The translations under genes were made by a program, and so were the position numbers. Shown here one piece after another: positions 1-64,000 of a stretch of DNA of 64,000 nucleotides. Position 1 is the stretch's first letter. The number at the start of each line of letters is the position of its first letter. The notes beneath the pieces are model-generated. The model ran no database searches and was not told the DNA's origin. It saw nothing but the letters and a program-made list of their open reading frames with translations. This stretch comes from an uncultured Porphyromonadaceae bacterium (GTDB lineage Bacteria; Bacteroidota; Bacteroidia; Bacteroidales; Muribaculaceae): assembly GCA_947177405.1 (NCBI GenBank), contig CAMWUJ010000002.1, positions 1-64,000 on the forward strand, given 5' to 3'.

Positions 1-55
1 TTGAAGATCAATATATTTAAAATTTTTTAATCGTGCAAATGTACGACTTCAATAT

Positions 56-574
56 ATGATTGAGTGCAAAAACAGTGAACAGATCCAGAAGCGAGTGTGT
101 TTATCTGTTATGGAGGATGATAATATAATAGAGATAGAAAGGGCTTTGCACGTAAATAAAATAATAGAAAGCCATATCATGGCTATTGTCCATGCATTGT
201 TATGGGTGACGGCGCTGAGTTTTGCAGCTTTTTTTCATTTGTCTGAATCTTTCAGTCATGACCAGGCTTTATTGTTATCAACACTATCGGCTTATATTGC
301 ATACCTGTGTGAGAGTGTTTTGGGTACTGTGAAAGAGGCTGCGGCTTCCACAATGTATGAACTTGATTTCAGAAAGGCCGGCTTATGGAAATGGATAGCT
401 CTCAACATTGTGGTGAATACACTCCTGAGCCTACTTTTTCTATCTAATCCTTCGTGGATTTATTTAGTCTTAATAATTCTTACCGCCGGTTGGCAAAAAT
501 TTATGGATGGAAGGATACCACCTCGACTTCACGCCACCGCCAAGCCATTGGTAGTAGCAAATAAGAATAAGTGA
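56..574 (+). CDS. Hypothetical multi-pass membrane protein
   Basis: 172 aa from the ATG at 56; a second ATG at 110 would give 154 aa starting MEDDNIIEIE and is an equally good start. After a short charged N-terminus there are about four hydrophobic segments: one near residues 42-63, one near 72-95, and a pair near 113-142 ending in a basic tail. No catalytic motif or known family is recognised. The ATG of the next small membrane gene lies 2 bp after its stop codon, so the two are probably co-transcribed and may work together in the inner membrane. Confidence 0.6.
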   Translation: MIECKNSEQIQKRVCLSVMEDDNIIEIERALHVNKIIESHIMAIVHALLWVTALSFAAFFHLSESFSHDQALLLSTLSAYIAYLCESVLGTVKEAAASTMYELDFRKAGLWKWIALNIVVNTLLSLLFLSNPSWIYLVLIILTAGWQKFMDGRIPPRLHATAKPLVVANKNK

Positions 575-576
575 AT

Positions 577-738
577 ATGAGTTCTATTTCACCATATATA
601 CCTTTAGTATTGGGAATTATAGCGGGTTCTTTATTCCTAATAATTTTTATCATAGCTTGGGTAATTACCATGCGTAACCGACGATTGATACGAAAATATT
701 CGGGATATAAAAAGGAAGATTCGGATAAGACTAAATAA
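577..738 (+). CDS. Small single-pass membrane protein (53 aa)
   Basis: ATG at 577, two bases after the upstream stop, and TAA at 736-738. The product starts MSSISPYIPL, has one strong hydrophobic helix at about residues 8-31, then a basic cytoplasmic tail (RNRRLIRKY) rich in Lys, Arg and Asp. The tight spacing to the upstream membrane gene and the clean helix-plus-basic-tail layout support a real gene. Function is unknown. Confidence 0.5.
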   Translation: MSSISPYIPLVLGIIAGSLFLIIFIIAWVITMRNRRLIRKYSGYKKEDSDKTK

Positions 739-815
739 TTTGTTTACTGCTTAGAAATTTTAATAGCGATTATATAATAACGATGTAAAAATTTAATATA
801 TAAAATTCAGATCAC

Positions 816-2471
816 ATGGAAAACCAACCGTCAATGTTTTGCTATCAGTGTCAGGAAACAGCAAAGGGATCAGGATGTACTCTTAGAGGAGTATGCGGCA
901 AACTGCCTGAAACCTCGGGAAGAATGGATCTTCTCCTTTATGCCACTCGTGGAATAGCGATCTTAAATGATCTTCTCCGCAAACATGGAAAAGCAGACAG
1001 AAAGGCAAGTCATCAAATTATTGACGCATTGTTCACAACCATCACCAATGCAAATTTTGATAATCCCTCGCTTGATGATTTTATTCGCCGTGCTTTCCAA
1101 ATGAAACGCGAGCTTAAGAAAAAATGTGAGGAACTCGGTATCACTGTTCCTGATGTTCCTGAAGTGACTCTCGAAGCAGAGCCGGATGATTATAAGGAAC
1201 TTGAATCAGTCACCGGCGTGCTTGCGGAGACTGATCCTGACAAGCGTGGGCTGAAGCAACTTGCCATATATGGTGCGAAAGGCGCGGCAGCCTATACCCG
1301 ACATGCAGCTAATCTTAAATATGAGGATGAGGAAGTATATAAATATATCGAGGAAGTTCTCAAGGAAGTGAGCCGTCAGGATATAACAGTTGATGAATTA
1401 TTGAAAACGGTTTTATATATGGGTGAGGGTGGCGTAAAGGCTATGGCACTTCTTGACTCAGCCAATACCGGCACCTATGGAAACCCTGAAATCACAAAGG
1501 TGGATATCGGTGTGCGTAAAAATCCTGGTATCCTTATTTCCGGTCATGATCTGCATGATCTGGAGGAGCTGCTCGAACAAACTGCCGGAACAGGTGTGGA
1601 TGTCTATACTCATTCAGAAATGCTTCCCGGACAGTATTATCCATTCTTTAAGAAATATCCTCATTTTGCTGGAAACTATGGTAATGCCTGGTGGAAGCAG
1701 ATTGATGAATTCGAGACATTTAATGGCTGCTTCGTGTTTACATCAAACTGCATAGTTCCTCCACGTCCGAAGACCACCTACATGGATCGTGTATATACAC
1801 TCGGAGTTGTCGCTATGCCCGGCACCACACATATCGAAGCTGATTCCGAGGGACGCCACGACTTCTCAGCTGTGATCGAGAAAGCAAAAACGTGTCAGCC
1901 TCCTGTGGAAATTGAACATGGCGAGATTGTGGGTGGTTTCGCACACCATCAGGTGATTGAGCTTGCTCCAAAGATTGTTGACCTTATTGAGCGAGGCAAA
2001 ATACGCAAATTCGTGGTCATGGCAGGTTGTGACGGTCGTATGCCTTCAAGAAGCTATTACACGGAGTTTGCCAAGGCATTGCCTGAGGATTGCGTGATTC
2101 TCACTGCCGGATGTGCAAAGTATCGTTATAACAAACTGCCGCTTGGTGATATAGAGGGAGTGCCGCGTGTGCTTGATGCAGGCCAGTGTAACGATTCTTA
2201 TTCCCTTGTAAGAATCGCATTGGCCCTTAAGGATGCTTTTAAAGTTGATAGTATCAACGACCTCCCGATTGTGTTCAATATTGCATGGTATGAGCAGAAA
2301 GCAGTTATAGTCCTTCTCGCTCTTCTCTATCTCGGAGTTCAGAATATCCATACCGGTCCGACTCTTCCTGCATTCTTCACTCCCGACATTCTGAAAGTGC
2401 TTAAGGAAAAATTCGGAATCGGAACCATCTCAACAGTGGAAAACGATATAGCTACGTTGATAAACAATTGA
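816..2471 (+). CDS. hcp: Hydroxylamine reductase / hybrid-cluster protein
   Basis: 551 aa, full length for the anaerobe-type hybrid-cluster protein, which reduces hydroxylamine or nitric oxide in the cytoplasm and protects against nitrosative stress. The N-terminal cubane motif is visible as C9-x2-C12-x8-C21-x5-C27. Ligands of the hybrid Fe-S-O cluster are all recognisable in order: His in SGHDLHD, Glu in THSEMLPG, Cys in FTSNCIVPP, Cys in MAGCDGR, Cys in TAGCAKYR, Cys in DAGQCND, and the Glu/Lys pair in AWYEQKA. No hcr reductase gene is adjacent. The start ATG at 816 precedes the conserved cysteine motif directly. It appears to be a single-gene unit, followed by a repeat element. Confidence 0.95.
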
Positions 2472-2482
2472 TTTATAGATAT

Positions 2483-2719
2483 TGAAGTTGTTTAAACTTA
2501 TTTTTTATTAACAATTGCGAGATATTTGGCTCGTCCTTTTCTATATTTGGAAACTCGCCGATTTTCAATTTTGAGCTGATTTTGGTTCTCGAAGAGGCGC
2601 AACCTCTCGGTTGGTGCCGATGAGAGAGACAAAAGCAGCCCAAAAGATCCGCAAGGGTTAATAAAAGAAGGTAAAAACAATTTCATATTAACATTCGTAA
2701 ATAAGTTTAAACAACTTCA
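2483..2719. repeat. MITE-like element with 18-bp perfect inverted ends
   Basis: The ends at 2483-2500 and 2702-2719 are perfect reverse complements (tgaagttgtttaaactta at the left). They enclose about 200 bp without a convincing gene; a 62-codon minus-strand frame lies inside but fills the element wall to wall and has no start context. It occupies most of the 370-bp gap between hcp and the DUF1349 gene. A non-autonomous transposable element or a long stem-loop is the simplest reading. No target-site duplication was identified. Confidence 0.5.
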
Positions 2720-2842
2720 TTGTATAGACACAAGAGTACCACCTCATTCTGAAAAAAAATTCATAAATTTCAGAATGAGGTGTTGTATTTGATAATCAGA
2801 CTTATATTTTGTAAATTTACATCTGAAATCAATAAGAAGAAA

Positions 2843-3439
2843 ATGAAACCATCACTTGAAAAAATGAATTGGTTCAATGAGCCTGCGGATTGGAAAATTT
2901 CCGGAGGTGAATTGGAGATGTTTGTCACAGCCAAAACTGATTACTGGAGAATATCCCATTATGGCTTTACAGTGGACGACGCGCCGTTCTATTACACCGA
3001 GCAAGGAGGAGAGTTTGAGGCAAAACTTAAAATCCGGGGAGAGTATAAAGAGCGTTTCGACCAGGCAGGTATGATGATTAGGCTTGATCATAAGAATTAT
3101 ATCAAAACAGGAATAGAATATGTGGATGGAAAATATAATTTGAGTGTGGTAGTTACACATGAAACATCCGATTGGAGCGTTATCGAACTTGATACTCCCG
3201 TTGATGCAATCTGGATCAAAGCTGTACGTCGCCTTGATGCGATCGAGATTTTCTATTCCTTTGACGACAAGGAATACAGGATGATGCGCAATGCATGGAT
3301 GGAGGCGAATCATCCTTTGAAGGTAGGAATGTTCGGGGCATCCCCTGACGGAAACGGATTCAAAGCTTCATTCTCGGACTTTGAAGTCTGTCACCTTCCC
3401 GATGCGCGTCGCACTCTGTGGTTGGAGAACAACAAGTGA
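2843..3439 (+). CDS. DUF1349 domain protein (concanavalin-like fold)
   Basis: 198 aa from the ATG at 2843, chosen over an upstream in-frame ATG at 2780 because a purine-rich AAGAAGAAA stretch lies just before it and the conserved domain begins at once (MNWFNEPADW). DUF1349 proteins such as YesU are about 190-200 aa, predicted beta-sandwich proteins related to concanavalin-like lectins and glucanases. The aromatic and acidic pattern (YYTEQGGEFE, RFDQAGMMIRLD, KTGIEYVDGK) matches the family. No signal peptide is seen, so it should be cytoplasmic. Substrate is unknown; a carbohydrate link is inferred from the fold only. Confidence 0.8.
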   Translation: MKPSLEKMNWFNEPADWKISGGELEMFVTAKTDYWRISHYGFTVDDAPFYYTEQGGEFEAKLKIRGEYKERFDQAGMMIRLDHKNYIKTGIEYVDGKYNLSVVVTHETSDWSVIELDTPVDAIWIKAVRRLDAIEIFYSFDDKEYRMMRNAWMEANHPLKVGMFGASPDGNGFKASFSDFEVCHLPDARRTLWLENNK

Positions 3440-3462
3440 TAAATAAACGAATATGTTAGGAC

Positions 3463-3497
3463 CCCATTCAACATAAATAGGTTGAATGGGTTTTATT
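3463..3497 (+). terminator. Intrinsic terminator after the DUF1349 gene
   Basis: A perfect 10-bp stem (cccattcaac at 3463-3472 with gttgaatggg at 3481-3490) with an 8-nt loop is followed by a T-rich run. It overlaps a possible TTG start of the next reading frame, an argument for starting that gene at the ATG at 3503. Confidence 0.75.
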
Positions 3498-3502
3498 ACC
3501 CA

Positions 3503-4024
3503 ATGAAGAATATAATTAAAATCGCGACTTATAGGTCACCATGTGGAGATCTTTTGTTGGGAGCTATTGATAAATGGTTGTGTCTGTGCGACTGGAAGGA
3601 AAGCGGTCATCATAAAAGAATGATTGGAAGGCTTTTGAAACATTTTGATGTGGAGATTCAGGAAGGTGGTAATTATGTGATTGATATGGCTCAAGGTCAG
3701 CTCGACGAATATTTCGGAAACAGGAGAAAGGTTTTCACTGTGCCCCTGCTACCTGTAGGAACAGAATTTCAGAAAAAAGTTTGGGATGGTCTGGCCACCA
3801 TACCTTTTGGAGAAACACTCTCTTATCAGAAGATGGCACAGAGACTTGGAATGGATAATTCAGTTAGAGCATTGGCTAACGCTAATGGTGCCAATGCTCT
3901 CTCTATTTTTATACCATGTCACAGAGTGATAGGAAGCGATGGAAAACTCACAGGCTATGCCGGAGGCATTGATACGAAAAGATACCTTCTTAATCTGGAG
4001 AAGGGATCAAGACCTCTCTTTTGA
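3503..4024 (+). CDS. ogt: Methylated-DNA--protein-cysteine S-methyltransferase
   Basis: 173 aa from the ATG at 3503; an upstream in-frame TTG at 3482 lies inside a terminator hairpin and is rejected. The protein transfers alkyl groups from O6-alkylguanine in DNA to its own cysteine in a suicide reaction. The active-site motif IPCHRVIG is present with the acceptor Cys, preceded by the helix-turn-helix region (GETLSYQKMAQRLGM) and the Asn hinge segment (ALANANGANALS). It has the short Ogt/MGMT architecture without the Ada regulatory domain. It converges on the thi operon: its stop lies 9 bp from the thiF stop, so the two transcripts face each other. Confidence 0.93.
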   Translation: MKNIIKIATYRSPCGDLLLGAIDKWLCLCDWKESGHHKRMIGRLLKHFDVEIQEGGNYVIDMAQGQLDEYFGNRRKVFTVPLLPVGTEFQKKVWDGLATIPFGETLSYQKMAQRLGMDNSVRALANANGANALSIFIPCHRVIGSDGKLTGYAGGIDTKRYLLNLEKGSRPLF

Positions 4025-4033
4025 ATCTTTTTT

Positions 4034-4720
4034 TCAGATTGTGAAAGAGGAGAAAGATGAGGAGAGTGAGTCGAAAGAAATCAGGCGATCGGAATCAGAT
4101 CCCGGAAGGTGTGTAATGATTTTAAGAATTTCCGTAGCCTGAATGGATCCCACAATTCCCGGTACCGGGCTGAATACTCCAAGAGAGGAAGGAGTCGGTT
4201 CCTGCTGAGTGGAAACAGGAAAAATATCCGAATACTCCATTCCTCCGGTTCTGAATACAATAACCTGACCATTGTATTCCTTAACTCCTCCTACTACCAC
4301 AGGCATGGCCGCCTTTCGTCCGGCAGAGACAACAATCTCCTTTGTGGCCCGATTATCAGAACATTCAGCCACTATTGTCATATTATTTAGGAAATGACAG
4401 ATGTTACTATTGGTGATCGAGTCGGAAAATATCTCAACATTTGTTTCACTATTCAGGGCTCTTATCCTTTTGGCCAGTCGTTCAGCCTTGGAAAGTCCAA
4501 CCTCATGTTCGGAGAAAAACACCTGACGCTGAAGATTATGCAGTGCCACCTTGTCGAAGTCTGCAATTCGTAACTGACCAATCCCGGCTGCAGCAAGATA
4601 GATAGCCACCACCGATCCCAAAGCTCCGCATCCTACAACGGCTACAGAAGCGTCTTTTAATGATGCCTGAGTGTTCGAATCCCACCCCTTAAGCGCCAGA
4701 TTTCTCACATACCTGTCCAT
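4034..4720 (-). CDS. thiF: ThiF/MoeB-family adenylyltransferase of the thi operon
   Basis: E1-like enzyme expected to adenylate the C-terminal Gly-Gly of ThiS for sulfur loading during thiazole synthesis. I start it at the ATG at 4720 (228 aa, MDRYVRNLALKG), the usual ThiF/HesA start; an open frame extends upstream to 4837 inside thiH. The nucleotide-binding glycine motif (VVGCGALGS), the Arg-finger region (NLQRQVFF) and the Asp-Asn element (AECSDNRATK) are present. The zinc-binding Cys pairs of E. coli ThiF are absent: the segment after GGVKEYNGQV has no cysteine. It is the last gene of the thi operon, 43 bp after thiH. Confidence 0.82.
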   Translation of the reverse strand: MDRYVRNLALKGWDSNTQASLKDASVAVVGCGALGSVVAIYLAAAGIGQLRIADFDKVALHNLQRQVFFSEHEVGLSKAERLAKRIRALNSETNVEIFSDSITNSNICHFLNNMTIVAECSDNRATKEIVVSAGRKAAMPVVVGGVKEYNGQVIVFRTGGMEYSDIFPVSTQQEPTPSSLGVFSPVPGIVGSIQATEILKIITHLPGSDSDRLISFDSLSSSFSSFTI

Positions 4721-4763
4721 AAAAGTTAATTGATTATTAATCCTATTACTATTATTAATCCTA

Positions 4764-8445
<3,682 letters not shown>

Positions 8446-8456
<11 letters not shown>

Positions 8457-9633
8457 TCAAGATATCTATTAACTGTTTAGTTTGTTTATAAGGATTTTCT
8501 GACTGAGTAATTATAGAACTTACAGCGATGCCGGCTGCTCCGGTTTTTAGAATTGCCGGAATATCATTGGGCCTTATCCCTCCTATAGCGACCCATTCAC
8601 GATCAATCAGTGCACTGAGTTGTTTATAACCATCTAATCCCAATATCGGTGATAGATTCTTCTTTGTTGATGTGAATCGGTATGGCCCCACGCCATAATA
8701 GTCGGGAGGATCAATGCGGGAGGATATAATTTGGTCGGGGGTGTTGACAGTAAGGCCGATAATCTTCTCAGGTGTAATTTCTTCTCTTGCTTCCCTGATG
8801 GAAATATCGTTCTGACCTAAATGGACGCCATGACAATAATTTGAAAGCTTATAGTGGTCGTCCACAATAAGAGTGGCCCCCGCTTCTTGGCATTTTGGCA
8901 GGAGGCGGATCAGTGCCTCCTTTATTTCCTCCTCATCCGTTTCTTTCATCCTTACCTGTATCCAGCGACATCCTGCCGAAAGAACAATCTCGGCTTGTCG
9001 CACTGTCTCTTCCACATCTCGGCCGTTTGTAATAAACTGTAGCGAAATATTTCTCAATCTCAGATATTTCAAAAACTTATCGACCCCATTAGGTGTAGTC
9101 CAGATATCACCCAGAAGTGCAGACCCTCTAAAGCCGGCAGCCTTTACCTCCTTGATATTTTTAAGTGTGATACCTCCTAAGGCTATCACTCTGGAAAGAT
9201 CTTTTTTTGAAAGAGTCTCTATTGAAAAATTTGACATATATCCCTGTTTGGAGATAGAATTGAAAATAGGGGAGAGCGTTGTGAAGGATAGATGTCTGTT
9301 TTCTTCAGTCTCTTTAAGTGAATGGCAACTTTTGGAGATTGGGACATTTTTAAATGACGATTCTATCAATTCATTTCGAGAGTTGAATTGAATACCACAA
9401 CCGTATTTCTCAGCAAGGTCATAATGATCATGAAGATATATCTTATGCTGATGACGAAGCGGAATACTGTCAAGAATAGCCTCGAAATGGTTACGGTCAT
9501 ACCCCGGACGGCGAAGATGCAGCACATCGAGCCCGGCGTTTAGAAACTCGTTAATCAGTTTTACCTCATCATCAGCCGGATTCTCTGGAGTAAAGAGATG
9601 TATATCGAATCTATCCTCCATACGCTGCTCCAA
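8446..9633 (-). CDS. thiE: Fused TenI-like / thiamine-phosphate synthase
   Basis: 395 aa, about twice the length of ThiE, with two related TIM-barrel domains. The C-terminal half (from about residue 195, ISLQFITNG) carries the full ThiE signature: [36 protein letters not shown] and AIGGI, so it should join HMP-diphosphate to thiazole phosphate. The N-terminal half ([46 protein letters not shown]) resembles TenI-like proteins and lacks the GPxxxTxTK diphosphate motif. A thiazole tautomerase role for it is inferred. It overlaps thiS upstream by 23 bp and thiG downstream by 11 bp. Confidence 0.88.
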
Positions 9634-9811
9634 TGATTATTATATCGTCACCATCTTTAAGAATATGATTCTCATGAGAAGATGCAGCTACGATTTTACC
9701 ATTCACGGCTACTGCGCAACTCATCCCGGAAATTCCGATATGATTTTTAAGATTATCTACAGTGGAATGGTCCGGAATAACTGTTTCAGTGGAATTTAAA
9801 GTAATTTTCAT
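9611..9811 (-). CDS. thiS: Sulfur carrier protein ThiS
   Basis: 66 aa ubiquitin-like protein whose C-terminus ends in the obligatory Gly-Gly (IIIGAAYGG). The terminal glycine is adenylated by ThiF and converted to a thiocarboxylate that donates sulfur to thiazole synthase. Length and the central hydrophobic pattern ([22 protein letters not shown]) match the family. It overlaps thiD by 4 bp upstream and the fused thiE by 23 bp downstream. Confidence 0.93.
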   Translation of the reverse strand: MKITLNSTETVIPDHSTVDNLKNHIGISGMSCAVAVNGKIVAASSHENHILKDGDDIIIIGAAYGG

Positions 9812-10638
9812 AAGTATGAATTTGTAAACATATGATTTAAAGGGCCGTGTCCTTCCCTTTCTCCTATTTTGTAATCTGCACCTGCTTTCAGCGCTTTCTG
9901 CAGGTAATCTATTCCATGTCCTACAGCTTCAGTGAGGTTAAAACCTAAGGCAAGAAAAGAGGCTATGGCGGAGGATAAGGTGCACCCTGTGCCATGTGTA
10001 TTCTTTGTATGGATTTTAGGGTGTGAAAAGCGGGTGACCAGTGGGCGATCTTGACTTTGTAGTATTAGAATATCTGTAAGAGTTTCGCTCGCCAAGTGCC
10101 CGCCTTTGATTAATATGGAAGAAAGTCTATAATTTCGACAGATGAGTTTTCCGACATCTTCTGCTTCATGCAGATTAGATATTTTACGCCCCGATAACAA
10201 TTCAGCTTCGTCAATATTGGGAGTGAGCAGAGAGGATGCGGGAATGATACTGTCGAGAATTACGGGAAGTGTTTCAGATTGAGAAAGATCATGACCGGAA
10301 GAAGAGCGCAAAACGGGATCATAAACTATATTTCTGTAATTCCCTTTTTTAAGAAAATCAGCAATGACAAGAGCACAGTCCTTGTCAGGAATCATGCCGA
10401 TTTTTATAGCATCAGGACTCGTTTCTTCCGTTATCGCTGAAAGTTGTTCAAGAAGTATTTCCGGACTTACAGGATTGATCCCTGAGACGCCACGGGAATT
10501 CTGTGCGGTAACAGCGGTTACGGCTGTGAAAGCATAGACTCCCAAAGAGGAAGCTGTCTTTAGATCAGCCTGAATACCGGCTCCCGATGAGGAATCCGAA
10601 CCGGCGATAGTGAGTATTGTTGGGTATTTCAAGGACAT
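9808..10638 (-). CDS. thiD: Hydroxymethylpyrimidine/phosphomethylpyrimidine kinase
   Basis: 276 aa ribokinase-family enzyme phosphorylating HMP and HMP-P. The N-terminal substrate signature (IAGSDSSSGAGIQADLK) and the C-terminal anion-hole motif (THGTGCTLSSAIAS) are both intact. It is the first gene of the thi operon: a TPP riboswitch and terminator sit immediately upstream, and the start codon directly follows the terminator's U-tract, leaving no room for a Shine-Dalgarno site once the hairpin forms. The start is confident because the conserved motif begins about 11 residues in. Confidence 0.95.
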   Translation of the reverse strand: MSLKYPTILTIAGSDSSSGAGIQADLKTASSLGVYAFTAVTAVTAQNSRGVSGINPVSPEILLEQLSAITEETSPDAIKIGMIPDKDCALVIADFLKKGNYRNIVYDPVLRSSSGHDLSQSETLPVILDSIIPASSLLTPNIDEAELLSGRKISNLHEAEDVGKLICRNYRLSSILIKGGHLASETLTDILILQSQDRPLVTRFSHPKIHTKNTHGTGCTLSSAIASFLALGFNLTEAVGHGIDYLQKALKAGADYKIGEREGHGPLNHMFTNSYL

Positions 10639-10678
10639 AAAAAAACGTTCTGCGGGGTACGATTAACCACGAAGAACG
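10639..10678 (-). terminator. Riboswitch-linked intrinsic terminator before thiD
   Basis: On the minus strand, cgttcttcgtgg pairs with ccccgcagaacg across a 9-nt loop (two mismatches), followed by seven T residues at 10645-10639. The U-tract ends at the base before the thiD ATG. Its place between the TPP aptamer and the start codon makes it the likely expression platform. Confidence 0.75.
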
Positions 10679-10684
10679 ATATAC

Positions 10685-10775
10685 GAACTAACGTCCACAA
10701 TCCGATCGGCAGCATTACCTGCCCACGTTCAATGGGTATAATCTCAGCCGGACTGTTTGTCCAGGCACCCCTATG
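10685..10775 (-). ncRNA. TPP riboswitch (THI element)
   Basis: The minus strand carries the thi-box hallmarks in order: ggggtgcc, a P3 stem (tggacaaacagtcc), cggctgagat, atacccattgaac, and ggcaggtaatgctgcc. Boundaries are approximate. It lies between the operon promoter (10789-10819) and the terminator at 10639-10678, so TPP binding should promote premature termination of the thi operon. Confidence 0.93.
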
Positions 10776-10788
10776 TTTATTTTCACTG

Positions 10789-10819
10789 CAAAAGTAGTTT
10801 TTTTATTTTAAAAGGCAAA
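10789..10819 (-). promoter_or_regulatory. Bacteroidetes-type promoter of the thi operon
   Basis: Read on the minus strand: TTTG at 10819-10816, 19 nt spacer, TACTTTTG at 10796-10789, matching TTTG-N19-TAnnTTTG exactly. It lies just upstream of the TPP aptamer, placing the transcript start near 10782. Confidence 0.75.
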
Positions 10820-10865
10820 TTTTTTCTCAAATATATTGAAATTTTCTAATGAAGTTTAAACATTA

Positions 10866-11219
10866 TCAGGCTTTCAAAACCTGCTCCACAACCACCGCAT
10901 TATTATGTTCATGGTCGCGGGAGGAATAAAGAAGTGTTACCTTCGGTTTGTCTGCAATTTCTTTTTTCAAGGCTTCGAACGATTGATTATTTTTCAATTC
11001 CTGTTTATATTTTTCACAAAATTCATTCCAGCGATTTTCGGGATCCTGATGAAACCATTCCCTGAGTTCTGTGGATGGAGCTATCGCCTTATCCCATGAA
11101 TCATAATGGAAAGTTTCATGAGAAAGACCTCGGGGCCATAGCCTGTCGATATAGATGCGATATCCATCATCGGGAGACATCGGATCATAAGCACGTTTTA
11201 TTTCAATTATCTGTGACAT
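10866..11219 (-). CDS. DUF488 family protein (YeaO-like)
   Basis: 117 aa cytoplasmic protein with the DUF488 signature YRIYIDRLWPRGLS near residue 20 and the C-terminal LLYSSRDHEHNNAVV. Family members are widespread, small and functionally undefined, often found near stress genes. Full length. It stands alone between the thi leader and a MITE-like repeat. No promoter was identified with confidence. Confidence 0.85.
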   Translation of the reverse strand: MSQIIEIKRAYDPMSPDDGYRIYIDRLWPRGLSHETFHYDSWDKAIAPSTELREWFHQDPENRWNEFCEKYKQELKNNQSFEALKKEIADKPKVTLLYSSRDHEHNNAVVVEQVLKA

Positions 11220-11320
11220 GATTACATGATTTTTATAAAATTACAACAAAATATTATAGTATTTGTTGTGAAGATATACCCATCTTACGATCTCCTATTG
11301 CCACATAAGATTTGGCTTTT

Positions 11321-11505
11321 AAGTAAGTGTTCAAAATTAATTTATACTATATGCGAGCTTATTTTTTAGACGATTTAGGCGCGGAGCGAAGGAGCATAGC
11401 GAGCTATGTGACTGAGCGACAAGTCAAAATCGGCAAAAAAGAAGCCGCAGATAGTATAAAAGATTAAATAAACACTTACTATCGTTTAATTTTGAATACT
11501 TACTT
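11321..11505. repeat. MITE-like element with 20-bp inverted ends
   Basis: The ends at 11321-11340 (aagtaagtgttcaaaattaa) and 11486-11505 match as inverted repeats in 19 of 20 positions. A second nested pair, tttatactat at 11341-11350 and atagtataaa at 11451-11460, is perfect. The 185-bp body has no gene. It fills most of the 317-bp gap between DUF488 and the nitroreductase, and can form one long hairpin if transcribed. Confidence 0.55.
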
Positions 11506-11536
11506 ATCATGAGATTTAATTCGAAATAATAAAAAT

Positions 11537-12124
11537 ATGAATTTTGAAAGTTTTAAGAAATTGGTAGAATCCACAAGAAGTATCCGACGATTTGATGAGA
11601 GTCGGCGCATAGGACGCGATACATTGGAGAATCTTGTGGAGTTGACCCGTTTTTGTGCTTCCGGTAGAAATGCCCAACCGTTAAGATATGTACTCATTGA
11701 CTCGGAAGAGGAATGTGAGCAAATATTTCCACTTCTAAAATGGGCAGGATATTTTAAAGAATGGGATGGTCCGGAAAAAGGGGAGCGTCCGGTAGCCTAT
11801 CTCGTTCAGTGTATCGATACAAAATATGGTGCTGACTGTCTATGCGATGACGGCTTGCAACTGGAGGCTATCACGCTTGGAATGACTACTCTCGGCCTTG
11901 GAGGATGCATCATCAAGGCTTTCGATCATATTAATCTTTCTAAGGTTTTGAATTTGGATAAAAGATACTCTCCGCGATATGTGCTTGCCATAGGTTATCC
12001 GGTGGAGAAGGTTGTCATCGAGGAAATGAACGGTGAGGAGAATGCGGATTTCAAGTATTTCCGAACGCCGGATGGTGTTCATCACGTACCTAAGCGCCCT
12101 TTGAAAGAATTGATATTGAAATAA
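11537..12124 (+). CDS. Nitroreductase family protein
   Basis: 195 aa FMN-dependent oxidoreductase. The N-terminal phosphate-binding signature (TRSIRRFDESRRI) is typical, followed by SGRNAQPLRYVLI and the central helix (EAITLGMTTLGLGGCIIKAF). Length fits the short nitroreductase family. Substrates of such proteins are varied (nitro compounds, quinones, flavins) and cannot be predicted here. The C-terminus ends in a basic stretch (HVPKRPLKELI) common in Bacteroidales members. It is preceded by the MITE-like repeat and appears to be a single-gene unit. Confidence 0.9.
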   Translation: MNFESFKKLVESTRSIRRFDESRRIGRDTLENLVELTRFCASGRNAQPLRYVLIDSEEECEQIFPLLKWAGYFKEWDGPEKGERPVAYLVQCIDTKYGADCLCDDGLQLEAITLGMTTLGLGGCIIKAFDHINLSKVLNLDKRYSPRYVLAIGYPVEKVVIEEMNGEENADFKYFRTPDGVHHVPKRPLKELILK

Positions 12125-12192
12125 TTTTAATGAAGTAAAAAAATTAGGAGGAAATATCGATATTTCCTCCTAATTTTCATTATAGTTTCATC

Positions 12193-13176
12193 TCAATCAA
12201 GATTTACGAGTTTATATTTTTGGGTTCCGAGTCCGATTTGTTCGCCATAATCGAGAGTATGCATTCCATGACGAGAATCTATACGCTCTATCAGGTGAGA
12301 TTTCCCTTCATCATCAGAAGACCGTACAAGATCAGTGCATGCTTTGTCGAGCGCTATAGGATCGAGTGAAGCTAAAATACCTATATCATGCATTTTCGGA
12401 TCCTCCGGATTATTATTGCAATCGCAATCCACGGAGAGGTTGTTGGCCACGCTGATATAGATGATTTTCTCACCGGCATGGTCGGCTACAGACTTGGCTG
12501 CTTCAGCCATAGATTCGAGAAAGTCATCTTGATCGGCACCTTTCCATCCCTGGTCACGCGATTCTGCAGTGCCGGCACTATGGATATACATCTTGCCATT
12601 TCCTGAGGCGATTCCAATCGACATATTTTTCACGGCACCTCCGAAACCTCCCATGGCATGGCCTTTGAAGTGGCTGAGAATCACTGTAAAGTCGTAATTG
12701 GGATAGCTTGCGCCCACGATATCATATTTCAGGTGCTTCCCGTCGGTAACGGGCAATTTTACTTCTCCCCGGGCATCCATAATTTCAACAGGCGCAATTG
12801 CTGTGAAACCATGATCCTCGGCAGCTTTAATATGATCTTCTGCGGTGTAGCGTTTACCTGCATAGGCAGTGTTGCACTCCACAATTGTTCCATTGACTGA
12901 TTTTACGAATGGGGCAATCAATTGGGGATTTAGGAAGTTATGACCTCCCGGTTCGCCGGTGGAAATTTTGACAGCAACCTTTCCTGTGGCTTCACGGCCC
13001 AGAGATTTATAAAGCTTCATTATGGCTTCGGGAGAAATTTCTTTTGTCATATATACAGTTGCTACGGAATCAGCGGGTATTTTTGATCCTGTGGCTTCCG
13101 GCACGATTGTTTCGGCATGCGCGCAACTTGCTATGGCAAGCGAAAAGGCTGCCAAATGGTAGGTCAGAGTTTTCAT
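12193..13176 (-). CDS. Exported DUF362 domain protein
   Basis: 327 aa with an N-terminal signal peptide (HLAAFSLAIASCAHAE, likely cut after AHA), so probably periplasmic. DUF362 signatures are seen in VAVKISTGEPG, LSHFKGHAMGGFGGAVKN and DPIALDKACTDLV. Many DUF362 proteins carry a ferredoxin domain; here only isolated cysteines (VDCDCNN) appear, so no 4Fe-4S pair is predicted. Function is unknown. It is transcribed opposite to the nitroreductase, with which it converges across a 68-bp gap. Confidence 0.85.
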   Translation of the reverse strand: MKTLTYHLAAFSLAIASCAHAETIVPEATGSKIPADSVATVYMTKEISPEAIMKLYKSLGREATGKVAVKISTGEPGGHNFLNPQLIAPFVKSVNGTIVECNTAYAGKRYTAEDHIKAAEDHGFTAIAPVEIMDARGEVKLPVTDGKHLKYDIVGASYPNYDFTVILSHFKGHAMGGFGGAVKNMSIGIASGNGKMYIHSAGTAESRDQGWKGADQDDFLESMAEAAKSVADHAGEKIIYISVANNLSVDCDCNNNPEDPKMHDIGILASLDPIALDKACTDLVRSSDDEGKSHLIERIDSRHGMHTLDYGEQIGLGTQKYKLVNLD

Positions 13177-13378
13177 ATATTCTTAAATATTTATTTGGTG
13201 AGATACAAATTTAACTTTTTATCTTAATTTTTCAAAGAAAACTGAAAAAATGGTAAGTATTTCTGGTTTTTTAATTAGAAACTATCCGTGTATAAATGAA
13301 CCAACGGAAGCCTGATACGTTTTAATAATAGCATAGGGAATGAATCCTATGCACGATTTATAAATATTATTTAATACT

Positions 13379-13708
13379 ATGATTGATACAGAATATAAGT
13401 TTGGCGAGGTTCATATTCTTGCCAATCAGATTGAATCAGGAGAAGATAAGGTGCATTTCAAGAATATTTTCTCAAATGGCAATGGTGGTGTATCTATTGT
13501 TGCGTTTAAAGCCGGACAGGCACTTGACACTCACACTGCCCCCGCAGAAGTGATGGTAACAGTTCTTGAAGGTGAAATTGAGTTTACTATGATTGATAAG
13601 CCTCATCATCTGAAAGCCGGTGAATTTATGCTTATGGGCGAGAATGTTCCCCATAGTGTAAAAGCTTTGAAAGATTCAAAGGTAATGCTCACAAAGATTA
13701 AGGCATAA
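13379..13708 (+). CDS. Cupin domain protein
   Basis: 109 aa single-domain cupin. The two conserved motifs are visible: motif 1 around HTAPAEVMVTVLEGEIEF and motif 2 around GEFMLMGENVPHSVKAL, with His and Glu as likely metal ligands. Such small cupins are usually sensory or stress-related and substrates are not predictable. It begins at the ATG at 13379 and is followed after about 120 bp by rubredoxin on the same strand, with which it may be co-transcribed up to the terminator at 14034. Confidence 0.85.
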   Translation: MIDTEYKFGEVHILANQIESGEDKVHFKNIFSNGNGGVSIVAFKAGQALDTHTAPAEVMVTVLEGEIEFTMIDKPHHLKAGEFMLMGENVPHSVKALKDSKVMLTKIKA

Positions 13709-13828
13709 TTTACCGGCATGAATAAATCCATCGGATCCAAGATGGATTTAAAATTTGGTAAAGAAATTTACTTCGAGAAAAAGCCACTATTTAAAATAAC
13801 TAAATTACAATTTAAAAAATTACAGACT

Positions 13829-13993
13829 ATGGATAAGAAGTATGTATGCGATGTATGTGATTGGGTTTACGACCCTGCAGTAGGTGATCCCGATAACGGC
13901 ATAGCTCCCGGAACTTCATTCGAAGATCTTCCCGATGATTTCGTATGTCCGTTATGCGGAGTAGGTAAGGATCAGTTCTCTCCGGTAGATTAA
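13829..13993 (+). CDS. rub: Rubredoxin
   Basis: 54 aa from the ATG at 13829 ([10 protein letters not shown]); the in-frame upstream extension to 13718 is low-complexity and not part of the family. Two C-x2-C knuckles are present (CDVCDW and [11 protein letters not shown]), giving the four cysteines that bind one iron, with the conserved YDPAVGD and aromatic core residues. It is a cytoplasmic electron carrier, in anaerobes often serving peroxide and superoxide reduction. A strong terminator follows at 14034. Confidence 0.95.
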
Positions 13994-14033
13994 AATAAAG
14001 AATAGAAAGATCTCAGATTTATTATATATTGTG

Positions 14034-14070
14034 AAGGAGTGTGGACGAAAATCCACACTCCTTTTTGTTT
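14034..14070 (+). terminator. Strong intrinsic terminator between rubredoxin and the MFS gene
   Basis: A perfect 12-bp stem, aaggagtgtgga (14034-14045) and tccacactcctt (14052-14063), encloses a 6-nt loop and runs into TTTTTGTTT. It lies between convergent genes and may also stop the efflux operon coming from the right. Confidence 0.85.
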
Positions 14071-14080
14071 CTTGTGATCC

Positions 14081-15679
14081 TTAGCGGAAGTTAAGAAGTC
14101 GGCTGCCACGTCTCATCACCTTTCTGATTTTACTCCATTTGGGGAAAAAGGCGAAAGGCCTGACATTTCCATTATATACAAGGACACCGAGGAAGGTTAT
14201 TATAGCTATTATCAGAAGCCAACCATATATCTCTTTCATTGCCGATACAAGAGCATGCACTTGAACCATTCCGTAGAGCTGACCTTTATTAATGAAAATC
14301 ACATCAAGGTTAGTGTCAGTCATTCTGCTGATGAATAAGGAATAGTCTTTAGCCATGGTATGTCTCAACCATTCTCCTATCACAGCCGGTCCGAAAGCAG
14401 CCCCCATCACAGCTCCTGTGAATCCATTGATAGTCAGAGCTTGAGGAAACACTTCAAAGGGAAGTCCGCTTTGAACAATCGAAGTTAGAAATACAATTGA
14501 AATAATTACTGCTGCCGTTCCTCTAATAAAAAGAGGAAAGAAAAGTGCTTCTTTCTCAATTCCATAATCTATATAGACGTAGAACCATCCTAAATAGATA
14601 GCTGCCAAGAAGAAAGAGATGGCAGTCATGGTTTTGTATCTCCATTTATTTAAAGCAAATGTGAAATATGTAAAACCCACTCCGACAATAATTCCTGCAA
14701 GCACATAAAGGTTGAGATCTATAAGATTAGTTTCGTCAAAGCCTAAAATCGCTGAGGCATATGAGTGTTCAAATACATGCTCAGTGGCCAACAATGTGAA
14801 AAAGATAAGATATATAATGGTGGCTCGCACCACATTTCGGTTTTTCAGAGCGCGGTAAGAGATATATGGCTGCTGAAGGAAAGAGGCCCTCCAGAGGTTT
14901 AGTATCAGAGCGACAGCACCGAGTATGGCTGCTCCTCTTATTTCCAATGCTTCCCACCAGTCGTAAAAATTGCCATACACGCAGATGAAGGTAAAACAAA
15001 GAAAGAATACAGACCAAAGTAGTGATCCGATCCAATCAATTCCTTTCAGAGGAATATACATAGGTCCACGCTTCGGCTTCACAAGGATTATCACCATTAT
15101 CATCAAAAGAGAGAGCAATCCGGCCATGATATAATGGAGGAATTCCCATTGTGAGAAAAAAGCGGTGTAGATTGAGAATAAACCCGAAAGCAGAATTGCT
15201 CCATCCACCACCAGATAGACAAAGCAGAAAAATATTGACATATCTCTTACAGGAGTTAGCCAAAGCTGAATTGTGGAATTACAGGCGAATGTGCCTTGCA
15301 TTCGGAACCATCCGGCCACAAAGCAGGTTGCCACAAGAATTGCTACATTATCAGTATTGGCACATATCAGTGTTGCCACAAGAAGAATAATGGCCGAAGA
15401 TAGAAGCAGGACGCGTGTTGAGAAGCGAAACTTAATTCGGAACATTACGGCGAAGTTGATACTCATCCCTACAAGCGACGCATATCCGGCCATAAGTATA
15501 TCTTCTTGCATTAGTGCGGTAGTACCGACCATATCAGTAGCGGCTGCAAGATAAAGTCCGCCGCTAAACTGTATAATCAGCACAAAGAACACAAATATCC
15601 ATGGCTTCAGTCGGCGCGGGACATAGTCAGGCACTTCAGGGATGTCGAATGGTCCCTGTGGTAACGTATGATCACCCAT
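14081..15679 (-). CDS. MFS multidrug transporter (EmrB/DHA2-like)
   Basis: 532 aa inner-membrane transporter with roughly 12-14 hydrophobic helices from about residue 28 onward (PWIFVFFVLIIQFSGGLYL) and a basic C-terminus. Size and operon context (HlyD adaptor and TolC channel directly upstream) point to the 14-helix EmrB type, exporting toxic compounds through a tripartite pump powered by proton motive force. A loop of about 50 residues (MAKDYSLFISRMTDTNLDV) lies before the last helix. Its start is 1 bp after the HlyD stop. Drug range cannot be read from sequence. Confidence 0.85.
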   Translation of the reverse strand: MGDHTLPQGPFDIPEVPDYVPRRLKPWIFVFFVLIIQFSGGLYLAAATDMVGTTALMQEDILMAGYASLVGMSINFAVMFRIKFRFSTRVLLLSSAIILLVATLICANTDNVAILVATCFVAGWFRMQGTFACNSTIQLWLTPVRDMSIFFCFVYLVVDGAILLSGLFSIYTAFFSQWEFLHYIMAGLLSLLMIMVIILVKPKRGPMYIPLKGIDWIGSLLWSVFFLCFTFICVYGNFYDWWEALEIRGAAILGAVALILNLWRASFLQQPYISYRALKNRNVVRATIIYLIFFTLLATEHVFEHSYASAILGFDETNLIDLNLYVLAGIIVGVGFTYFTFALNKWRYKTMTAISFFLAAIYLGWFYVYIDYGIEKEALFFPLFIRGTAAVIISIVFLTSIVQSGLPFEVFPQALTINGFTGAVMGAAFGPAVIGEWLRHTMAKDYSLFISRMTDTNLDVIFINKGQLYGMVQVHALVSAMKEIYGWLLIIAIITFLGVLVYNGNVRPFAFFPKWSKIRKVMRRGSRLLNFR

Positions 15680-15680
15680 A

Positions 15681-16712
15681 TCAATACTCCACTTTACATT
15701 CGACGTTCATCCCGGCTCTCAGTTTGGCCATTTCCTTCGCACTGTTACCGACAAATTTTATTCTTACCGGCACACGTTGTCTGACCTTCACGAAATTTCC
15801 TGTCGAATTATCTTGTGGAAGAATGGAAAGAGATTCTCCGGTGGCAGAAGAAATAGATTCAACTTCTCCCTTATATTTCACTCCGGGCACCGCATCGACC
15901 TCTATTTCTACTTTTGATCCCGGTTTGATATGTTGCAACTGTGTTTCCTTGAAGTTTGCAGTCACCCATATATCACTTGTATCAACTATATCGAGAAGTG
16001 TTTGCCCGGGCTGAACGAGTTGGCCGATCTGGATCTCTTTGCGTGATACGTATCCGTCACATGGAGCTGTAATAATAGTATATGAAAGATTAAGTTGGGC
16101 CGTCTCGAGAGCCACTTTTGCAAGTTCAATCCCGGCATCAGACTGCGTGATACGCTTTTTCGACACATTTACCACTGAGGATGTGGCGTTTCGCTGACGT
16201 GCCAGCATCTCATAGCGAGCCTTCTTAACTTCAAAGTCGGTCTTTACTCCGTCATATTGCTGACGGGTCACGGCATCTTCCAAAAGAAGTTGATCGTAAC
16301 GGCGGAGTTCGGTGGCCGCATTATCCATCATCACTTTGGCTTCCGCAATAGAGGCTTCACTTACAGCAACATCGGCCGTGGCTGTCTCCACCGAACTGCT
16401 TGCAACCCCTTTCCCTGCCTGCGCCGAAGCATAATCAGCATTGGCACGTGCCACGGCAAGACGTAGATCCGAGTCATCAATGACTACTAACGTATCTCCT
16501 TTCTTTACAGGTTGAAATTCGTCAAATCGTATCTCTTTAATATATCCCTGCACCCGACAGTTAACAGGCACAATCTGGCGACTCACTCTGGCATTATCAG
16601 TAAATTCCACATCATCGAGAGAGATAAATTTGGGTACGATCCAATAGGCTGCCCCGGCGATAACTGCGAATGTGAGGATGAGGGAGATTATATTTTTTGT
16701 CTTGTTTTTCAT
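15681..16712 (-). CDS. HlyD/EmrA-type membrane fusion protein
   Basis: 343 aa periplasmic adaptor with one N-terminal membrane helix (IISLILTFAVIAGAAYWIV). The lipoyl-like halves (VPVNCRVQGYIKEIRF and APCDGYVSRKEIQIGQLV) flank a helical hairpin rich in Ala and Glu (about residues 80-200), followed by the beta-barrel region (VTANFKETQLQHIKPG). This links the MFS pump to the TolC channel. It is 4 bp downstream of tolC and 1 bp upstream of the MFS gene, a compact operon. Confidence 0.92.
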   Translation of the reverse strand: MKNKTKNIISLILTFAVIAGAAYWIVPKFISLDDVEFTDNARVSRQIVPVNCRVQGYIKEIRFDEFQPVKKGDTLVVIDDSDLRLAVARANADYASAQAGKGVASSSVETATADVAVSEASIAEAKVMMDNAATELRRYDQLLLEDAVTRQQYDGVKTDFEVKKARYEMLARQRNATSSVVNVSKKRITQSDAGIELAKVALETAQLNLSYTIITAPCDGYVSRKEIQIGQLVQPGQTLLDIVDTSDIWVTANFKETQLQHIKPGSKVEIEVDAVPGVKYKGEVESISSATGESLSILPQDNSTGNFVKVRQRVPVRIKFVGNSAKEMAKLRAGMNVECKVEY

Positions 16713-16716
16713 CTCT

Positions 16717-18030
16717 TTATATTTTTCCGGAAGTGAACAATAGTTTATAATAATAGTATAGGATATTGATGCGGGCGTTTACTAATTGTTGCTCGGCATC
16801 AAGACGGGAGTTGGCGGCATCAAGCATATCTGTAATAAGTGCCATATCGGCTGAGTAGCGAGTGGAGGTGGTCTTGTAATTTTTGTTTGCAAGTTCGACA
16901 CTCTTTTCCTGCGTCTTTAATTCCTCGTATGCCTCCAGATATTTGATATAATCAGCTCTGATACCCATTTCAATTCCTTCTTTTGCCACATCGTATTCAT
17001 CCACTGCGTGAGTGATGGCAGCGTGTGCTTTAGCAAGCGATTTATTGCTTTTGTATAAAGAAGAAATGTTATAATCCACTCCTACGCCTATCCACCAGTA
17101 ACTCAGATTGCGGTTTATAGGAGGAACTTCCACCAGTATCGGGCCATCCATTGTCCATCCTGCCTGTAGTCCGACTTTGGGTAGCCGTTCTGATTTCACG
17201 ATTTGTTCTGCTTTTTTACACATTTCGATCCCTTGCAGGGAAAGTTTCAGGGTAGGAGAGTGGATGATGGCCTCGCTCTTCCACCAGCTTTCACCATTAA
17301 GAGGAAGAGCGTGTTGCAGAATGGTGGTATCCGGTTCAACTATTGTATTTTCCGGTAGTGAGGCTAATGTGACAAGATTATTATTGAGAATTAATCGAGT
17401 ATTCTCAAGTTTGGTTTTCTGAAGCCTGAGATTAGAGAGAAGCAATTCGTAACGGGTGATGTCGTTGTTGAGCACTGTTCCCTGTTTGTATCGGGCCTGC
17501 ATATCTCGCAACATTCTTTCTGCAGCCTCTATATTGGATTCGACCACTCGTTGTAGATTGTGGCATTTGTAAATTTCAAGGTAATACCCGGTTAGTTCGA
17601 ACCGAATATTCATTCGAGATAGATCGGTGGCAAATCGAGACGCTGTCGATTTCATTTCTGCCATTTCTATTGCATTCTTTAACGCTCCACCTGTATATAC
17701 AGGCTGATTAACGTTGATATTAAGGCCTGTTCCGAGATGTGGAATCTTGGCCACTTGATAATCTGTGTAGTTACGCTTAGTGGTAAATCCGTCTCCAATA
17801 AAGCTTAATGTCAGCCCCGCATTTATATCAGGTAAAAGGGCACTTTTAGCAACTGCTATATCTTTCTCTGTTTCTTTTTGGGCCGAGATCATACTTCGCA
17901 GTTGATTGCTACCCTTTTCTGCCGATTGGAAGATTTCTTCAAGGGTGACAACCGTTTGGGCATGAGTCACGGCTCCGCAGCTCGCCGATGCTGCACAAAG
18001 CAACATCCCGAGCAATCGAAGATTGTTCAT
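16717..18030 (-). CDS. TolC family outer-membrane efflux protein
   Basis: 437 aa with a signal peptide (LLGMLLCAASASCGAVTHAQ). The duplicated OEP architecture is visible: alternating long amphipathic helices and short strand segments, for example LNINVNQPVYTGGALKNAI and WWIGVGVDYNISSLYKSNK. It should form the outer-membrane channel of the tripartite pump encoded by this operon. First gene of the TolC-HlyD-MFS unit on the minus strand. The 320-bp gap upstream, shared with the divergent kinase, shows no obvious regulator site. Confidence 0.9.
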   Translation of the reverse strand: MNNLRLLGMLLCAASASCGAVTHAQTVVTLEEIFQSAEKGSNQLRSMISAQKETEKDIAVAKSALLPDINAGLTLSFIGDGFTTKRNYTDYQVAKIPHLGTGLNINVNQPVYTGGALKNAIEMAEMKSTASRFATDLSRMNIRFELTGYYLEIYKCHNLQRVVESNIEAAERMLRDMQARYKQGTVLNNDITRYELLLSNLRLQKTKLENTRLILNNNLVTLASLPENTIVEPDTTILQHALPLNGESWWKSEAIIHSPTLKLSLQGIEMCKKAEQIVKSERLPKVGLQAGWTMDGPILVEVPPINRNLSYWWIGVGVDYNISSLYKSNKSLAKAHAAITHAVDEYDVAKEGIEMGIRADYIKYLEAYEELKTQEKSVELANKNYKTTSTRYSADMALITDMLDAANSRLDAEQQLVNARINILYYYYKLLFTSGKI

Positions 18031-18290
18031 GGAAATATTATTGGATTAAAATGTATGAATGATTTTAGTTAGAAAGATGGCTCACATATTAGTGAGATAA
18101 GATACAGTCAGAGGGATGCAGTGCTTTTCCAGTTTTCAAGATATCCCCAGTTTCTTATTAAAGGGGAAACAAATTTGATATTAAGCCTATTTTTCTTCAT
18201 ATAAACGTGACTCTTTGTGAATCACGATGCAAAATTACAAAAAAAATCGAGAATTAGAAAATATAAAAAATAGGGATGAAGCTTTATTTC

Positions 18291-18321
18291 TTTGATATTA
18301 ACCTAAAAAAATATAACTTTG
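18291..18321 (+). promoter_or_regulatory. Promoter of the first kinase operon
   Basis: TTTG at 18291-18294, 19-nt spacer, TAACTTTG at 18314-18321: a full Bacteroidetes promoter 31 bp before the kinase ATG. The rest of the 18031-18352 intergenic region is AT-rich and shows nothing else. Confidence 0.75.
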
Positions 18322-18352
18322 TGGAAATAAACCGGTCAAACGAAAGATAAAG

Positions 18353-19933
18353 ATGAATTTAGATACAAAATCCCTGCCTTCCGGAACAATTCTTGACAGC
18401 GGAGAGACCAAATATCGTATAGTTGAGGTTTTAGGATCCGGAGGATTCGGCATCACCTATCTTGCTATGGGAACTATTCAGGTGAAGAATGTTACCACTG
18501 AAGCCCGATTCGCCATTAAAGAACTCTTTCCATCCGATTTTTGTGAACGAGAGGGTATTGGTGTTGTCCCCAAGATTGATAAGGTTGAGGATTTCGAACG
18601 AAGCAGGAAAGACTTCATTTCCGAAGCCCGCAAGCTCCATTCTCTCGGTGTGGGAAATGATAATATAGTGAAGGTGAATGAAGTATTTGAAGCCAACGGC
18701 ACCGCCTATTATGTGATGCAATATATCAATGGAGAGTCTCTCTCCGCTTATGTTAAGAAAAGAGGACCTCTTCCTTATAACGAGGCGATTGAACTTCTGA
18801 CACCGATATTTGATGCGGTGGAATATCTTCATAAGTCGCGTATCAATCATCTCGATATAAAGCCGGATAATATAATGCTCCATAAGTCGATAGATGGGAT
18901 TGTGCCTGTACTTATTGATTTCGGGCTGAGCGTGCATTTCAAGAAGAATGGTGACAAGACCTCACCTAAGGGAGTGCAGGGCGTTTCGCCGGGCTATTCC
19001 CCACTTGAACAATATGCCGGTATAAGGGAATTTTCGCCTCAATCCGACATCTATTCTTTGGCTGCCACTCTACTCTTTGTATTGACCGGAAAAACACCTC
19101 AAAGTGCATCAGAAATTAAGATCGCAAATGTAAAAGAACAACTCAAGAAAGTCGTTCCCGAAAGGGCATTGGATGGCTTATGCAAGGCGCTTAACAAATC
19201 ATCCGACGATCGCACTTCATCTATTTCTCTTTTTAAAGCCGACCTCGGGATAACACCTGATGGAGGCACCAGAACGCAAGTTTTAACCGGAGACAACTCT
19301 TCTTCGAAAAAATATATGCGTCCTATGATTTATGCATTAGGCGGAATCGTGGTCGCTGCAGGCATTATTCTTGGAGTGTCTAAATGTAATGGTCCTTCAA
19401 ATAAAGATGATATCCCGGCTCCCGGGATTCTTACAGATTCTTTAAAAGTAGAGGAGGATTCCGTAAATGTTAATCAAGAGTATATTGCGCCTTCCCAACC
19501 GGAAATCGTTTCTGATAAAAAGGAAGAGATAGTTGAGCCGCAAAAGCCTACGGAAGAAAAAAAGGAAACTGCTAAGGAAGATAAGAAAGATACTAAAAAG
19601 GAGGAGAATAAGGAAAAGCCTCTTAGCGATAAAGATAAGACAAAACAGCCCTCTCCAGGTAATAGCTCGGATCCGGTGTCGGCTTCCTCCACGCCGGTCA
19701 AGACTTCCGGATCAGTGTCTCTTGGTTATGGTACTTACAAAGGAGAGATGAAAAACGGAAAACCTGACGGAAAAGGTCGTATCTCATATACATCTTCACA
19801 TGCAGCCGCTCGTGGCACTTCCGTTATGGCTGATCCGGGCGACTATCTGGATGGATTATTTGCTAACGGGCAATTAGTAAGCGGAAAACTTTATGATAGT
19901 TCCGGTAATTTAAAGAAAACTATTATCCCATGA
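18353..19933 (+). CDS. Transmembrane Ser/Thr protein kinase with MORN tail
   Basis: 526 aa. Cytoplasmic kinase domain at about residues 15-300: glycine loop GSGGFG (28-33), Lys56 in FAIKE, Glu91 in ISEARKL, catalytic HLDIKPDN (Asp168), DFG at 189-191, and SPLEQYAG in place of APE. The catalytic loop is HLD rather than HRD, as in the other two kinases of the island. A membrane helix (about 324-345, GGIVVAAGIILGV) is followed by an external Lys/Glu/Pro-rich linker and a C-terminal MORN-like repeat (YKGEMKNGKPDGKGR). It heads an operon of four overlapping genes; the next starts 4 bp before its stop. Confidence 0.93.
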   Translation: MNLDTKSLPSGTILDSGETKYRIVEVLGSGGFGITYLAMGTIQVKNVTTEARFAIKELFPSDFCEREGIGVVPKIDKVEDFERSRKDFISEARKLHSLGVGNDNIVKVNEVFEANGTAYYVMQYINGESLSAYVKKRGPLPYNEAIELLTPIFDAVEYLHKSRINHLDIKPDNIMLHKSIDGIVPVLIDFGLSVHFKKNGDKTSPKGVQGVSPGYSPLEQYAGIREFSPQSDIYSLAATLLFVLTGKTPQSASEIKIANVKEQLKKVVPERALDGLCKALNKSSDDRTSSISLFKADLGITPDGGTRTQVLTGDNSSSKKYMRPMIYALGGIVVAAGIILGVSKCNGPSNKDDIPAPGILTDSLKVEEDSVNVNQEYIAPSQPEIVSDKKEEIVEPQKPTEEKKETAKEDKKDTKKEENKEKPLSDKDKTKQPSPGNSSDPVSASSTPVKTSGSVSLGYGTYKGEMKNGKPDGKGRISYTSSHAAARGTSVMADPGDYLDGLFANGQLVSGKLYDSSGNLKKTIIP

Positions 19934-21249
19934 AAAAGAAGCTTTACCCTGTAGCACTTCTTGTGCTATGCGGATCTGTAGCTATCGCGCAGTCAGATCA
20001 TGATAAAAAGAGTTCGGACCCGAAGCCCGAACCTTCTATGATTGAGGCTCCCGAAGCTGAGGAATGTTCACTACCTTTGGATACCGTGAAAACGGTTGCC
20101 TCTGACTCAATTTCAGTTAGTGAACCGGAAGATTTCCCTGTGGTTCTTCCAGATTCCATTCCTGTGAATGAGCCGGAAAGTTTCCCTGTGGTTCTTCCCG
20201 ATTCAATCCCGGTGGAAACTATTGAATCCCCGGGTGATGAAACTCCGGATAGTCTCAAGGAGATTGAACCAGAGATGACGGATGAAGATACGGTGAAGAT
20301 AATAGATGGTTATCGGATTCACATGATTAAGGAGGATGGTGTGGTTACTTATGAGGGCCTTGACCTCTTCTCCGATGAAATGAAGCAGGTGATAGACAGA
20401 GCTCTGCTTGAATATATTGAGAAATCGCTCTACAGCAAGTCTCAGGGTTCGAATGATGAAGGCGACCGCCTGAAAATCACCAAAGGAAATATAAATGACT
20501 TCAAGATAATAGACCAATCCACTCCCTTCAATGTGAGCAACGACTCCAAGGAAATGCGGGTGGAATGGCAGCATGACGGTCGATCCACAGTGGTTTCCAT
20601 CCCAATCAGCTATGAAACCCTTACTTCCGGGAATCGTTCGGAGATAGAAAATAAGTTTATTTCCAGATTGCGCGCAGGTAATCAGTCAAGAAAGTTTGTT
20701 TCCGGACCTGATATTGATAAATTGCAGGCGTATGGAGATAGCCTTTATATTCTGCCGGGAGGATTATATCGTAAGAAGGAGATAAATCGAAATACCTTCT
20801 ATCTTCCTGATTCCGATCACACACCAGTATGGAATCTTTCATATCCTCTGGAATCTGTAGCCAATCTATTCATACTTCCTTCGCCGTTATATCGGGATGT
20901 TGAGATAGACCTTACTGTGCTAAAGCATGAATATGGAGAGAAGGAGACTTTCCCCATTCGACTTGATCATTTCCTAAGCATCTGCGAGGCCGATGGATGC
21001 GTTCCCTTCTGGGGAGTGGAAAAATTCAAGGATGGTCATCTGCAGGGAGCTCTCTTCCTTTACAACTATCCCAAAGGATATGATCATGTGTTGCGTATCG
21101 AATTGGATCCTGCAAAGTTAATCTCAGGGGAGGGAAGAGTGAAAGGAACAGCCTCGCTCTTCATACCTACCAACAATATAGGCACTCTCTATCAGCCTTA
21201 TCGTAAAAAAACAGAGAAGGAGATAATAAGATATGAAAAATTTAAATAA
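19930..21249 (+). CDS. Exported hypothetical protein of the kinase operon
   Basis: 439 aa with a signal peptide (YPVALLVLCGSVAIAQS). A Pro/Asp/Ser-rich linker follows with a near-perfect internal duplication (FPVVLPDSIPV twice, then another DSIPV). The globular part (about 120-439) is unrecognised and contains repeated short strand motifs such as YILPGGLYR and FILPSPLYR. It overlaps the kinase gene by 4 bp and the next gene by 17 bp, so its production is tied to the kinase. A role as a periplasmic partner is inferred from context only. Confidence 0.75.
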   Translation: MKKKLYPVALLVLCGSVAIAQSDHDKKSSDPKPEPSMIEAPEAEECSLPLDTVKTVASDSISVSEPEDFPVVLPDSIPVNEPESFPVVLPDSIPVETIESPGDETPDSLKEIEPEMTDEDTVKIIDGYRIHMIKEDGVVTYEGLDLFSDEMKQVIDRALLEYIEKSLYSKSQGSNDEGDRLKITKGNINDFKIIDQSTPFNVSNDSKEMRVEWQHDGRSTVVSIPISYETLTSGNRSEIENKFISRLRAGNQSRKFVSGPDIDKLQAYGDSLYILPGGLYRKKEINRNTFYLPDSDHTPVWNLSYPLESVANLFILPSPLYRDVEIDLTVLKHEYGEKETFPIRLDHFLSICEADGCVPFWGVEKFKDGHLQGALFLYNYPKGYDHVLRIELDPAKLISGEGRVKGTASLFIPTNNIGTLYQPYRKKTEKEIIRYEKFK

Positions 21250-21994
21250 ATTTTTTCTTTCATCAATAATCCTTTTTTCTTTGGCCTTGCCTTCTATTTC
21301 GTCGGCTTATCCCCAGACATCTCCAACTGAAGTGAAGGAAAAGATAAAAGAGATTAAGCTTGATGAAAGATTTCTTTTCGGCGAAGGATTCAGTGAGGAT
21401 TCCGAAATGTCGGATCGAGAGGCACTGAAGGAATTGTCCATAATGGTGAATACTCTCAGGCAGGAGAATAAGTGCAATGGAGGAATCGAACTTGACGAAT
21501 TAAAAAAAATCGCATCCCGAGTGGAGTGTGTTGATGAAGGAATATATGAGGTGTGTTATTATATCCCTATAGAGACTGCATTGGGGAAAACAGTTGAGAC
21601 TCCCGTTATTTCTTCAGTGAGTAAGCCCGAGGAGCCGGAGAAAACTCCTCCTGTCGTTTCCAATCCTGTGCCGGATAATGTGAACGTGTATGTGGTGCCT
21701 TCCGAAGATCTTGATGATATGATCGAGGCTATTCTTGCTCAGGACACGTGGTATGAGATACGGACTATCCTTTCTCATCATAAAGGTCTTGGCCGACTTA
21801 AGGATAGCGGGAGAGACACTTCATTGACCAATGTGCCTTCTGACGCCAACATTCTCCTCTTCGACGACCAGGGGGGAATGACAGGTTTTCTATCACCGAA
21901 AAATGAACACGGACAGCGAACCAATTATAAAACGCGTGCCCTTGAATCCGACTCCCAAATCAATGACTACAAATTTTTATTCTGGTACAAATGA
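21233..21994 (+). CDS. Exported hypothetical protein of the kinase operon
   Basis: 253 aa with a signal peptide (FLSSIILFSLALPSISSAYP). The mature part has an N-terminal helical region (about 30-105), a Pro-rich linker, and a C-terminal domain beginning VNVYVVPSEDLDDMI and ending in an aromatic FLFWYK. No family is recognised. It overlaps the upstream gene by 17 bp and the downstream one by 4 bp, the third cistron of the kinase operon. Confidence 0.7.
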   Translation: MKNLNKFFLSSIILFSLALPSISSAYPQTSPTEVKEKIKEIKLDERFLFGEGFSEDSEMSDREALKELSIMVNTLRQENKCNGGIELDELKKIASRVECVDEGIYEVCYYIPIETALGKTVETPVISSVSKPEEPEKTPPVVSNPVPDNVNVYVVPSEDLDDMIEAILAQDTWYEIRTILSHHKGLGRLKDSGRDTSLTNVPSDANILLFDDQGGMTGFLSPKNEHGQRTNYKTRALESDSQINDYKFLFWYK

Positions 21995-22968
21995 AACTTA
22001 AAAATACTTTACTGATCTTTTTCCTTCTCTTCGCTTTTACTGTCGAAGCGGATGTGACTGTGAAGCTGGCTCCTAATTCCATCAATGCCGGCCAATTGAA
22101 AACTACCATGGAGAGTAACCTTACAAAACTCCTAACAGCACTCGATAAGGCCGGTCGAAATGGAACAACTCCTAATTTCACTGGAATTTCCATAGAGGAA
22201 GGAGCAAAGGAACATCTTCTCATTTTCTGGAAAGAAGCTGCGAATTTTATCTGTCTGAGTAACGCTTATGTCACAAATTGTCTTTATGACAGTCAAGGCT
22301 ACCAGGTACGCAAGATACGTATCAAGATGAAGCCTGTGGATAATTCATATACTGAGTCGCTTATAAGGGAACTGACTGTATCGATGAATAAGAAAGGTGT
22401 CATCACAGGAGTCCGGCCTGCTTGGGAGAATAACGAGGATATCGAAATGATTCTTGAAAATTCCAACGGACCGGTAGAGGATACACGCAGAAGAATGGAA
22501 ATTCTTAAATGGGTAGAGGATTTCCGGTGCTATTATAATGAGAAAAACCTCTCCTCATTGGAAAAGATTTTCAGTGATGACGCGTTGATCATAACCGGTA
22601 GTGTGGTGACACGTCGCAAGCAACACGGTGATTATGGTTCGGCTCTGGAGCAGAGTATAAAATATGTGAAGCAGACAAAAGAGGAGTATATAGAAAAGCT
22701 GAGAACCAAAATCTTCAAACCCAATAATAAGATCAACGTAACATTCGATCATATCACGGTGATGCGCCATAAAACAAAAGACTATATATTTGGTGTGACA
22801 TTGCATCAAGTGTGGAAAAATAATAACTACAAAGATGATGGCTGGCTCTTCCTTCTTTGGGATTTTAAAAATCCTGATGAACCGCAGATACACGTCCGCA
22901 CCTGGCAGCCGGAAGATGTGGTATCTCAACATGGCAAATTCTCATTAGATGATTTCTTTATTCCATAA
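21991..22968 (+). CDS. Exported protein with C-terminal NTF2-like domain
   Basis: 325 aa with a signal peptide (TLLIFFLLFAFTVEA). Residues about 25-165 form a domain of unknown type. Residues about 170-325 (EILKWVEDFRCYYNEK, IFSDDALIITG, GWLFLLWDFKNPDEP, VRTWQPEDV) look like an NTF2/SnoaL-type fold, and the same domain recurs at the C-terminus of the protein at 30120-31121 with many identical residues. NTF2-like domains bind small ligands or act as scaffolds; no catalytic residues can be assigned. Last cistron of the operon, ended by the terminator at 22988. Confidence 0.7.
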   Translation: MKLKNTLLIFFLLFAFTVEADVTVKLAPNSINAGQLKTTMESNLTKLLTALDKAGRNGTTPNFTGISIEEGAKEHLLIFWKEAANFICLSNAYVTNCLYDSQGYQVRKIRIKMKPVDNSYTESLIRELTVSMNKKGVITGVRPAWENNEDIEMILENSNGPVEDTRRRMEILKWVEDFRCYYNEKNLSSLEKIFSDDALIITGSVVTRRKQHGDYGSALEQSIKYVKQTKEEYIEKLRTKIFKPNNKINVTFDHITVMRHKTKDYIFGVTLHQVWKNNNYKDDGWLFLLWDFKNPDEPQIHVRTWQPEDVVSQHGKFSLDDFFIP

Positions 22969-22987
22969 ATTCACTTAATTCATAAAA

Positions 22988-23019
22988 ACAGAAGGGCTAT
23001 GTAGTCCTTCTGTTTTTTT
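22988..23019 (+). terminator. Intrinsic terminator of the first kinase operon
   Basis: Stem acagaagg (22988-22995) with ccttctgt (23006-23013), 10-nt loop, then seven T residues. It lies 20 bp after the last stop codon of the four-gene operon. Confidence 0.8.
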
Positions 23020-23050
23020 ACTTAACTATCGCAAGTGAATGATGTTTCTT

Positions 23051-23208
23051 TCATTCTGAAATATACTTTAACAATCCGTTCACCGTCTGCTTTTTCAAGC
23101 CGCCGGCGATCAGAACTTCAGCTAATTCCAAAATAAAAGGAATTGTACCCACAGAAACGCTTGGCATGGCTAAGCTCCTCCACAGAAAAAACAGAATTTC
23201 GCAGAAGC
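23051..23208 (-). repeat. Dispersed repeat carrying a 38-aa small ORF (copy 1)
   Basis: On the minus strand an ORF from ATG at 23167 to TGA at 23051 encodes MPSVSVGTIPFILELAEVLI and continues for 18 more residues. The same block in the other orientation, with mutations and frameshifts, recurs at 61200-61275 and 61436-61625. Similarity extends upstream of the small ORF (attctgttttt) and past its stop to about 23021. It is therefore a repeated element; whether the peptide is made is unknown. It fills most of the 360-bp gap before the PEGA/WG gene. Confidence 0.5.
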
Positions 23209-23228
23209 CGGACGGAAGAATTTATGCG

Positions 23229-23260
23229 CTTGTGAAACTTGAATAATTTATTTATCTTTG
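23229..23260 (+). promoter_or_regulatory. Probable promoter of the PEGA/WG gene
   Basis: CTTG at 23229-23232 (one mismatch to TTTG), 20-nt spacer, TATCTTTG at 23253-23260, 69 bp before the ATG at 23330. Confidence 0.5.
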
Positions 23261-23329
23261 CATCGGCTACCGTTCTCTACCACGGGCGCTTACCGAATAC
23301 TTTTTACTGAAATTCTTGAATATAAATTA

Positions 23330-25354
23330 ATGGCAAAACTGATTAAAACGTTTCTGTTCATTGTATTGCTCGGTCTGACTTTCTCCGCCAGTTCTGACTC
23401 GCTTAAAGTGGAACGTCTTGCTGCTAATCCTATGGATATAACTGCTCGAACAGCCAATGTGCGCGACCTTGACAAGGAGTTGTGTGCTCTGGTGAGGGTA
23501 TCTCTCCCTATTGAAGGATGTAAATTTGAGGGTAATGTGGTTAAGGCAGAATATGATGTGGGGGAATATCTCGTCTTCCTTGCACCCGGCACAAAGATGT
23601 TTCGTATCAAATGCCCCGGTACAGTGCCCGTTGATGTCCGTTTTAGCCAGGTGTCCGACATAGAGTCGGTCGAGTCGGGAGTGACATACACATTATATCT
23701 ATCCGGCTACGAGGATTTGATCCCAACGGATAACCGCAAGAAAGCCGATGCCGGAGGTAATTATCTGGTGCTCGATATCACTCCCAAAACTGATGTGCTG
23801 GTAAAGGTTGACGATGTGCTTCAGAAGGTTGAGAATGGACAGGCTCTCACATTTCTCCGATATGGCACCCATACCTATGATGTTCAGGCAGAAGGATATG
23901 CACCGGAGAAAGGCACCGTGACAATCGGGAAAGGCGATAGGACCGTTGTTAATGTCACACTCCGATCGGCGCGTGCAACATTCCATGTAAATTCGGAAAC
24001 TCCCGGCACCTCAATATATGTGAATGGCAAACATGTAGGCACCGACACCTATCTCGGGGAGCAACCCGCCGGCACATATCTTGTTGAGGCCTCCAAGGAG
24101 GGGTATGGTTCATTTAGTAAGACGGTGGAATTGGCGGAAGGAGAGACCACGATGCTTACTATACCGGCCTTGACTCCGATATATGGGGTCCTCAATGTCG
24201 GATATAGTCCGGTGGAATCGCAAGTCTTGATAGATGGTAAAAATGTCGGCACCAGCCCCGGTGTATTCAATGATATCACTGTAGGCCAACATACAATCTC
24301 CATCTCCAAATCAGGTTATGCCACATTCACTACCACAGTCAATATAACAGAGGGAGAGGTGGCAAATCTTTCCGGATCCCTTCAGCAGGGAGGAGGGATT
24401 ACTCAGGAATTTGTAAATAATCTACCAAAAGAGTATGAAGATTTGGGGAGCTTCTCGGAAGGCCTTGCAGGGATTAAGATTAGAGGGAAGTGGGGTTTTA
24501 TTGACAAGAGTGGAAAACTCGAAATTCCTGCTGAGTATGATAGGTGCTATGTGTTCTCAGAAGGCCTTGCGCAGGTAGGGATTGGAGGAAAATATGGCTT
24601 TATTGACAAGAACGGAAAGCTGGTTATCCATGCTAAGTATGATTACGCAGGGTCTTTCTCGGAAGGCCTTGTGCAGGTAGAGATTGGAGGGAAATATGGC
24701 TTTATTGACAAGAGCGGAAAGCTGGTTATCCAGGCTAAGTATGATTGGTGCGGAAATTTCTCGGAAGGCCTTGCAGTGGTAGAGATAGGAGGAAAAAGTG
24801 GTTTTATTGACAAGAGCGGAAAGCTCGTAATCCCAGCTAAATATGATTATTCAGACTCCTTCTCAGACGGCCTTGCAGTAGTTCAGATTGGAGAGAAAAA
24901 GGGATTTATCGACAAGAACGGTAAGCTCGTCATTTTTGCTGAGTATGAAAACTGTTCGGATTTCTCGGAAGGTCTTGCAAAAGTTTTGATTGGAGAAAAC
25001 TGGGGGTTTATCGACAAGAACGGAAAGTTCGTCATTCCTGCAGAGTATGATGTTGCAAAACCCTTCTCGGAAGGTCTTGCAGAGGTCGAGATTGGAGAAA
25101 AATGTGGCTTTATCAACAAAAACGGAAAGCTCGTCATTCCTGCAGAGTATGATGGTGCAGGACCCTTCTCGGAAGGCTTTGGATGTGTTAAGATTGGAGG
25201 GAAATATGGTTTTATCGATAAGAGTGGGAAGCTCGTAATACCTGCTGAGTATGATGGAGCATGGCAGTTCTCGGAAGGCCTTGCACTTGTGAAATTTGGA
25301 GGGAAGTGGGGTTATGTAGATAAAACCGGCCGTTCTACATTCGATTTCCGTTAA
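23330..25354 (+). CDS. Exported PEGA-domain protein with nine WG repeats
   Basis: 674 aa from the ATG at 23330 (an upstream in-frame TTG at 23258 lies inside the promoter). Signal peptide (FLFIVLLGLTFSAS), then the Bacteroidales N-terminal beta domain (about 22-145: NPMDITART, EGNVVKAEYDVGEYLVFLA). Next come PEGA-type carbohydrate-binding-like repeats (about 160-360: YAPEKGTVTIGKGDRT, GTSIYVNGKHVGTD, SQVLIDGKNVGTSPG). The C-terminus has nine WG repeats of about 34 aa (core GFIDKSGKLVIPAEYD). Near-identity of repeat DNA suggests recent expansion. Probably a periplasmic or surface binding protein; ligand unknown. Confidence 0.88.
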   Translation: MAKLIKTFLFIVLLGLTFSASSDSLKVERLAANPMDITARTANVRDLDKELCALVRVSLPIEGCKFEGNVVKAEYDVGEYLVFLAPGTKMFRIKCPGTVPVDVRFSQVSDIESVESGVTYTLYLSGYEDLIPTDNRKKADAGGNYLVLDITPKTDVLVKVDDVLQKVENGQALTFLRYGTHTYDVQAEGYAPEKGTVTIGKGDRTVVNVTLRSARATFHVNSETPGTSIYVNGKHVGTDTYLGEQPAGTYLVEASKEGYGSFSKTVELAEGETTMLTIPALTPIYGVLNVGYSPVESQVLIDGKNVGTSPGVFNDITVGQHTISISKSGYATFTTTVNITEGEVANLSGSLQQGGGITQEFVNNLPKEYEDLGSFSEGLAGIKIRGKWGFIDKSGKLEIPAEYDRCYVFSEGLAQVGIGGKYGFIDKNGKLVIHAKYDYAGSFSEGLVQVEIGGKYGFIDKSGKLVIQAKYDWCGNFSEGLAVVEIGGKSGFIDKSGKLVIPAKYDYSDSFSDGLAVVQIGEKKGFIDKNGKLVIFAEYENCSDFSEGLAKVLIGENWGFIDKNGKFVIPAEYDVAKPFSEGLAEVEIGEKCGFINKNGKLVIPAEYDGAGPFSEGFGCVKIGGKYGFIDKSGKLVIPAEYDGAWQFSEGLALVKFGGKWGYVDKTGRSTFDFR

Positions 25355-25398
25355 TAAGCAAATAAGGGATAGATAGGAGGAGGAATCTAATACAGTAA

Positions 25399-25682
25399 GT
25401 TCCACCCCGTCCCGGGGTAGAGGGGTGCGAGTATGGGTTGCCGGAGGTAGGCTCGTTCCTCGCCAACCCCCGGTTAACCAAGATATAACCCTTCCGGGGT
25501 AGATGTGTAGATTATCCATATATAGGCCCTTCGGGTTAAAGGAATTGATTGGGATGTAGAAGTTATATCCGGATAGATTACCACGGAGTGGTTGTATATT
25601 TGTTAACCGTGGGTTGGCGAGGAACGAGCCTACCCACGGCAATCCATCTACTTTCACCCTCTACCCCGGGACGGGGTTGAAC
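25399..25682. repeat. Pair of REP-like units in inverted orientation
   Basis: Two ~80-bp arms, 25399-25478 and 25602-25682, are imperfect reverse complements. Each contains the core gtaggctcgttcctcgccaa that also marks REP-like hairpins at 27109, 31565, 33332 and 35313. The 120 bp between them holds smaller hairpins (cccttccgggg, cccttcgggtt). The whole 25355-25800 region lacks genes and could fold into a large stem in the 3' region of the PEGA/WG transcript. Confidence 0.65.
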
Positions 25683-25801
25683 CCCATCCTGACCGAGGAT
25701 AATGCAACCACTCCGACCATAAGAACCCTGATTCTTTTCGTTTCTATAATAATTAGTTTTAAAGGAAAGAAGTGTTATTTTCGTCCTCTCTTAATATATG
25801 A

Positions 25802-25833
25802 TTTGTCTGTATCAAAAGTAAATTGTAATTTTG
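25802..25833 (+). promoter_or_regulatory. Promoter of the Sel1 protein gene (shared block, copy A)
   Basis: TTTG at 25802-25805, 20-nt spacer, TAATTTTG at 25826-25833. The surrounding ~120 bp is repeated before the genes at 30120 and 33926, so promoter and signal peptide were duplicated together. Confidence 0.8.
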
Positions 25834-25858
25834 TGTCTATACAAATACTTTATTGAAA

Positions 25859-27070
25859 ATGAGACGAATCTTCATAACCATATTATCATTTGTCTCTTTC
25901 TTTCCATTCATCAGTCAAGGTCAGGAATTCAAAGTGGCGAGCTTCGATTATAATCCTTCCGATCTCACTGCCCGTGTGGGAGAATATAGTCGTGTTGATC
26001 TTGACGGTAGAAAATGTGCTATTCTAAAGATTTCGGTAGCCGACGATATAGTTGAAGCCCAAGGGAATGTGGTAGGAGATATCATAAAGAAGGGAATGGA
26101 GAAATGGATATATATAGCACATGACTCCAAACATGTGAAACTCCTTTTTGACAAGCATCATTCCCTAATGCTTAATTTCATCGACTATAATTATCCGGTG
26201 GTCTCGGAGCAGATGGTGTATGACGTAAAGTTGGAAGAGAAAGTTTCAAATGATTCCGGTGCAACTAATAAGTTATCGGTTGATCGGCCGCAAGAAACCG
26301 AACTCCTGAAGGACGCAAAAAAAGCATATGAAGAAAGAGATTTTGCTAAAGCTCTGAGACTCTTCTCAAAAATAGATAATGATAAGGAGGCACAATACTA
26401 TTTAGGGGAAATGTATTACGAGGGAGAGGGAGTTTCCAAGAATGATAAGGAAGCTGCCATCTGGTTTAGAAAAAGTGCGGATCAAGGATATGCTTTATCT
26501 CAAGCTAATCTGGGATTATTATATTTGTGTGGTTATGGGGTGGAAGAAGATTGTCAGGAAGCTATAAAATGGTTTACAAAAGCTGCTGAACAAGGAGATA
26601 TTTTGGCTCTGCGGAATTTAGGAAATATCTATTACTTCGGTGAAGATATCCCAAAAGATTATCAAGAAGCGGTAAAATGGTGGAGGCTGGGTGCAGAGAA
26701 AGGAGATCCTGATCTGCCATACCTTTTAGGAATTATGTATTATGAAGGAAATAAGATAAACAAGGATTATACAGAAGCATATAAATGGTTTCTTAAAGGA
26801 GCTGAACAGAACAATGAGTTGTGTCAATTGAGAATAGGAGTAATGTATTATAATGGCTTTGGAGTACCTGTTGATTATAAACAGGCTGCACATTGGTGGA
26901 AATTAAGTGCTGATAATGGAAATTCGAGAGCCATGTTTAATCTCGGGTCGCTTTATCTTGATGGGTTAGGTGTCAAAAAAAATGAAGCAGAAGCAGTAAA
27001 ATGGTTTAAATTATCTGCTGATCATGGCAATGAAGATGCAAAAAGAAAAATCAGAGAAATGGGGTATTAA
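25859..27070 (+). CDS. Exported beta-domain protein with Sel1 repeats
   Basis: 403 aa from the ATG at 25859 (a TTG two codons upstream is less likely). Signal peptide (ITILSFVSFFPFISQGQ), then the N-terminal beta domain (about 20-130: YNPSDLTARVGEY, EAQGNVVGDIIKKGMEKW) shared with the genes at 23330, 30120 and 31786. Sel1-like repeats follow from about 150 to the end (QYYLGEMYYEGEGVSKNDKEA and six similar units of about 36 aa). Sel1 repeats are alpha-solenoid protein-binding scaffolds. The protein is expected in the periplasm or on the surface. No partner is identified. Confidence 0.88.
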   Translation: MRRIFITILSFVSFFPFISQGQEFKVASFDYNPSDLTARVGEYSRVDLDGRKCAILKISVADDIVEAQGNVVGDIIKKGMEKWIYIAHDSKHVKLLFDKHHSLMLNFIDYNYPVVSEQMVYDVKLEEKVSNDSGATNKLSVDRPQETELLKDAKKAYEERDFAKALRLFSKIDNDKEAQYYLGEMYYEGEGVSKNDKEAAIWFRKSADQGYALSQANLGLLYLCGYGVEEDCQEAIKWFTKAAEQGDILALRNLGNIYYFGEDIPKDYQEAVKWWRLGAEKGDPDLPYLLGIMYYEGNKINKDYTEAYKWFLKGAEQNNELCQLRIGVMYYNGFGVPVDYKQAAHWWKLSADNGNSRAMFNLGSLYLDGLGVKKNEAEAVKWFKLSADHGNEDAKRKIREMGY

Positions 27071-27108
27071 CTACTCCAATACCCCGGAGGGGTTGCTGTC
27101 CAACCTAA

Positions 27109-27141
27109 CCGGGGGTTGGCGAGGCACGAGCCTACCCCCGG
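27109..27141. repeat. REP-like hairpin
   Basis: Palindrome ccgggggttggcgaggc...cctacccccgg, 38 bp after the Sel1 gene stop. It is one of six related units in the island. The rest of 27071-27353 contains a further weak inverted pair (aagggat/atccctt) and no gene. Confidence 0.65.
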
Positions 27142-27353
27142 ATACCCAAAGATAAGACCTCAAGCCGGGAAGGGTTGCCGTGTCGTAAGGGATCCGAGAG
27201 ATTGACATTGCATTACGGTATCCCTTCCCTGGTTGCGAGTGTTTTAGGTGGTCTTAGGCTTTCCTTTTATATTGCTTTAAGTGGGGGTATCTGCGGCATT
27301 GAGACTTTGAATTATAAATAAAAAGTGGTATCTTTGCATGAAAGACAGGTGTT

Positions 27354-28916
27354 ATGAAGTTTTTAAGATATCCTATAGGCATACAGACTTTCTCAACGAT
27401 AATCGAGGAGGGATATGCCTATGTTGACAAGACTGCTTTTATCGAGCCGCTTCTCAGACATGGCAAATATATCTTCCTGAGTCGTCCCCGCAGGTTTGGA
27501 AAAAGTCTGATGCTCTCCACTCTCAAAAGCTACTTCGAGGGGAGACGTGATCTTTTTAAAGGATTGGCTATTGATAATATTGATATGGACTGGACTCCAT
27601 CTCCTGTTCTTCATTTTGATTTCAACAATGGGTTGTATAATACTATCACGGGACTTGTGGTCAAGCTTCATGACACCTTGATGGATTATGAGGAGCAGTA
27701 TGGGCTTCCTGTGGGGGATAAAAGTGAAGAAAATATTCCTGTTCGTTTCCGAAGGATTATACAGGCAGCCTATGAAAAGACAGGACGTAAGGTAGTGATA
27801 CTAATCGATGAATATGACAAGCCGCTATTATCGATAGAGGAAAAACCGGCAATATTCGAGGAATATCAGCAATTGCTTAAGAGCTTCTACGGCAATCTCA
27901 AATCAATGGATGCCATGATCCGCTATGCGTTTATTACCGGTGTGGCCCGTTTCAGCAAGGTCAGTATTTTCAGCGACCTCAACAATCTTGACGATATCTC
28001 GATGGAAGATACATTCGCCGACATTTGCGGATGGACTGAGGGAGAACTGGTCGATACATTCAGTCCCGGTATAGAAGAACTTGCCAATAAACGCAAAGAG
28101 AGTTTTGAGGAAACCCTCACCGCATTGCGTTCTTATTATGACGGATATCTTTTTGCCCCGGAGGGGTCACGCCTGTATAACCCCTTCAGTGTGCTCCGAT
28201 CCCTCAAAGCAAGAAGCATTGAACCCTATTGGTTTGCTACCGGTACACCGTCCTTCTTGGTAAAAAGGATAAAGGCAATGGGTATTTATCCTCCCGATAT
28301 TAATGGTGTAAAATGTACCCGTGCCCAATTGGTCGCCGTCAGAATGAATGATTCTAATCCGGCTCCACTAATGTTCCAGACCGGGTATCTTACAATTGCG
28401 TCTTACGAACGTGATCGTTACGAGCTTCGGTTTCCTAACCGCGAGGTTGAAATGGGATTTTATCAGGAGCTGCTCCCACTATATACACCTTCTACAAAAG
28501 ATTCCACAGGAGCATTCAGTATATTTAATTTTCAAGATGATCTTTATGAAGGTCGTCCGGCAGATTTTATGAAGCGACTTTCCACTCTCCTAAAAGATCT
28601 TCCCGGCGAGGATCACAACGAGTCGTCGTATCGAGCAATCACTTACCTCATAGCAGTGCTTTGCACCCCCAATTCTATAGCCGAGCATCACGGTTATAAG
28701 GGACGCAGCGATATAGAAGTTCTGACACGCGGCTACATATATCTTTTTGAATTTAAATACAACAAGACTGTGCGAGAGGCGATGTATCAGATTCATTCAC
28801 GCGATTATGCCGGCCGTTACGCGATGGATTCCCGAACGGTATATCTCATAGGAGCCAACTTCAATGAAAATAAAGAGAAGAGAGGTCTGGAATATGAGAT
28901 TGAGGAATTGTTATGA
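27354..28916 (+). CDS. AAA-ATPase-like / PD-(D/E)XK nuclease superfamily protein
   Basis: 520 aa, the common Bacteroidales architecture of an AAA-ATPase_like domain followed by a PDDEXK_9-type domain. The N-terminus (YPIGIQTFSTIIEEGYAYVD) leads to a P-loop variant RPRRFGKSLML and Walker B VVILIDEYDKPL near residue 150. The C-terminal nuclease-like core is seen in DIEVLTRGYIYLFEFKYNKT. Members occur in many scattered copies per genome and behave like mobile or defence-associated cassettes; their biological role is unsettled. It sits among signalling genes but is unrelated to them, and its stop codon overlaps a broken Sel1 gene. Confidence 0.85.
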   Translation: MKFLRYPIGIQTFSTIIEEGYAYVDKTAFIEPLLRHGKYIFLSRPRRFGKSLMLSTLKSYFEGRRDLFKGLAIDNIDMDWTPSPVLHFDFNNGLYNTITGLVVKLHDTLMDYEEQYGLPVGDKSEENIPVRFRRIIQAAYEKTGRKVVILIDEYDKPLLSIEEKPAIFEEYQQLLKSFYGNLKSMDAMIRYAFITGVARFSKVSIFSDLNNLDDISMEDTFADICGWTEGELVDTFSPGIEELANKRKESFEETLTALRSYYDGYLFAPEGSRLYNPFSVLRSLKARSIEPYWFATGTPSFLVKRIKAMGIYPPDINGVKCTRAQLVAVRMNDSNPAPLMFQTGYLTIASYERDRYELRFPNREVEMGFYQELLPLYTPSTKDSTGAFSIFNFQDDLYEGRPADFMKRLSTLLKDLPGEDHNESSYRAITYLIAVLCTPNSIAEHHGYKGRSDIEVLTRGYIYLFEFKYNKTVREAMYQIHSRDYAGRYAMDSRTVYLIGANFNENKEKRGLEYEIEELL

Positions 28917-29028
28917 GAATGGTGAAGGAGTATAAAAAGATATTCATGAAGTCGTAAAATGGTATCGAAAAGCTGCTGAAAAAGGATCGATCTCTGCAAA
29001 GGTGGCTCTTCAAAATCTGGAATATTAA
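28909..29028 (+). pseudogene. 3' remnant of a Sel1-repeat gene
   Basis: In the frame starting at 28909 the sequence reads CYENGEGV, a stop codon, then KDIHEVVKWYRKAAEKG and on to LQNLEY and a stop at 29026-29028. This is clearly the end of a Sel1 gene like the one ending at 33141 (CYENGLGVTKDIQEAVKWY). The in-frame stop and the missing 5' part show it is dead. The remnant begins within the last codons of the nuclease-like gene. Confidence 0.75.
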
Positions 29029-29072
29029 ATTTGAATGATGTCACAGAATTTTGAACTTTGTAGAAATAAATG

Positions 29073-29241
29073 TAGTGCGGAATTAATGAAGCCGCATAAC
29101 GTCTGAATGGAGGGGAACACGCGGAATTATTTAATTTTTTACCCGATATTGCTCAAACTCCCTGAACAGGCGGAGAGATCGCAAAGCTCTCTCTATGCGG
29201 AAAGGGGATATGGGGCCTAAGCCACCCTTAGTTCCGCACTA
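29073..29241. repeat. GCGGAA/TTCCGC structured element, copy 1 (internally deleted)
   Basis: Starts tagtgcggaattaa and ends ttagttccgcacta, the same termini as the full copies, but is only 169 bp: the second half, with two of the TTCCGC sites, is deleted. It is preceded by tgaactttgtagaaataaatg, nearly the same flank as copies 2 and 3. Confidence 0.7.
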
Positions 29242-29300
29242 CCAATATTTCCATACGATATCTCATACTTTAGTGTTTTTTAACTTTGTAGAAATAAATG

Positions 29301-29601
29301 TAGTGCGGAATTAATGAAGCCGCATAACGTCTGAATGGAGGGGAACACGCGGAATTATTTAATTTTTTACCCGATATTGCTCAAACTCCCTGAACAGGCG
29401 GAGAGATCGCAAAGCTCTCTCTATGCGGAAAGGGGATATCCACAGCCCTTCGCTTTATTATTTGAAGAGGCCTATTCCGCGATCGAATAATTATGAGCTT
29501 CCGTCGGTTAAAAAGGATTGAATGTTCAGGTTGTCTAAACAATAGTTATTCCGCGCGATCCGCTGCCATTGAGGCCTAAGACTCCCCTTAGTTCCGCACT
29601 A
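29301..29601. repeat. GCGGAA/TTCCGC structured element, copy 2
   Basis: 301 bp with 14-bp imperfect inverted ends (13/14). Inside, GCGGAA occurs three times in the first half and TTCCGC three times in the second, so three nested stems are possible. TAACTTTG, a -7-like box, lies at 29281-29288 just upstream. It is repeated with almost no change exactly 360 bp later. Confidence 0.75.
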
Positions 29602-29660
29602 ACAATAATTGCATACTATATCTCATACTTTAGTGTTTTTTAACTTTGTAGAAATAAATG

Positions 29661-29961
29661 TAGTGCGGAATTAATGAAGCCGCATAACGTCTGAATGGAG
29701 GGGAACACGCGGAATTATTTAATTTTTTACCCGATATTGCTCAAACTCCCTGAACAGGCGGAGAGATCGCAAAGCTCTCTCTATGCGGAAAGGGGATATC
29801 CACAGCCCTTCGCTTTATTATTTGAAGAGGCCTATTCCGCGATCGAATAATTATGAGCTTCCGTCGGTTAAAAAGGATTGAATGTTCAGGTTGTCTAAAC
29901 AATAGTTATTCCGCGCGATCCGCTGCCATTAAGGCCTTAGCCTCCCCTTAGTTCCGCACTA
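29661..29961. repeat. GCGGAA/TTCCGC structured element, copy 3
   Basis: Near-identical to copy 2 including the upstream flank (TAACTTTG at 29641-29648); the repeat period is 360 bp. Together, copies 1-3 fill the gene-free region 29029-30000. Confidence 0.75.
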
Positions 29962-30065
29962 CATTTATTCTTTTCGTTTTCTCTACAATCGTTATTCTTT
30001 TCGTTTCTATCATAATTAGTTTAAAAAAGAGAGAAGAATTATCTACCTCCTCTTATAAAATATAA

Positions 30066-30097
30066 TTTGTATGTATGAAAAGTAAATTGTAATTTTG
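30066..30097 (+). promoter_or_regulatory. Promoter of the beta-domain/NTF2-like gene (shared block, copy B)
   Basis: TTTG at 30066-30069, 20-nt spacer, TAATTTTG at 30090-30097. The block from about 29995 to the start codon is homologous to 25731-25858. Confidence 0.8.
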
Positions 30098-30119
30098 TAA
30101 AAGACCAACTTTATTGAAA

Positions 30120-31121
30120 ATGAAACGATTCTTCATAACCATATTGTCACTTGCCTCTTTATTTCCATTCATCAGTCAAGCTCAGGAATTCAAAGTGGCA
30201 AGCTTCGATTATAATCCTTCCGATCTCACTGCTCGGGTTGGAGAATATAGTCGCGTTGATCTTGATGGTAGAAAATGTGCTCTTCTTAAAGTATCAGTTG
30301 CCGATGATATTGTTGAAGCCCAAGGAAATGTTGTTGGAGATATCATAAAGAAAGGAATGGAGAAATGGGTATACATTGCTCATGATTCGAAACATGTGAA
30401 ACTCCTTTTCGACAAGCATCATTCCCTAATGCTTAATTTCATCGACTATAATTATCCGGTGGTCTCGGAGCAGATGGTGTATGATGTGAAGTTGGAAGAG
30501 GAAAAAAATGAACAAACTAATGTTATTTCTAACACTGTTTTAAAGCCCTCAATCCAACCACACGACATATTGTCAGAAAATGATGAAGCAAGTGTTGCAG
30601 AAAAAATCGGGAGTAAAGAGAAAATATCCGGAAAAGTTGCCAGCGAGGATAATAGTATAATAATCCTTAATTGGATTGAATCTTTACGGGAACTCTATAA
30701 TAAAAAAGATTTAATGGCATTAGAAGATATTTTCAGTGACGATGCCTTAATTATTATGGGGAAAACGATGATTAGGCGTAGGCAGAATTATTTTGAATTA
30801 GAACAAACTGCTAAGAATAGATATCAATCAAAGAGTGATTTTCTGGCGAACCTTCAAAGACTTATGCGAAATAATAGTAAAATAAACGTTGAATTTGATA
30901 ATATCAGTATAAAATCGCATAAAAAGATTGATAATCTCTACGGAGTAAATCTTCATCAAAATATTATAACCTCAAATTACAAAGATTCCGGTTGGCTTTT
31001 TCTTCTTTGGGACTTCACAGATCCGGATGTGCATCAAATTATAGTGCGTCTATGGCAAACAGAGCAGGACGTTGCTCAGAACGGACTTTTCACTATTGAT
31101 GATTTAAAAATAGCTGAATGA
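30120..31121 (+). CDS. Exported beta-domain protein with NTF2-like C-terminus
   Basis: 333 aa from the ATG at 30120. Signal peptide (ITILSLASLFPFISQAQ) and N-terminal beta domain (about 20-130) are nearly identical to those of the gene at 25859, at DNA level too. After a short linker the C-terminal domain (about 175-333: ILNWIESLRELYNKK, IFSDDALIIMGKT, GWLFLLWDFTDPD) matches the NTF2-like domain ending the protein at 21991-22968, not Sel1 repeats. It is therefore a domain-swap chimera of two neighbouring gene types. Exported; function unknown. Confidence 0.83.
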   Translation: MKRFFITILSLASLFPFISQAQEFKVASFDYNPSDLTARVGEYSRVDLDGRKCALLKVSVADDIVEAQGNVVGDIIKKGMEKWVYIAHDSKHVKLLFDKHHSLMLNFIDYNYPVVSEQMVYDVKLEEEKNEQTNVISNTVLKPSIQPHDILSENDEASVAEKIGSKEKISGKVASEDNSIIILNWIESLRELYNKKDLMALEDIFSDDALIIMGKTMIRRRQNYFELEQTAKNRYQSKSDFLANLQRLMRNNSKINVEFDNISIKSHKKIDNLYGVNLHQNIITSNYKDSGWLFLLWDFTDPDVHQIIVRLWQTEQDVAQNGLFTIDDLKIAE

Positions 31122-31284
31122 TTATTTTTTAGCTTTGCATTGGCTGGTGTAATAATAATTTAAGTATTTTCTAAAGTCTGTTCTATTCGATACATAGGGA
31201 GGTTTATAGCTTATTTTAATTCTGCACTACATTTAATTTTTCTTGAAGCATCTTTTTGAACTTTTTATGAGAGACTTTATCGTA

Positions 31285-31431
31285 AAAGGGGCGGGAGCTT
31301 CCAAGCTTCCGCAACATCATTCCGAGGCTCGATGCCGAGGAATGGTGTTTCTCTCACAATTGGTTTTATAAAGACAGGAAGTATCGAACTTCCTATCTTT
31401 ATCGCGGAAGCTTGGAAGCTCCCGCCCCTTT
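31285..31431. repeat. Compound palindrome (28-bp perfect outer arms)
   Basis: The arms at 31285-31312 and 31404-31431 are perfect reverse complements (core ggggcgggagcttccaagct). The 91-bp interior holds two further hairpins: cattccgaggctcgatgccg with its partner, and aggaagtatcgaacttcct. The intact simple form of the outer palindrome occurs at 33161-33202 and a diverged one at 60456-60490. There is no gene in 31122-31785. Confidence 0.7.
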
Positions 31432-31564
31432 CACGGCTCCGGGGTTAAGTAATGGTTAGCTAATCAGTGGATTTAAATATTGAATATACTGGTCTAAAGT
31501 CTAAATTATCTCCTATCTTGACTAAGGTTCATCCCTTCCGGGGAAGAGGTTGTGAGTGGATGGA

Positions 31565-31598
31565 TCCGTGGGTAGGCTCGTACCTCGCCAACCCACGG
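31565..31598. repeat. REP-like hairpin
   Basis: Palindrome ccgtgggtaggctcgtacct...acccacgg. It is embedded in a ~120-bp block (31528-31645) that recurs almost unchanged at 33290-33410 and 35270-35395, each time before the next modular gene or operon. Confidence 0.7.
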
Positions 31599-31728
31599 GT
31601 AACCAATGTTTATCCCCTTCGGGGAAGTGTTCCTCCTGTTCTTATGCCAAAATAATATTAATCTCCTATCCCTTCTGTTCTCATGTCTTATAATCTTAAA
31701 CTCCTGTCCCTCTTATCTATTAAAAGAA

Positions 31729-31760
31729 TTTGGAAGAGTCGAAAGGAAATTATAACTTTG
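31729..31760 (+). promoter_or_regulatory. Promoter of the double beta-domain/Sel1 gene
   Basis: TTTG at 31729-31732, 20-nt spacer, TAACTTTG at 31753-31760, 25 bp before the ATG. This promoter block differs from the copies before 25859 and 30120. Confidence 0.75.
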
Positions 31761-31785
31761 TGAGAACCATAAAAAATGATCAGGA

Positions 31786-33141
31786 ATGAAACATCTTATT
31801 TTTCTTTTATCCCTATTTATCTCTTTCGTTTGCAGCGCCCAGAAACTAAAGGTGACTTCATTTAAAGTACAACCCGATGATCTCGCGGCGCGAGATCAGC
31901 CTCGTGTGGATCGGGATGGACAGTTAGGTGCTTTGCTTAAGATATGTGTTGTCGACAAAATCACTAAAGTAGAGGGTACTGTATTAGGAGATATTGTGGA
32001 TAATGGAGTGGAGAAATGGGTATATGTCACTGACCGTACCAAGAAAATAAGAGTACACTTCGAGAAGCATATCCCGTTGATGATAGTATTTGATGAATAT
32101 AATTACCCGTCGGCCCAAGAGAGGATGGTTTATGAGGTGATATTGGAAGAGGAAAACAGTGCCTCCTTGCCAACCACCGGTACCAATTCTGCTCCTACTC
32201 CACTCACCACTACTGCTCAGGTTGTCTCTCCTACTGTGGCTCAACAGAATAATGCAAAGCCAAATACAACAGTAACGATGTCACAGACCTCTATGAATAA
32301 GAGTTTAGATTACAAAGTGGGAAGTTTTGTGGTGAGTCCTTTTGATCTTACGGCTCGCGTAAATCCACGTATTGATTTAGAAGGGAAAAGTGCAGCAGTG
32401 CTTAAGATTGGAGTACCGGATGATATTATCGAGGCACAAGGAAATGTCTTAGGAGATATTATAAAAAAGGGTCTTGAAAAATGGGTATATATAGCAGAAG
32501 GTTCGAAGTATATCAAACTAATATTCGAGAATCATTATCCTATAACAATTACCTTCAAGGATTATGGATTTCCAACATTAGAAGAGAAAATGGTTTACGA
32601 GATAAAGTTAGTGGAGGATGAAGAATCTATGCCTACCACTATATCTACACCAAAACAAGCACTGGCTGTCACTTCCCATTTACCCTCCACAGCCGAGATC
32701 TTGGCAGAAGCTAAGAGAGCCTACGAATCAAAGGATTATACCAAAGCACTGAAACTATTTCGTAAAATAGATGGAGATAAGGAATCCCAATATTATATTG
32801 GTGAGATGTTTAGTTCAGGTTACGGAGTGACAAAAGATTATAATGAGGCCGTGATATGGACTGAGAAAGCAGCTATGCAAGGTTATGTTGATGCCCAGGT
32901 TAACCTGGGCGTTATGTATTCTCGTGGAAACGGAGTTCCTCAGAGTGATAAGGAGGCGGTAAAATGGTATCGTAAGGCAGCGGATCAGGGGAATACTGCA
33001 GCTCAGAATAATCTTGGTGTCTGTTATGAGAATGGTCTCGGAGTGACAAAGGATATTCAGGAGGCGGTAAAATGGTATCGTATGTCTGCTGAGCAAGGAG
33101 ATGTTTTAGGAAAATTTTATTTGGAGAGTTTAGGGTATTGA
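31786..33141 (+). CDS. Exported protein with two beta domains and Sel1 repeats
   Basis: 451 aa. Signal peptide (FLLSLFISFVCSAQ), then two tandem copies of the beta domain: about 18-125 (VQPDDLAARDQPRVDRDG, GTVLGDIVDNGVEKWVY) and about 180-285 (VSPFDLTARVNPRIDLEG, GNVLGDIIKKGLEKWVY), separated by a Thr/Pro-rich linker. About four Sel1 repeats end the protein (QYYIGEMFSSGYGVTKDYNEA, VNLGVMYSRGNGVPQSDKEA). It combines the same modules as the gene at 25859 with an internal duplication. Expected in the envelope as a binding scaffold. Confidence 0.87.
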   Translation: MKHLIFLLSLFISFVCSAQKLKVTSFKVQPDDLAARDQPRVDRDGQLGALLKICVVDKITKVEGTVLGDIVDNGVEKWVYVTDRTKKIRVHFEKHIPLMIVFDEYNYPSAQERMVYEVILEEENSASLPTTGTNSAPTPLTTTAQVVSPTVAQQNNAKPNTTVTMSQTSMNKSLDYKVGSFVVSPFDLTARVNPRIDLEGKSAAVLKIGVPDDIIEAQGNVLGDIIKKGLEKWVYIAEGSKYIKLIFENHYPITITFKDYGFPTLEEKMVYEIKLVEDEESMPTTISTPKQALAVTSHLPSTAEILAEAKRAYESKDYTKALKLFRKIDGDKESQYYIGEMFSSGYGVTKDYNEAVIWTEKAAMQGYVDAQVNLGVMYSRGNGVPQSDKEAVKWYRKAADQGNTAAQNNLGVCYENGLGVTKDIQEAVKWYRMSAEQGDVLGKFYLESLGY

Positions 33142-33160
33142 ATCGGGATGGTATTAGTTT

Positions 33161-33202
33161 CGTAAAAGGGGCGGAAGCTTGGAAGCTTCCGCCCCTTTTA
33201 CG
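33161..33202. repeat. Perfect 42-bp palindrome
   Basis: cgtaaaaggggcggaagctt, two G residues, then its exact complement. It lies 19 bp after the stop of the gene at 31786 and may act as a transcript-end hairpin as well as a repeat. Confidence 0.75.
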
Positions 33203-33331
33203 GCTCCGGGTTAAGTAATAGATAAATACTCCGTGATATAAATAATGAATTTCCTGTTATGATGTTTAAAGTTATCTCCTATCTTGACTAAGGTTCATCC
33301 CCTCCGGGGAAGAGGTTGTGAGTGGATGGAT

Positions 33332-33364
33332 CCGTGGGTAGGCTCGTACCTCGCCAACCCACGG
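33332..33364. repeat. REP-like hairpin
   Basis: Same palindrome as at 31565, within the second copy of the ~120-bp block (33290-33410). Confidence 0.7.
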
Positions 33365-33500
33365 TTAACCGAAGTTCATCCCCTTCGGGGAAGTGTTTCT
33401 CCTGTTCTCATGTCAAATAATCTAATGCTCCTGTCCCTCCTGTTCTTCTGTCCAAATAAGTAGCTTCCCTATTAATTGTCTTAACTATAGGGAATTGATG

Positions 33501-33804
33501 TGGTGCGGAATTAATGGAGCCGCATGGCGTCTGAATAGGGCTGAACTCGCGGAATTATTTAATTATATGCTTGATATTGCTTGAACTCTCTGAATGGGCG
33601 GATAGCTGGTTAAGCTCCCTCTATGCGGATAGGGTCATTTTCGAGGCTACCTCATGCTTTTGCAGAAAAGGACCATTTCCGCGAGCGAATTTATGAGCTT
33701 CCGCCGGTTTTTGATGTTCTTGAATTTTATTCCATATCTACAAATAAATCTTTCCGCGAGGTCCGCCTTCATTGAGGCTTAAGGCCTCCATCAGTTCCGC
33801 ACTA
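33501..33804. repeat. GCGGAA/TTCCGC structured element, copy 4 (diverged)
   Basis: 304 bp, ends tggtgcggaa and ttccgcacta. Much of the body differs from copies 2-3, yet the six hexamer sites are kept apart from one altered site (GCGGAT): three of GCGGAA type, then three TTCCGC. Conservation of the pairing sites over the rest suggests structure matters. The upstream -7-like box is not conserved here. Confidence 0.65.
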
Positions 33805-33869
33805 CAATTAATTCTTTTCGTTTCTTTCATATAGAGAGAATAGGCATCAACCCTCTCTCTTGGATATGA

Positions 33870-33901
33870 TTTGGAGGTATCAAAAGTAAATTGTAATTTT
33901 G
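33870..33901 (+). promoter_or_regulatory. Promoter block copy C, before a pseudogene
   Basis: TTTG at 33870-33873, 20-nt spacer, TAATTTTG at 33894-33901, homologous to the promoters before 25859 and 30120. It may now serve the WG gene at 34087. Confidence 0.7.
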
Positions 33902-33925
33902 TGGATAACACCAGCTTTATTGAAA

Positions 33926-34000
33926 TTGAAAGGATGCCTCATAGCCATATTATCATTTGCCTCTCTTTCCTTTCACCGTTAGCGATCAGAAATTCAAAGT
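33926..34000 (+). pseudogene. 5' remnant of a beta-domain gene
   Basis: The frame from 33926 reads LKGCLIAILSFASLSFHR and then a stop, matching the signal peptides of the genes at 25859 and 30120 (MKRFFITILSLASLFPF). The initiating ATG has become TTG, and homology ends at aattcaaagt (33991-34000). Only promoter and signal peptide survive; the body was lost or replaced by the WG gene. Confidence 0.7.
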
Positions 34001-34086
34001 TAAAAGTATGGAAATTTTACTTACCGAGTCTATGTAAGTATCTTACTTATATGGTATTTAATAATAGTCTAAATATATAGAATATA

Positions 34087-35202
34087 ATGAAAAGGAAATT
34101 ATTTTACATTCTATTCTTACTTTTTATTTCAGTTGTAAATTGTCATGCCGCATCCACATATGAAATGAAGAGACAACAGGGAATAGATTTATTCGAGAAA
34201 GGGAGTTATAGTGAGGCAGCAAAAATTTTTGTAGAGGCTCAGAAGAAGGCTCCGGCCAATAATGACTTGGTATTATGGATTTCTAAGTGTACTGATAAAC
34301 TTGTCATGGCAAGGAATGAAAGGATTAAGGCTGCGAAGTCAGCATCCGGAAATGAATTGCTTTCAAATATGACTAAAGGTTCCAGAATTCATAATTTTGA
34401 TTCTATAGGTAAATTTAATGCTAATGGCGTTGCCCTTGTCAGATTCCGAAACAGATATGGTTTTATAGACAAAGACAGCATTATTCGCATCCCATTGGTG
34501 TATGATGATGTGTATTGCGTACTACTTGATACTAAGCCCGGTTCAGAATATGATAAATTCAGCAAGGCTAATAATATTAAGTGGAACTGGAGTTGGGATA
34601 AGGGACAGTTGATGTCAGTATGTATAGATGGAGAATGGGGATACATAGATGAGGAGGGAAAGGAAAGAATACCAGTCATCTATGATGATGTTCACGAACC
34701 TATTGTTTTCAAGAGCAGAAAATTAATCGGAGTCGGTAAGAAAGGAAAATATGGCTTTGTCAATTGTGATGGAGAAAATGTAATACCTCTTCAATACGAA
34801 ACTGTCACACGTTTTTATGATGGTGGCGGAGAGAAGGATGATATGGCCGCGGTATTAAAAAATGGAAAGATGGGCTTTATCGGGACTAATGGAGAGACTC
34901 TAATCCCGTTCGAATACGAACCTGAATTTAATATTGATTACAATGTGCCTTTAATGTTTCGGCCGGTATGGTTAGCAGGGGAAACAAATGTAAAGAAAGA
35001 TGGAAAGTATGGTGTCATAGATAAGAAAGGGAATACGATAACTGGTTTTATATTCGATGGATCGGGAAAGAGTAACTTTGTCCAGATAGGTAATGATTAT
35101 AAGACCTATTATAAATTTCCCAAAGGATCGGGAAGTGCATATTATTTCGATGGAAAGATTTATGAATCAGAAGAGGATTTCAAACGTGCCACTTCCAGGT
35201 GA
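34087..35202 (+). CDS. Exported TPR-like / WG-repeat protein
   Basis: 371 aa with a signal peptide (LFYILFLLFISVVNCHA). Residues about 20-75 form a TPR-like helical pair (GIDLFEKGSYSEAAKIFVEA). From about 105 there are five WG repeats (NRYGFIDKDSIIRIPLVYDD, GEWGYIDEEGKERIPVIYDD, GKYGFVNCDGENVIPLQYE, GKMGFIGTNGETLIPFEYE, GKYGVIDKKGNTI). These are more diverged from each other than the WG repeats at 23330. Probably an envelope binding protein. It sits right after the pseudogene remnant, whose promoter may drive it. Confidence 0.83.
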   Translation: MKRKLFYILFLLFISVVNCHAASTYEMKRQQGIDLFEKGSYSEAAKIFVEAQKKAPANNDLVLWISKCTDKLVMARNERIKAAKSASGNELLSNMTKGSRIHNFDSIGKFNANGVALVRFRNRYGFIDKDSIIRIPLVYDDVYCVLLDTKPGSEYDKFSKANNIKWNWSWDKGQLMSVCIDGEWGYIDEEGKERIPVIYDDVHEPIVFKSRKLIGVGKKGKYGFVNCDGENVIPLQYETVTRFYDGGGEKDDMAAVLKNGKMGFIGTNGETLIPFEYEPEFNIDYNVPLMFRPVWLAGETNVKKDGKYGVIDKKGNTITGFIFDGSGKSNFVQIGNDYKTYYKFPKGSGSAYYFDGKIYESEEDFKRATSR

Positions 35203-35312
35203 TCAGGGATTTAATATTGGAAGTCTTGTTCATCCTGTTATGATGTTTAAAGTTATATTCTGTCTTGGCTAAAGTTCATCCCCTCCGGGGAAGAGGTTGT
35301 GTGTGGATGGAT

Positions 35313-35345
35313 CCGTGGGTAGGCTCGTACCTCGCCAACCCACGG
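35313..35345. repeat. REP-like hairpin
   Basis: Third copy of the ccgtgggtaggctcgtacct palindrome and its ~120-bp block (35270-35395), after the WG gene. Confidence 0.7.
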
Positions 35346-35376
35346 TTAACCGAAGTACATCCCCTCCGGGGAAGTG

Positions 35377-35540
35377 TTTCTCCTGTTCTCATGTCAAAAA
35401 ATATAAAGCTCGAGTTCCTCCTGTTCTCAAGTATAAAAATATAAAGCTCGAGTTCCTCCTGTTCTCATGTCAAAATAATATTAAGCTCGAGTTCCTCCTG
35501 TTCTCATGTCAAAAAATATTAAGCTCTTGTTCCTCCTGTC
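35377..35540. repeat. Tandem array, 38-39-bp period
   Basis: The core ttcctcctgttctcatgtca starts at about 35377, 35415, 35453, 35492 and 35530, each followed by aaaaatataaagctcgag or a close variant. There are no spacers, so this is not CRISPR. A single unit is seen after the REP-like blocks at 31640 and 33400. The array completes the gene-free stretch 35203-35725. Confidence 0.7.
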
Positions 35541-35610
35541 TATATCTTACGATCACTAAGAAAAAGAAAAAATATTCGGTTCCTTTCCACGTTTATTCGA
35601 ATATTTTTTA

Positions 35611-35618
35611 TATCTTTG
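35611..35618 (+). promoter_or_regulatory. -7 box before the LytTR operon
   Basis: TATCTTTG matches TAnnTTTG; no clear TTTG lies 19-21 nt upstream. It would give a 5' leader of about 100 nt before the ATG at 35726. Confidence 0.45.
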
Positions 35619-35725
35619 CAATTGAGAGATTTAAGTGAGAAAATAACAAGAGCATAATTATATGTGCTTATGTCACGAATTTTTATCACTTGAATCAACC
35701 AACTGACCTAAAAAATAAAATCGCC

Positions 35726-36121
35726 ATGTATAAGCTGTGTCTTAATTCACGGGATGAACTCCTTGTGATTGATCTTCAGAAAATTGCCTTCTTCCAGGCC
35801 AATGGAAATTATACCCAGATGAATTATATCTCCGGAGAAAACAGACTTCTGACTCTTGGGCTCACCAAGATTGAGGAGGTGATACGCATCTCTTGGCCAA
35901 AGGGTACACCCTCTCCGTTCGTGAGACTTGGCAGAAGCTTGATCGTGAATCAAAATTATCTATCTGAAATAAGTGTGCTCCGACAGCGGCTCGTGCTTAG
36001 CGACTGGTCGGGAAATTCCCATTCTCTCACTGTGCCTAAGCCACTTCTGAAGAATTACAAGGAGCATATCTACAAAGAATACCAAGCAAAAATAAATAAG
36101 GAAAAAAATAATGGAGAATGA
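35726..36121 (+). CDS. Single-domain LytTR DNA-binding regulator
   Basis: 131 aa from the ATG at 35726; a TTG at 35690 is in frame but lacks support. The LytTR fold spans almost the whole protein: ELLVIDLQKIAFFQANGNY, FVRLGRSLIVNQNYLSEI and the C-terminal LTVPKPLLKNYKEHI. No receiver domain is present, so it is not a classical response regulator; it may read a signal through phosphorylation or protein contact. Its end overlaps the FHA gene by 11 bp, which ties it to the FHA-caspase operon. Confidence 0.85.
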   Translation: MYKLCLNSRDELLVIDLQKIAFFQANGNYTQMNYISGENRLLTLGLTKIEEVIRISWPKGTPSPFVRLGRSLIVNQNYLSEISVLRQRLVLSDWSGNSHSLTVPKPLLKNYKEHIYKEYQAKINKEKNNGE

Positions 36122-36755
36122 ATATTTAGTGGGTAGAAGTATACATTCTGTTCTTCCTGTGCCTGCCGACAGGGTAGGTGTGAGCGGAGAGCACCTTAAA
36201 ATCAGGGTGTCAGACGATGGACGATGGCATCTCGAAGACCTAAATTCCGCCAACGGAACCTACATCCGTGATGACAACGGTGAATTCCACCGTGTTTATT
36301 CCAAGGATATTACAGAAAACGATATTATCCGTCTTGGCAATAAGGGCGCTAACAGTTATACATTCATGGCCCGACGGGTAAAAGCCCCTGAGGACACATA
36401 CTACCATGAGTTTAAACAATTGAAAAAATTGGTGGCTCGCCAGAAAGAGGAGGAAGCGGAAAAGGAGAAACGAATAGAGATAAATGGCTGGATATCACGT
36501 GTGGCCGGTCTTGCCGTGATAGGTATATGCGCGCTGATAGGATCCATTTCGGGCGTTGATATAGATCCTAACACTCGCTATATCCTCATAGCATGTGCCC
36601 CGGTGGTAGTGGGTCTCCTTTTCAGTGGAGATCCCAAGAAACTCAAGGCTTTGCGTCAGAGAAGATCCAAGATAATGCTTTGTCCGAAATGTTGGAAACC
36701 GATTTCTGAATATGATGTGGAATATGGACAATGCTCCAGATGTAAAGCTAAATGA
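36111..36755 (+). CDS. FHA-domain membrane protein with C-terminal zinc ribbon
   Basis: 214 aa. The FHA domain (about 1-90) shows the phosphothreonine-binding residues: GRS at 8-10, SGEHL at 25-29 and NSANGTY at 45-51. After a charged helix (KKLVARQKEEEAEKEKR) there are two membrane helices (about 128-165), and the C-terminus is a zinc ribbon with two C-x2-C pairs (CPKCWKP, CSRC). It should recognise a phosphoprotein made by the island's kinases. It overlaps the LytTR gene by 11 bp and ends 1 bp before the first caspase start. Confidence 0.9.
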   Translation: MENEYLVGRSIHSVLPVPADRVGVSGEHLKIRVSDDGRWHLEDLNSANGTYIRDDNGEFHRVYSKDITENDIIRLGNKGANSYTFMARRVKAPEDTYYHEFKQLKKLVARQKEEEAEKEKRIEINGWISRVAGLAVIGICALIGSISGVDIDPNTRYILIACAPVVVGLLFSGDPKKLKALRQRRSKIMLCPKCWKPISEYDVEYGQCSRCKAK

Positions 36756-36756
36756 T

Positions 36757-37482
36757 ATGAGAAAACTTTTGATGACCCTTCTTTTTCTGCTCCTCGTGGT
36801 GACCGGTCTCGATGCAAGGACTTTCGTATTGGTCACCGGAGTTACAAATTATCCGCAGGAAGGGGTAAGTAAACTTTCGCAAGCCACAAAAGATGCCAAG
36901 CGATTCAAAGAGCTTATGGAAAGCCAGACCAAGGATATTACGCTACTTACGGGCCAGAACGTGACCAGAGATAATGTGCTTGAGAAACTCTCAGCCATAT
37001 GTAACCGTGCCCAGAAAGACGATCAGATAGTGTTCTTCTTTTCAGGACATGGAGGCACCGGTGGTATATTGGGATATGATGTGCCTATCTCTTATTCCGA
37101 TATAGTGAATCTTTTCTCCAAATCTGCAGCTTCTTCGAAAATAGCATTTATCGATGCCTGTATGTCGGGATCGGCAGTAGTGCCGTTGAAAAGCAAGGAC
37201 TGGCAGAATTCAGTTTCAGGAAGAAGTGATATAGCTTTTTTAGTGTCAAGTCGTCCCGATGAATACTCAGTGGAAGATCCTTTTCTCGGTTCCGGACTTT
37301 TCATGAATTCCCTGGTTAAAGGTATGAGAGGTAAATCGGATAAGAATGCTGACAGGAGAATCACGCTTGAAGAGCTCTTCCGTTATACTTATAACGACGT
37401 GTTGCTCCATTCCAATAAGCAGCAGCATCCGCAGCTGATAGCCCCTAAGGGTATGTATAATGTGGTACTTACCAAATGGTAA
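36757..37482 (+). CDS. Exported caspase-like (peptidase C14) protease, copy 1
   Basis: 241 aa from the ATG at 36757; an open frame extends upstream inside the FHA gene but the signal peptide (LLMTLLFLLLVVTGLDA) starts here. A p20-type caspase fold follows with the catalytic dyad His98 (FFSGHGG) and Cys135 (IDACMSG). Metacaspases and related C14 proteases cut after basic or acidic residues; specificity cannot be read here. Its signal peptide implies action outside the cytoplasm. It is about 65 percent similar by eye to the copy directly downstream. Confidence 0.9.
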   Translation: MRKLLMTLLFLLLVVTGLDARTFVLVTGVTNYPQEGVSKLSQATKDAKRFKELMESQTKDITLLTGQNVTRDNVLEKLSAICNRAQKDDQIVFFFSGHGGTGGILGYDVPISYSDIVNLFSKSAASSKIAFIDACMSGSAVVPLKSKDWQNSVSGRSDIAFLVSSRPDEYSVEDPFLGSGLFMNSLVKGMRGKSDKNADRRITLEELFRYTYNDVLLHSNKQQHPQLIAPKGMYNVVLTKW

Positions 37483-37528
37483 GCAATCGAAAACCAATAT
37501 TTAAAATAAATTCTATAAATTCCATAAT

Positions 37529-38251
37529 ATGAAGAAATTATTGATAACCTTCCTGCTTGCCATTCTAATGGTGACAGGTATGAGCGCAAGAACATTTGTG
37601 CTTGTCACAGGAATTTCGAATTATAATGATCCTAATAACAACCTGGAGCAGCCCACAAAGGATGCTAAAAGATTTAAGGAAGTGATGGAGAGTCAGACCA
37701 AGGATATCACTATCCTCACCAGTTCCAATGTCACAAAAGCAAATGTGCTTGAAAAGCTCTCCGCTATCTGCAACCGCGCACAGAAAGAGGACCAGGTGGT
37801 GTTCTTCTATGCCGGGCATGGCATGAAGGGAGGTCTTTATGCCTATGATCAGCCGATTCCCTATTCAGATATTGTAAGAATGCTTTCAAAGTCTAAGGCA
37901 GGTTCGAAGCTCGCTTTTATTGATGCTTGCCACGCCGGAACTGTGGTGAATCCTCTTAACAATACCGACTGGTCCTCAACTGTGACAGGAAGCGGTGATA
38001 TTGCTTTTTTTGTGGGCTGCCGTCCTGAGGAGGGTTCATTGGAAAACCCGTTTATTGGTGCCGGTCTGTTCACTCAGGCTCTTATAAAGGGTATGAGGGG
38101 AAAGTCTGACAAGAATGCCGACAAGAGAATCACGGTGGAGGAATTGTTCCGTTATGCATATAATGATGTGCTTGTACATTCCGGTAAAAAACAACATCCT
38201 CAGCTCATTGCTCCCAAAAATATGTATAACGTGGTGGTCACTAAATGGTGA
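37529..38251 (+). CDS. Exported caspase-like (peptidase C14) protease, copy 2
   Basis: 240 aa. Signal peptide (LLITFLLAILMVTGMSA), catalytic His97 (FYAGHGM) and Cys134 (IDACHAG) are all intact. Long stretches match copy 1 (KDAKRFKE, ESQTKDIT, NVLEKLSAICNRAQK, and a shared C-terminus ending VVTKW/VLTKW), so the pair arose by tandem duplication. Differences cluster around the active-site loops, which may mean different substrates. Separated from copy 1 by 46 bp and followed by a terminator that ends the LytTR-FHA-caspase-caspase operon. Confidence 0.9.
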   Translation: MKKLLITFLLAILMVTGMSARTFVLVTGISNYNDPNNNLEQPTKDAKRFKEVMESQTKDITILTSSNVTKANVLEKLSAICNRAQKEDQVVFFYAGHGMKGGLYAYDQPIPYSDIVRMLSKSKAGSKLAFIDACHAGTVVNPLNNTDWSSTVTGSGDIAFFVGCRPEEGSLENPFIGAGLFTQALIKGMRGKSDKNADKRITVEELFRYAYNDVLVHSGKKQHPQLIAPKNMYNVVVTKW

Positions 38252-38281
38252 GTTCATACAGAAACCCCTATACTTCACACG

Positions 38282-38322
38282 ATACCCTCCGAAAAATTTG
38301 CATCGGAGGGTATCTTTGTTTT
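38282..38322 (+). terminator. Intrinsic terminator of the caspase operon
   Basis: Perfect 11-bp stem (ataccctccga at 38282-38292, tcggagggtat at 38303-38313), 10-nt loop, then ctttgtttt. It overlaps the promoter of the next operon. Confidence 0.75.
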
Positions 38323-38329
38323 ATCTTTG
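38297..38329 (+). promoter_or_regulatory. Promoter of the acidic protein-FHA-PP2C-kinase operon
   Basis: TTTG at 38297-38300, 21-nt spacer, TATCTTTG at 38322-38329, 36 bp before the ATG at 38366. The -33 box lies in the loop of the upstream terminator. Confidence 0.6.
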
Positions 38330-38365
38330 CATCAGAAATAATTAACAACCTTAAAACTTTACAAT

Positions 38366-39211
38366 ATGAGTGCGACAGCAACAATTAATCCCGCTTCTGA
38401 GGAGAAAGGGAAAAAAGGAGATTACGGTATAGCAGGAAAGGCGATGGCAGCCACTATAGGTGGAGGAATAGCTGCAGCTGCTACAGTATTTGCAAAAGAT
38501 ATGATTGACGGTAATGAGGCAACTCCTGCTGCTGATCCCATTGAGAATATAGATTCCAATCCGGCAGGTGCCGAAGAGGCCCTCACAGCACAGGCTGCCA
38601 CAGTCGAACCTGTGGAAGTTGCAGCGCAAGAGACGCAAGAGCAACCTTCTAATTCCTCTGCTAATACCACATCCACTCAATCTACGGAGGTGGAGGAAAT
38701 TACCCCGGTTTCCACTCACAACAATTCCACTCCGGAAAGCAACACCGGATCTTCATCCCATCCATCATCCTCTTCAACTTCTAATCAGACCCAGACTCAG
38801 CCTTCACAGGCTCAGGTGAATCCTCAGGACGTTGAGCCTGTTAATCCCGAACAGATTGCTCAGGAAATAATCGCTGTCGAGGAGATTGATCCCAATGATA
38901 TCGATGTGGCGAATGTGGTGAATGTGGAGGAGATCACTACTGTCTATACTGCTGAAGGGGAGATGCAGGCTGTAGTAGCGCACGATCCCACCGGCGAACA
39001 ATTCGTGATGATCGATATCGACAACGATAATGTGATGGATGTGGTGCAATTCGGTGATAATACCATAGCAGAATTGGGTCCGACCTATACTATGGATGAT
39101 GCTGAGCTCGCTGCAAGTGAAAGCAATACCTATCTTGCTGCCAATACGGGTACTGAGGCTGAGAATATCAGTGACGACTCCATCGAGGCGGATATGATTT
39201 CATATTCCTGA
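38366..39211 (+). CDS. Ala-rich, acidic low-complexity membrane protein (paralog 1)
   Basis: 281 aa without a signal peptide. A short polar N-terminus precedes one Ala/Gly-rich hydrophobic helix (about 25-50: MAATIGGGIAAAATVF), then a long Ser/Thr/Pro/Glu-rich disordered stretch and an acidic C-terminal region (EEITTVYTAEGEMQAVV, FVMIDIDNDNVMDVVQFGD). A second protein of the same plan is at 51336-52019. No family recognised. Placed first in the operon with FHA, PP2C and kinases, its many Thr/Ser residues make it a candidate phosphorylation target. Confidence 0.7.
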   Translation: MSATATINPASEEKGKKGDYGIAGKAMAATIGGGIAAAATVFAKDMIDGNEATPAADPIENIDSNPAGAEEALTAQAATVEPVEVAAQETQEQPSNSSANTTSTQSTEVEEITPVSTHNNSTPESNTGSSSHPSSSSTSNQTQTQPSQAQVNPQDVEPVNPEQIAQEIIAVEEIDPNDIDVANVVNVEEITTVYTAEGEMQAVVAHDPTGEQFVMIDIDNDNVMDVVQFGDNTIAELGPTYTMDDAELAASESNTYLAANTGTEAENISDDSIEADMISYS

Positions 39212-39262
39212 GAACTGTTTCAGTAGAAAAGTCAGTGTTTAATCTAAACAGTTTCTTAAGTT

Positions 39263-40006
39263 ATGTCTCAGACCCCCACAGTTAAATTCAATTGTCTAAA
39301 TCCCGAGTGTGGAAAACTGCTCGAGATTCCGGTCCCTAAGAAAACCGGTGTGTATAACGTTACTTGTCCATTCTGCAAGACGCAGAAGCAGCTACGCTTC
39401 AAAGGTCTCGACGAAATGGAAGCACAGAAAAAGCAGGCACCGCAACGCCCTGATTATTCCGCAGCAGCGCCTGTCGAGATGGAAGAGGATTTTAAAATCG
39501 GGAATAAATATTCTTTTAAATGCCCTCATTGCCAAAAGCAGGAAATCGGATTCCAGACCGATAAAGCCGGCCATCGCCAAATAGCTTGTCCTTACTGTAA
39601 AGGTAAAATAGGATTTACTGTTTGGCCTAAAACCCAAGTTATAATAGTTACCGAGCAGCTTCAGCTTAATAAAGGAAAACTTGTGCTGCTGAAACGTGGA
39701 TGGCTCAATAAGGATTATCCCTTAAAAGAGGGGCAAAATATTGTAGGAAGATTTGATGAGTCGGGAATGTCGGATATCTCTATAAAGAATGATCCTTCAA
39801 TGTCGCGCCGTTCTATCGATATAAATGTAAAGAGGACAGAAAAAGGGTATGAGTTCAAGTTGAATGTGCTCAAATCCACCAATCCTGTATTACATAATAA
39901 TGTTCCTTTGAAAACCTCTGACTCAGTATCATTGAATTTTGGCGACACCATAGTGTTAGGCAAGACTAAGTTCAGATTCGATAAGGTGGTTGAAAAAAAG
40001 AAATAG
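39263..40006 (+). CDS. Double zinc-ribbon plus FHA-domain protein
   Basis: 247 aa, cytoplasmic. Two zinc ribbons occupy the N-terminal half: C-x4-C...C-x2-C (CLNPECGK, CPFCKT) and C-x2-C...C-x2-C (CPHCQK, CPYCKG). The FHA domain is at about 145-245 with GRFDES, SMSRRSIDI and an asparagine-bearing loop (LKSTNPVLHNNVPL). It should dock to phosphothreonine, placing it between the kinases and the PP2C phosphatase, whose gene begins 8 bp after it. Confidence 0.87.
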   Translation: MSQTPTVKFNCLNPECGKLLEIPVPKKTGVYNVTCPFCKTQKQLRFKGLDEMEAQKKQAPQRPDYSAAAPVEMEEDFKIGNKYSFKCPHCQKQEIGFQTDKAGHRQIACPYCKGKIGFTVWPKTQVIIVTEQLQLNKGKLVLLKRGWLNKDYPLKEGQNIVGRFDESGMSDISIKNDPSMSRRSIDINVKRTEKGYEFKLNVLKSTNPVLHNNVPLKTSDSVSLNFGDTIVLGKTKFRFDKVVEKKK

Positions 40007-40014
40007 ACTGAACT

Positions 40015-40935
40015 ATGGAGATAACTTTAAAACAACCATACTCATTTTATCAGATAGGGAAGCGGGGGAATCAGGAAGATGCCCGCTTCCCGGATGAGAA
40101 TATGCCGCAGGGTTGCCAACCGGTGTTTGTGGTGTGCGACGGAGTAGGAGGACAGGACAAGGGAGAGGTTGCAAGCCGCACAGTGGCTGATGCTATCGGT
40201 GAATATATGCATCGCTTCGATCTTTCGCAGCCTTTCACGCGTGATGATTTTTCCAGGGTGCTCAAACATGCATATTCAGCTGTGGAAAAGAAGATGACTC
40301 GCGACACCCGTGGAATGGCTACAACGATGACTTTCGTTTGTTTTAGCGCTTCCGGAGTGTTTTGCGCGCATATAGGCGACAGTCGTATCTATCAGATCCG
40401 ACCCGAGGTCGGGATAATGTATCGCAGCGAAGACCATTCCCTTGTGAATGCTCTTGTCCATTCAGGAAATATAACTCCCGAAGAGGCTATTGATCATCCT
40501 CAGAGCAATATCATTACCCGCTGCATAGGTTATGTGGAAAGCGATCAGGAGCCAAGTGCGGCAACCGCTCTTCAGATCACGGACGTGGAGGCAGGTGATT
40601 ATTTCTTCCTTTGCACTGACGGTGTGCTTCATTGTCTGGATGATGATGCTATTTATGATATCATATCATCTTCGATTCCGGATGCCGACAAGATAAGACG
40701 TATGGCGGATCTATGCCGTTTCAGCAGCGATAACAATACTGCCTTCCTTATTGGGGTGGAAGGAGTGGATCGTGAAGGTTCAGCTCAGATCGAAGAGGAT
40801 GAGGATCATGTGGATAATTCTGATTCCACAACTTCTCCTATAGAAGTGGAGATGGATAGGGTTTGGGAGGTGAGTCCGGCAGTGGCTAAAGAAGGTAATC
40901 CCATTTCCCGTTTCTTTAAAAATTTATTTAGTTAG
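40015..40935 (+). CDS. PP2C-family Ser/Thr phosphatase
   Basis: 306 aa. Metal-binding motifs of PP2C are complete: NQEDARF (Asp22), VCDGVGG (Asp42, Gly43), CAHIGDSRIY, and the final CTDGVLHCLDDDAI. It should reverse phosphorylation by the kinases next to it. A ~60-aa acidic tail (QIEEDEDHVDNSDS) ends in a hydrophobic/basic FFKNLFS. Starts 8 bp after the FHA gene and 13 bp before the next kinase, so these are co-translated partners. Confidence 0.93.
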   Translation: MEITLKQPYSFYQIGKRGNQEDARFPDENMPQGCQPVFVVCDGVGGQDKGEVASRTVADAIGEYMHRFDLSQPFTRDDFSRVLKHAYSAVEKKMTRDTRGMATTMTFVCFSASGVFCAHIGDSRIYQIRPEVGIMYRSEDHSLVNALVHSGNITPEEAIDHPQSNIITRCIGYVESDQEPSAATALQITDVEAGDYFFLCTDGVLHCLDDDAIYDIISSSIPDADKIRRMADLCRFSSDNNTAFLIGVEGVDREGSAQIEEDEDHVDNSDSTTSPIEVEMDRVWEVSPAVAKEGNPISRFFKNLFS

Positions 40936-40948
40936 TAAACTATGTATC

Positions 40949-42571
40949 ATGAGCGATTCTAAGATGGTTTCCGGAGCTTTACCCGTGGGTACTATTGTTA
41001 AATCTGATAACGACCGATATCTTGTGGAAGAGGTGTTGGGTGCGGGTGGTTTCGGAATAACATACCGCGTCACACGGCTTTCCGACGGGAAGGTGTGTGC
41101 AATGAAAGAGTTTTTTCCTGACAAGATGTGCGAGCGTGGTGAAAATAACACCATGTCTTATTTAAAAACCAATTCCAATGCTATCGAGACGGGAATTGAT
41201 AATTTCATTACAGAAGCCGAACGCCTTAACCGTGAGAATGTGTCACATCCCAATATTGTGGAGGTGGATGAGGTGTTCGAGGCTAACAATACTGCATACT
41301 ATGTGATGGAATATATTGATGGCAAGAATCTCCGGCAGTGGGTCAAAGGTCATAAGGCCATGAGCGTTAACCAGACTCTCAGTGTGATCCGTCCGGTGCT
41401 TCAGGCCCTCTCTCTCCTTCATAAGAAAAAGCTTACTCATCTTGACATTAAGCATGAAAATATAATTCTTACTAATGAAGCCGACGGAAGTTTACGTCCT
41501 GTCCTCATTGATTTCGGGCAGTCGAAGCATTACGACAAGAAGGGGAATGCCACATCACAGCTAACGAATGCAGGATGCAGTGATGGTTTTGCCCCTCAGG
41601 AGCAGTATCAGGGACTCACGAAGTTTACTCCTCAAGCGGATGTTTATGCTGTATGCGCCACAATGCTATTTCTTCTTTCCGGACGGCAGCCTGTGAAATC
41701 GTCAGAAATGACAGAAGCTAAAATCAGGGAGATGATAGGAGGGAAGGTTTCGCAAAATGTTCTGGATGCCATCATCAAGGGTATGAAAGCTAATAAAGAT
41801 GACCGCACTCAGTCGGTGGATCAGTTGGCTTCCGATCTTGGTCTTGATATATCGGATATGGATCATGACGGAAACGTTACGCGCCTTCTCGACATCAAGC
41901 AGAAACCATCATTTGATTTCAAGAAGTTTATAAAACCACTCATTATTGCAGTGGCATGTGGAGGTGTGGTATATGGAATAATTGCCCTCGTTAATCACCA
42001 ATCCACTTCCAATAATGACATTGCGGTGGTGACTGTGGATTCAGTTACGGAGGAATACACGGATAGCGTTACAATGACTCCCGCCGGCAATCTTACTCCC
42101 GAACAGCCGATTCAGGCCGAGACTCCTTTGGCTGAAGAGCCTCAGAAAGTCAAGGTTGCCGACAATAGCAAGGATACCGAGGCCGAGAAGAAAAAGAAAG
42201 AGGAGGAAGCTAAGGCAAAGGCCGAGCAAGCAGCAAAGGAAGAAGCCAAGAAGAAAGAGGAAGCTATGAAGCAGAATATAGGAGATAATCAAACTTTGAA
42301 GCCGGAGAAACCGAAGCAAGAAACCAATGATCAGTTGTTTGCAAAAGCCAAGACAATTTCCGATCTGCAGGCGTTGGCCGACAAAGGATATGCAAAGGCT
42401 TACGCTCCGTTGGCCGAAAAATATTTCGCTGCGCGCAACTGGCATTCTGCCGACAGATATCTTAGAAAGGCAATATCTTCCGGTGTGGGAGTATCACAGG
42501 CGCGTCAGGTAGCCGACCGTCTTGATAAAATTGGATTCTATGATAATGGCGAAAATGGTGGAAAACCATAA
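40949..42571 (+). CDS. Transmembrane Ser/Thr protein kinase 2
   Basis: 540 aa. Kinase domain about 20-300: GAGGFG (31-36), Lys53 in AMKEFF, catalytic HLDIKHEN (Asp166), DFG (188-190) and the activation-loop end GFAPQEQY. One membrane helix at about 330-350 (LIIAVACGGVVYGIIALV). The extracytoplasmic part has a Thr-rich linker, a Lys/Glu/Ala coiled-coil-like stretch (about 410-445), and a C-terminal helical repeat (TISDLQALADKGYAKAYAP). It follows the PP2C gene by 13 bp and is paralogous to the next kinase. Confidence 0.93.
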   Translation: MSDSKMVSGALPVGTIVKSDNDRYLVEEVLGAGGFGITYRVTRLSDGKVCAMKEFFPDKMCERGENNTMSYLKTNSNAIETGIDNFITEAERLNRENVSHPNIVEVDEVFEANNTAYYVMEYIDGKNLRQWVKGHKAMSVNQTLSVIRPVLQALSLLHKKKLTHLDIKHENIILTNEADGSLRPVLIDFGQSKHYDKKGNATSQLTNAGCSDGFAPQEQYQGLTKFTPQADVYAVCATMLFLLSGRQPVKSSEMTEAKIREMIGGKVSQNVLDAIIKGMKANKDDRTQSVDQLASDLGLDISDMDHDGNVTRLLDIKQKPSFDFKKFIKPLIIAVACGGVVYGIIALVNHQSTSNNDIAVVTVDSVTEEYTDSVTMTPAGNLTPEQPIQAETPLAEEPQKVKVADNSKDTEAEKKKKEEEAKAKAEQAAKEEAKKKEEAMKQNIGDNQTLKPEKPKQETNDQLFAKAKTISDLQALADKGYAKAYAPLAEKYFAARNWHSADRYLRKAISSGVGVSQARQVADRLDKIGFYDNGENGGKP

Positions 42572-42605
42572 GGCTCGTTTCAAAGGTTGATTTATTACTA
42601 TAATA

Positions 42606-44051
42606 ATGAGTAAATCTAAGATTGTGGAAAGTGCCTTACCGGTCACGACTGTTGTGGTATCTAAAAAATATCAGTACAGGGTGGTGGAGGTGTTAGGTGC
42701 AGGGGGATTTGGTATTACATATAAAGTGAGAAGACTTCAAGATAATAGAATCCTCGCGATGAAGGAATATTTTCCGGATAAAATGTGCGAAAGAGGCCGC
42801 GACAACTCGATGTCTTTTTTCAAGACTAACGCATCTGAAATCAAGAATGGAATTGAAAATTTTATCACTGAGGCTAAACGACTAAACAGGGAGAACATTT
42901 CTCATCCTAATATTGTGGATGTTTATGAAGTGTTTGAGGCAAACGACACGGCTTATTATGTGATGGAGTATATAGATGGGAAGAATCTTCGTCAATATAT
43001 CAAGGATAATCGAAATAAGCCTATGAGTGTAGATCAGATGTTGAGCGTTATTAGGCCACTACTTCATGCTTTAACTCTTCTTCATAAGAATAAACTGACT
43101 CATCTGGACATAAAACATGATAATATAATCCTTGCAAATGAAAGGGATGGTTCTTTACGTCCTGTTTTGATTGATTTTGGACAATCTAAGCATTATGATC
43201 GGAAGGGAAATGCCACTTCAACTTTGACAAATGCCGGATGTAGTGAAGGTTTTGCACCTCCTGAACAATATCTTGGTCTTAGAACATTTACTCCTCAGGC
43301 CGATGTCTATGCTGTTTGTGCCACAATTCTTTATTTGCTTACCGCTCAACAGCCTGTGAGGTCTTCGGAAATGAGTGCTTCCAAGATTCTTGAGATGTTA
43401 GGAGATGAAGTGCCGGAAAGTATTAGGAAAGCTTTGGTGAGGGGTATGAATCCAAATTTGGTTATGAGGACGCCGAGTATCAGTAGGTTGGCACAAGAAT
43501 TAGGGATTTGTACAGTAGGTACTGACGCTGATACAAACGTTACCCGCCTTCTCAATAATCCCTTAAAGAAGAGATCTGTAAATATTGACCGTTTTTTAGA
43601 TCTTGTCAGGTCTAAGAAAGCGCCTGTCGATCAAGGAAAACTTAAGATACTTGGTGGAGTTTTAGCAGTAGCAGTTTTGATAATATTTGCTATATGGGGT
43701 ATTGGAAGTATAGTCATTAACACAAGTTCTCCTTCCCTCGGAACTAAGCTTTGGGGTAGCATTAGTGCATTGCGTAACCATATAGGTGATATCTGGATGT
43801 GGATTCTTTGTATTATAATATTGGTAGCATGCGTACAAATCACTTATAAGATTAAATGTAAGTATGGAAAATGGAAAATTCTAATAGGTGGCATATTATT
43901 TTTGTGCGGCGTTATAGGAGTTCTGGCTATGTTGGCTTCTTCTCATCAAGCTTACGTTTGGGGATTTGATATTTTTCCCCTGCTCATAATCATTGGTATA
44001 TTGGCTTTGTTAGGGGTTATTTTCGGCTCATTTGCCTCAAAGGAGAATTAA
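42606..44051 (+). CDS. Transmembrane Ser/Thr protein kinase 3
   Basis: 481 aa. Kinase domain closely similar to kinase 2 (GAGGFGITY at 31-39, Lys53, HLDIKHDN with Asp168, DFG, GFAPPEQY). The C-terminus differs: instead of an external tail it has about four membrane helices (about 345-480: LAVAVLIIFAIWGIGSIVI, WMWILCIIILVACVQI, IGGILFLCGVIGVLAML, LLIIIGILALLGVIF) with short loops. A duplicated kinase with a replaced sensor/anchor half. Both kinases keep HLD rather than HRD in the catalytic loop. Confidence 0.93.
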   Translation: MSKSKIVESALPVTTVVVSKKYQYRVVEVLGAGGFGITYKVRRLQDNRILAMKEYFPDKMCERGRDNSMSFFKTNASEIKNGIENFITEAKRLNRENISHPNIVDVYEVFEANDTAYYVMEYIDGKNLRQYIKDNRNKPMSVDQMLSVIRPLLHALTLLHKNKLTHLDIKHDNIILANERDGSLRPVLIDFGQSKHYDRKGNATSTLTNAGCSEGFAPPEQYLGLRTFTPQADVYAVCATILYLLTAQQPVRSSEMSASKILEMLGDEVPESIRKALVRGMNPNLVMRTPSISRLAQELGICTVGTDADTNVTRLLNNPLKKRSVNIDRFLDLVRSKKAPVDQGKLKILGGVLAVAVLIIFAIWGIGSIVINTSSPSLGTKLWGSISALRNHIGDIWMWILCIIILVACVQITYKIKCKYGKWKILIGGILFLCGVIGVLAMLASSHQAYVWGFDIFPLLIIIGILALLGVIFGSFASKEN

Positions 44052-44143
44052 CTTACTACATTTGAAAAATATCATTTTGGAAGGAAATTATAAGTTTTAT
44101 TTATGATGTATATAGAATATTGAATGTTTTTAATGATTGATTT

Positions 44144-45286
44144 ATGAGAAAACTGATATTATCTTTATTTGTTGCTTTCTTTTTTATCGCTCCGGTAGAG
44201 GGTAAAAAATATGCGTGGGAATATGATTTCAAAAGGTTGCAGAAAGAGGCAACTGCCGGTGATATGATGTCGCAATATTGGTTGGGGAAAACCTACTCTG
44301 AGGGGCGTCTTGGAGTAACTCCAGATCAGGCTAAAGCATTTGAATGGTATCTCAAGGCTGCACAACAGGGCGATGCGGATTCCCAATTGGAAGTGGCCCT
44401 GCGTTATGAAAAGGGCAATGGTACTCTCAAAAATGAAAAGGAATTTATTTATTGGCTTGAGAAATGCGCTGATAACGATGTAGATAATACAAGCACGTTC
44501 ATTGCTCGTATTAATCTTGGAAGGTTTATCGGTTTAGGCTTGAATGGTCTTGAAAAGAATCCGGAAAAGGGGATAGCTATTGTGAAAAGAGCAAGTCTTC
44601 GAAATTATCTTTCCAGTGATGAGGTCACTTTCAGAGAGGTAGCAAAACACAATATTCTTGGAGATCTTCTTATTGAAAAGGCTAACGCCACATTTAATCC
44701 GGATGATTATCTGGAAGCTGAAAAGGCCTATGGTCAATCGGTGAATGAACTCGACAAAAGGTGGGTTGAGGGATGCCGTAAAGACTTTCAGCATGCCTTG
44801 AACTCGATTGCTTTGGCTCGTCTTCTCTATAACACATATGCTGATAAGGATGATTATACTGTTATGATAGATGCTTTAGACAGATCAGCACGATGGGGAA
44901 ATCCGAATGCTAAATATGTGCTTGGTGAATTCTATTATTTCGGAGAGTATGGATTGGAAAAAGATACATCCAAAGGTTGGAAGCTCTGGTCGGAGTGTAG
45001 AAAGACTCATTCCAAAGCAGCATATATGATGGCCGAAGAATATTATAATCACCGTAATTATGAGAATGCCGTGAAATTCTTCACCACATTTGTAGAATCA
45101 GACTATCCCGAATATCCGGCCAGTGACGAGGCGAAAAGCGATGCTTATCGAAAACTCTCCACCATGTATCGTTATGGACGAGGGGTAGCAGCCGATGAAA
45201 AAAAGGCTGATGATTATCTGGAAAAGGCAGCCGCCCTCGGTGATGCTGATGCCGCTCAGATTCGAAGTTGGCTTGGAGGGATGTAA
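44144..45286 (+). CDS. Exported Sel1-repeat protein
   Basis: 380 aa with a signal peptide (LILSLFVAFFFIAPVEG). Sel1/TPR-like units run along the protein (SQYWLGKTYSEGRLGVTPDQA, SQLEVALRYEKGNGTLKNEKE, AKYVLGEFYYFGEYGLEKDT, LSTMYRYGRGVAADEKKADDY). The C-terminal unit is closely similar to that of the protein at 49656-51233, so the two are paralogs. Follows kinase 3 by 92 bp and may belong to the same operon. Expected as a periplasmic scaffold. Confidence 0.85.
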   Translation: MRKLILSLFVAFFFIAPVEGKKYAWEYDFKRLQKEATAGDMMSQYWLGKTYSEGRLGVTPDQAKAFEWYLKAAQQGDADSQLEVALRYEKGNGTLKNEKEFIYWLEKCADNDVDNTSTFIARINLGRFIGLGLNGLEKNPEKGIAIVKRASLRNYLSSDEVTFREVAKHNILGDLLIEKANATFNPDDYLEAEKAYGQSVNELDKRWVEGCRKDFQHALNSIALARLLYNTYADKDDYTVMIDALDRSARWGNPNAKYVLGEFYYFGEYGLEKDTSKGWKLWSECRKTHSKAAYMMAEEYYNHRNYENAVKFFTTFVESDYPEYPASDEAKSDAYRKLSTMYRYGRGVAADEKKADDYLEKAAALGDADAAQIRSWLGGM

Positions 45287-45392
45287 GAATAATTTAAGGT
45301 AATTATATACAAATTTACACAATAATTTTGAAACCATAATCAAAAGGGCAAAGAAAAATGTTATCATAGTAAAGCAAACCTAAAGAAATACT

Positions 45393-46298
45393 ATGGAAAC
45401 AAAATCCTCCCTAATCAGTTTCATCCTGCAATTCCCCGATGAAGAGAGTTGTGTAAAGTATCTTGAACAAATCCGATGGGGAGAAAAGGTTGTGTCTCCG
45501 TTTGACGCATCTTCAAAAGTGTATAAATGTGCGAACGGCAAATACAAATGCCGTAACACTGGAAAGTATTTCGATGTAAAGACAGGAACGGTATTCTCCG
45601 GCACTAAGCTTTCGCTGCGCAAATGGGTGTTCGCAATGTTCATGTTTATCTCACACAAGAGGGGCATATCCTCCTGTCAACTCGCACGTGATTTGGGTGT
45701 GACCCAAAAGACAGCTTGGAATATGCTTCACAAGATACGTGCATTCATGAAGTCCCAGAACAATCAGCAGGTGTCAGGAGACGTGGAGATAGACGAGACC
45801 TTCGTAGGAGGCAAGAACAAGAACCGCCATAAGGACAAGAAGGTGGAGAAATGTCAAGGGCGCAGTTTCAAAGACAAATCTCCAGTGTTCGGTGTGTTGC
45901 AGAGGGGTGGCAATGTTTCGGCACTGGTTGTCCCCAACACCAAAGCATCCACCTTGAAGCCTTTGATAGTAAAGATGATTAGGGAGGGGAGCAATGTGTT
46001 CACAGATGGATGGGAATACAGTGGGCTTGAAAAATATAACCAATACTCTGTTGATCATAGCCGTTCTTTGTACGGGATGGAAATTGTGACTGATGACGGA
46101 GAGATTGTTAATGCCTGTACTAATGGGATAGAGAATGTATGGTCGCATTTCAAGAGGATGGTGTTCGGTACACACTATAAGGTCAGCAAGGAGCATCTTC
46201 AAAAGTATCTTGATGAATTTATTTTCAGATTTAATACCCGAAAGATTAGCGAGATTGAAAGATTTGAGCTATTTTTGCAGTGTATTAATGCAGCGTAG
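45393..46298 (+). mobile_element. IS1595-type transposase (DDE)
   Basis: 301 aa transposase with an N-terminal zinc-ribbon-like segment (YKCANGKYKCRNTGKYFDVK), a helix-turn-helix (GISSCQLARDLGVTQKTAWN) and a DDE/N-type catalytic core (VSGDVEIDETFVGGKNKN, VFTDGWEYSGL, TNGIENVWSHFKRMVFGTH). This is the IS1595/ISXO2 family. The frame is intact, so it may be active. The element's terminal inverted repeats could not be assigned, but it must lie between about 45287 and 46434. It marks the left edge of the accessory insert at 45.3-49.6 kb. Confidence 0.9.
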
Positions 46299-46301
46299 AT
46301 T

Positions 46302-46412
46302 ATGGCGAAGAAGAAAGAAACAAAGAAGAATTCTCCCATGGAGACCAAAGATATTGTGGTACCAAAGGAGGAACTTGATGTGTTGTTGAAGAGGATGTTA
46401 GGAAAAAAATAG
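46302..46412 (+). CDS. Small basic protein next to the IS1595 transposase
   Basis: 36 aa from ATG at 46302 to TAG at 46410, 3 bp after the transposase stop. It starts MAKKKETKKNSPMETKDIVV and ends KRMLGKK, so it is short and Lys-rich. Probably a passenger gene of the insertion sequence; function unknown. Confidence 0.45.
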   Translation: MAKKKETKKNSPMETKDIVVPKEELDVLLKRMLGKK

Positions 46413-46434
46413 ATTTAGCTGTCAAAGCATTTAT

Positions 46435-46875
46435 TTATTTACAAATCTTGTGGTCTCTATCTAAAAAACAGAGATAAAAGGTAGCATTCATTCTATAACC
46501 ATGAACTCTTATTTCATCATCAACCCTTAATTCAAACATCTTAATTTCGTTATCAAGAGATGATATAAATTCATTTTTACCATAATTTTCTCTTGGAATA
46601 ACAGTATATGCTAATCCTCGTTTTTCTCTTTTACTGGCAGTTTCATAGACTTGTTGCCATGTCATAGAATGCAACTGTTTGTTGAACTTCCAAAATTTGG
46701 ATAATTCAGTTTTTGTCCAATCTGAAAAACATTGATATTGAGGTTGAATATTCTTTATAGAAATAAAAACCAACTTATCGTTTCCACTTTTATCAAAAGA
46801 GTCAACGTTTACATCTGTATTTCTAACTATATATTTCCGCTCATTGTTAGTGCGATGCTTAATTCTACTTGACAT
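46435..46875 (-). CDS. Probable toxin partner of the DUF4065 antitoxin
   Basis: 146 aa. No family name is certain. The C-terminal pattern (EIRVHGYRMNATFYLCFLDRDH) resembles the last strands of RelE/ParE-type toxins, with a basic/aromatic surface, and the N-terminus is basic. Its start overlaps the DUF4065 gene by 11 bp, the arrangement expected for a Panacea-type toxin-antitoxin pair in which the antitoxin comes first. Toxin activity is an inference from this context. Confidence 0.55.
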   Translation of the reverse strand: MSSRIKHRTNNERKYIVRNTDVNVDSFDKSGNDKLVFISIKNIQPQYQCFSDWTKTELSKFWKFNKQLHSMTWQQVYETASKREKRGLAYTVIPRENYGKNEFISSLDNEIKMFELRVDDEIRVHGYRMNATFYLCFLDRDHKICK

Positions 46876-47329
46876 TAACTGAATGATAATACTGATACAT
46901 TAATCTTAGTGGAATAACTTTGTCTGATTTTGCATATTCTGGTAGATCACCACGCGTTTCTAACCAAGGACGTTCCTTATGTGTAAGCTGTTCCAAATAA
47001 GATGCTGAATGTTCACCATAAATATCCATAACCTCTTCCAATAGCTCCCTACTATCATTCGGCAATGTCGGGGGTGTAATTTCAACCTGTGTAATATTGA
47101 TATTTGTATAACGGGGTGTGTCAGCAAATCTACTATACTGAGAGGGTACAACCGGTCCATGAGCCCATGCCTCAATATCTTCATCAAATAATGGCTCATT
47201 AAAAATAGTATAGTGCCACGCTTGACAATAGTACAATAATTTTTGCAGTTTCAAAGGGGATATGGTATCTCCAGATTCTATATTGATTCGCGATAAAATC
47301 CAATCGGCTATTTCTTTTGCTAAGTACAT
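46865..47329 (-). CDS. Panacea (DUF4065) domain antitoxin-like protein
   Basis: 154 aa from the ATG at 47329, where the DUF4065 domain starts (MYLAKEIADWIL); the open frame upstream to 47419 is hydrophobic junk. Signature elements ISPLKLQKLLYYCQAWHY and EAWAHGPVVPSQYSRF are intact. Panacea domains (SocA/GepA-like) act as antitoxins against many unrelated toxins. A -7-like TATATTTG lies on the minus strand at 47355-47348. Pairs with the overlapping downstream gene. Confidence 0.88.
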   Translation of the reverse strand: MYLAKEIADWILSRINIESGDTISPLKLQKLLYYCQAWHYTIFNEPLFDEDIEAWAHGPVVPSQYSRFADTPRYTNINITQVEITPPTLPNDSRELLEEVMDIYGEHSASYLEQLTHKERPWLETRGDLPEYAKSDKVIPLRLMYQYYHSVNVK

Positions 47330-47448
47330 ACCATCCAATTTTATTTGCAAATATAACAAATTTGAACAAAATAAACAACTGATAATCAAAAACAATTTTG
47401 CTAACATTAACATTACCAAATAATTATTTGAATTTTTTCTTTAAAATA

Positions 47449-47480
47449 TTTGAATATTTAGATTATTTATCCTAATTTTG
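47449..47480 (+). promoter_or_regulatory. Promoter with a long leader before the gene at 47768
   Basis: TTTG at 47449-47452, 20-nt spacer, TAATTTTG at 47473-47480: a perfect Bacteroidetes promoter, although the first good ORF starts 287 bp later. A structured leader lies between. Confidence 0.7.
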
Positions 47481-47486
47481 CACTTG

Positions 47487-47767
47487 AAAGTCGAGAGAGA
47501 CTTTTTACATCTTGTTAATGAATAGCGTTTGATGCTATTGTACCCGGTTCAGAAAACTGCCAATTTTCATACACAACGGGGACAATGCACTGAACGCCCA
47601 CAATACCTCCATGCCTTATGGCGTGGTTGATTGGTGGGCTTAGTGTCTTTGTATGTTGTGTGGGTATGGCAGTGCCTCTGAATCGTACAGGATGCAAAAG
47701 CCCACCACTATTGTTTGGTGGTGGCAATAACTTCGGCAATATTGCAACATAACCAAATAAAAGAGAG
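47487..47767 (+). ncRNA. Candidate structured 5' leader RNA
   Basis: At least four hairpins occur in the ~280-nt leader: aaagtcgagagagactttt (47487-47506, T-rich 3' side), aatagcgtttgatgctatt (47521-47539), ccatgccttatggcgtgg (47609-47626), and ccaccactattgtttggtgg with its 3' extension (47702-47724). No convincing gene lies in it on either strand. It may be a cis-acting regulator of the exported protein at 47768, or an independent RNA. I do not recognise a known class. Confidence 0.4.
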
Positions 47768-48337
47768 ATGAGACATTTTAAAATTTTCCTGTTTCTAACA
47801 GGATTCTTGCTTTTAACCTTAGCTTCTCCTATATCATCAAAAGCTCAGGATATGGAGAAAACCGTTATCATAACAAAGAAGTGGGGAGGGTCGGTGCATT
47901 CACGCATAGTTATGTATGCACTATCAGTTACCGAATCCTACAACTCAGACTTGACAATCGACAACTACAGGTTCCTATTTTCTGCCCAGAATGACAAATA
48001 TGAACTAATTCAAGATTTGTTTGTCGTAGCAGGCGGAAGCGCACAAGAGGTTTTTAATTTTACGAAATGGGTTCTTAGCTTTATTGATACATGCCAAGTA
48101 GAAAACCTTAAGGTGCCTATTGAGGATTTTAATGTGCCAGTTACAATTGAATATAGAAATTTTGGGATTATGGGTAAAAAATACTATATTCAAAATGGAT
48201 CTAAATACCACTGTTTTAAGAAATCTGACTTTGAGAAAATCCAAAAGGAACTATTAAAGTATTGTAAGGAACACGGGATTGATGTTGATACAAAAGTAGA
48301 TGTTGAAGTGAATCCATCACTTGCTAAAAAACAGTAA
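47768..48337 (+). CDS. Exported hypothetical protein
   Basis: 189 aa with a signal peptide (FLFLTGFLLLTLASPISSKA). The mature protein is mostly predicted beta with a basic start (KTVIITKKWGGSVHSRIVMY) and a short Lys-rich helix at the C-terminus. No family is recognised. It follows the long structured leader described above. Confidence 0.65.
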   Translation: MRHFKIFLFLTGFLLLTLASPISSKAQDMEKTVIITKKWGGSVHSRIVMYALSVTESYNSDLTIDNYRFLFSAQNDKYELIQDLFVVAGGSAQEVFNFTKWVLSFIDTCQVENLKVPIEDFNVPVTIEYRNFGIMGKKYYIQNGSKYHCFKKSDFEKIQKELLKYCKEHGIDVDTKVDVEVNPSLAKKQ

Positions 48338-48453
48338 TTTTCTTTTTTTACAATAAGGGATAGAGTATTCGCACTACTCTATCCCTTCTCCTAATGAAAC
48401 CAAGCGTGACTGGGTAGGTGTCACGCATTAGTCAAATCAAAAATATAAACAAT

Positions 48454-48663
48454 ATGAGTGATCTAAAAGTAGGCGATGTCGTTAGACTAAAATCCGATGA
48501 AAACGGAGTTAAAATGACAGTCGCATCTGTAAACAATGGAGAGATACAATGTATCTACTTCAATGAGTCGGAACAGAAAGTTGTCATGACAATGGCTATG
48601 CCAGAAGAGGTTGTCACTTTAACGAACAATACAACAAAGGCAGAAAAGGATTTTTATAGATAA
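48454..48663 (+). CDS. DUF2158 (YodC-like) small protein
   Basis: 69 aa from the ATG at 48454; the in-frame extension to 48418 is not part of the domain. It has the family opening VGDVVRLKSDENGVKMTV followed by a beta-rich core. Small SH3-like proteins of unknown role, frequent in accessory DNA. Confidence 0.75.
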   Translation: MSDLKVGDVVRLKSDENGVKMTVASVNNGEIQCIYFNESEQKVVMTMAMPEEVVTLTNNTTKAEKDFYR

Positions 48664-48678
48664 ACTAAAACTATTGCC

Positions 48679-48915
48679 ATGACTCCTTATTTCAGCATTA
48701 GTCCAATTACAGGCAAACGCTCCAGTGTTCAAGGGTATGAGTATGGTGAAGACTATATTAACATTTGTTTTTCAAATGGAAGTGTCTATACCTACACTCT
48801 TGAATCTTCTGGCGAAGGCCATCTTTCAACATTGAAAAGTCTTGCAGATGCGCAAAGTGGTTTGAATACTTACCTGACGAAATTCAAGCCACCTCACGCT
48901 TCCAAAACTCGTTAA
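48679..48915 (+). CDS. Small protein, possibly KTSC-like
   Basis: 78 aa. The pattern SSVQGYEYGEDYINICFSNG then SVYTYTLESSG resembles the KTSC domain (Ser-Ser, Gly-Tyr, and an FxxGxxYxY core). Starts 15 bp after the YodC-like gene and overlaps the convergent YopX-like gene by 4 bp at its end. Confidence 0.55.
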   Translation: MTPYFSISPITGKRSSVQGYEYGEDYINICFSNGSVYTYTLESSGEGHLSTLKSLADAQSGLNTYLTKFKPPHASKTR

Positions 48916-49163
48916 TCGAAGACCATTAGTTCTTCATTCTCTTCAAACGGACCTATTCTTTCGAAACGGGATAGGTCTTTTTGCGTGATATTGTGGATAT
49001 ATCCACCACCACCTATTGCTTCTACCTGTGGGAATCTTGGATTCCAATATATGCGGTAGTAATCCTCTCCGTCATATATCACATCATCTTCATAGATTCT
49101 ATGTCCATTCTTGTCAACCAAGTCAGAAGGGAAATCAGAAGCTACCATTTTTATATCTTTCAT
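48912..49163 (-). CDS. YopX-family protein
   Basis: 83 aa from the ATG at 49163 (an upstream in-frame ATG at 49205 adds 14 unrelated residues). The YopX pattern is visible in SDLVDKNGHRIYEDDVI followed by the acidic end (ERIGPFEENEEL). YopX-like proteins come from phages and integrative elements, supporting a mobile origin for this stretch. Confidence 0.75.
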   Translation of the reverse strand: MKDIKMVASDFPSDLVDKNGHRIYEDDVIYDGEDYYRIYWNPRFPQVEAIGGGGYIHNITQKDLSRFERIGPFEENEELMVFD

Positions 49164-49313
49164 TTTAATCTCGCTCTTTTTCGTTATCTTTGTACTACCG
49201 AACAATCGGTGTAGGTTTGTATATAATTGCCTAATTTAATTCCCCGTTAGAATAATTCATATCATGGAACATGTAGTCTCATGTATCAATAATATAATTA
49301 AATAGTACTACAC

Positions 49314-49604
49314 ATGAGTGTTTTGAATTGGATATCCGGCATTTTGATGGCAATAGCATTGATTCTTCCTTCGATTTTATCGGGTTGGTATAAAAAGATT
49401 AATATCTTTTTAGTGGGAGTAGCGTTTTTCATTCTGCTATATATCCCTTTGGCTATTAAGGTTTTCTTCTTTACCCCTGATAATGGTGGATATGATCACG
49501 AATTATTGATATGGCAGATATTCATTATAGGACTCCTTAAAATTTTCTTGTCATTCTTAATAGGTTGTCTAATCATGGCGATAGGGAATAAGAGAATAAA
49601 ATAA
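49314..49604 (+). CDS. Small three-helix membrane protein
   Basis: 96 aa with three hydrophobic helices (about 4-24, 30-55 and 64-92) and a polar loop (FTPDNGGYDHE). No family recognised. Followed 51 bp later by the Sel1 gene on the same strand. The gap 49164-49313 before it holds a TATCTTTG box near 49184 but no clear partner box. Confidence 0.55.
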   Translation: MSVLNWISGILMAIALILPSILSGWYKKINIFLVGVAFFILLYIPLAIKVFFFTPDNGGYDHELLIWQIFIIGLLKIFLSFLIGCLIMAIGNKRIK

Positions 49605-49655
49605 AAGCTATCAATTCCTAAATTATAACTACTTAAACCATTGAAGAAAATAAGA

Positions 49656-51233
49656 ATGAAAAAAATATGGAATTCTATATTTCTCCTTTTTGTTTTTTTC
49701 CTGACATTCCTTAACAATGGAATTCTTTTTGCTTCCCAAAATGAAAGCAAGGAATTAACCAAAGCCTTGGAGTATCTTGAAAAATATAATAAAACCGGGG
49801 ATAGTGGATACCGCAGACTCTTCCAAGAATACTTGTCAGATGCTGCTGAAAATCGAGACTCGAAAGCGGAATATCTTTATTATCAATTTTCAAAACATCG
49901 TCCATACAATGGAGAGGTATATGAAGATATCCGTTTATCCGATTCTTTAGCCTATGTTTATCTGGAACGGGCTGCCGTTAGAGATTATCTTCCTGCACTT
50001 GGTGAAATGGGGCACTTATATTCTCAAGGCGTGTATAATGGGTATCATGATATAAAGAAAAATCGAAATCTTGGATTTGATTGTCTCAAACGGGCAGAAA
50101 GCCTAAATGATCCTGATATTCATCTTGCATTGGCACACCATTATATCGGTCAATCAGATAGTATTACAAATGGTTTAGCAAATGCTGATGCAGAATTGAT
50201 CAAAGTAGAGAAATTTGGTAATAAAAAATATTTTTGGCCTGTATTGAAGGCAAAAGCTAATATAGCCTTTCTCAAAGATGATTTCAAGACAGCATCAGGT
50301 CTTTATAAAAAGTGGCTTGAAAAGTCAGATCAGGAGATAAGGAAAGCTTTTCAGGGTAAATGGATGAAAATGGATGAAAATTTTGTAGCTCCCGATTATG
50401 ATGATCTTGCTATGGCTGCCGGATCATTTATGGAAAGTGGAGACATTCAGTTGTTAACTATGGTTACAACAGGAAACGATGTAGTGTTGAATTCAAGAAA
50501 TTATGATGAACCAAAAATAAAGATGGATCTTTCAATCTGGGATTCTTCTGATCAAGGGAAGATAAACTTGCATATTATGGAGATTGTAAATGACTATTTT
50601 GTAAGAGGTAACAGGGTAAAGGGAAACAGGTTGAAGAAATACTCATTTTTACCCACTCTCTATTCATATAGTGAGGCGTTTCCTTCCGGCTTTTATCTTG
50701 ATATGTCTCGATATTATAAAAAGACAGGAAATTATAATATGGAGAAGGAGGTTTTGAAAAAGGGATCTGAAAAAGGAAATCGCAATTGCTCTTTGATATT
50801 GGCTTCACGGTACTTTTATGGAAGTGATGATTATCCAAAGGATTTAGATTCATGCTATGAATATTTAGGTAGAATCGAAAGTGATATGCTTTCCAATAAG
50901 TCTATGTCCGGGGAAATTGCAGCGAAAGCAGCTTACCTATTATCGAAAATATATTATACTTCAGACTTTTCTCATCATGATTATAAGAAAGCCGTATCAT
51001 ATGCCAATAGGTTCCGGAATGTAAAAGGATTTTCAAATCAGTCTCGTGCTCTTAGCGATATTTATCGACTTTTATCGAATTGCTATCGGTTTGGAAGGGG
51101 AGTGGAGATTGATGAGAAGTTGGCTGATGAATACCTGAGTCACGCCTCCGAGGAAGGTGACCCCGATGCCAAGGAGATAGTGGAATGGTTCTATGGGGAG
51201 AAGAAAATGGTGGATTCATCCAATAATCCCTAA
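49656..51233 (+). CDS. Exported Sel1/TPR-like repeat protein
   Basis: 525 aa from the ATG at 49656 (a TTG five codons upstream is less likely). Signal peptide (IFLLFVFFLTFLNNGILFAS). Helical repeats throughout, with recognisable Sel1 units near 85-150 (YVYLERAAVRDYLPALGEMGH) and at the C-terminus (LLSNCYRFGRGVEIDEKLADEY), the latter matching the C-terminus of the protein at 44144. The middle is diverged. It resumes the signalling island after the mobile insert. Confidence 0.8.
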   Translation: MKKIWNSIFLLFVFFLTFLNNGILFASQNESKELTKALEYLEKYNKTGDSGYRRLFQEYLSDAAENRDSKAEYLYYQFSKHRPYNGEVYEDIRLSDSLAYVYLERAAVRDYLPALGEMGHLYSQGVYNGYHDIKKNRNLGFDCLKRAESLNDPDIHLALAHHYIGQSDSITNGLANADAELIKVEKFGNKKYFWPVLKAKANIAFLKDDFKTASGLYKKWLEKSDQEIRKAFQGKWMKMDENFVAPDYDDLAMAAGSFMESGDIQLLTMVTTGNDVVLNSRNYDEPKIKMDLSIWDSSDQGKINLHIMEIVNDYFVRGNRVKGNRLKKYSFLPTLYSYSEAFPSGFYLDMSRYYKKTGNYNMEKEVLKKGSEKGNRNCSLILASRYFYGSDDYPKDLDSCYEYLGRIESDMLSNKSMSGEIAAKAAYLLSKIYYTSDFSHHDYKKAVSYANRFRNVKGFSNQSRALSDIYRLLSNCYRFGRGVEIDEKLADEYLSHASEEGDPDAKEIVEWFYGEKKMVDSSNNP

Positions 51234-51335
51234 GATTCACACAAGAAAGGAATGTTTTCTTGCAGATTGAAAAATAGATTATTAACTTCGCGATATAAAG
51301 ATAAACGAAATATAAACTTTTAAATTCTGATATAT

Positions 51336-52019
51336 ATGGAGACTAAAACTATCAACTCCGTTTCCGGAGGGGAAAAGAAGGAAAATAAGAATGGGAAAGG
51401 GAAAAATGTTGCTATGGAGGGTGCTAAGGTAGCAGGAGCCGCAGTCGTAGGAGCAGGAGCTGCATTTGCCGCTTCAGCAGCTTTCTCTTCCCCTGATGAT
51501 GTCCAGGAGGAAATCGTTGCTCCAACCGATGAAGAGAATGTTGTCGGCAATGGAGAAGAGAATCAAGTGGAAGAGGAGAAACCCAAAGCTGATGCCCCGA
51601 AAGAGGAGGTGAATCCCGATGAGATAGTGATCTCTCATGAACAGGTAGAGGAGATATTAGGCCCACAGGATATCGCCGTAGTGGAGGTGGAACCGGTGGA
51701 GGGAGAACCATCAATCACTCCGGGTGAAGATGTCATAGCAGTAGTGACACCCACAGATCCTTCTGAAATCATTGATCCGGGATCCATAATTGAAATAGAT
51801 CCAACAACTATTGAAATTCCGGAAGAGAATATCGTAATGGTAGATGTTGATCCGGAGAATATTTTAGATCCCGAAGATATTATTATTGATGGTCTTCCCC
51901 AGGATCCTGGTCCCGGTGCGGAGATTCCTGAAATTGATGATCCTACATTCTTTTCCGCTGAGATTGATGATACTGCATTCGAATCTGCTGAGTATATTGC
52001 TCCGGATGACATAATCTGA
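51336..52019 (+). CDS. Ala-rich, very acidic low-complexity membrane protein (paralog 2)
   Basis: 227 aa. Same plan as the protein at 38366: basic Gly/Lys-rich N-terminus (EKKENKNGKGKN), Ala-rich hydrophobic helix (about 28-50: AGAAVVGAGAAFAASAAF), then about 175 residues dominated by Asp, Glu, Ile and Pro (EEILGPQDIAVVEVEP, VDVDPENILDPEDIIIDG). No Cys and few basic residues in the acidic part. No known family. It starts the last operon of the island, 7 bp before a Sel1 gene. Confidence 0.7.
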   Translation: METKTINSVSGGEKKENKNGKGKNVAMEGAKVAGAAVVGAGAAFAASAAFSSPDDVQEEIVAPTDEENVVGNGEENQVEEEKPKADAPKEEVNPDEIVISHEQVEEILGPQDIAVVEVEPVEGEPSITPGEDVIAVVTPTDPSEIIDPGSIIEIDPTTIEIPEENIVMVDVDPENILDPEDIIIDGLPQDPGPGAEIPEIDDPTFFSAEIDDTAFESAEYIAPDDII

Positions 52020-52026
52020 TACGGCG

Positions 52027-53556
52027 ATGAAAAAGTTATTCATAACAATAGGAATCGCTCTTATGGCAGGATCGATTCCGGCATTGGCTGCAAAGCCTGT
52101 GCAGACGAAGGCGGAGGCTATTGACAGTATAAAGAATGTAATAGCCCTCGCCGGCAAGGGGGATGCCGATGCGCAAAATCGACTTGGCACCTGGTATTAT
52201 ACCGGCAAGCATGTGGATCAGGATTACAGACAGGCATTAGAATGGTGGTCAAGGGCTGCCAAGCAAGGTCATAATGAAGCTGTCGGCAATATGGGAATAT
52301 CCTATCAATATGGACGAGGCACCGACCGTGACTCCCTGATGGCTGTGAAGCTTTATGAGAAATCTCTCAAAGGAGGGAACCCCTCCCTTTTGGAACGACA
52401 TGAAAAAATGGCTCAGAAGGGAGAGCCTTTCAGTAATATGCTTCTCAATGAAGTCTATCGGAAAGGTATAGGTGTGGAAAAAGATACGGAGAAGGCGAAC
52501 AAGTATTTGGCTGCTGTTGCTGATAAAGGTGACTTGATTGCACAGCGAGATCTCGCTCTGATCTATCTCAATGCCAAGAATCCTGCTGCTGCCGCTCCCT
52601 GGTTGAAGCGCGGTGCGGATGCAGGCAACAAGACATGCCGCTACTATTATGGTCAACTTCTGCTCAATGGTAACGGTGTGAAGCAGGATAAGAAGGCCGG
52701 TGCTAACTATATGCTTCTTGCCGCCCGCGACACATTCCCACAGGCGATGTATTATCTCGGCAATCTTTATATGGATGGTGAGGGACTTGCTAAAAGTCCG
52801 GAACAGGCTGTGGAATGGTATCAGAAAGGAGCCGCCAACGGTGAAAAACGCGCCATGTGGAATCTCAGCCGTTGCTATCGCGAGGGTGTCGGCACTCCGG
52901 TGAATTATTTCAAATCCGCTTATTGGCTTGCGGAAGTGGGAGCAGATAATAATTTTGTGGAGGTGAAGAAATTATTACGTGATACAATCCCCAATTCTCC
53001 TTTTGTGAAATACCTTGAAGCTTTCAGTAAGCTCGACAGTAATTCTTTTCCCGAAGCCATGAAGGATTTCAAGGCTATGGAGAAAGCAGTTTCAACAGAT
53101 TCCAAGATTATGCAGGGCTTTATTCTTATGGCTGATTCATACAATAAGAAGAATTACAAGAAAGGGTTAAAGCTATTAGAGGAAGCTGCGAAAGAGAATC
53201 CTATGGCGGAATATTTTCTTGGGGCTTTGTATGAAAACGGACAAGGAGTAGATCGCGACATGAAGAAAGCTGCTGAATATTATCAGAAGGCTGCCGACCG
53301 CGGGTTCGGGCTTGCAATGGGGGCACTCGGCGACATGTATTATGAAGGTAGAGGGGTAGATACTGATTTTGCCAAGGCTTGTGAACTTTATGAGCAAGCT
53401 TATACAATCGGAGAACTTTACGAAGGCCCGGCCGGTCGTTATGCCACTTGCCTTGCAGAAGGGAAGGGAGTGACTCAGAATAAAGAGAAAGCAGAAAAGG
53501 TGAATAAGATCAATCATAAGAAAAAATTTCAGGCTCTCCTGGATCTTATGAAGTGA
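52027..53556 (+). CDS. Exported Sel1-repeat protein (about ten repeats)
   Basis: 509 aa with a signal peptide (LFITIGIALMAGSIPALAA). Well-conserved Sel1 repeats of 36 aa cover most of the protein (AQNRLGTWYYTGKHVDQDY, AVGNMGISYQYGRGTDRDS, AMYYLGNLYMDGEGLAKSPEQ, AMGALGDMYYEGRGVDTDF). It starts 7 bp after the acidic membrane protein, so the two are co-translated, mirroring the acidic protein and Sel1 pairing of the larger operon. Likely a periplasmic scaffold. Confidence 0.88.
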   Translation: MKKLFITIGIALMAGSIPALAAKPVQTKAEAIDSIKNVIALAGKGDADAQNRLGTWYYTGKHVDQDYRQALEWWSRAAKQGHNEAVGNMGISYQYGRGTDRDSLMAVKLYEKSLKGGNPSLLERHEKMAQKGEPFSNMLLNEVYRKGIGVEKDTEKANKYLAAVADKGDLIAQRDLALIYLNAKNPAAAAPWLKRGADAGNKTCRYYYGQLLLNGNGVKQDKKAGANYMLLAARDTFPQAMYYLGNLYMDGEGLAKSPEQAVEWYQKGAANGEKRAMWNLSRCYREGVGTPVNYFKSAYWLAEVGADNNFVEVKKLLRDTIPNSPFVKYLEAFSKLDSNSFPEAMKDFKAMEKAVSTDSKIMQGFILMADSYNKKNYKKGLKLLEEAAKENPMAEYFLGALYENGQGVDRDMKKAAEYYQKAADRGFGLAMGALGDMYYEGRGVDTDFAKACELYEQAYTIGELYEGPAGRYATCLAEGKGVTQNKEKAEKVNKINHKKKFQALLDLMK

Positions 53557-53631
53557 TTTTAAGAAAGAATAATTAGTTAGTTCCTGCTAAACCGAACAAT
53601 TTAAATTTTTGATTGTATTATTACGTAGGAG

Positions 53632-53670
53632 TGGTGGATTTCGCGTGAGCGGACTCCACCAATTTTTATT
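53632..53670 (+). terminator. Possible terminator before the amino-acid permease
   Basis: Stem tggtgga (53632-53638) with tccacca (53655-53661), 16-nt loop, followed by atttttatt. It probably ends the acidic-Sel1 operon. Confidence 0.45.
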
Positions 53671-53746
53671 ATTACCCGACGATAAAGTCCTTGATGACCT
53701 CGTAGTCATTGCTAAAAGGTCTTGTGTTAGAAAAATTTGGATATCG

Positions 53747-55129
53747 ATGTTGTCAAATGGAAAATTAGGCTTCTGGGGTCTTACTGCTTTAGTGTTTGGC
53801 CTTGTTGTGGGATTGGGAATTTTCAATCTGCCTCAGAATATGGCTGCCTCGGCCTCTCCGGGTGCTGTGTTCTGGGGATGGGTGATCACAGGCTTGGGAA
53901 TACTCCCTTTGGTGTTGGCCTTCAAATGGCTCAGCACCCATTACCCGCAATATAATGCAGGATTATATCAATACGCCTTAGCCGGATTCGGAAAATATGC
54001 GGGATTTAACATAGCATGGGGATACTGGCTGTGTTCTGCATTTTCAAACGTGGCCTATGCAGTGATACTCAACGACTCGGTTGGAGCTTTCTTTCCGGTT
54101 CTTCTCAAGCATGGGGCGGCTATGGTGATCTTTGGATCCATCATGATATGGGTGATGTTCTTCATAGTTTCCATGGGTCTGCGCACAGCCAAATTCATCA
54201 ACAACCTTCTTGCCTTGATCAAGATTCTGATGCTTCTGGGCATTATAAGTGTCTTTATAATCTTTTTCCGACTTGATCTTTTCAAGGCAGAAATATGGGG
54301 AGATTTCTCTCTGATCGGCACTCCGATGGATCAGATAAAATCCACAATGATGATCACTCTGTTCTGTTTCTTTGGGGTGGAAGGAGCTGTGATGATGTCG
54401 GCTCGGGCCAAGAAGTATAAAGATGTGGGTAAAGCTGGAATTGCCGGCTTTCTCATATCTCTGACACTATATCTTTTGGTGTCGCTGCTATGCTATGGAT
54501 TAATGGCACGAGCCCAATTAGCAAAACTCCCTAACCCATCAATTGCATATATACTTCGCGATGTGTGTGGTTCCTGGGCCTATTGGACCGTAATCGTCGC
54601 CATTATCATATCTCTGTTAGGAGGATGGGTGTCATGGACTTTAGTTGTGGCGCAGGTGCCATACGAGGCTGCATTGGTGAAGATTCTTCCTCCGGTTTTT
54701 AAAAAAACAAATCGACACGGAATGCCTACATTCGGATTGATGGCTTCAAGTGTGGTGATGATGCTCTTTCTTTTGCTGGTGGTTATGGCTGATGATGTCT
54801 ATCTCGCGGCGCTCCATATAACCAGCCTCATGATTATTCCATGCTATCTCTTCACCGGCCTCTTCCTATATAAGGTTGCTCCCGACTTAAAGATAAAAGG
54901 GCTGGCCACGGTCACAATTCTTTTCTGTCTATGGATGGCATACGCAGGTGGACTGAAATTGTTATTCATGACATCATTATTCTATCTATTAGGCACCGGC
55001 TTCTATATACGGGCTCAAAGAGATAATTATCCTGAACGCAAGAAACTGTTCACTCCTGTAGAGTGGGTATTTTTTATTCTTCTGTGTGTGGCTTCGGCTG
55101 TTACTGTATATCTCTTGACCCTTTATTGA
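53747..55129 (+). CDS. APC-superfamily amino-acid permease/antiporter
   Basis: 460 aa from the ATG at 53747; the open frame upstream to 53609 has no membrane or family character. About 12 membrane helices. The APC signature is in helix 1 (LVVGLGIFNLPQNMAASA, with the GxGIFxxP substrate motif) and further on in FFGVEGAVMMSARAKK. It resembles the basic amino acid/polyamine and glutamate antiporter branch. The next gene is an AspT-type antiporter, but no decarboxylase is present nearby. Substrate unproven. Confidence 0.85.
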   Translation: MLSNGKLGFWGLTALVFGLVVGLGIFNLPQNMAASASPGAVFWGWVITGLGILPLVLAFKWLSTHYPQYNAGLYQYALAGFGKYAGFNIAWGYWLCSAFSNVAYAVILNDSVGAFFPVLLKHGAAMVIFGSIMIWVMFFIVSMGLRTAKFINNLLALIKILMLLGIISVFIIFFRLDLFKAEIWGDFSLIGTPMDQIKSTMMITLFCFFGVEGAVMMSARAKKYKDVGKAGIAGFLISLTLYLLVSLLCYGLMARAQLAKLPNPSIAYILRDVCGSWAYWTVIVAIIISLLGGWVSWTLVVAQVPYEAALVKILPPVFKKTNRHGMPTFGLMASSVVMMLFLLLVVMADDVYLAALHITSLMIIPCYLFTGLFLYKVAPDLKIKGLATVTILFCLWMAYAGGLKLLFMTSLFYLLGTGFYIRAQRDNYPERKKLFTPVEWVFFILLCVASAVTVYLLTLY

Positions 55130-55190
55130 ACATGGTCTTGAATTTTCTTGTTTTAAATTCATATAATATTCTTGATAATCCATATCTGCT

Positions 55191-56891
55191 ATGATTGATT
55201 CTATTATAAATATTTTGCGCGAATATCCCACATTAGCTTTATTCCTGACAGTAGGGTTAGGTTTCCTTTTCGGGCGAATAAGAATCGGCAATTTCTCTTT
55301 AGGAAGTGTCACTGCAGTATTGCTTGTTGGTGTGCTGATAGGTCAACTCAACATTCCGATGTCGGGACCGCTGAAGATGGTGTTCTTTATGATGTTTCTA
55401 TTTTCAATAGGATATAGTGTAGGCCCTGACTTTTTCCGGTCGCTCCGAGGTGATGGCTTGAAGCAGGTTGGCTTCGCACTTATCATGGGGGCATGCTGCT
55501 TTGGAAGTGTCATGCTCTTGGCGTCGCTGATGGGATATACCAAGGGAGAGACAGTGGGTATGTTTTCCGGATCCCAGACTTGCTCAGCGCTTATAGGGGT
55601 TGGAACAGAAGCCCTCGGCAGATTGGGCCTTTCACCTGAGAAACTAAAGGAGGAAGTCAATATAATTCCGGTCTGCTATGCCGTGTGCTATATTTTCGGC
55701 ACTTTGGGCACAGTCATCATACTTGGTAATCTCGCACCGCGTCTCCTGGGAGGCACCGAAAAGGTGAAACAAGCTACAGTAGAGTTGGAAAAGAAGCTGA
55801 ATTCAGGCGACCATTCGAAAGACCCGGCTTATGTCAATGCCATGCAGACCGTGGATTACCGCGCCTTTCATGTGAAGTCGGATTTTTTCAATATCCCGCA
55901 GACTGTGCATGATACCGAAGTATATCTTCATCAACAGGGTATCGATGTCTATATCGACAGGATACGCCATAACAACGATATTTTCGCACCCCGCCATGAC
56001 GACCGTATATATGCCGGAGATGAAGTGGTGGTGTGTGGAAGATCAGAATTCATCATCCATGTGGAAGGATATATCGGGAATGAGATTTCAGATGCGGAAA
56101 TATTGACTTATCCGTTAGACCGTGTGGGTGTCCTTGTTAAGAAAAAAGAATTCATTGGAAAACGTATTTCCGACCTCCGCCGCCATAGTTTCATGCATGG
56201 AGTGGTGGTCAGGGATGCTTTCAGAGATGGTAAGCCCCTTGAGATAAGCCTTGAAACCACTTTCCAAAAAGGTGACCGTCTCACGGTGGTGGGTCGTCCT
56301 GTACAAGTAAAAACAGCAACCTCCCATATAGGTCATGTGGATCGTCCTTCTGTCCAGAGCGATCTTATGTTTGTCGGACTTGCAATCTTTATTGGGGGCC
56401 TTTTCGGAGCTATGAGTTTCTGGGTAGGAAGTATTCCTGTAAGTTTCGGCACGAGTGGCGGCGCTCTGATAGCCGGTCTGGTATTCGGTTGGCTTCGTTC
56501 CAAGCGACCCACTTTCGGCAATATCCCCGATGGTGCTCTATGGCTTATGAATAATCTTGGTCTTAACGTCTTTATAGCTGTTGTGGGTATAGAGGCAGCT
56601 CCCTCGTTTGTATCAGGAATAAAAACCGTCGGCCCGATGCTCTTTGTGGTTGGTGCCATCGCCACTATGATTCCCGTTTTCTTCGGTCTTTGGTTAGGTC
56701 ATAAGGTATTTAGGTTTAATCCGGCCATCACAATGGGATGTGTGGCCGGAACGCGAACCTGCACAGCTGCTTTAGGTGCTGCTCAGAATGCTTTGGGGAG
56801 CACCGCTCCGGCAATCGGATATGCCGTGACCTATGCCGTAAGCAATATAATGTTGGTGATCTGGGGGCTTATCACTGTGCTTATAATATAA
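55191..56891 (+). CDS. AspT/YidE-type putative aspartate:alanine antiporter
   Basis: 566 aa with the duplicated AspT-Asp-Al-Ex membrane domains at both ends (GLGFLFGRIRIGNFSLG, FSIGYSVGPDFFRSLRGDGL; GALIAGLVFGWLRSKRPTFG, GCVAGTRTCTAALGAAQNA) and two central RCK/TrkA-C-like regulatory domains (about 205-390). Each membrane half carries the typical SGSQTC/AGTRTC segment. The family exchanges dicarboxylic amino acids for their decarboxylation products. It follows the APC permease by 61 bp on the same strand. Confidence 0.87.
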   Translation: MIDSIINILREYPTLALFLTVGLGFLFGRIRIGNFSLGSVTAVLLVGVLIGQLNIPMSGPLKMVFFMMFLFSIGYSVGPDFFRSLRGDGLKQVGFALIMGACCFGSVMLLASLMGYTKGETVGMFSGSQTCSALIGVGTEALGRLGLSPEKLKEEVNIIPVCYAVCYIFGTLGTVIILGNLAPRLLGGTEKVKQATVELEKKLNSGDHSKDPAYVNAMQTVDYRAFHVKSDFFNIPQTVHDTEVYLHQQGIDVYIDRIRHNNDIFAPRHDDRIYAGDEVVVCGRSEFIIHVEGYIGNEISDAEILTYPLDRVGVLVKKKEFIGKRISDLRRHSFMHGVVVRDAFRDGKPLEISLETTFQKGDRLTVVGRPVQVKTATSHIGHVDRPSVQSDLMFVGLAIFIGGLFGAMSFWVGSIPVSFGTSGGALIAGLVFGWLRSKRPTFGNIPDGALWLMNNLGLNVFIAVVGIEAAPSFVSGIKTVGPMLFVVGAIATMIPVFFGLWLGHKVFRFNPAITMGCVAGTRTCTAALGAAQNALGSTAPAIGYAVTYAVSNIMLVIWGLITVLII

Positions 56892-56959
56892 AGATTTGTG
56901 CTTGTAATATGGTGACTATTTTTTAATGCAAGCACATTATAATTCACACTTAAAGATAA

Positions 56960-57685
56960 ATGGCAGATTTTACAAATTATCAGAATATACTTCTTGAATC
57001 GGGCATAGCAATCGGATTTGAGTCGGTAAACGTATTTCATGATAAAGGGTTGGATGAGTCAGAAACAGTGGGAAAATGGTTTTATCGCATTTCTGCGCTT
57101 CTTCCCGAACAGACACATTCCCTGAATGTCGGTCTCGTGGTGGATCCATTGCAGCGTTTCCCCGATACTGATGCTCTGGTCACTTTCAAGAAGGGGATCC
57201 CTATCGGGGTATTGACAGCGGATTGTGTGCCTGTTCTGATATATGCTCCTGATGTGGAAGGAGTGGTAGCTGTTCATGCGGGCTGGAAAGGAACGTTGGG
57301 TGGCATCATCGAGTATGTTTTAAGTATTCTTGAGGAATATGGGGCTGATCCCGCCAAGATGAAAGTGGCATTCGGGCCTTCGATAAGCGAGGAGAATTAT
57401 GAGGTTGACCGTGATCTGGCAGAGAAGTTTGGGGCGGCAGGATTTGGTGATTGTGTGCACTATCCCAAAGGAAAGGATGGAAAACCGCATATAGACCTTC
57501 AGGGAGTGAATTGTCGAAGGCTTATAAAGAGGGGAGTACTTCCTGAAAATATAAGACTTCATGATGGCTGCAGTTTCGGTTCTTGCCGTGAAGATGGATC
57601 GCCGAAATACTATAGTCATCGTAGGAGCCAAGGGGCACCGGGAAGAAATCTGACTTACATCATGCTTCGCGAAGATGTGAAATAG
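56960..57685 (+). CDS. pgeF: Peptidoglycan editing factor PgeF (YfiH/laccase-domain)
   Basis: 241 aa. Family motifs are complete: TADCVPVLIYAPD (Cys), VAVHAGWKGTLGGI (His), AFGPSISEENYEV and the C-terminal CSFGSCREDGSPKYYSHRR. PgeF removes wrongly built UDP-MurNAc-L-Ser precursors in enterobacteria; other members were described as purine nucleoside phosphorylases. Cytoplasmic. Followed after 106 bp by the SDR gene. Confidence 0.92.
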   Translation: MADFTNYQNILLESGIAIGFESVNVFHDKGLDESETVGKWFYRISALLPEQTHSLNVGLVVDPLQRFPDTDALVTFKKGIPIGVLTADCVPVLIYAPDVEGVVAVHAGWKGTLGGIIEYVLSILEEYGADPAKMKVAFGPSISEENYEVDRDLAEKFGAAGFGDCVHYPKGKDGKPHIDLQGVNCRRLIKRGVLPENIRLHDGCSFGSCREDGSPKYYSHRRSQGAPGRNLTYIMLREDVK

Positions 57686-57791
57686 CTCAGATTTAATTTA
57701 TCGGAACCATTGAGAAATATCAAAAAGGTGAAATTTTAGTAATATTAATCTATACTCGACGTTAAAACAATAACAGCAAAAGAGACCAATT

Positions 57792-58526
57792 ATGAAGAAG
57801 ATATTGATTATGGGGGCGAGCTCCGGCATAGGCCTGAGAGTGGCCGAGGAGTTTGCCTCAAGAGGAGTTAGAGTAGGACTTGCCGGTAGAAATACCGAGC
57901 CATTGAAAGCCCTTAAAGAGAAGTATCCTATGGCTGTGGTGTGGGATAGAATTGATATAAATGAAGAGGAGGCGCCCCGCCGTATGCTCGATCTTATCGA
58001 GCGTATGGGAGGAATGGATATATATTTCCATGTCTCCGGTATTGGATACGAGAATCCGAATCTTGATCCCACGCAGGAGGTTGCTATTATTAATACCAAT
58101 GCCACAGGTTTCGCGAGAATGTTGAGCACTGCTTACCGTTATTTCAAGGAGATGCGAAAGCCGGGACAGATTGTGGGATTGACAAGCGTGGCCGGCACAA
58201 ACGGTATCGGCAGGATGTCGGCGTATTCATCCTCTAAAAAGTGCGCGCAGACATATATGGTGGCACTCGAACAGCGTGCCAATGCCGAGGAACTTGACAT
58301 TAAATTCACAGATATCCGTCCGGGATGGATTCGAACACCTCTGTTAAATGAAGATAAAACATATCCCATGGAGATGTCGCTCGATTATGTTGTGCCTATG
58401 ATTATCAAGGCAATAGTGCGTCATCCGAGAGTTGTCGTTATCGACTGGCGATACAATCTTCTTGTAGGTCTTTGGAGAATGATTCCTAACGCACTGTGGA
58501 CACATATTGATTTCGTATTGAAATAA
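57792..58526 (+). CDS. Short-chain dehydrogenase/reductase
   Basis: 244 aa classical SDR. NAD(P)-binding motif GASSGIG at about 8-14 with a following Arg pattern (GRNTEPL) that suggests NADP preference. Catalytic Ser (GLTSVAGTNG) and YSSSK are in place. A C-terminal hydrophobic segment (VVVIDWRYNLLVGLWRMI) hints at membrane contact. Substrate unknown. A strong hairpin follows. Confidence 0.9.
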   Translation: MKKILIMGASSGIGLRVAEEFASRGVRVGLAGRNTEPLKALKEKYPMAVVWDRIDINEEEAPRRMLDLIERMGGMDIYFHVSGIGYENPNLDPTQEVAIINTNATGFARMLSTAYRYFKEMRKPGQIVGLTSVAGTNGIGRMSAYSSSKKCAQTYMVALEQRANAEELDIKFTDIRPGWIRTPLLNEDKTYPMEMSLDYVVPMIIKAIVRHPRVVVIDWRYNLLVGLWRMIPNALWTHIDFVLK

Positions 58527-58548
58527 AAGATAGATGTTCAAATTATCA

Positions 58549-58617
58549 ATAGAGGCTCCATCCAATAAAATTTCGTAATGCCGATAGCAAATGATTTTTA
58601 TTGGATGGAGCCTCTAT
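58549..58617. terminator. 22-bp perfect inverted repeat, bidirectional terminator
   Basis: Arms 58549-58570 (starting atagaggctccatccaataa) and 58596-58617 are exact complements with a 25-nt loop. It lies 22 bp beyond the SDR stop and 22 bp from the stop of the convergent DsbA-like gene. The T-rich side of each arm faces the loop, so it is better seen as a shared mRNA-end hairpin than a textbook terminator. Confidence 0.55.
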
Positions 58618-58639
58618 GATGAAAATATTCGATCATTGG

Positions 58640-59272
58640 TTATATACCGAGCGCTTTCTTCATAGATCCGGGACTAATCACTCCCTGAAGCACTTCAGAA
58701 TCGTTGAAAACCATATAAGGGATAAGATCAAAATCCGTTCTATTATCCACCTCCTTCTCTTCCTCTTTGACTTGAGCTGCGTATTCATCACTATTAAGCA
58801 TCACACTTACAGCATTTCTATCCAAACCGCATTTCTCGGCAATGTCCAATAGGACATCATGATCTGACAGTCGGAGATTATCAATGAAGTTGGCATGGAA
58901 AAGTGCGAAATTAAGTTTGATATAAGTTTCCTGTGGATATTTGTCCTGCGCATATTCCATAAGTCGGTGAGCATCAAATGTGCTGCACACCGGTGTGGTT
59001 GCCAATTTATATTCGAGACCGACCCGAGAGGCCATTTTAGTGATCCTTTCCATCAGATGCGTGGTTTCCTCCATAGTGAATTTATGTCCATCCATGAAGT
59101 GCTGAGTCATACTTTCGGTGGGAACGAGCGGAGCGTTCGGATCAAGTTGATAGGATAGGAACCGGATGGAAATTCTATCTGCAAGACCTTTCTTCTCAAT
59201 TATATCCATCAGTTGCTTTTCTCCAATGTATGAATAGGGGCATGCGAAATCCGCCCAGATCTGTATTTTCAT
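58640..59272 (-). CDS. DsbA-family (FrnE-like) oxidoreductase
   Basis: 210 aa, no signal peptide, so cytoplasmic. Thioredoxin-fold start with the active-site segment ACPYSYIGEKQL: only one Cys of the usual C-x2-C is kept (CPYS). Conserved FrnE-like features follow (LSYQLDPNAPLVPTE, NTRMAH-type helix replaced by STFDAHRLMEYAQ, and VQGVISP-like VLQGVISPGS). With one Cys it may act as a glutathione-linked isomerase or single-Cys thiol protein. Confidence 0.85.
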   Translation of the reverse strand: MKIQIWADFACPYSYIGEKQLMDIIEKKGLADRISIRFLSYQLDPNAPLVPTESMTQHFMDGHKFTMEETTHLMERITKMASRVGLEYKLATTPVCSTFDAHRLMEYAQDKYPQETYIKLNFALFHANFIDNLRLSDHDVLLDIAEKCGLDRNAVSVMLNSDEYAAQVKEEEKEVDNRTDFDLIPYMVFNDSEVLQGVISPGSMKKALGI

Positions 59273-59433
59273 AGTATTAATCTCTTGTTTCTATTTTCTA
59301 AACAATTATCTCGATATGCAGGTTCGTTCAATAATATGCAAGGGATAAAAAAAGCCCGTATGAGTTTTAAGATTGTAAGAATCTTGAACCATTGCCAAAA
59401 GGATGATGTTTTAAAAATAAAAAGAATACCACT

Positions 59434-60363
59434 ATGAACACAACACAACCTATGGCTCAGAAGAGTCGAACATCCGCTATGATATGGGGCAATTTGCTTG
59501 CTCTTTCCACTGCAATCTGTTGGGGTCTCAACGAACCTGCTAACAAAGCAATAATACCTGATTGGATTTCTGCCTCTGGCGTGGCATTGGGACGCATATT
59601 CGGAGCCACAATATTAATATGGATTTTATCACTGTTTTTCAAGAAAGAGAAGATACAGCGAGGTGACTGGAAGCTGCTTTGGGCGTCAGCTCTTATGATG
59701 CTTGGTTTTGTATATGTATTTTCTTTGGCATTTAATACAGCTTCTCCTATAGATATTGCACTTATCTTGACTTTCCAGCCTATACTGGTGGTAATTATCA
59801 ATGCCATATTCAAGCACGAACATGTATCTGTCCTTGAAGTGGTGGGAATGGTGGTAGCATTAGGAGGAGCAGTGATAGTTATTTTAGGAGGAGGCAATTT
59901 CGATTCAGGACGACTTATAGGTGACTTCTTCGCTGTAGTATGTGCAGTGACTTACGCTATCTATCTTGTAATTATTGAAGGTCCATCACATCGTTACGGT
60001 GCAATAAGCCTTATGAAATGGGTTTTCCTATTCACCTCAATACTTGCCCTCCCGTTAATATTTACTGTTCCGGCTGACCTGCCTATTTTCACACATGGGA
60101 AAGCGATGCCATGGTTGTTATTAGGATTTATCATACTGTTTCCTACGGTATATTGCTATATGGTCACTCCTCCTGCCATACGTCTTGTAGGAAGCGAAGT
60201 CCTGGCGTTTTATCAATATCTTGTGCCGGTGATCACCACTGTAGTTGCAATTGCTGTTAAAATGGATTCTTTCCATTGGTATCAACCGGTGTCATTCCTT
60301 ATAATTGTAGCCGGTGTGATTCTTGTCAACTATGCCAAGTCAAAGTCGGAAAAGAAAAGTTAA
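59434..60363 (+). CDS. DMT-superfamily (EamA) transporter
   Basis: 309 aa with about ten membrane helices in two EamA repeats (LLALSTAICWGLNEPANKA and GDFFAVVCAVTYAIYLVII). The Glu/Pro-bearing helix start WGLNEP and the C-terminal LVPVITTVVAIAV fit the drug/metabolite exporter family. Substrate unknown. Short basic C-terminal tail (KSKSEKK). Two repeat hairpins lie downstream. Confidence 0.88.
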   Translation: MNTTQPMAQKSRTSAMIWGNLLALSTAICWGLNEPANKAIIPDWISASGVALGRIFGATILIWILSLFFKKEKIQRGDWKLLWASALMMLGFVYVFSLAFNTASPIDIALILTFQPILVVIINAIFKHEHVSVLEVVGMVVALGGAVIVILGGGNFDSGRLIGDFFAVVCAVTYAIYLVIIEGPSHRYGAISLMKWVFLFTSILALPLIFTVPADLPIFTHGKAMPWLLLGFIILFPTVYCYMVTPPAIRLVGSEVLAFYQYLVPVITTVVAIAVKMDSFHWYQPVSFLIIVAGVILVNYAKSKSEKKS

Positions 60364-60455
60364 TACAGCTTACAGGAAAGCAATTTTTTAAGACAGTAGA
60401 ACAGTAGAGACAGGAGATTTTTCTTTACTAATTCTTCCTTACAAACCATAGCATG

Positions 60456-60490
60456 AAGGGAGCGGAAGCTTGGAAGTTTCCGCCCCTTTT
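60456..60490. repeat. Diverged copy of the ggggcggaagctt palindrome
   Basis: aagggagcggaagcttggaa with its near-complement, the same family as the palindromes at 31285 and 33161. It may serve as transcript end for the DMT gene (T-run follows). Confidence 0.6.
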
Positions 60491-60507
60491 TCGACATTGT
60501 TTCTCCT

Positions 60508-60545
60508 AATTCGCCAACTCTAAATCAGTTTAGAGTTGGCGAATT
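60508..60545. repeat. 17-bp perfect inverted repeat
   Basis: aattcgccaactctaaa, loop tcag, exact complement. AT-rich sequence follows. A stable hairpin between the DMT gene and the lipoprotein gene; no U-tract, so terminator function is doubtful. Confidence 0.6.
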
Positions 60546-60643
60546 GAATAAGATAACTTTAACGTTAAAATTATCGATCTAATTAAGAAAATTTGAAATT
60601 ATTTTCGTAATTTAGCAACCCTTTAACAAACTATTGATAACAG

Positions 60644-61099
60644 ATGAAAAGATTATTTTATTTTACGGCTGCCGGTGCTATGGCTTTGGTGATGGGGGCA
60701 TGTGGAGGAACAGGTAGAAAATCCTTGGAAAATGATTCACTAAAACTTGTTGATTCGATCCGTGTGGCTGATTCAATTCAAAAGGCTGACTCAATATCAA
60801 AGGTTCTTGCTGATTCAATAGCTCGTGCTGACTCCATTGCAAAAGCGGATAGTATAACTAAGGCAAAAGCTAAAGATCTTGAAGCAAATCGAGATAAATC
60901 TATAGATAGGGATCTTAAGATGGCGGAAGAGGAAGGCAAATTGGCAAAAAAAATATTTGAAAGTGGAGAGTTTCTTTCCTCTGCAGAACGTCATGCTGAT
61001 GCTTCAGTTGAAATAATAAGAAAACTGAAGAAGAAACAAGATAAAATGAGTCCAAAGCAATTGGCAAAATTTAAAAAGCTTTCTAAAGGAATAATATAG
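60644..61099 (+). CDS. Small coiled-coil lipoprotein
   Basis: 151 aa. Lipoprotein signal with lipobox (MALVMGACGG, Cys20 as the lipidated residue). A heptad-like repeat of ADSI/DSI units (ADSIQKADSISK, ADSIARADSIAKADSI) suggests a coiled coil at about 35-80, followed by charged helices. Family unknown. A terminator follows at 61146. Confidence 0.75.
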   Translation: MKRLFYFTAAGAMALVMGACGGTGRKSLENDSLKLVDSIRVADSIQKADSISKVLADSIARADSIAKADSITKAKAKDLEANRDKSIDRDLKMAEEEGKLAKKIFESGEFLSSAERHADASVEIIRKLKKKQDKMSPKQLAKFKKLSKGII

Positions 61100-61145
61100 G
61101 TTTCGTGTAAAAAGAATATCACTTCATATTTTAGAAAAAATTTCT

Positions 61146-61190
61146 AAAAGAATCGGAGAGGCATTGTTCTCACCCGATTCTTTTAATTTT
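61146..61190 (+). terminator. Intrinsic terminator of the lipoprotein gene
   Basis: Stem aaaagaatcgg (61146-61156) with ccgattctttt (61174-61184), 17-nt loop, then aattttt. Confidence 0.7.
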
Positions 61191-61199
61191 TCCCATAAC

Positions 61200-61275
61200 T
61201 TCTGTGAGATTCTGTTTTTCTGAGTCATAGCTTGGTCGGGCCAAGCGTTTCAGTGGGTACAATTCCTCTATTCTG
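61200..61275 (+). repeat. Dispersed PSVSVGTIP repeat, copy 2
   Basis: Reads ttctgtgagattctgttttt through the hairpin gcttggtcgggccaagc to gggtacaattcct, homologous in opposite orientation to 23127-23208. The frame still encodes PSVSVGTIP but then diverges. A short inverted match (cagaatcccacagaa) follows near 61345-61360. Confidence 0.55.
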
Positions 61276-61435
61276 GATAATTAGAGAAAGACTACCACAG
61301 AAGCGTTATAGCGCTTCGCGCTTTCACTCGCTCACAGAAATATCAGAATCCCACAGAAGGATCCGAAATGATTATTTTTTAATTCTAAATGATAATTTTA
61401 TAATGGAAATGTAGAGAAAAGATTCCTCCTCATGG

Positions 61436-61625
61436 CTTCTGTGAGATTCTGTTTTTTCTGAGTCATAGCTTGGTCAGGCCAAGCGTTTCTGTGGTTACAA
61501 TTCCTTTTATCTTCGAATTAGCTTATCTATGCTTACCGACGAGTTGAACACGAAGATGAATGGATGGTTTGTTACAGGATATTTCAAAATGAAAGAAATA
61601 TCAGTCACTTGCGAAAGTTGAATCA
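61436..61625 (+). repeat. Dispersed PSVSVGTIP repeat, copy 3 (decayed)
   Basis: About 190 bp homologous, in opposite orientation, to 23021-23208, including the small-ORF region (PSVSVVTIPFIFELA, then frameshifts) and the downstream aatgaaagaaatatcagtca. Together with copy 2 it fills most of the gene-free 61190-61680. Confidence 0.6.
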
Positions 61626-61663
61626 GTTATTATCCGGAATAGGAATACGATAAGAATTTTTTA

Positions 61664-61695
61664 TTTCAAACTGTAAGGAAGAATTATTAATTTTG
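61664..61695 (+). promoter_or_regulatory. Possible promoter of the KAP NTPase gene
   Basis: TTTC at 61664-61667 (one mismatch), 20-nt spacer, TAATTTTG at 61688-61695, 50 bp before the ATG at 61746. Confidence 0.4.
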
Positions 61696-61745
61696 TAATT
61701 ATTTTGCCTAAACCACTTTTTTATAATTCATGAAGCTTTGATGAT

Positions 61746-63707
61746 ATGAAGCAATTAAAGAAAACCTCTCTTTCGGATATTCCTTTTTATGACGATATCA
61801 ATGATTTCGGAACCGAACGCTATGTGAACGGCCTTATAAAGTTTATCGAGAATTCCTCCACACCAATCACTATTGCTCTGCAGGGAGAATGGGGCAGCGG
61901 CAAGACTTCTCTTATGACCCGTCTAAGACGTGCTCTTTGTATTGGACCAAATGCTCCCTTTATAGGTATTGAAATAAATACCTGGGAACATTCCATGATG
62001 ACTACTCCTGAAGTTACAGTATATAAGATCATGTCGCAATTGGTGAAAGATCTTACCGGCAGCAACGCTGATGCCAAGAAAAAGGTATCAGGACTTTTGC
62101 GTGGTCTTTATCGTGGCGGAAGAGAGGCCCTGAAGATGATTCCCGGTGTGAATGTGGCAATGGAGATGGCTAATGTGCCCGCTGAACTACCTTTCGGAAA
62201 CGAGGATGGCGAACAGGTCTCTCTATCTTATTTGAAAGAAGAACTGGAAAAATCGGTGTCACAACTTGTGAACGAAGGGAATAAGCGGGGTGTGATTATT
62301 TTTGTGGATGATCTCGACCGTCTTAATCCTCCGGTGGCTGTGGAAATTCTTGAATTACTGAAAAATGTCTTTACACTCGACCATTGTATCTTTGTGCTCG
62401 CCATCGACTATGAGGTGGTGGTAAAGGGTCTTGAACCAAAATTCGGTAAGTTGAACGATAATAACGAACGGGAATTCCGGTCTTTCTTCGACAAGATTAT
62501 CCAGGTACCGTTCTCTCTACCGGTGAGCAGCTACCGGCCTATGGATTTTGTGCTGAAAGCATTGGTCGGAATTGGGTATATAAAAGATATAGACTCATCG
62601 GACCCAAATGTAAGAACCCGGTTCGCAGCAGTGGTGGAAGCTTCCGTTGGTAAAAATCCGCGATCTATCAAAAGGCTTATCAATACCCTTTCTCTACTTG
62701 ACTGTATTGCCCAATGCGGCACTTCCTCCCAAAAGGAAGAGATACCTACAATGGAAGAAAAGCTTCTGAATTTCATTGTGGTGGCTCTCCAGATATGCTA
62801 TCCCAAGATTTACCGTATGCTTGTGGATAACCATGCATTCACCTCCTGGGATCGCGAATTTGCCAATAAAGAAGGGATAACGCTTCCTTTGGAAAAGAAG
62901 GAAAGTGAGGAATTGGAATGGGATGATATTCTGGAGGCGGCCTGTTTACCCGACAAATATCTGTCACGTCATTTTCCGGATATAATGACACTTTTCACTA
63001 TGATGAGGGAGATATTGGAGCGTGTCACGGATTCTGACTCCGCAACCCTTGAATTGCAGCTGCAGAAGATTCTCGACAAATCATCGGTGACAGGAATCAA
63101 TACAAGTCTCAAAAGTGAGGAATTCAATAGAAGAGACTTTATGGGTAAATTGCATAATAATGTGGTGGAACGTCTTAAGCATTTGCGTCCTGATATATTA
63201 TCCGATGATTCTAAAAACTATAAACTGAAGAAGAATACAGGAAATGGAGGTATTTATATTTATATCGATAAGAATACAAAACTGGATATCGTGTTCTCGT
63301 CAAGTCTGAATGACAAGAATGAAATTTCACTTAGAATATGGACACATTTCCATCTGCTTCGTCCACAAAATATGATAGGGATGGAGTATGATGATTTGAT
63401 GAAGGATAACCGCCTTTTTGAAGCTATCAGTGCGGTGGATAATGAGCTGATGCCTCTTTTGAAGTCAGCGTGGTTTTTCAAAGGAACTCAGTATGAAGGA
63501 CAAAAATCATACTTCACTTCTTTCGGTGAAGAGCTAAGATATATTCACAGTCAAGGTCGGATGTCGGGCGAAATTTGCAATAATCCCGAATATTGGATTG
63601 AGTTAAAGAAACCATCACATTTCGAAGAACCCAAGATCGTGGATGCGATTGCCAAAGTGATTATTGCCAATTATGATTTCAGAAAGAAGTTGAAGGATTT
63701 CAAATAA
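61746..63707 (+). CDS. KAP family P-loop NTPase
   Basis: 653 aa. Walker A in LQGEWGSGKTSLM near residue 45, Walker B in VIIFVDDLDRLNP near 190, and the KAP-type sensor region (VGKNPRSIKRLINTLSLLD near 305). KAP NTPases are STAND-like ATPases, often membrane-associated through an insert; here the insert (about 110-145, KMIPGVNVAMEMANVPAELP) is only mildly hydrophobic. The C-terminal 250 residues are an unassigned domain. Related NTPases occur in signalling and phage-defence settings. It stands alone 8 kb from the kinase island. Confidence 0.88.
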   Translation: MKQLKKTSLSDIPFYDDINDFGTERYVNGLIKFIENSSTPITIALQGEWGSGKTSLMTRLRRALCIGPNAPFIGIEINTWEHSMMTTPEVTVYKIMSQLVKDLTGSNADAKKKVSGLLRGLYRGGREALKMIPGVNVAMEMANVPAELPFGNEDGEQVSLSYLKEELEKSVSQLVNEGNKRGVIIFVDDLDRLNPPVAVEILELLKNVFTLDHCIFVLAIDYEVVVKGLEPKFGKLNDNNEREFRSFFDKIIQVPFSLPVSSYRPMDFVLKALVGIGYIKDIDSSDPNVRTRFAAVVEASVGKNPRSIKRLINTLSLLDCIAQCGTSSQKEEIPTMEEKLLNFIVVALQICYPKIYRMLVDNHAFTSWDREFANKEGITLPLEKKESEELEWDDILEAACLPDKYLSRHFPDIMTLFTMMREILERVTDSDSATLELQLQKILDKSSVTGINTSLKSEEFNRRDFMGKLHNNVVERLKHLRPDILSDDSKNYKLKKNTGNGGIYIYIDKNTKLDIVFSSSLNDKNEISLRIWTHFHLLRPQNMIGMEYDDLMKDNRLFEAISAVDNELMPLLKSAWFFKGTQYEGQKSYFTSFGEELRYIHSQGRMSGEICNNPEYWIELKKPSHFEEPKIVDAIAKVIIANYDFRKKLKDFK

Positions 63708-63739
63708 AAGCTTCTTTTCAGTGGCCAATAATTAACTTT

Positions 63740-64000
63740 TCAGATAAGCCCTAACGAATTCAAGAAAATCAGAAATATTGCCACCGGACAAATGTATCGG
63801 AGAGCGAAACGCAAAGGGGCGAGCATGGGAAAACGGTAGAGCCCGAAGTCGGTGAATTGATCGGAGATGAATTTCGTATCAGCAAACCAACCCACAAAAA
63901 GAGCACAAATGAATCCCCCAATGGGGAGACATATATTTGACGACACATAATCGAAAAGGTCGAAGAAAGTGAGACCTGCTATCGTGAAATCTTTAAGCGG
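63740..64000 (-). CDS. Sodium:neurotransmitter-symporter-type transporter, C-terminal end (partial)
   Basis: 87 codons open to the right window edge on the minus strand (FFDLFDYVSSNICLPIGG, ICALFVGWFADTKF, then YICPVAIFLIFLNSLGLI and stop). The FDYVSSN/PIGG pattern and final two helices match the C-terminus of bacterial NSS (SNF) sodium-dependent transporters such as LeuT/Tyt1 relatives. The 5' part lies outside the window. Converges on the KAP gene across 32 bp. Confidence 0.8.
   Translation of the reverse strand, partial: PLKDFTIAGLTFFDLFDYVSSNICLPIGGFICALFVGWFADTKFISDQFTDFGLYRFPMLAPLRFALRYICPVAIFLIFLNSLGLI

Follow-up and report, generated by a model that had tools for sequence, protein, structure and literature searches.

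A conserved cassette of Ser/Thr kinases, FHA proteins, a PP2C phosphatase and exported caspases in Bacteroidota

Gene content of the locus

The window is a stretch of 64,000 nucleotides of contig CAMWUJ010000002.1, from an uncultured Porphyromonadaceae bacterium. Its genes of interest are listed in Table 1. Domains were called from Pfam matches over the cut-offs among 20 scanned window proteins (the cut-off for Peptidase_C14 is 21.4 bits), signal peptides were judged by eye in counting the exported proteins, and membrane topology was assigned from hydropathy. Three kinases, one PP2C, two FHA proteins, two caspases and one LytTR protein all score over their Pfam cut-offs, as a sequence-only reading of this DNA had listed them. 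The exported repeat-module proteins of that reading do carry WG, PEGA and Sel1 repeats by Pfam; how many are exported depends on the signal peptides judged by eye.

Table 1. Features of the locus, with the basis of each assignment.
Feature	Coordinates	Strand	Basis
K1, Ser/Thr kinase with TM-like segment	18353..19933	+	Pfam Pkinase, 109.3 bits
K1b, exported (by eye), family not assigned	19930..21249	+	No Pfam match
K1c, exported (by eye), family not assigned	21233..21994	+	No Pfam match; conserved K1b neighbour
NTF1, exported, weak NTF2-like (Cds6_C) match	21991..22968	+	19.2 bits (cut-off 27)
PEGA and WG repeats, exported	23258..25354	+	Pfam; loose tie to cassette
Module and Sel1, exported	25853..27070	+	Pfam; module family genome-wide
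Module and NTF2-like, exported	30114..31121	+	Pfam; module family genome-wide
Two module copies and Sel1, exported	31786..33141	+	Pfam; module family genome-wide
WG-repeat protein, exported	34087..35202	+	Pfam; possible tie to cassette
LytTR, DNA-binding domain without receiver, first core gene	35726..36121	+	LytTR, 31.8 bits
FHA1: FHA, hydrophobic segments (by eye), C-terminal zinc ribbon	36111..36755	+	FHA, 43 bits
Caspase 1, N-terminal export signal	36757..37482	+	Peptidase_C14, 74.3 bits
Caspase 2, N-terminal export signal	37529..38251	+	Peptidase_C14, 86.7 bits
acid1 (ACID), one-TM acidic protein	38366..39211	+	No Pfam match; alignment of 15
FHA2: zinc ribbons and FHA	39263..40006	+	FHA, 25.9 bits
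PP2C phosphatase	40015..40935	+	PP2C_2, 53.7 bits
K2, transmembrane Ser/Thr kinase, juxtamembrane NVTRLL	40949..42571	+	Pkinase, 115.6 bits
K3, transmembrane Ser/Thr kinase, NVTRLL behind kinase domain	42606..44051	+	Pkinase, 121.4 bits
Sel1-repeat protein, exported, last of core operon	44144..45286	+	Sel1, 89.3 bits
acid2, second ACID-type protein	51336..52019	+	No Pfam match
Sel1e, exported Sel1-repeat protein, paired with acid2	52027..53556	+	Sequence; seed for labelling Sel1-type neighbours of other cassettes

The LytTR gene starts at 35690, or at 35726 if an ATG start is taken. The caspase 1 open reading frame begins at 36712, and the internal ATG at 36757 is where the database match begins. 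The 15 kinase matches listed include 12 outside the window. Two features that the earlier reading did not mention are an IS1595 transposase within the island (45393-46298) and a 520-aa open reading frame at 27354-28916, which has homologues at other places in the genome, 43% and 64% identical to it.

Spacing and transcription

The genes at 18353-22968 overlap by 4, 17 and 4 bp, and the LytTR and FHA1 frames also overlap. FHA1 and caspase 1 are 1 bp apart with the ATG at 36757, the two caspases 46 bp, and acid2 and Sel1e 7 bp; the gaps inside 38366-45286 are 51, 8, 13, 34 and 92 bp. The gaps of 1-50 bp that had been stated are nearly correct. The spacing had also been taken as direct evidence of co-expression. 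Caspase 2 and acid1 are, however, separated by 114 bp, and this gap holds a TAnnTTTG sequence resembling a Bacteroides promoter, so that a single transcript does not follow directly from the spacing.

A set of 61 upstream regions was searched for a shared LytTR site, and no 9- or 10-mer was common to as many as 8 of them. The 8-mer ATTTGTAT is present in 8 of these regions, compared with 1 of up to 400 in the background, and was not accepted as the site of a LytTR regulon. The remaining frequent 8-mers are A/T runs or close to that.

Conservation of the cassette

The core comprises LytTR, FHA1 with its zinc ribbon, an exported caspase, ACID, FHA2 with its zinc ribbon, PP2C and kinases. At least three of five partners are present at 80 of 110 distinct small-caspase loci and none at six, and none of the partners is found at 17 of 19 large-caspase loci. 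Near the 110 small caspases we find ACID in 92 cases, FHA2 in 79, FHA1 in 74, a kinase in 70, PP2C in 68 and LytTR in 59. The small caspase is patchy, being present in about a quarter of 198 genomes of the family; FHA1 is found in 48 of the 49 genomes that have it, where 13.1 would be expected.

Gene order is also kept. FHA2 precedes PP2C at 64 loci and LytTR precedes FHA1 at 50, with no case of the reverse for either pair, and ACID and the caspase are neighbours in either order, at 38 loci in one and at 32 in the other. Divergence is correlated among the caspase, PP2C, FHA2 and FHA1 (r 0.72-0.79). Other cassettes, too, are followed by pairs of an ACID-type and a Sel1 protein like acid2 and Sel1e. 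Bacteroides, Spirosoma, Rhabdobacter and Saprospiraceae have cassettes of a similar kind. Co-occurrence and order are retained in the family and beyond it, and the outcome that the earlier reading had named as its refutation, scattered genes with no conserved pairs, is not seen.

K1b follows a kinase and precedes K1c at all five loci that have K1b, and K1c precedes the NTF gene at four of four. In four relatives (L053, L055, L125 and L128) the K1b, K1c and NTF2 genes come directly after the core kinase. K1 is the head of a displaced cassette operon.

By sequence comparison, most genes of the island are a single conserved cassette, common to gut and environmental Bacteroidota. The two cores that had been described separately, LytTR with FHA and caspase and kinase with PP2C, FHA and the acidic protein, are joined in many relatives as one contiguous cassette. 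Likewise the genes of the supposed four or so operons are real, but most belong to this cassette and not to four loose operons.

The exported Sel1, WG and PEGA proteins are loosely tied to the cassette. They are not a dedicated set, because the module that they share is matched 16 times across the genome, and 11 of these matches are outside the window.

A chance accumulation of independent genes would fit the IS1595 transposase inside the island, the genome-wide module family and the two flanking genes described below, which do not stay together across genomes of the genus. For the core this is contradicted by the conserved order, co-occurrence and co-divergence, and as an account of the locus we regard it as very improbable. 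For the exported proteins at 23258-35202 it may still be the right account.

Kinases, phosphatase and FHA readers

The kinase residues K53, H164xD166, N171 and DFG are kept in 44 of 44 relatives, and the metal-site Asp residues of PP2C in 36 of 36. At the phosphopeptide site of FHA1, G8 is kept in 39 of 39 sequences and S25 in 35 of 39; in FHA2, R163, S181 and N207 are kept in 42, 41 and 42 of 45. The four Cys of the FHA1 zinc ribbon are invariant in 24 sequences. Judged by these residues, this is a predicted Hanks-type kinase, PP2C and FHA signalling set, for which the earlier term phospho-relay is wrong, the proteins being Ser/Thr kinases with FHA readers.

A TM-like segment follows the kinase domain in 112 of 137 kinases, and cassettes have several kinases with varied C-terminal or outer domains. 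K1 has a weak match to MORN, below the cut-off. K1b has no significant solved relative (best E 0.88, read as chance). Two known kinase classes were rejected: K1 and K3 score 117.6 and 106.7 bits against the NCBIfam PknB_PASTA model of PASTA kinases (PknB/Stk1, cut-off 450), and 98.9 and 107.3 bits against that of the MADS antiphage kinase MAD6 (cut-off 460).

Caspases

Caspases 1 and 2 are 68% identical. The catalytic dyad is kept, with His97 in 51 of 51 sequences and Cys134 in 50 of 51, and the solved proteins matched by the caspase profile are metacaspases, legumains and caspases. An N-terminal export signal is present in 111 of 112 caspases. Both window caspases are assigned to the Peptidase C14 family, with a predicted C14 fold and His-Cys dyad.

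ACID proteins and a shared threonine motif

In an alignment of 15 sequences, acid1 has a short N-terminal tail with a conserved Thr, a Gly/Ala-rich TM segment and an acidic outer part with DxDxDxxxD. ACID has no significant solved relative (best E 0.0061, read as chance). The pattern [DEN]xTx[hydrophobic], which was picked after the tails had been inspected, occurs 76 times in the cytosolic tails of ACID proteins against 12.4 in shuffled sequences, and 51 times against 13.3 in kinase juxtamembrane segments. Ser versions show no enrichment in either, and the Thr motif is depleted in the outer part of ACID. The strict motif is absent from 46 of 93 ACID tail representatives, and acid1 and acid2 of the window have the looser TxxI and not the acidic form.

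The FHA self-peptides of GarA/OdhI and DgcB have Glu at -2 and hydrophobic residues at +2 and +3, according to section 9 of PMC6733907, and the GarA docking motif is given as ETTS in a passage of PMC5448819. The Thr motif of ACID tails and kinases, a putative docking site, resembles these peptides, loosely so for the ACIDs of the window. Its enrichment in both ACID tails and kinase juxtamembrane segments is a new finding. As PMC6733907 describes those proteins, the likeness extends to a Thr in an N-terminal tail; there, however, tail and FHA domain are on one protein, whereas in the cassette the motif is on ACID and the kinases, and the FHA domains, whose binding is putative, are on two other proteins.

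Flanks and mobility

Of 31 genomes of the genus, 17 have the gene at 16717-18030, among them the genome of the window; the 16 others were then searched for the transporter at 55191-56891, which 12 of them have. The two genes are on different contigs. The one exception is G594, which has a 39%-identical paralogue at a distance of about 6.6 kb and in a different relative orientation. Searching same-genus genomes with these two genes revealed no empty insertion site. None of 50,697 phage records contains a match to the cassette caspase. Among plasmids there are 24 records, the best 20 of them at 28.4% identity or less, and among viral contigs 19, at 32% or less.

These results bear on a role in abortive infection or defence against competitors, in which envelope damage or phage contact would trip the kinases and the caspase would kill the cell. 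The patchy presence in the family and the several kinases with varied outer domains are consistent with such a role, and caspase effectors are known from conflict systems (in the part of PMC7159879 concerned with them). Against it, no PADLOC model matches FHA1, FHA2 or LytTR, the one that matches the caspases is a generic caspase model, partially covered, and the caspase is absent from the phage records. In a PADLOC scan confined to flank proteins (110 sampled of 423, cut by hand to 77), the best 25 of 62 families were all DNA-methylase models, each matched by one protein. We consider a defence role improbable.

Comparison with known systems

The KKP prophage module is likewise phosphorylation-based, and the window has a PP2C followed by two kinases. 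In the portion of PMC11341870 that describes them, KKP kinases carry FHA and CSD domains as fusions, whereas the cassette has membrane kinases lacking both, separate FHA genes and a caspase. A KKP module was rejected here: K2 and K3 have no FHA or CSD match in Pfam, and their genes are 1623 and 1446 bp long against the 900-1300 bp given there.

In VMAP, iSTAND and other conflict systems, too, a regulatory module controls a caspase-like effector, in Bacteroidetes among other bacteria, but the sections of PMC7159879 and PMC8195603 on them describe vWA-MoxR, STAND and GTPase modules, and the cassette caspase is instead exported. No vWA, MoxR, STAND or GTPase-module Pfam match was found in the 20 window proteins, and these ternary systems were rejected as candidates. 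An archaeal operon with a calcineurin-like phosphatase and vWA proteins has a zinc ribbon-FHA fusion beside the phosphatase; it differs in its phosphatase class, and the passage on it in PMC7016017 mentions no kinase or caspase. Bacterial caspase homologues are also found in metacaspase operons, in Bacteroidetes with more than one per operon, and section 13 of that survey (PMC3501461) names no kinase-FHA-PP2C association. No type VI secretion genes were recognised by Pfam among the scanned window proteins. The cassette looks like an undescribed signalling system.

Proposed function

We hypothesise, with confidence evenly divided, that the cassette encodes a conserved system for Ser/Thr phosphosignalling across the envelope, whose dedicated protease output is the exported caspase. 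The outer domains of the kinases would sense envelope or surface ligands, and the kinases would phosphorylate the ACID tail as well as the Thr of their juxtamembrane segments. Phosphorylated kinases and ACID could then be bridged into clusters by FHA1 and FHA2, and PP2C would reset the phosphorylation state. ACID would pass this state on to the periplasmic caspase, which may be turned on or off by the clustering or by a change in ACID's outer part that depends on calcium, either through proximity or with ACID as its substrate or inhibitor. Expression would be set by LytTR.

The same wiring could serve a non-lethal purpose, envelope remodelling, with the kinases controlling a caspase that trims exported repeat proteins for their maturation or shedding. 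The caspase is exported, cassettes often contain exported Sel1 proteins (27 of 110 loci), and in a scan of the 77 flank proteins the flanking genes are mostly housekeeping among the best 25 of 114 families, all of which agrees with remodelling; the exported module proteins, however, are mostly encoded elsewhere. We hold this to be possible but somewhat doubtful. We think it unlikely that the system is an inside-out death switch, in which cytoplasmic kinases would gate the periplasmic caspase across the membrane through an FHA-clustered, one-TM Ca-loop adaptor, resembling an apoptosome, an arrangement that Bacteroidales, Cytophagales and Saprospiraceae would share by descent or transfer.

If trans-envelope phosphosignalling is correct, Bacteroidota, gut commensals included, would use a phospho-threonine code across the inner membrane to control a caspase outside the cytoplasm. 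The orphan Hanks kinases of Bacteroidota would gain a substrate, a reader and an output that are testable with short peptides, and the system would bear on how kinase and caspase signalling became combined.

Co-occurrence and gene order

The core cassette of the window comprises a LytTR factor, the FHA proteins FHA1 and FHA2, caspases, a PP2C, Ser/Thr kinases and ACID, an acidic protein with one transmembrane (TM) segment. A Pfam scan recovered every domain that the sequence-only reading had named (kinases, PP2C, FHA, caspases, LytTR etc.), and by gene coordinates its spacing of the genes was nearly right. The window occupies bases 1-64000 of contig 2 in a draft genome of 3.27 Mb and 142 contigs.

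The same reading took these genes for a system whose cores should co-occur in a kept order. FHA2, caspase 2 and an FHA1 profile were each searched against 198 genomes of the family and matched in 43, 61 and 53, respectively, some of the FHA1 matches covering the FHA domain alone in ~500-aa proteins. Of the caspase genomes, 49 with E <= 1e-17 and a small ORF were kept; 12 with weak or large-protein matches were left out. These three genes occur together far above expectation: FHA1 and caspase in 48 genomes (13.1 expected, Fisher p 5e-39), FHA1 and FHA2 in 41 (11.5, 4e-29), and caspase and FHA2 in 38 (10.6, 2e-25), p values that are a guide only, because the genomes are non-independent and the FHA1 profile was made from cassette members.

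Neighbours were read in 60 stretches of family genomes, each surrounding a match to caspase or FHA2, in 11 order-level stretches, which are the best matches of an order-wide caspase search (at 1e-10 this search hits 155 of 393 genomes, mostly through large caspases), and in at least 80 named loci from a contig scan, several of which duplicate the family set. The closest named caspase among the matches listed is from Paramuribaculum sp. HAN018. A recurrent family order is LytTR-FHA1-caspase-ACID-FHA2-PP2C-kinase-Sel1. Bacteroides caecigallinarum ET21 (L156) has LytTR-FHA1-kinase-ACIDs-caspase-FHA2-PP2C-kinases, and the order in Rhabdobacter roseus (L188) and in Spirosoma (L199, L201) is FHA1-ACID-FHA2-PP2C-caspase-kinase, L188 and L199 having one extra gene ahead of the kinase. 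In a Saprospiraceae locus (L202) LytTR-FHA1-ACID-FHA2-PP2C-kinase adjoins a 402-aa caspase, in Ferruginibacter (L176) the caspase is on the opposite strand, and in Phocaeicola coprophilus (L140) PP2C was not recognised.

Order is kept as directional pairs. Over 137 distinct loci, forward and reverse adjacencies number 64:0 for FHA2-PP2C, 50:0 for LytTR-FHA1, 51:3 for ACID-FHA2, 31:4 for FHA1-caspase, 32:7 for PP2C-kinase and 29:3 for caspase-FHA2; ACID-caspase occurs in both orders (38:32). FHA1, FHA2, PP2C, kinase and ACID were counted as partners on the same strand within 8 kb, identical caspases being removed. The 110 loci with a small caspase have 0, 1, 2, 3, 4 or 5 partners in 6, 14, 10, 15, 21 and 44 cases, many contigs stopping early. 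Among the 19 large-caspase loci, L202 has all five partners, another has just a kinase and the remaining 17 have no partner. Kinase and Sel1 models are the only ones to match in the window flanks and in 12 further loci of the window's own genome, which were chosen for kinases. Identity matrices correlate over 63 cassettes (caspase-PP2C 0.72, caspase-FHA2 0.78, PP2C-FHA2 0.79) and, for caspase-FHA1, over 49 (0.76); none of 2000 permutations reaches any of these values, to which species phylogeny contributes.

Two clusters, L109 (G118 contig 11) and L110 (G131 contig 33), are rich in FHA, PP2C and kinase genes with no caspase recognised, and are possibly a related system with a different output.

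Cassette flank proteins are mostly housekeeping-like among the families listed. Within the family the spread is patchy, at about a quarter of the 198 genomes searched. Of 395 phylum genomes, 12 match the FHA1 profile at 1e-15: besides the genome of the window itself, these are one from its order, five from its class and five from elsewhere in the phylum, whose matches are partial and fall in ~500-850-aa proteins. An FHA2-type gene lies near 6 of 10 loci examined from this search; the system is therefore sparse beyond Bacteroidales.

Membership of the window genes

K1b-K1c-NTF2 genes, which in the window follow kinase K1, lie directly 3' of a core kinase in four loci (L053, L055, L125, L128) and just upstream of LytTR in L142, so the K1 operon probably belongs to the cassette and has been displaced from it. 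K1b, K1c and the ACID copies acid1 and acid2 have no Pfam family at E 0.01. ACID-type and Sel1 pairs resembling that of the window lie downstream of cassettes in L053, L054, L066 and L072. An IS1595 transposase lies immediately 3' of the core operon, and may have caused the split layout.

The exported proteins had also been counted into the island. Their common module at the N-terminus is combined with Sel1, PEGA/WG or NTF2-like domains, and no Pfam family matches it in the proteins scanned. The genome carries 16 matches to this module, 11 of them beyond the window, and the exported proteins are thus weaker members; module genes also come after four cassettes (L124, L125, L128, L142).

Two kinases of the window subfamily lie elsewhere in the genome (L011, L012) without other core genes. 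Six divergent kinases of this genome (425-535 aa) each adjoin an ORF of 183-217 aa, these ORFs being alike by eye, and form a second paralogous kinase-plus-partner family. In locus L021, likewise of this genome, ORFs that may be TerD-like and vWA-like lie beside a 519-aa and a 492-aa ORF at a Pkinase match site.

Coordinates and contigs of features in the window and other loci
Feature	Locus	Contig	Coordinates
K1 operon	window	2	18353-22968
Exported proteins	window	2	23258-35202
Module joined to other domains	window	2	23258-33141
IS1595 transposase	window	2	45393-46298
ACID-type and Sel1 pair	window	2	51336-53556
ACID-type, shared stretch	L156		6119-7417
ACID-type, shared stretch	L156		9022-9951
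ACID-type, shared stretch	L188		7231-8442
ACID-type, shared stretch	L201		7513-8541
ACID-type, shared stretch	L176		14002-15024
Divergent kinase and small ORF	L013	53	
Divergent kinase and small ORF	L016	97	
Divergent kinase and small ORF	L017	29	
Divergent kinase and small ORF	L018	21	
Divergent kinase and small ORF	L019	4	
Divergent kinase and small ORF	L020	74	
ORFs around Pkinase match site	L021	55	198-6058

Active sites, ACID and the threonine motif

Catalytic residues are conserved in the caspases (His97 51/51, Cys134 50/51), PP2Cs (Asp22, 42, 202 and 239, 36/36) and kinases (Lys53, His164-x-Asp166, Asn171 and DFG, 44/44). By a hydropathy rule rather than a trained predictor, 111 of 112 caspases carry a hydrophobic segment N-terminal to the caspase fold; of the 137 cassette kinases, 112 have a TM-like segment past residue 270. 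Accessory Pfam domains in a chosen subset of 70 kinases are varied (25 of 44 families listed): FGE-sulfatase 9, Lcl_C 6, PEGA 3, Sel1 3, WG 2, BACON 2, LRR_5 1, FKBP 1 and TonB_C 1.

Behind its N-terminal tail and Gly/Ala-rich TM, ACID has an acidic, proline-rich stretch and then a conserved C-terminal region containing DxDxDxxxD, in which D217 and D221 are invariant in 15 aligned proteins. Some Bacteroides ACIDs have EF-hand-like loops (by eye), and a distant ACID in L114 matches EF-hand_5 below cut-off; from its sequence, ACID may bind calcium. Non-Muribaculaceae ACID-types share, by eye, a stretch like MSFxxAFAxARxEVGxGGxFxWxG; those scanned (L156, L201 and L176, L188 being left out) have no Pfam match above cut-off.

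From 146 acidic one-TM candidates in the neighbourhoods, 116 near core genes and with a Gly/Ala-rich TM were accepted and 30 dropped. The pattern [DEN]xTx[YFLIVM], picked after the tails had been inspected, occurs 89 times in 56 of the 116 tails (14.2 in shuffles) and, after thinning to 93 representatives, 76 times in 47 (12.4; 0/2000 shuffles), where the Ser control gives 8 against 8.9. It is depleted in the outer portions of these ACIDs (88 vs 119.8), and its density per 1000 residues is 20.9 in the tails and 2.3 in 89 other N-terminal segments. The unchanged pattern occurs 51 times in 43 of 60 representatives of 71 kinase juxtamembrane segments (13.3 shuffled; Ser control 13 vs 17.6), those of K2, K3 and L156 having been inspected beforehand. 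The window kinases K2 and K3 fit (NVTRLL; K3 by eye) and K1 fits partially; acid1 and acid2 have only TxxI, close to the N-terminus, whose Thr is kept in at least 90% of 15 aligned Muribaculaceae-type ACIDs.

Published FHA self-peptides carry Glu at -2 together with hydrophobic residues at +2 and +3 (PMC6733907), and the GarA motif is ETTS (PMC5448819). In the proposed mechanism the kinases and ACID would be phosphorylated and then read by FHA1 and FHA2.

No description of this gene set was found in PubMed Central literature under CC0, CC BY and CC BY-SA. The individual domains and the general logic of Hanks kinase, PP2C and FHA signalling are known already; what appears to be new is the conserved tie of this signalling to an exported caspase via ACID.
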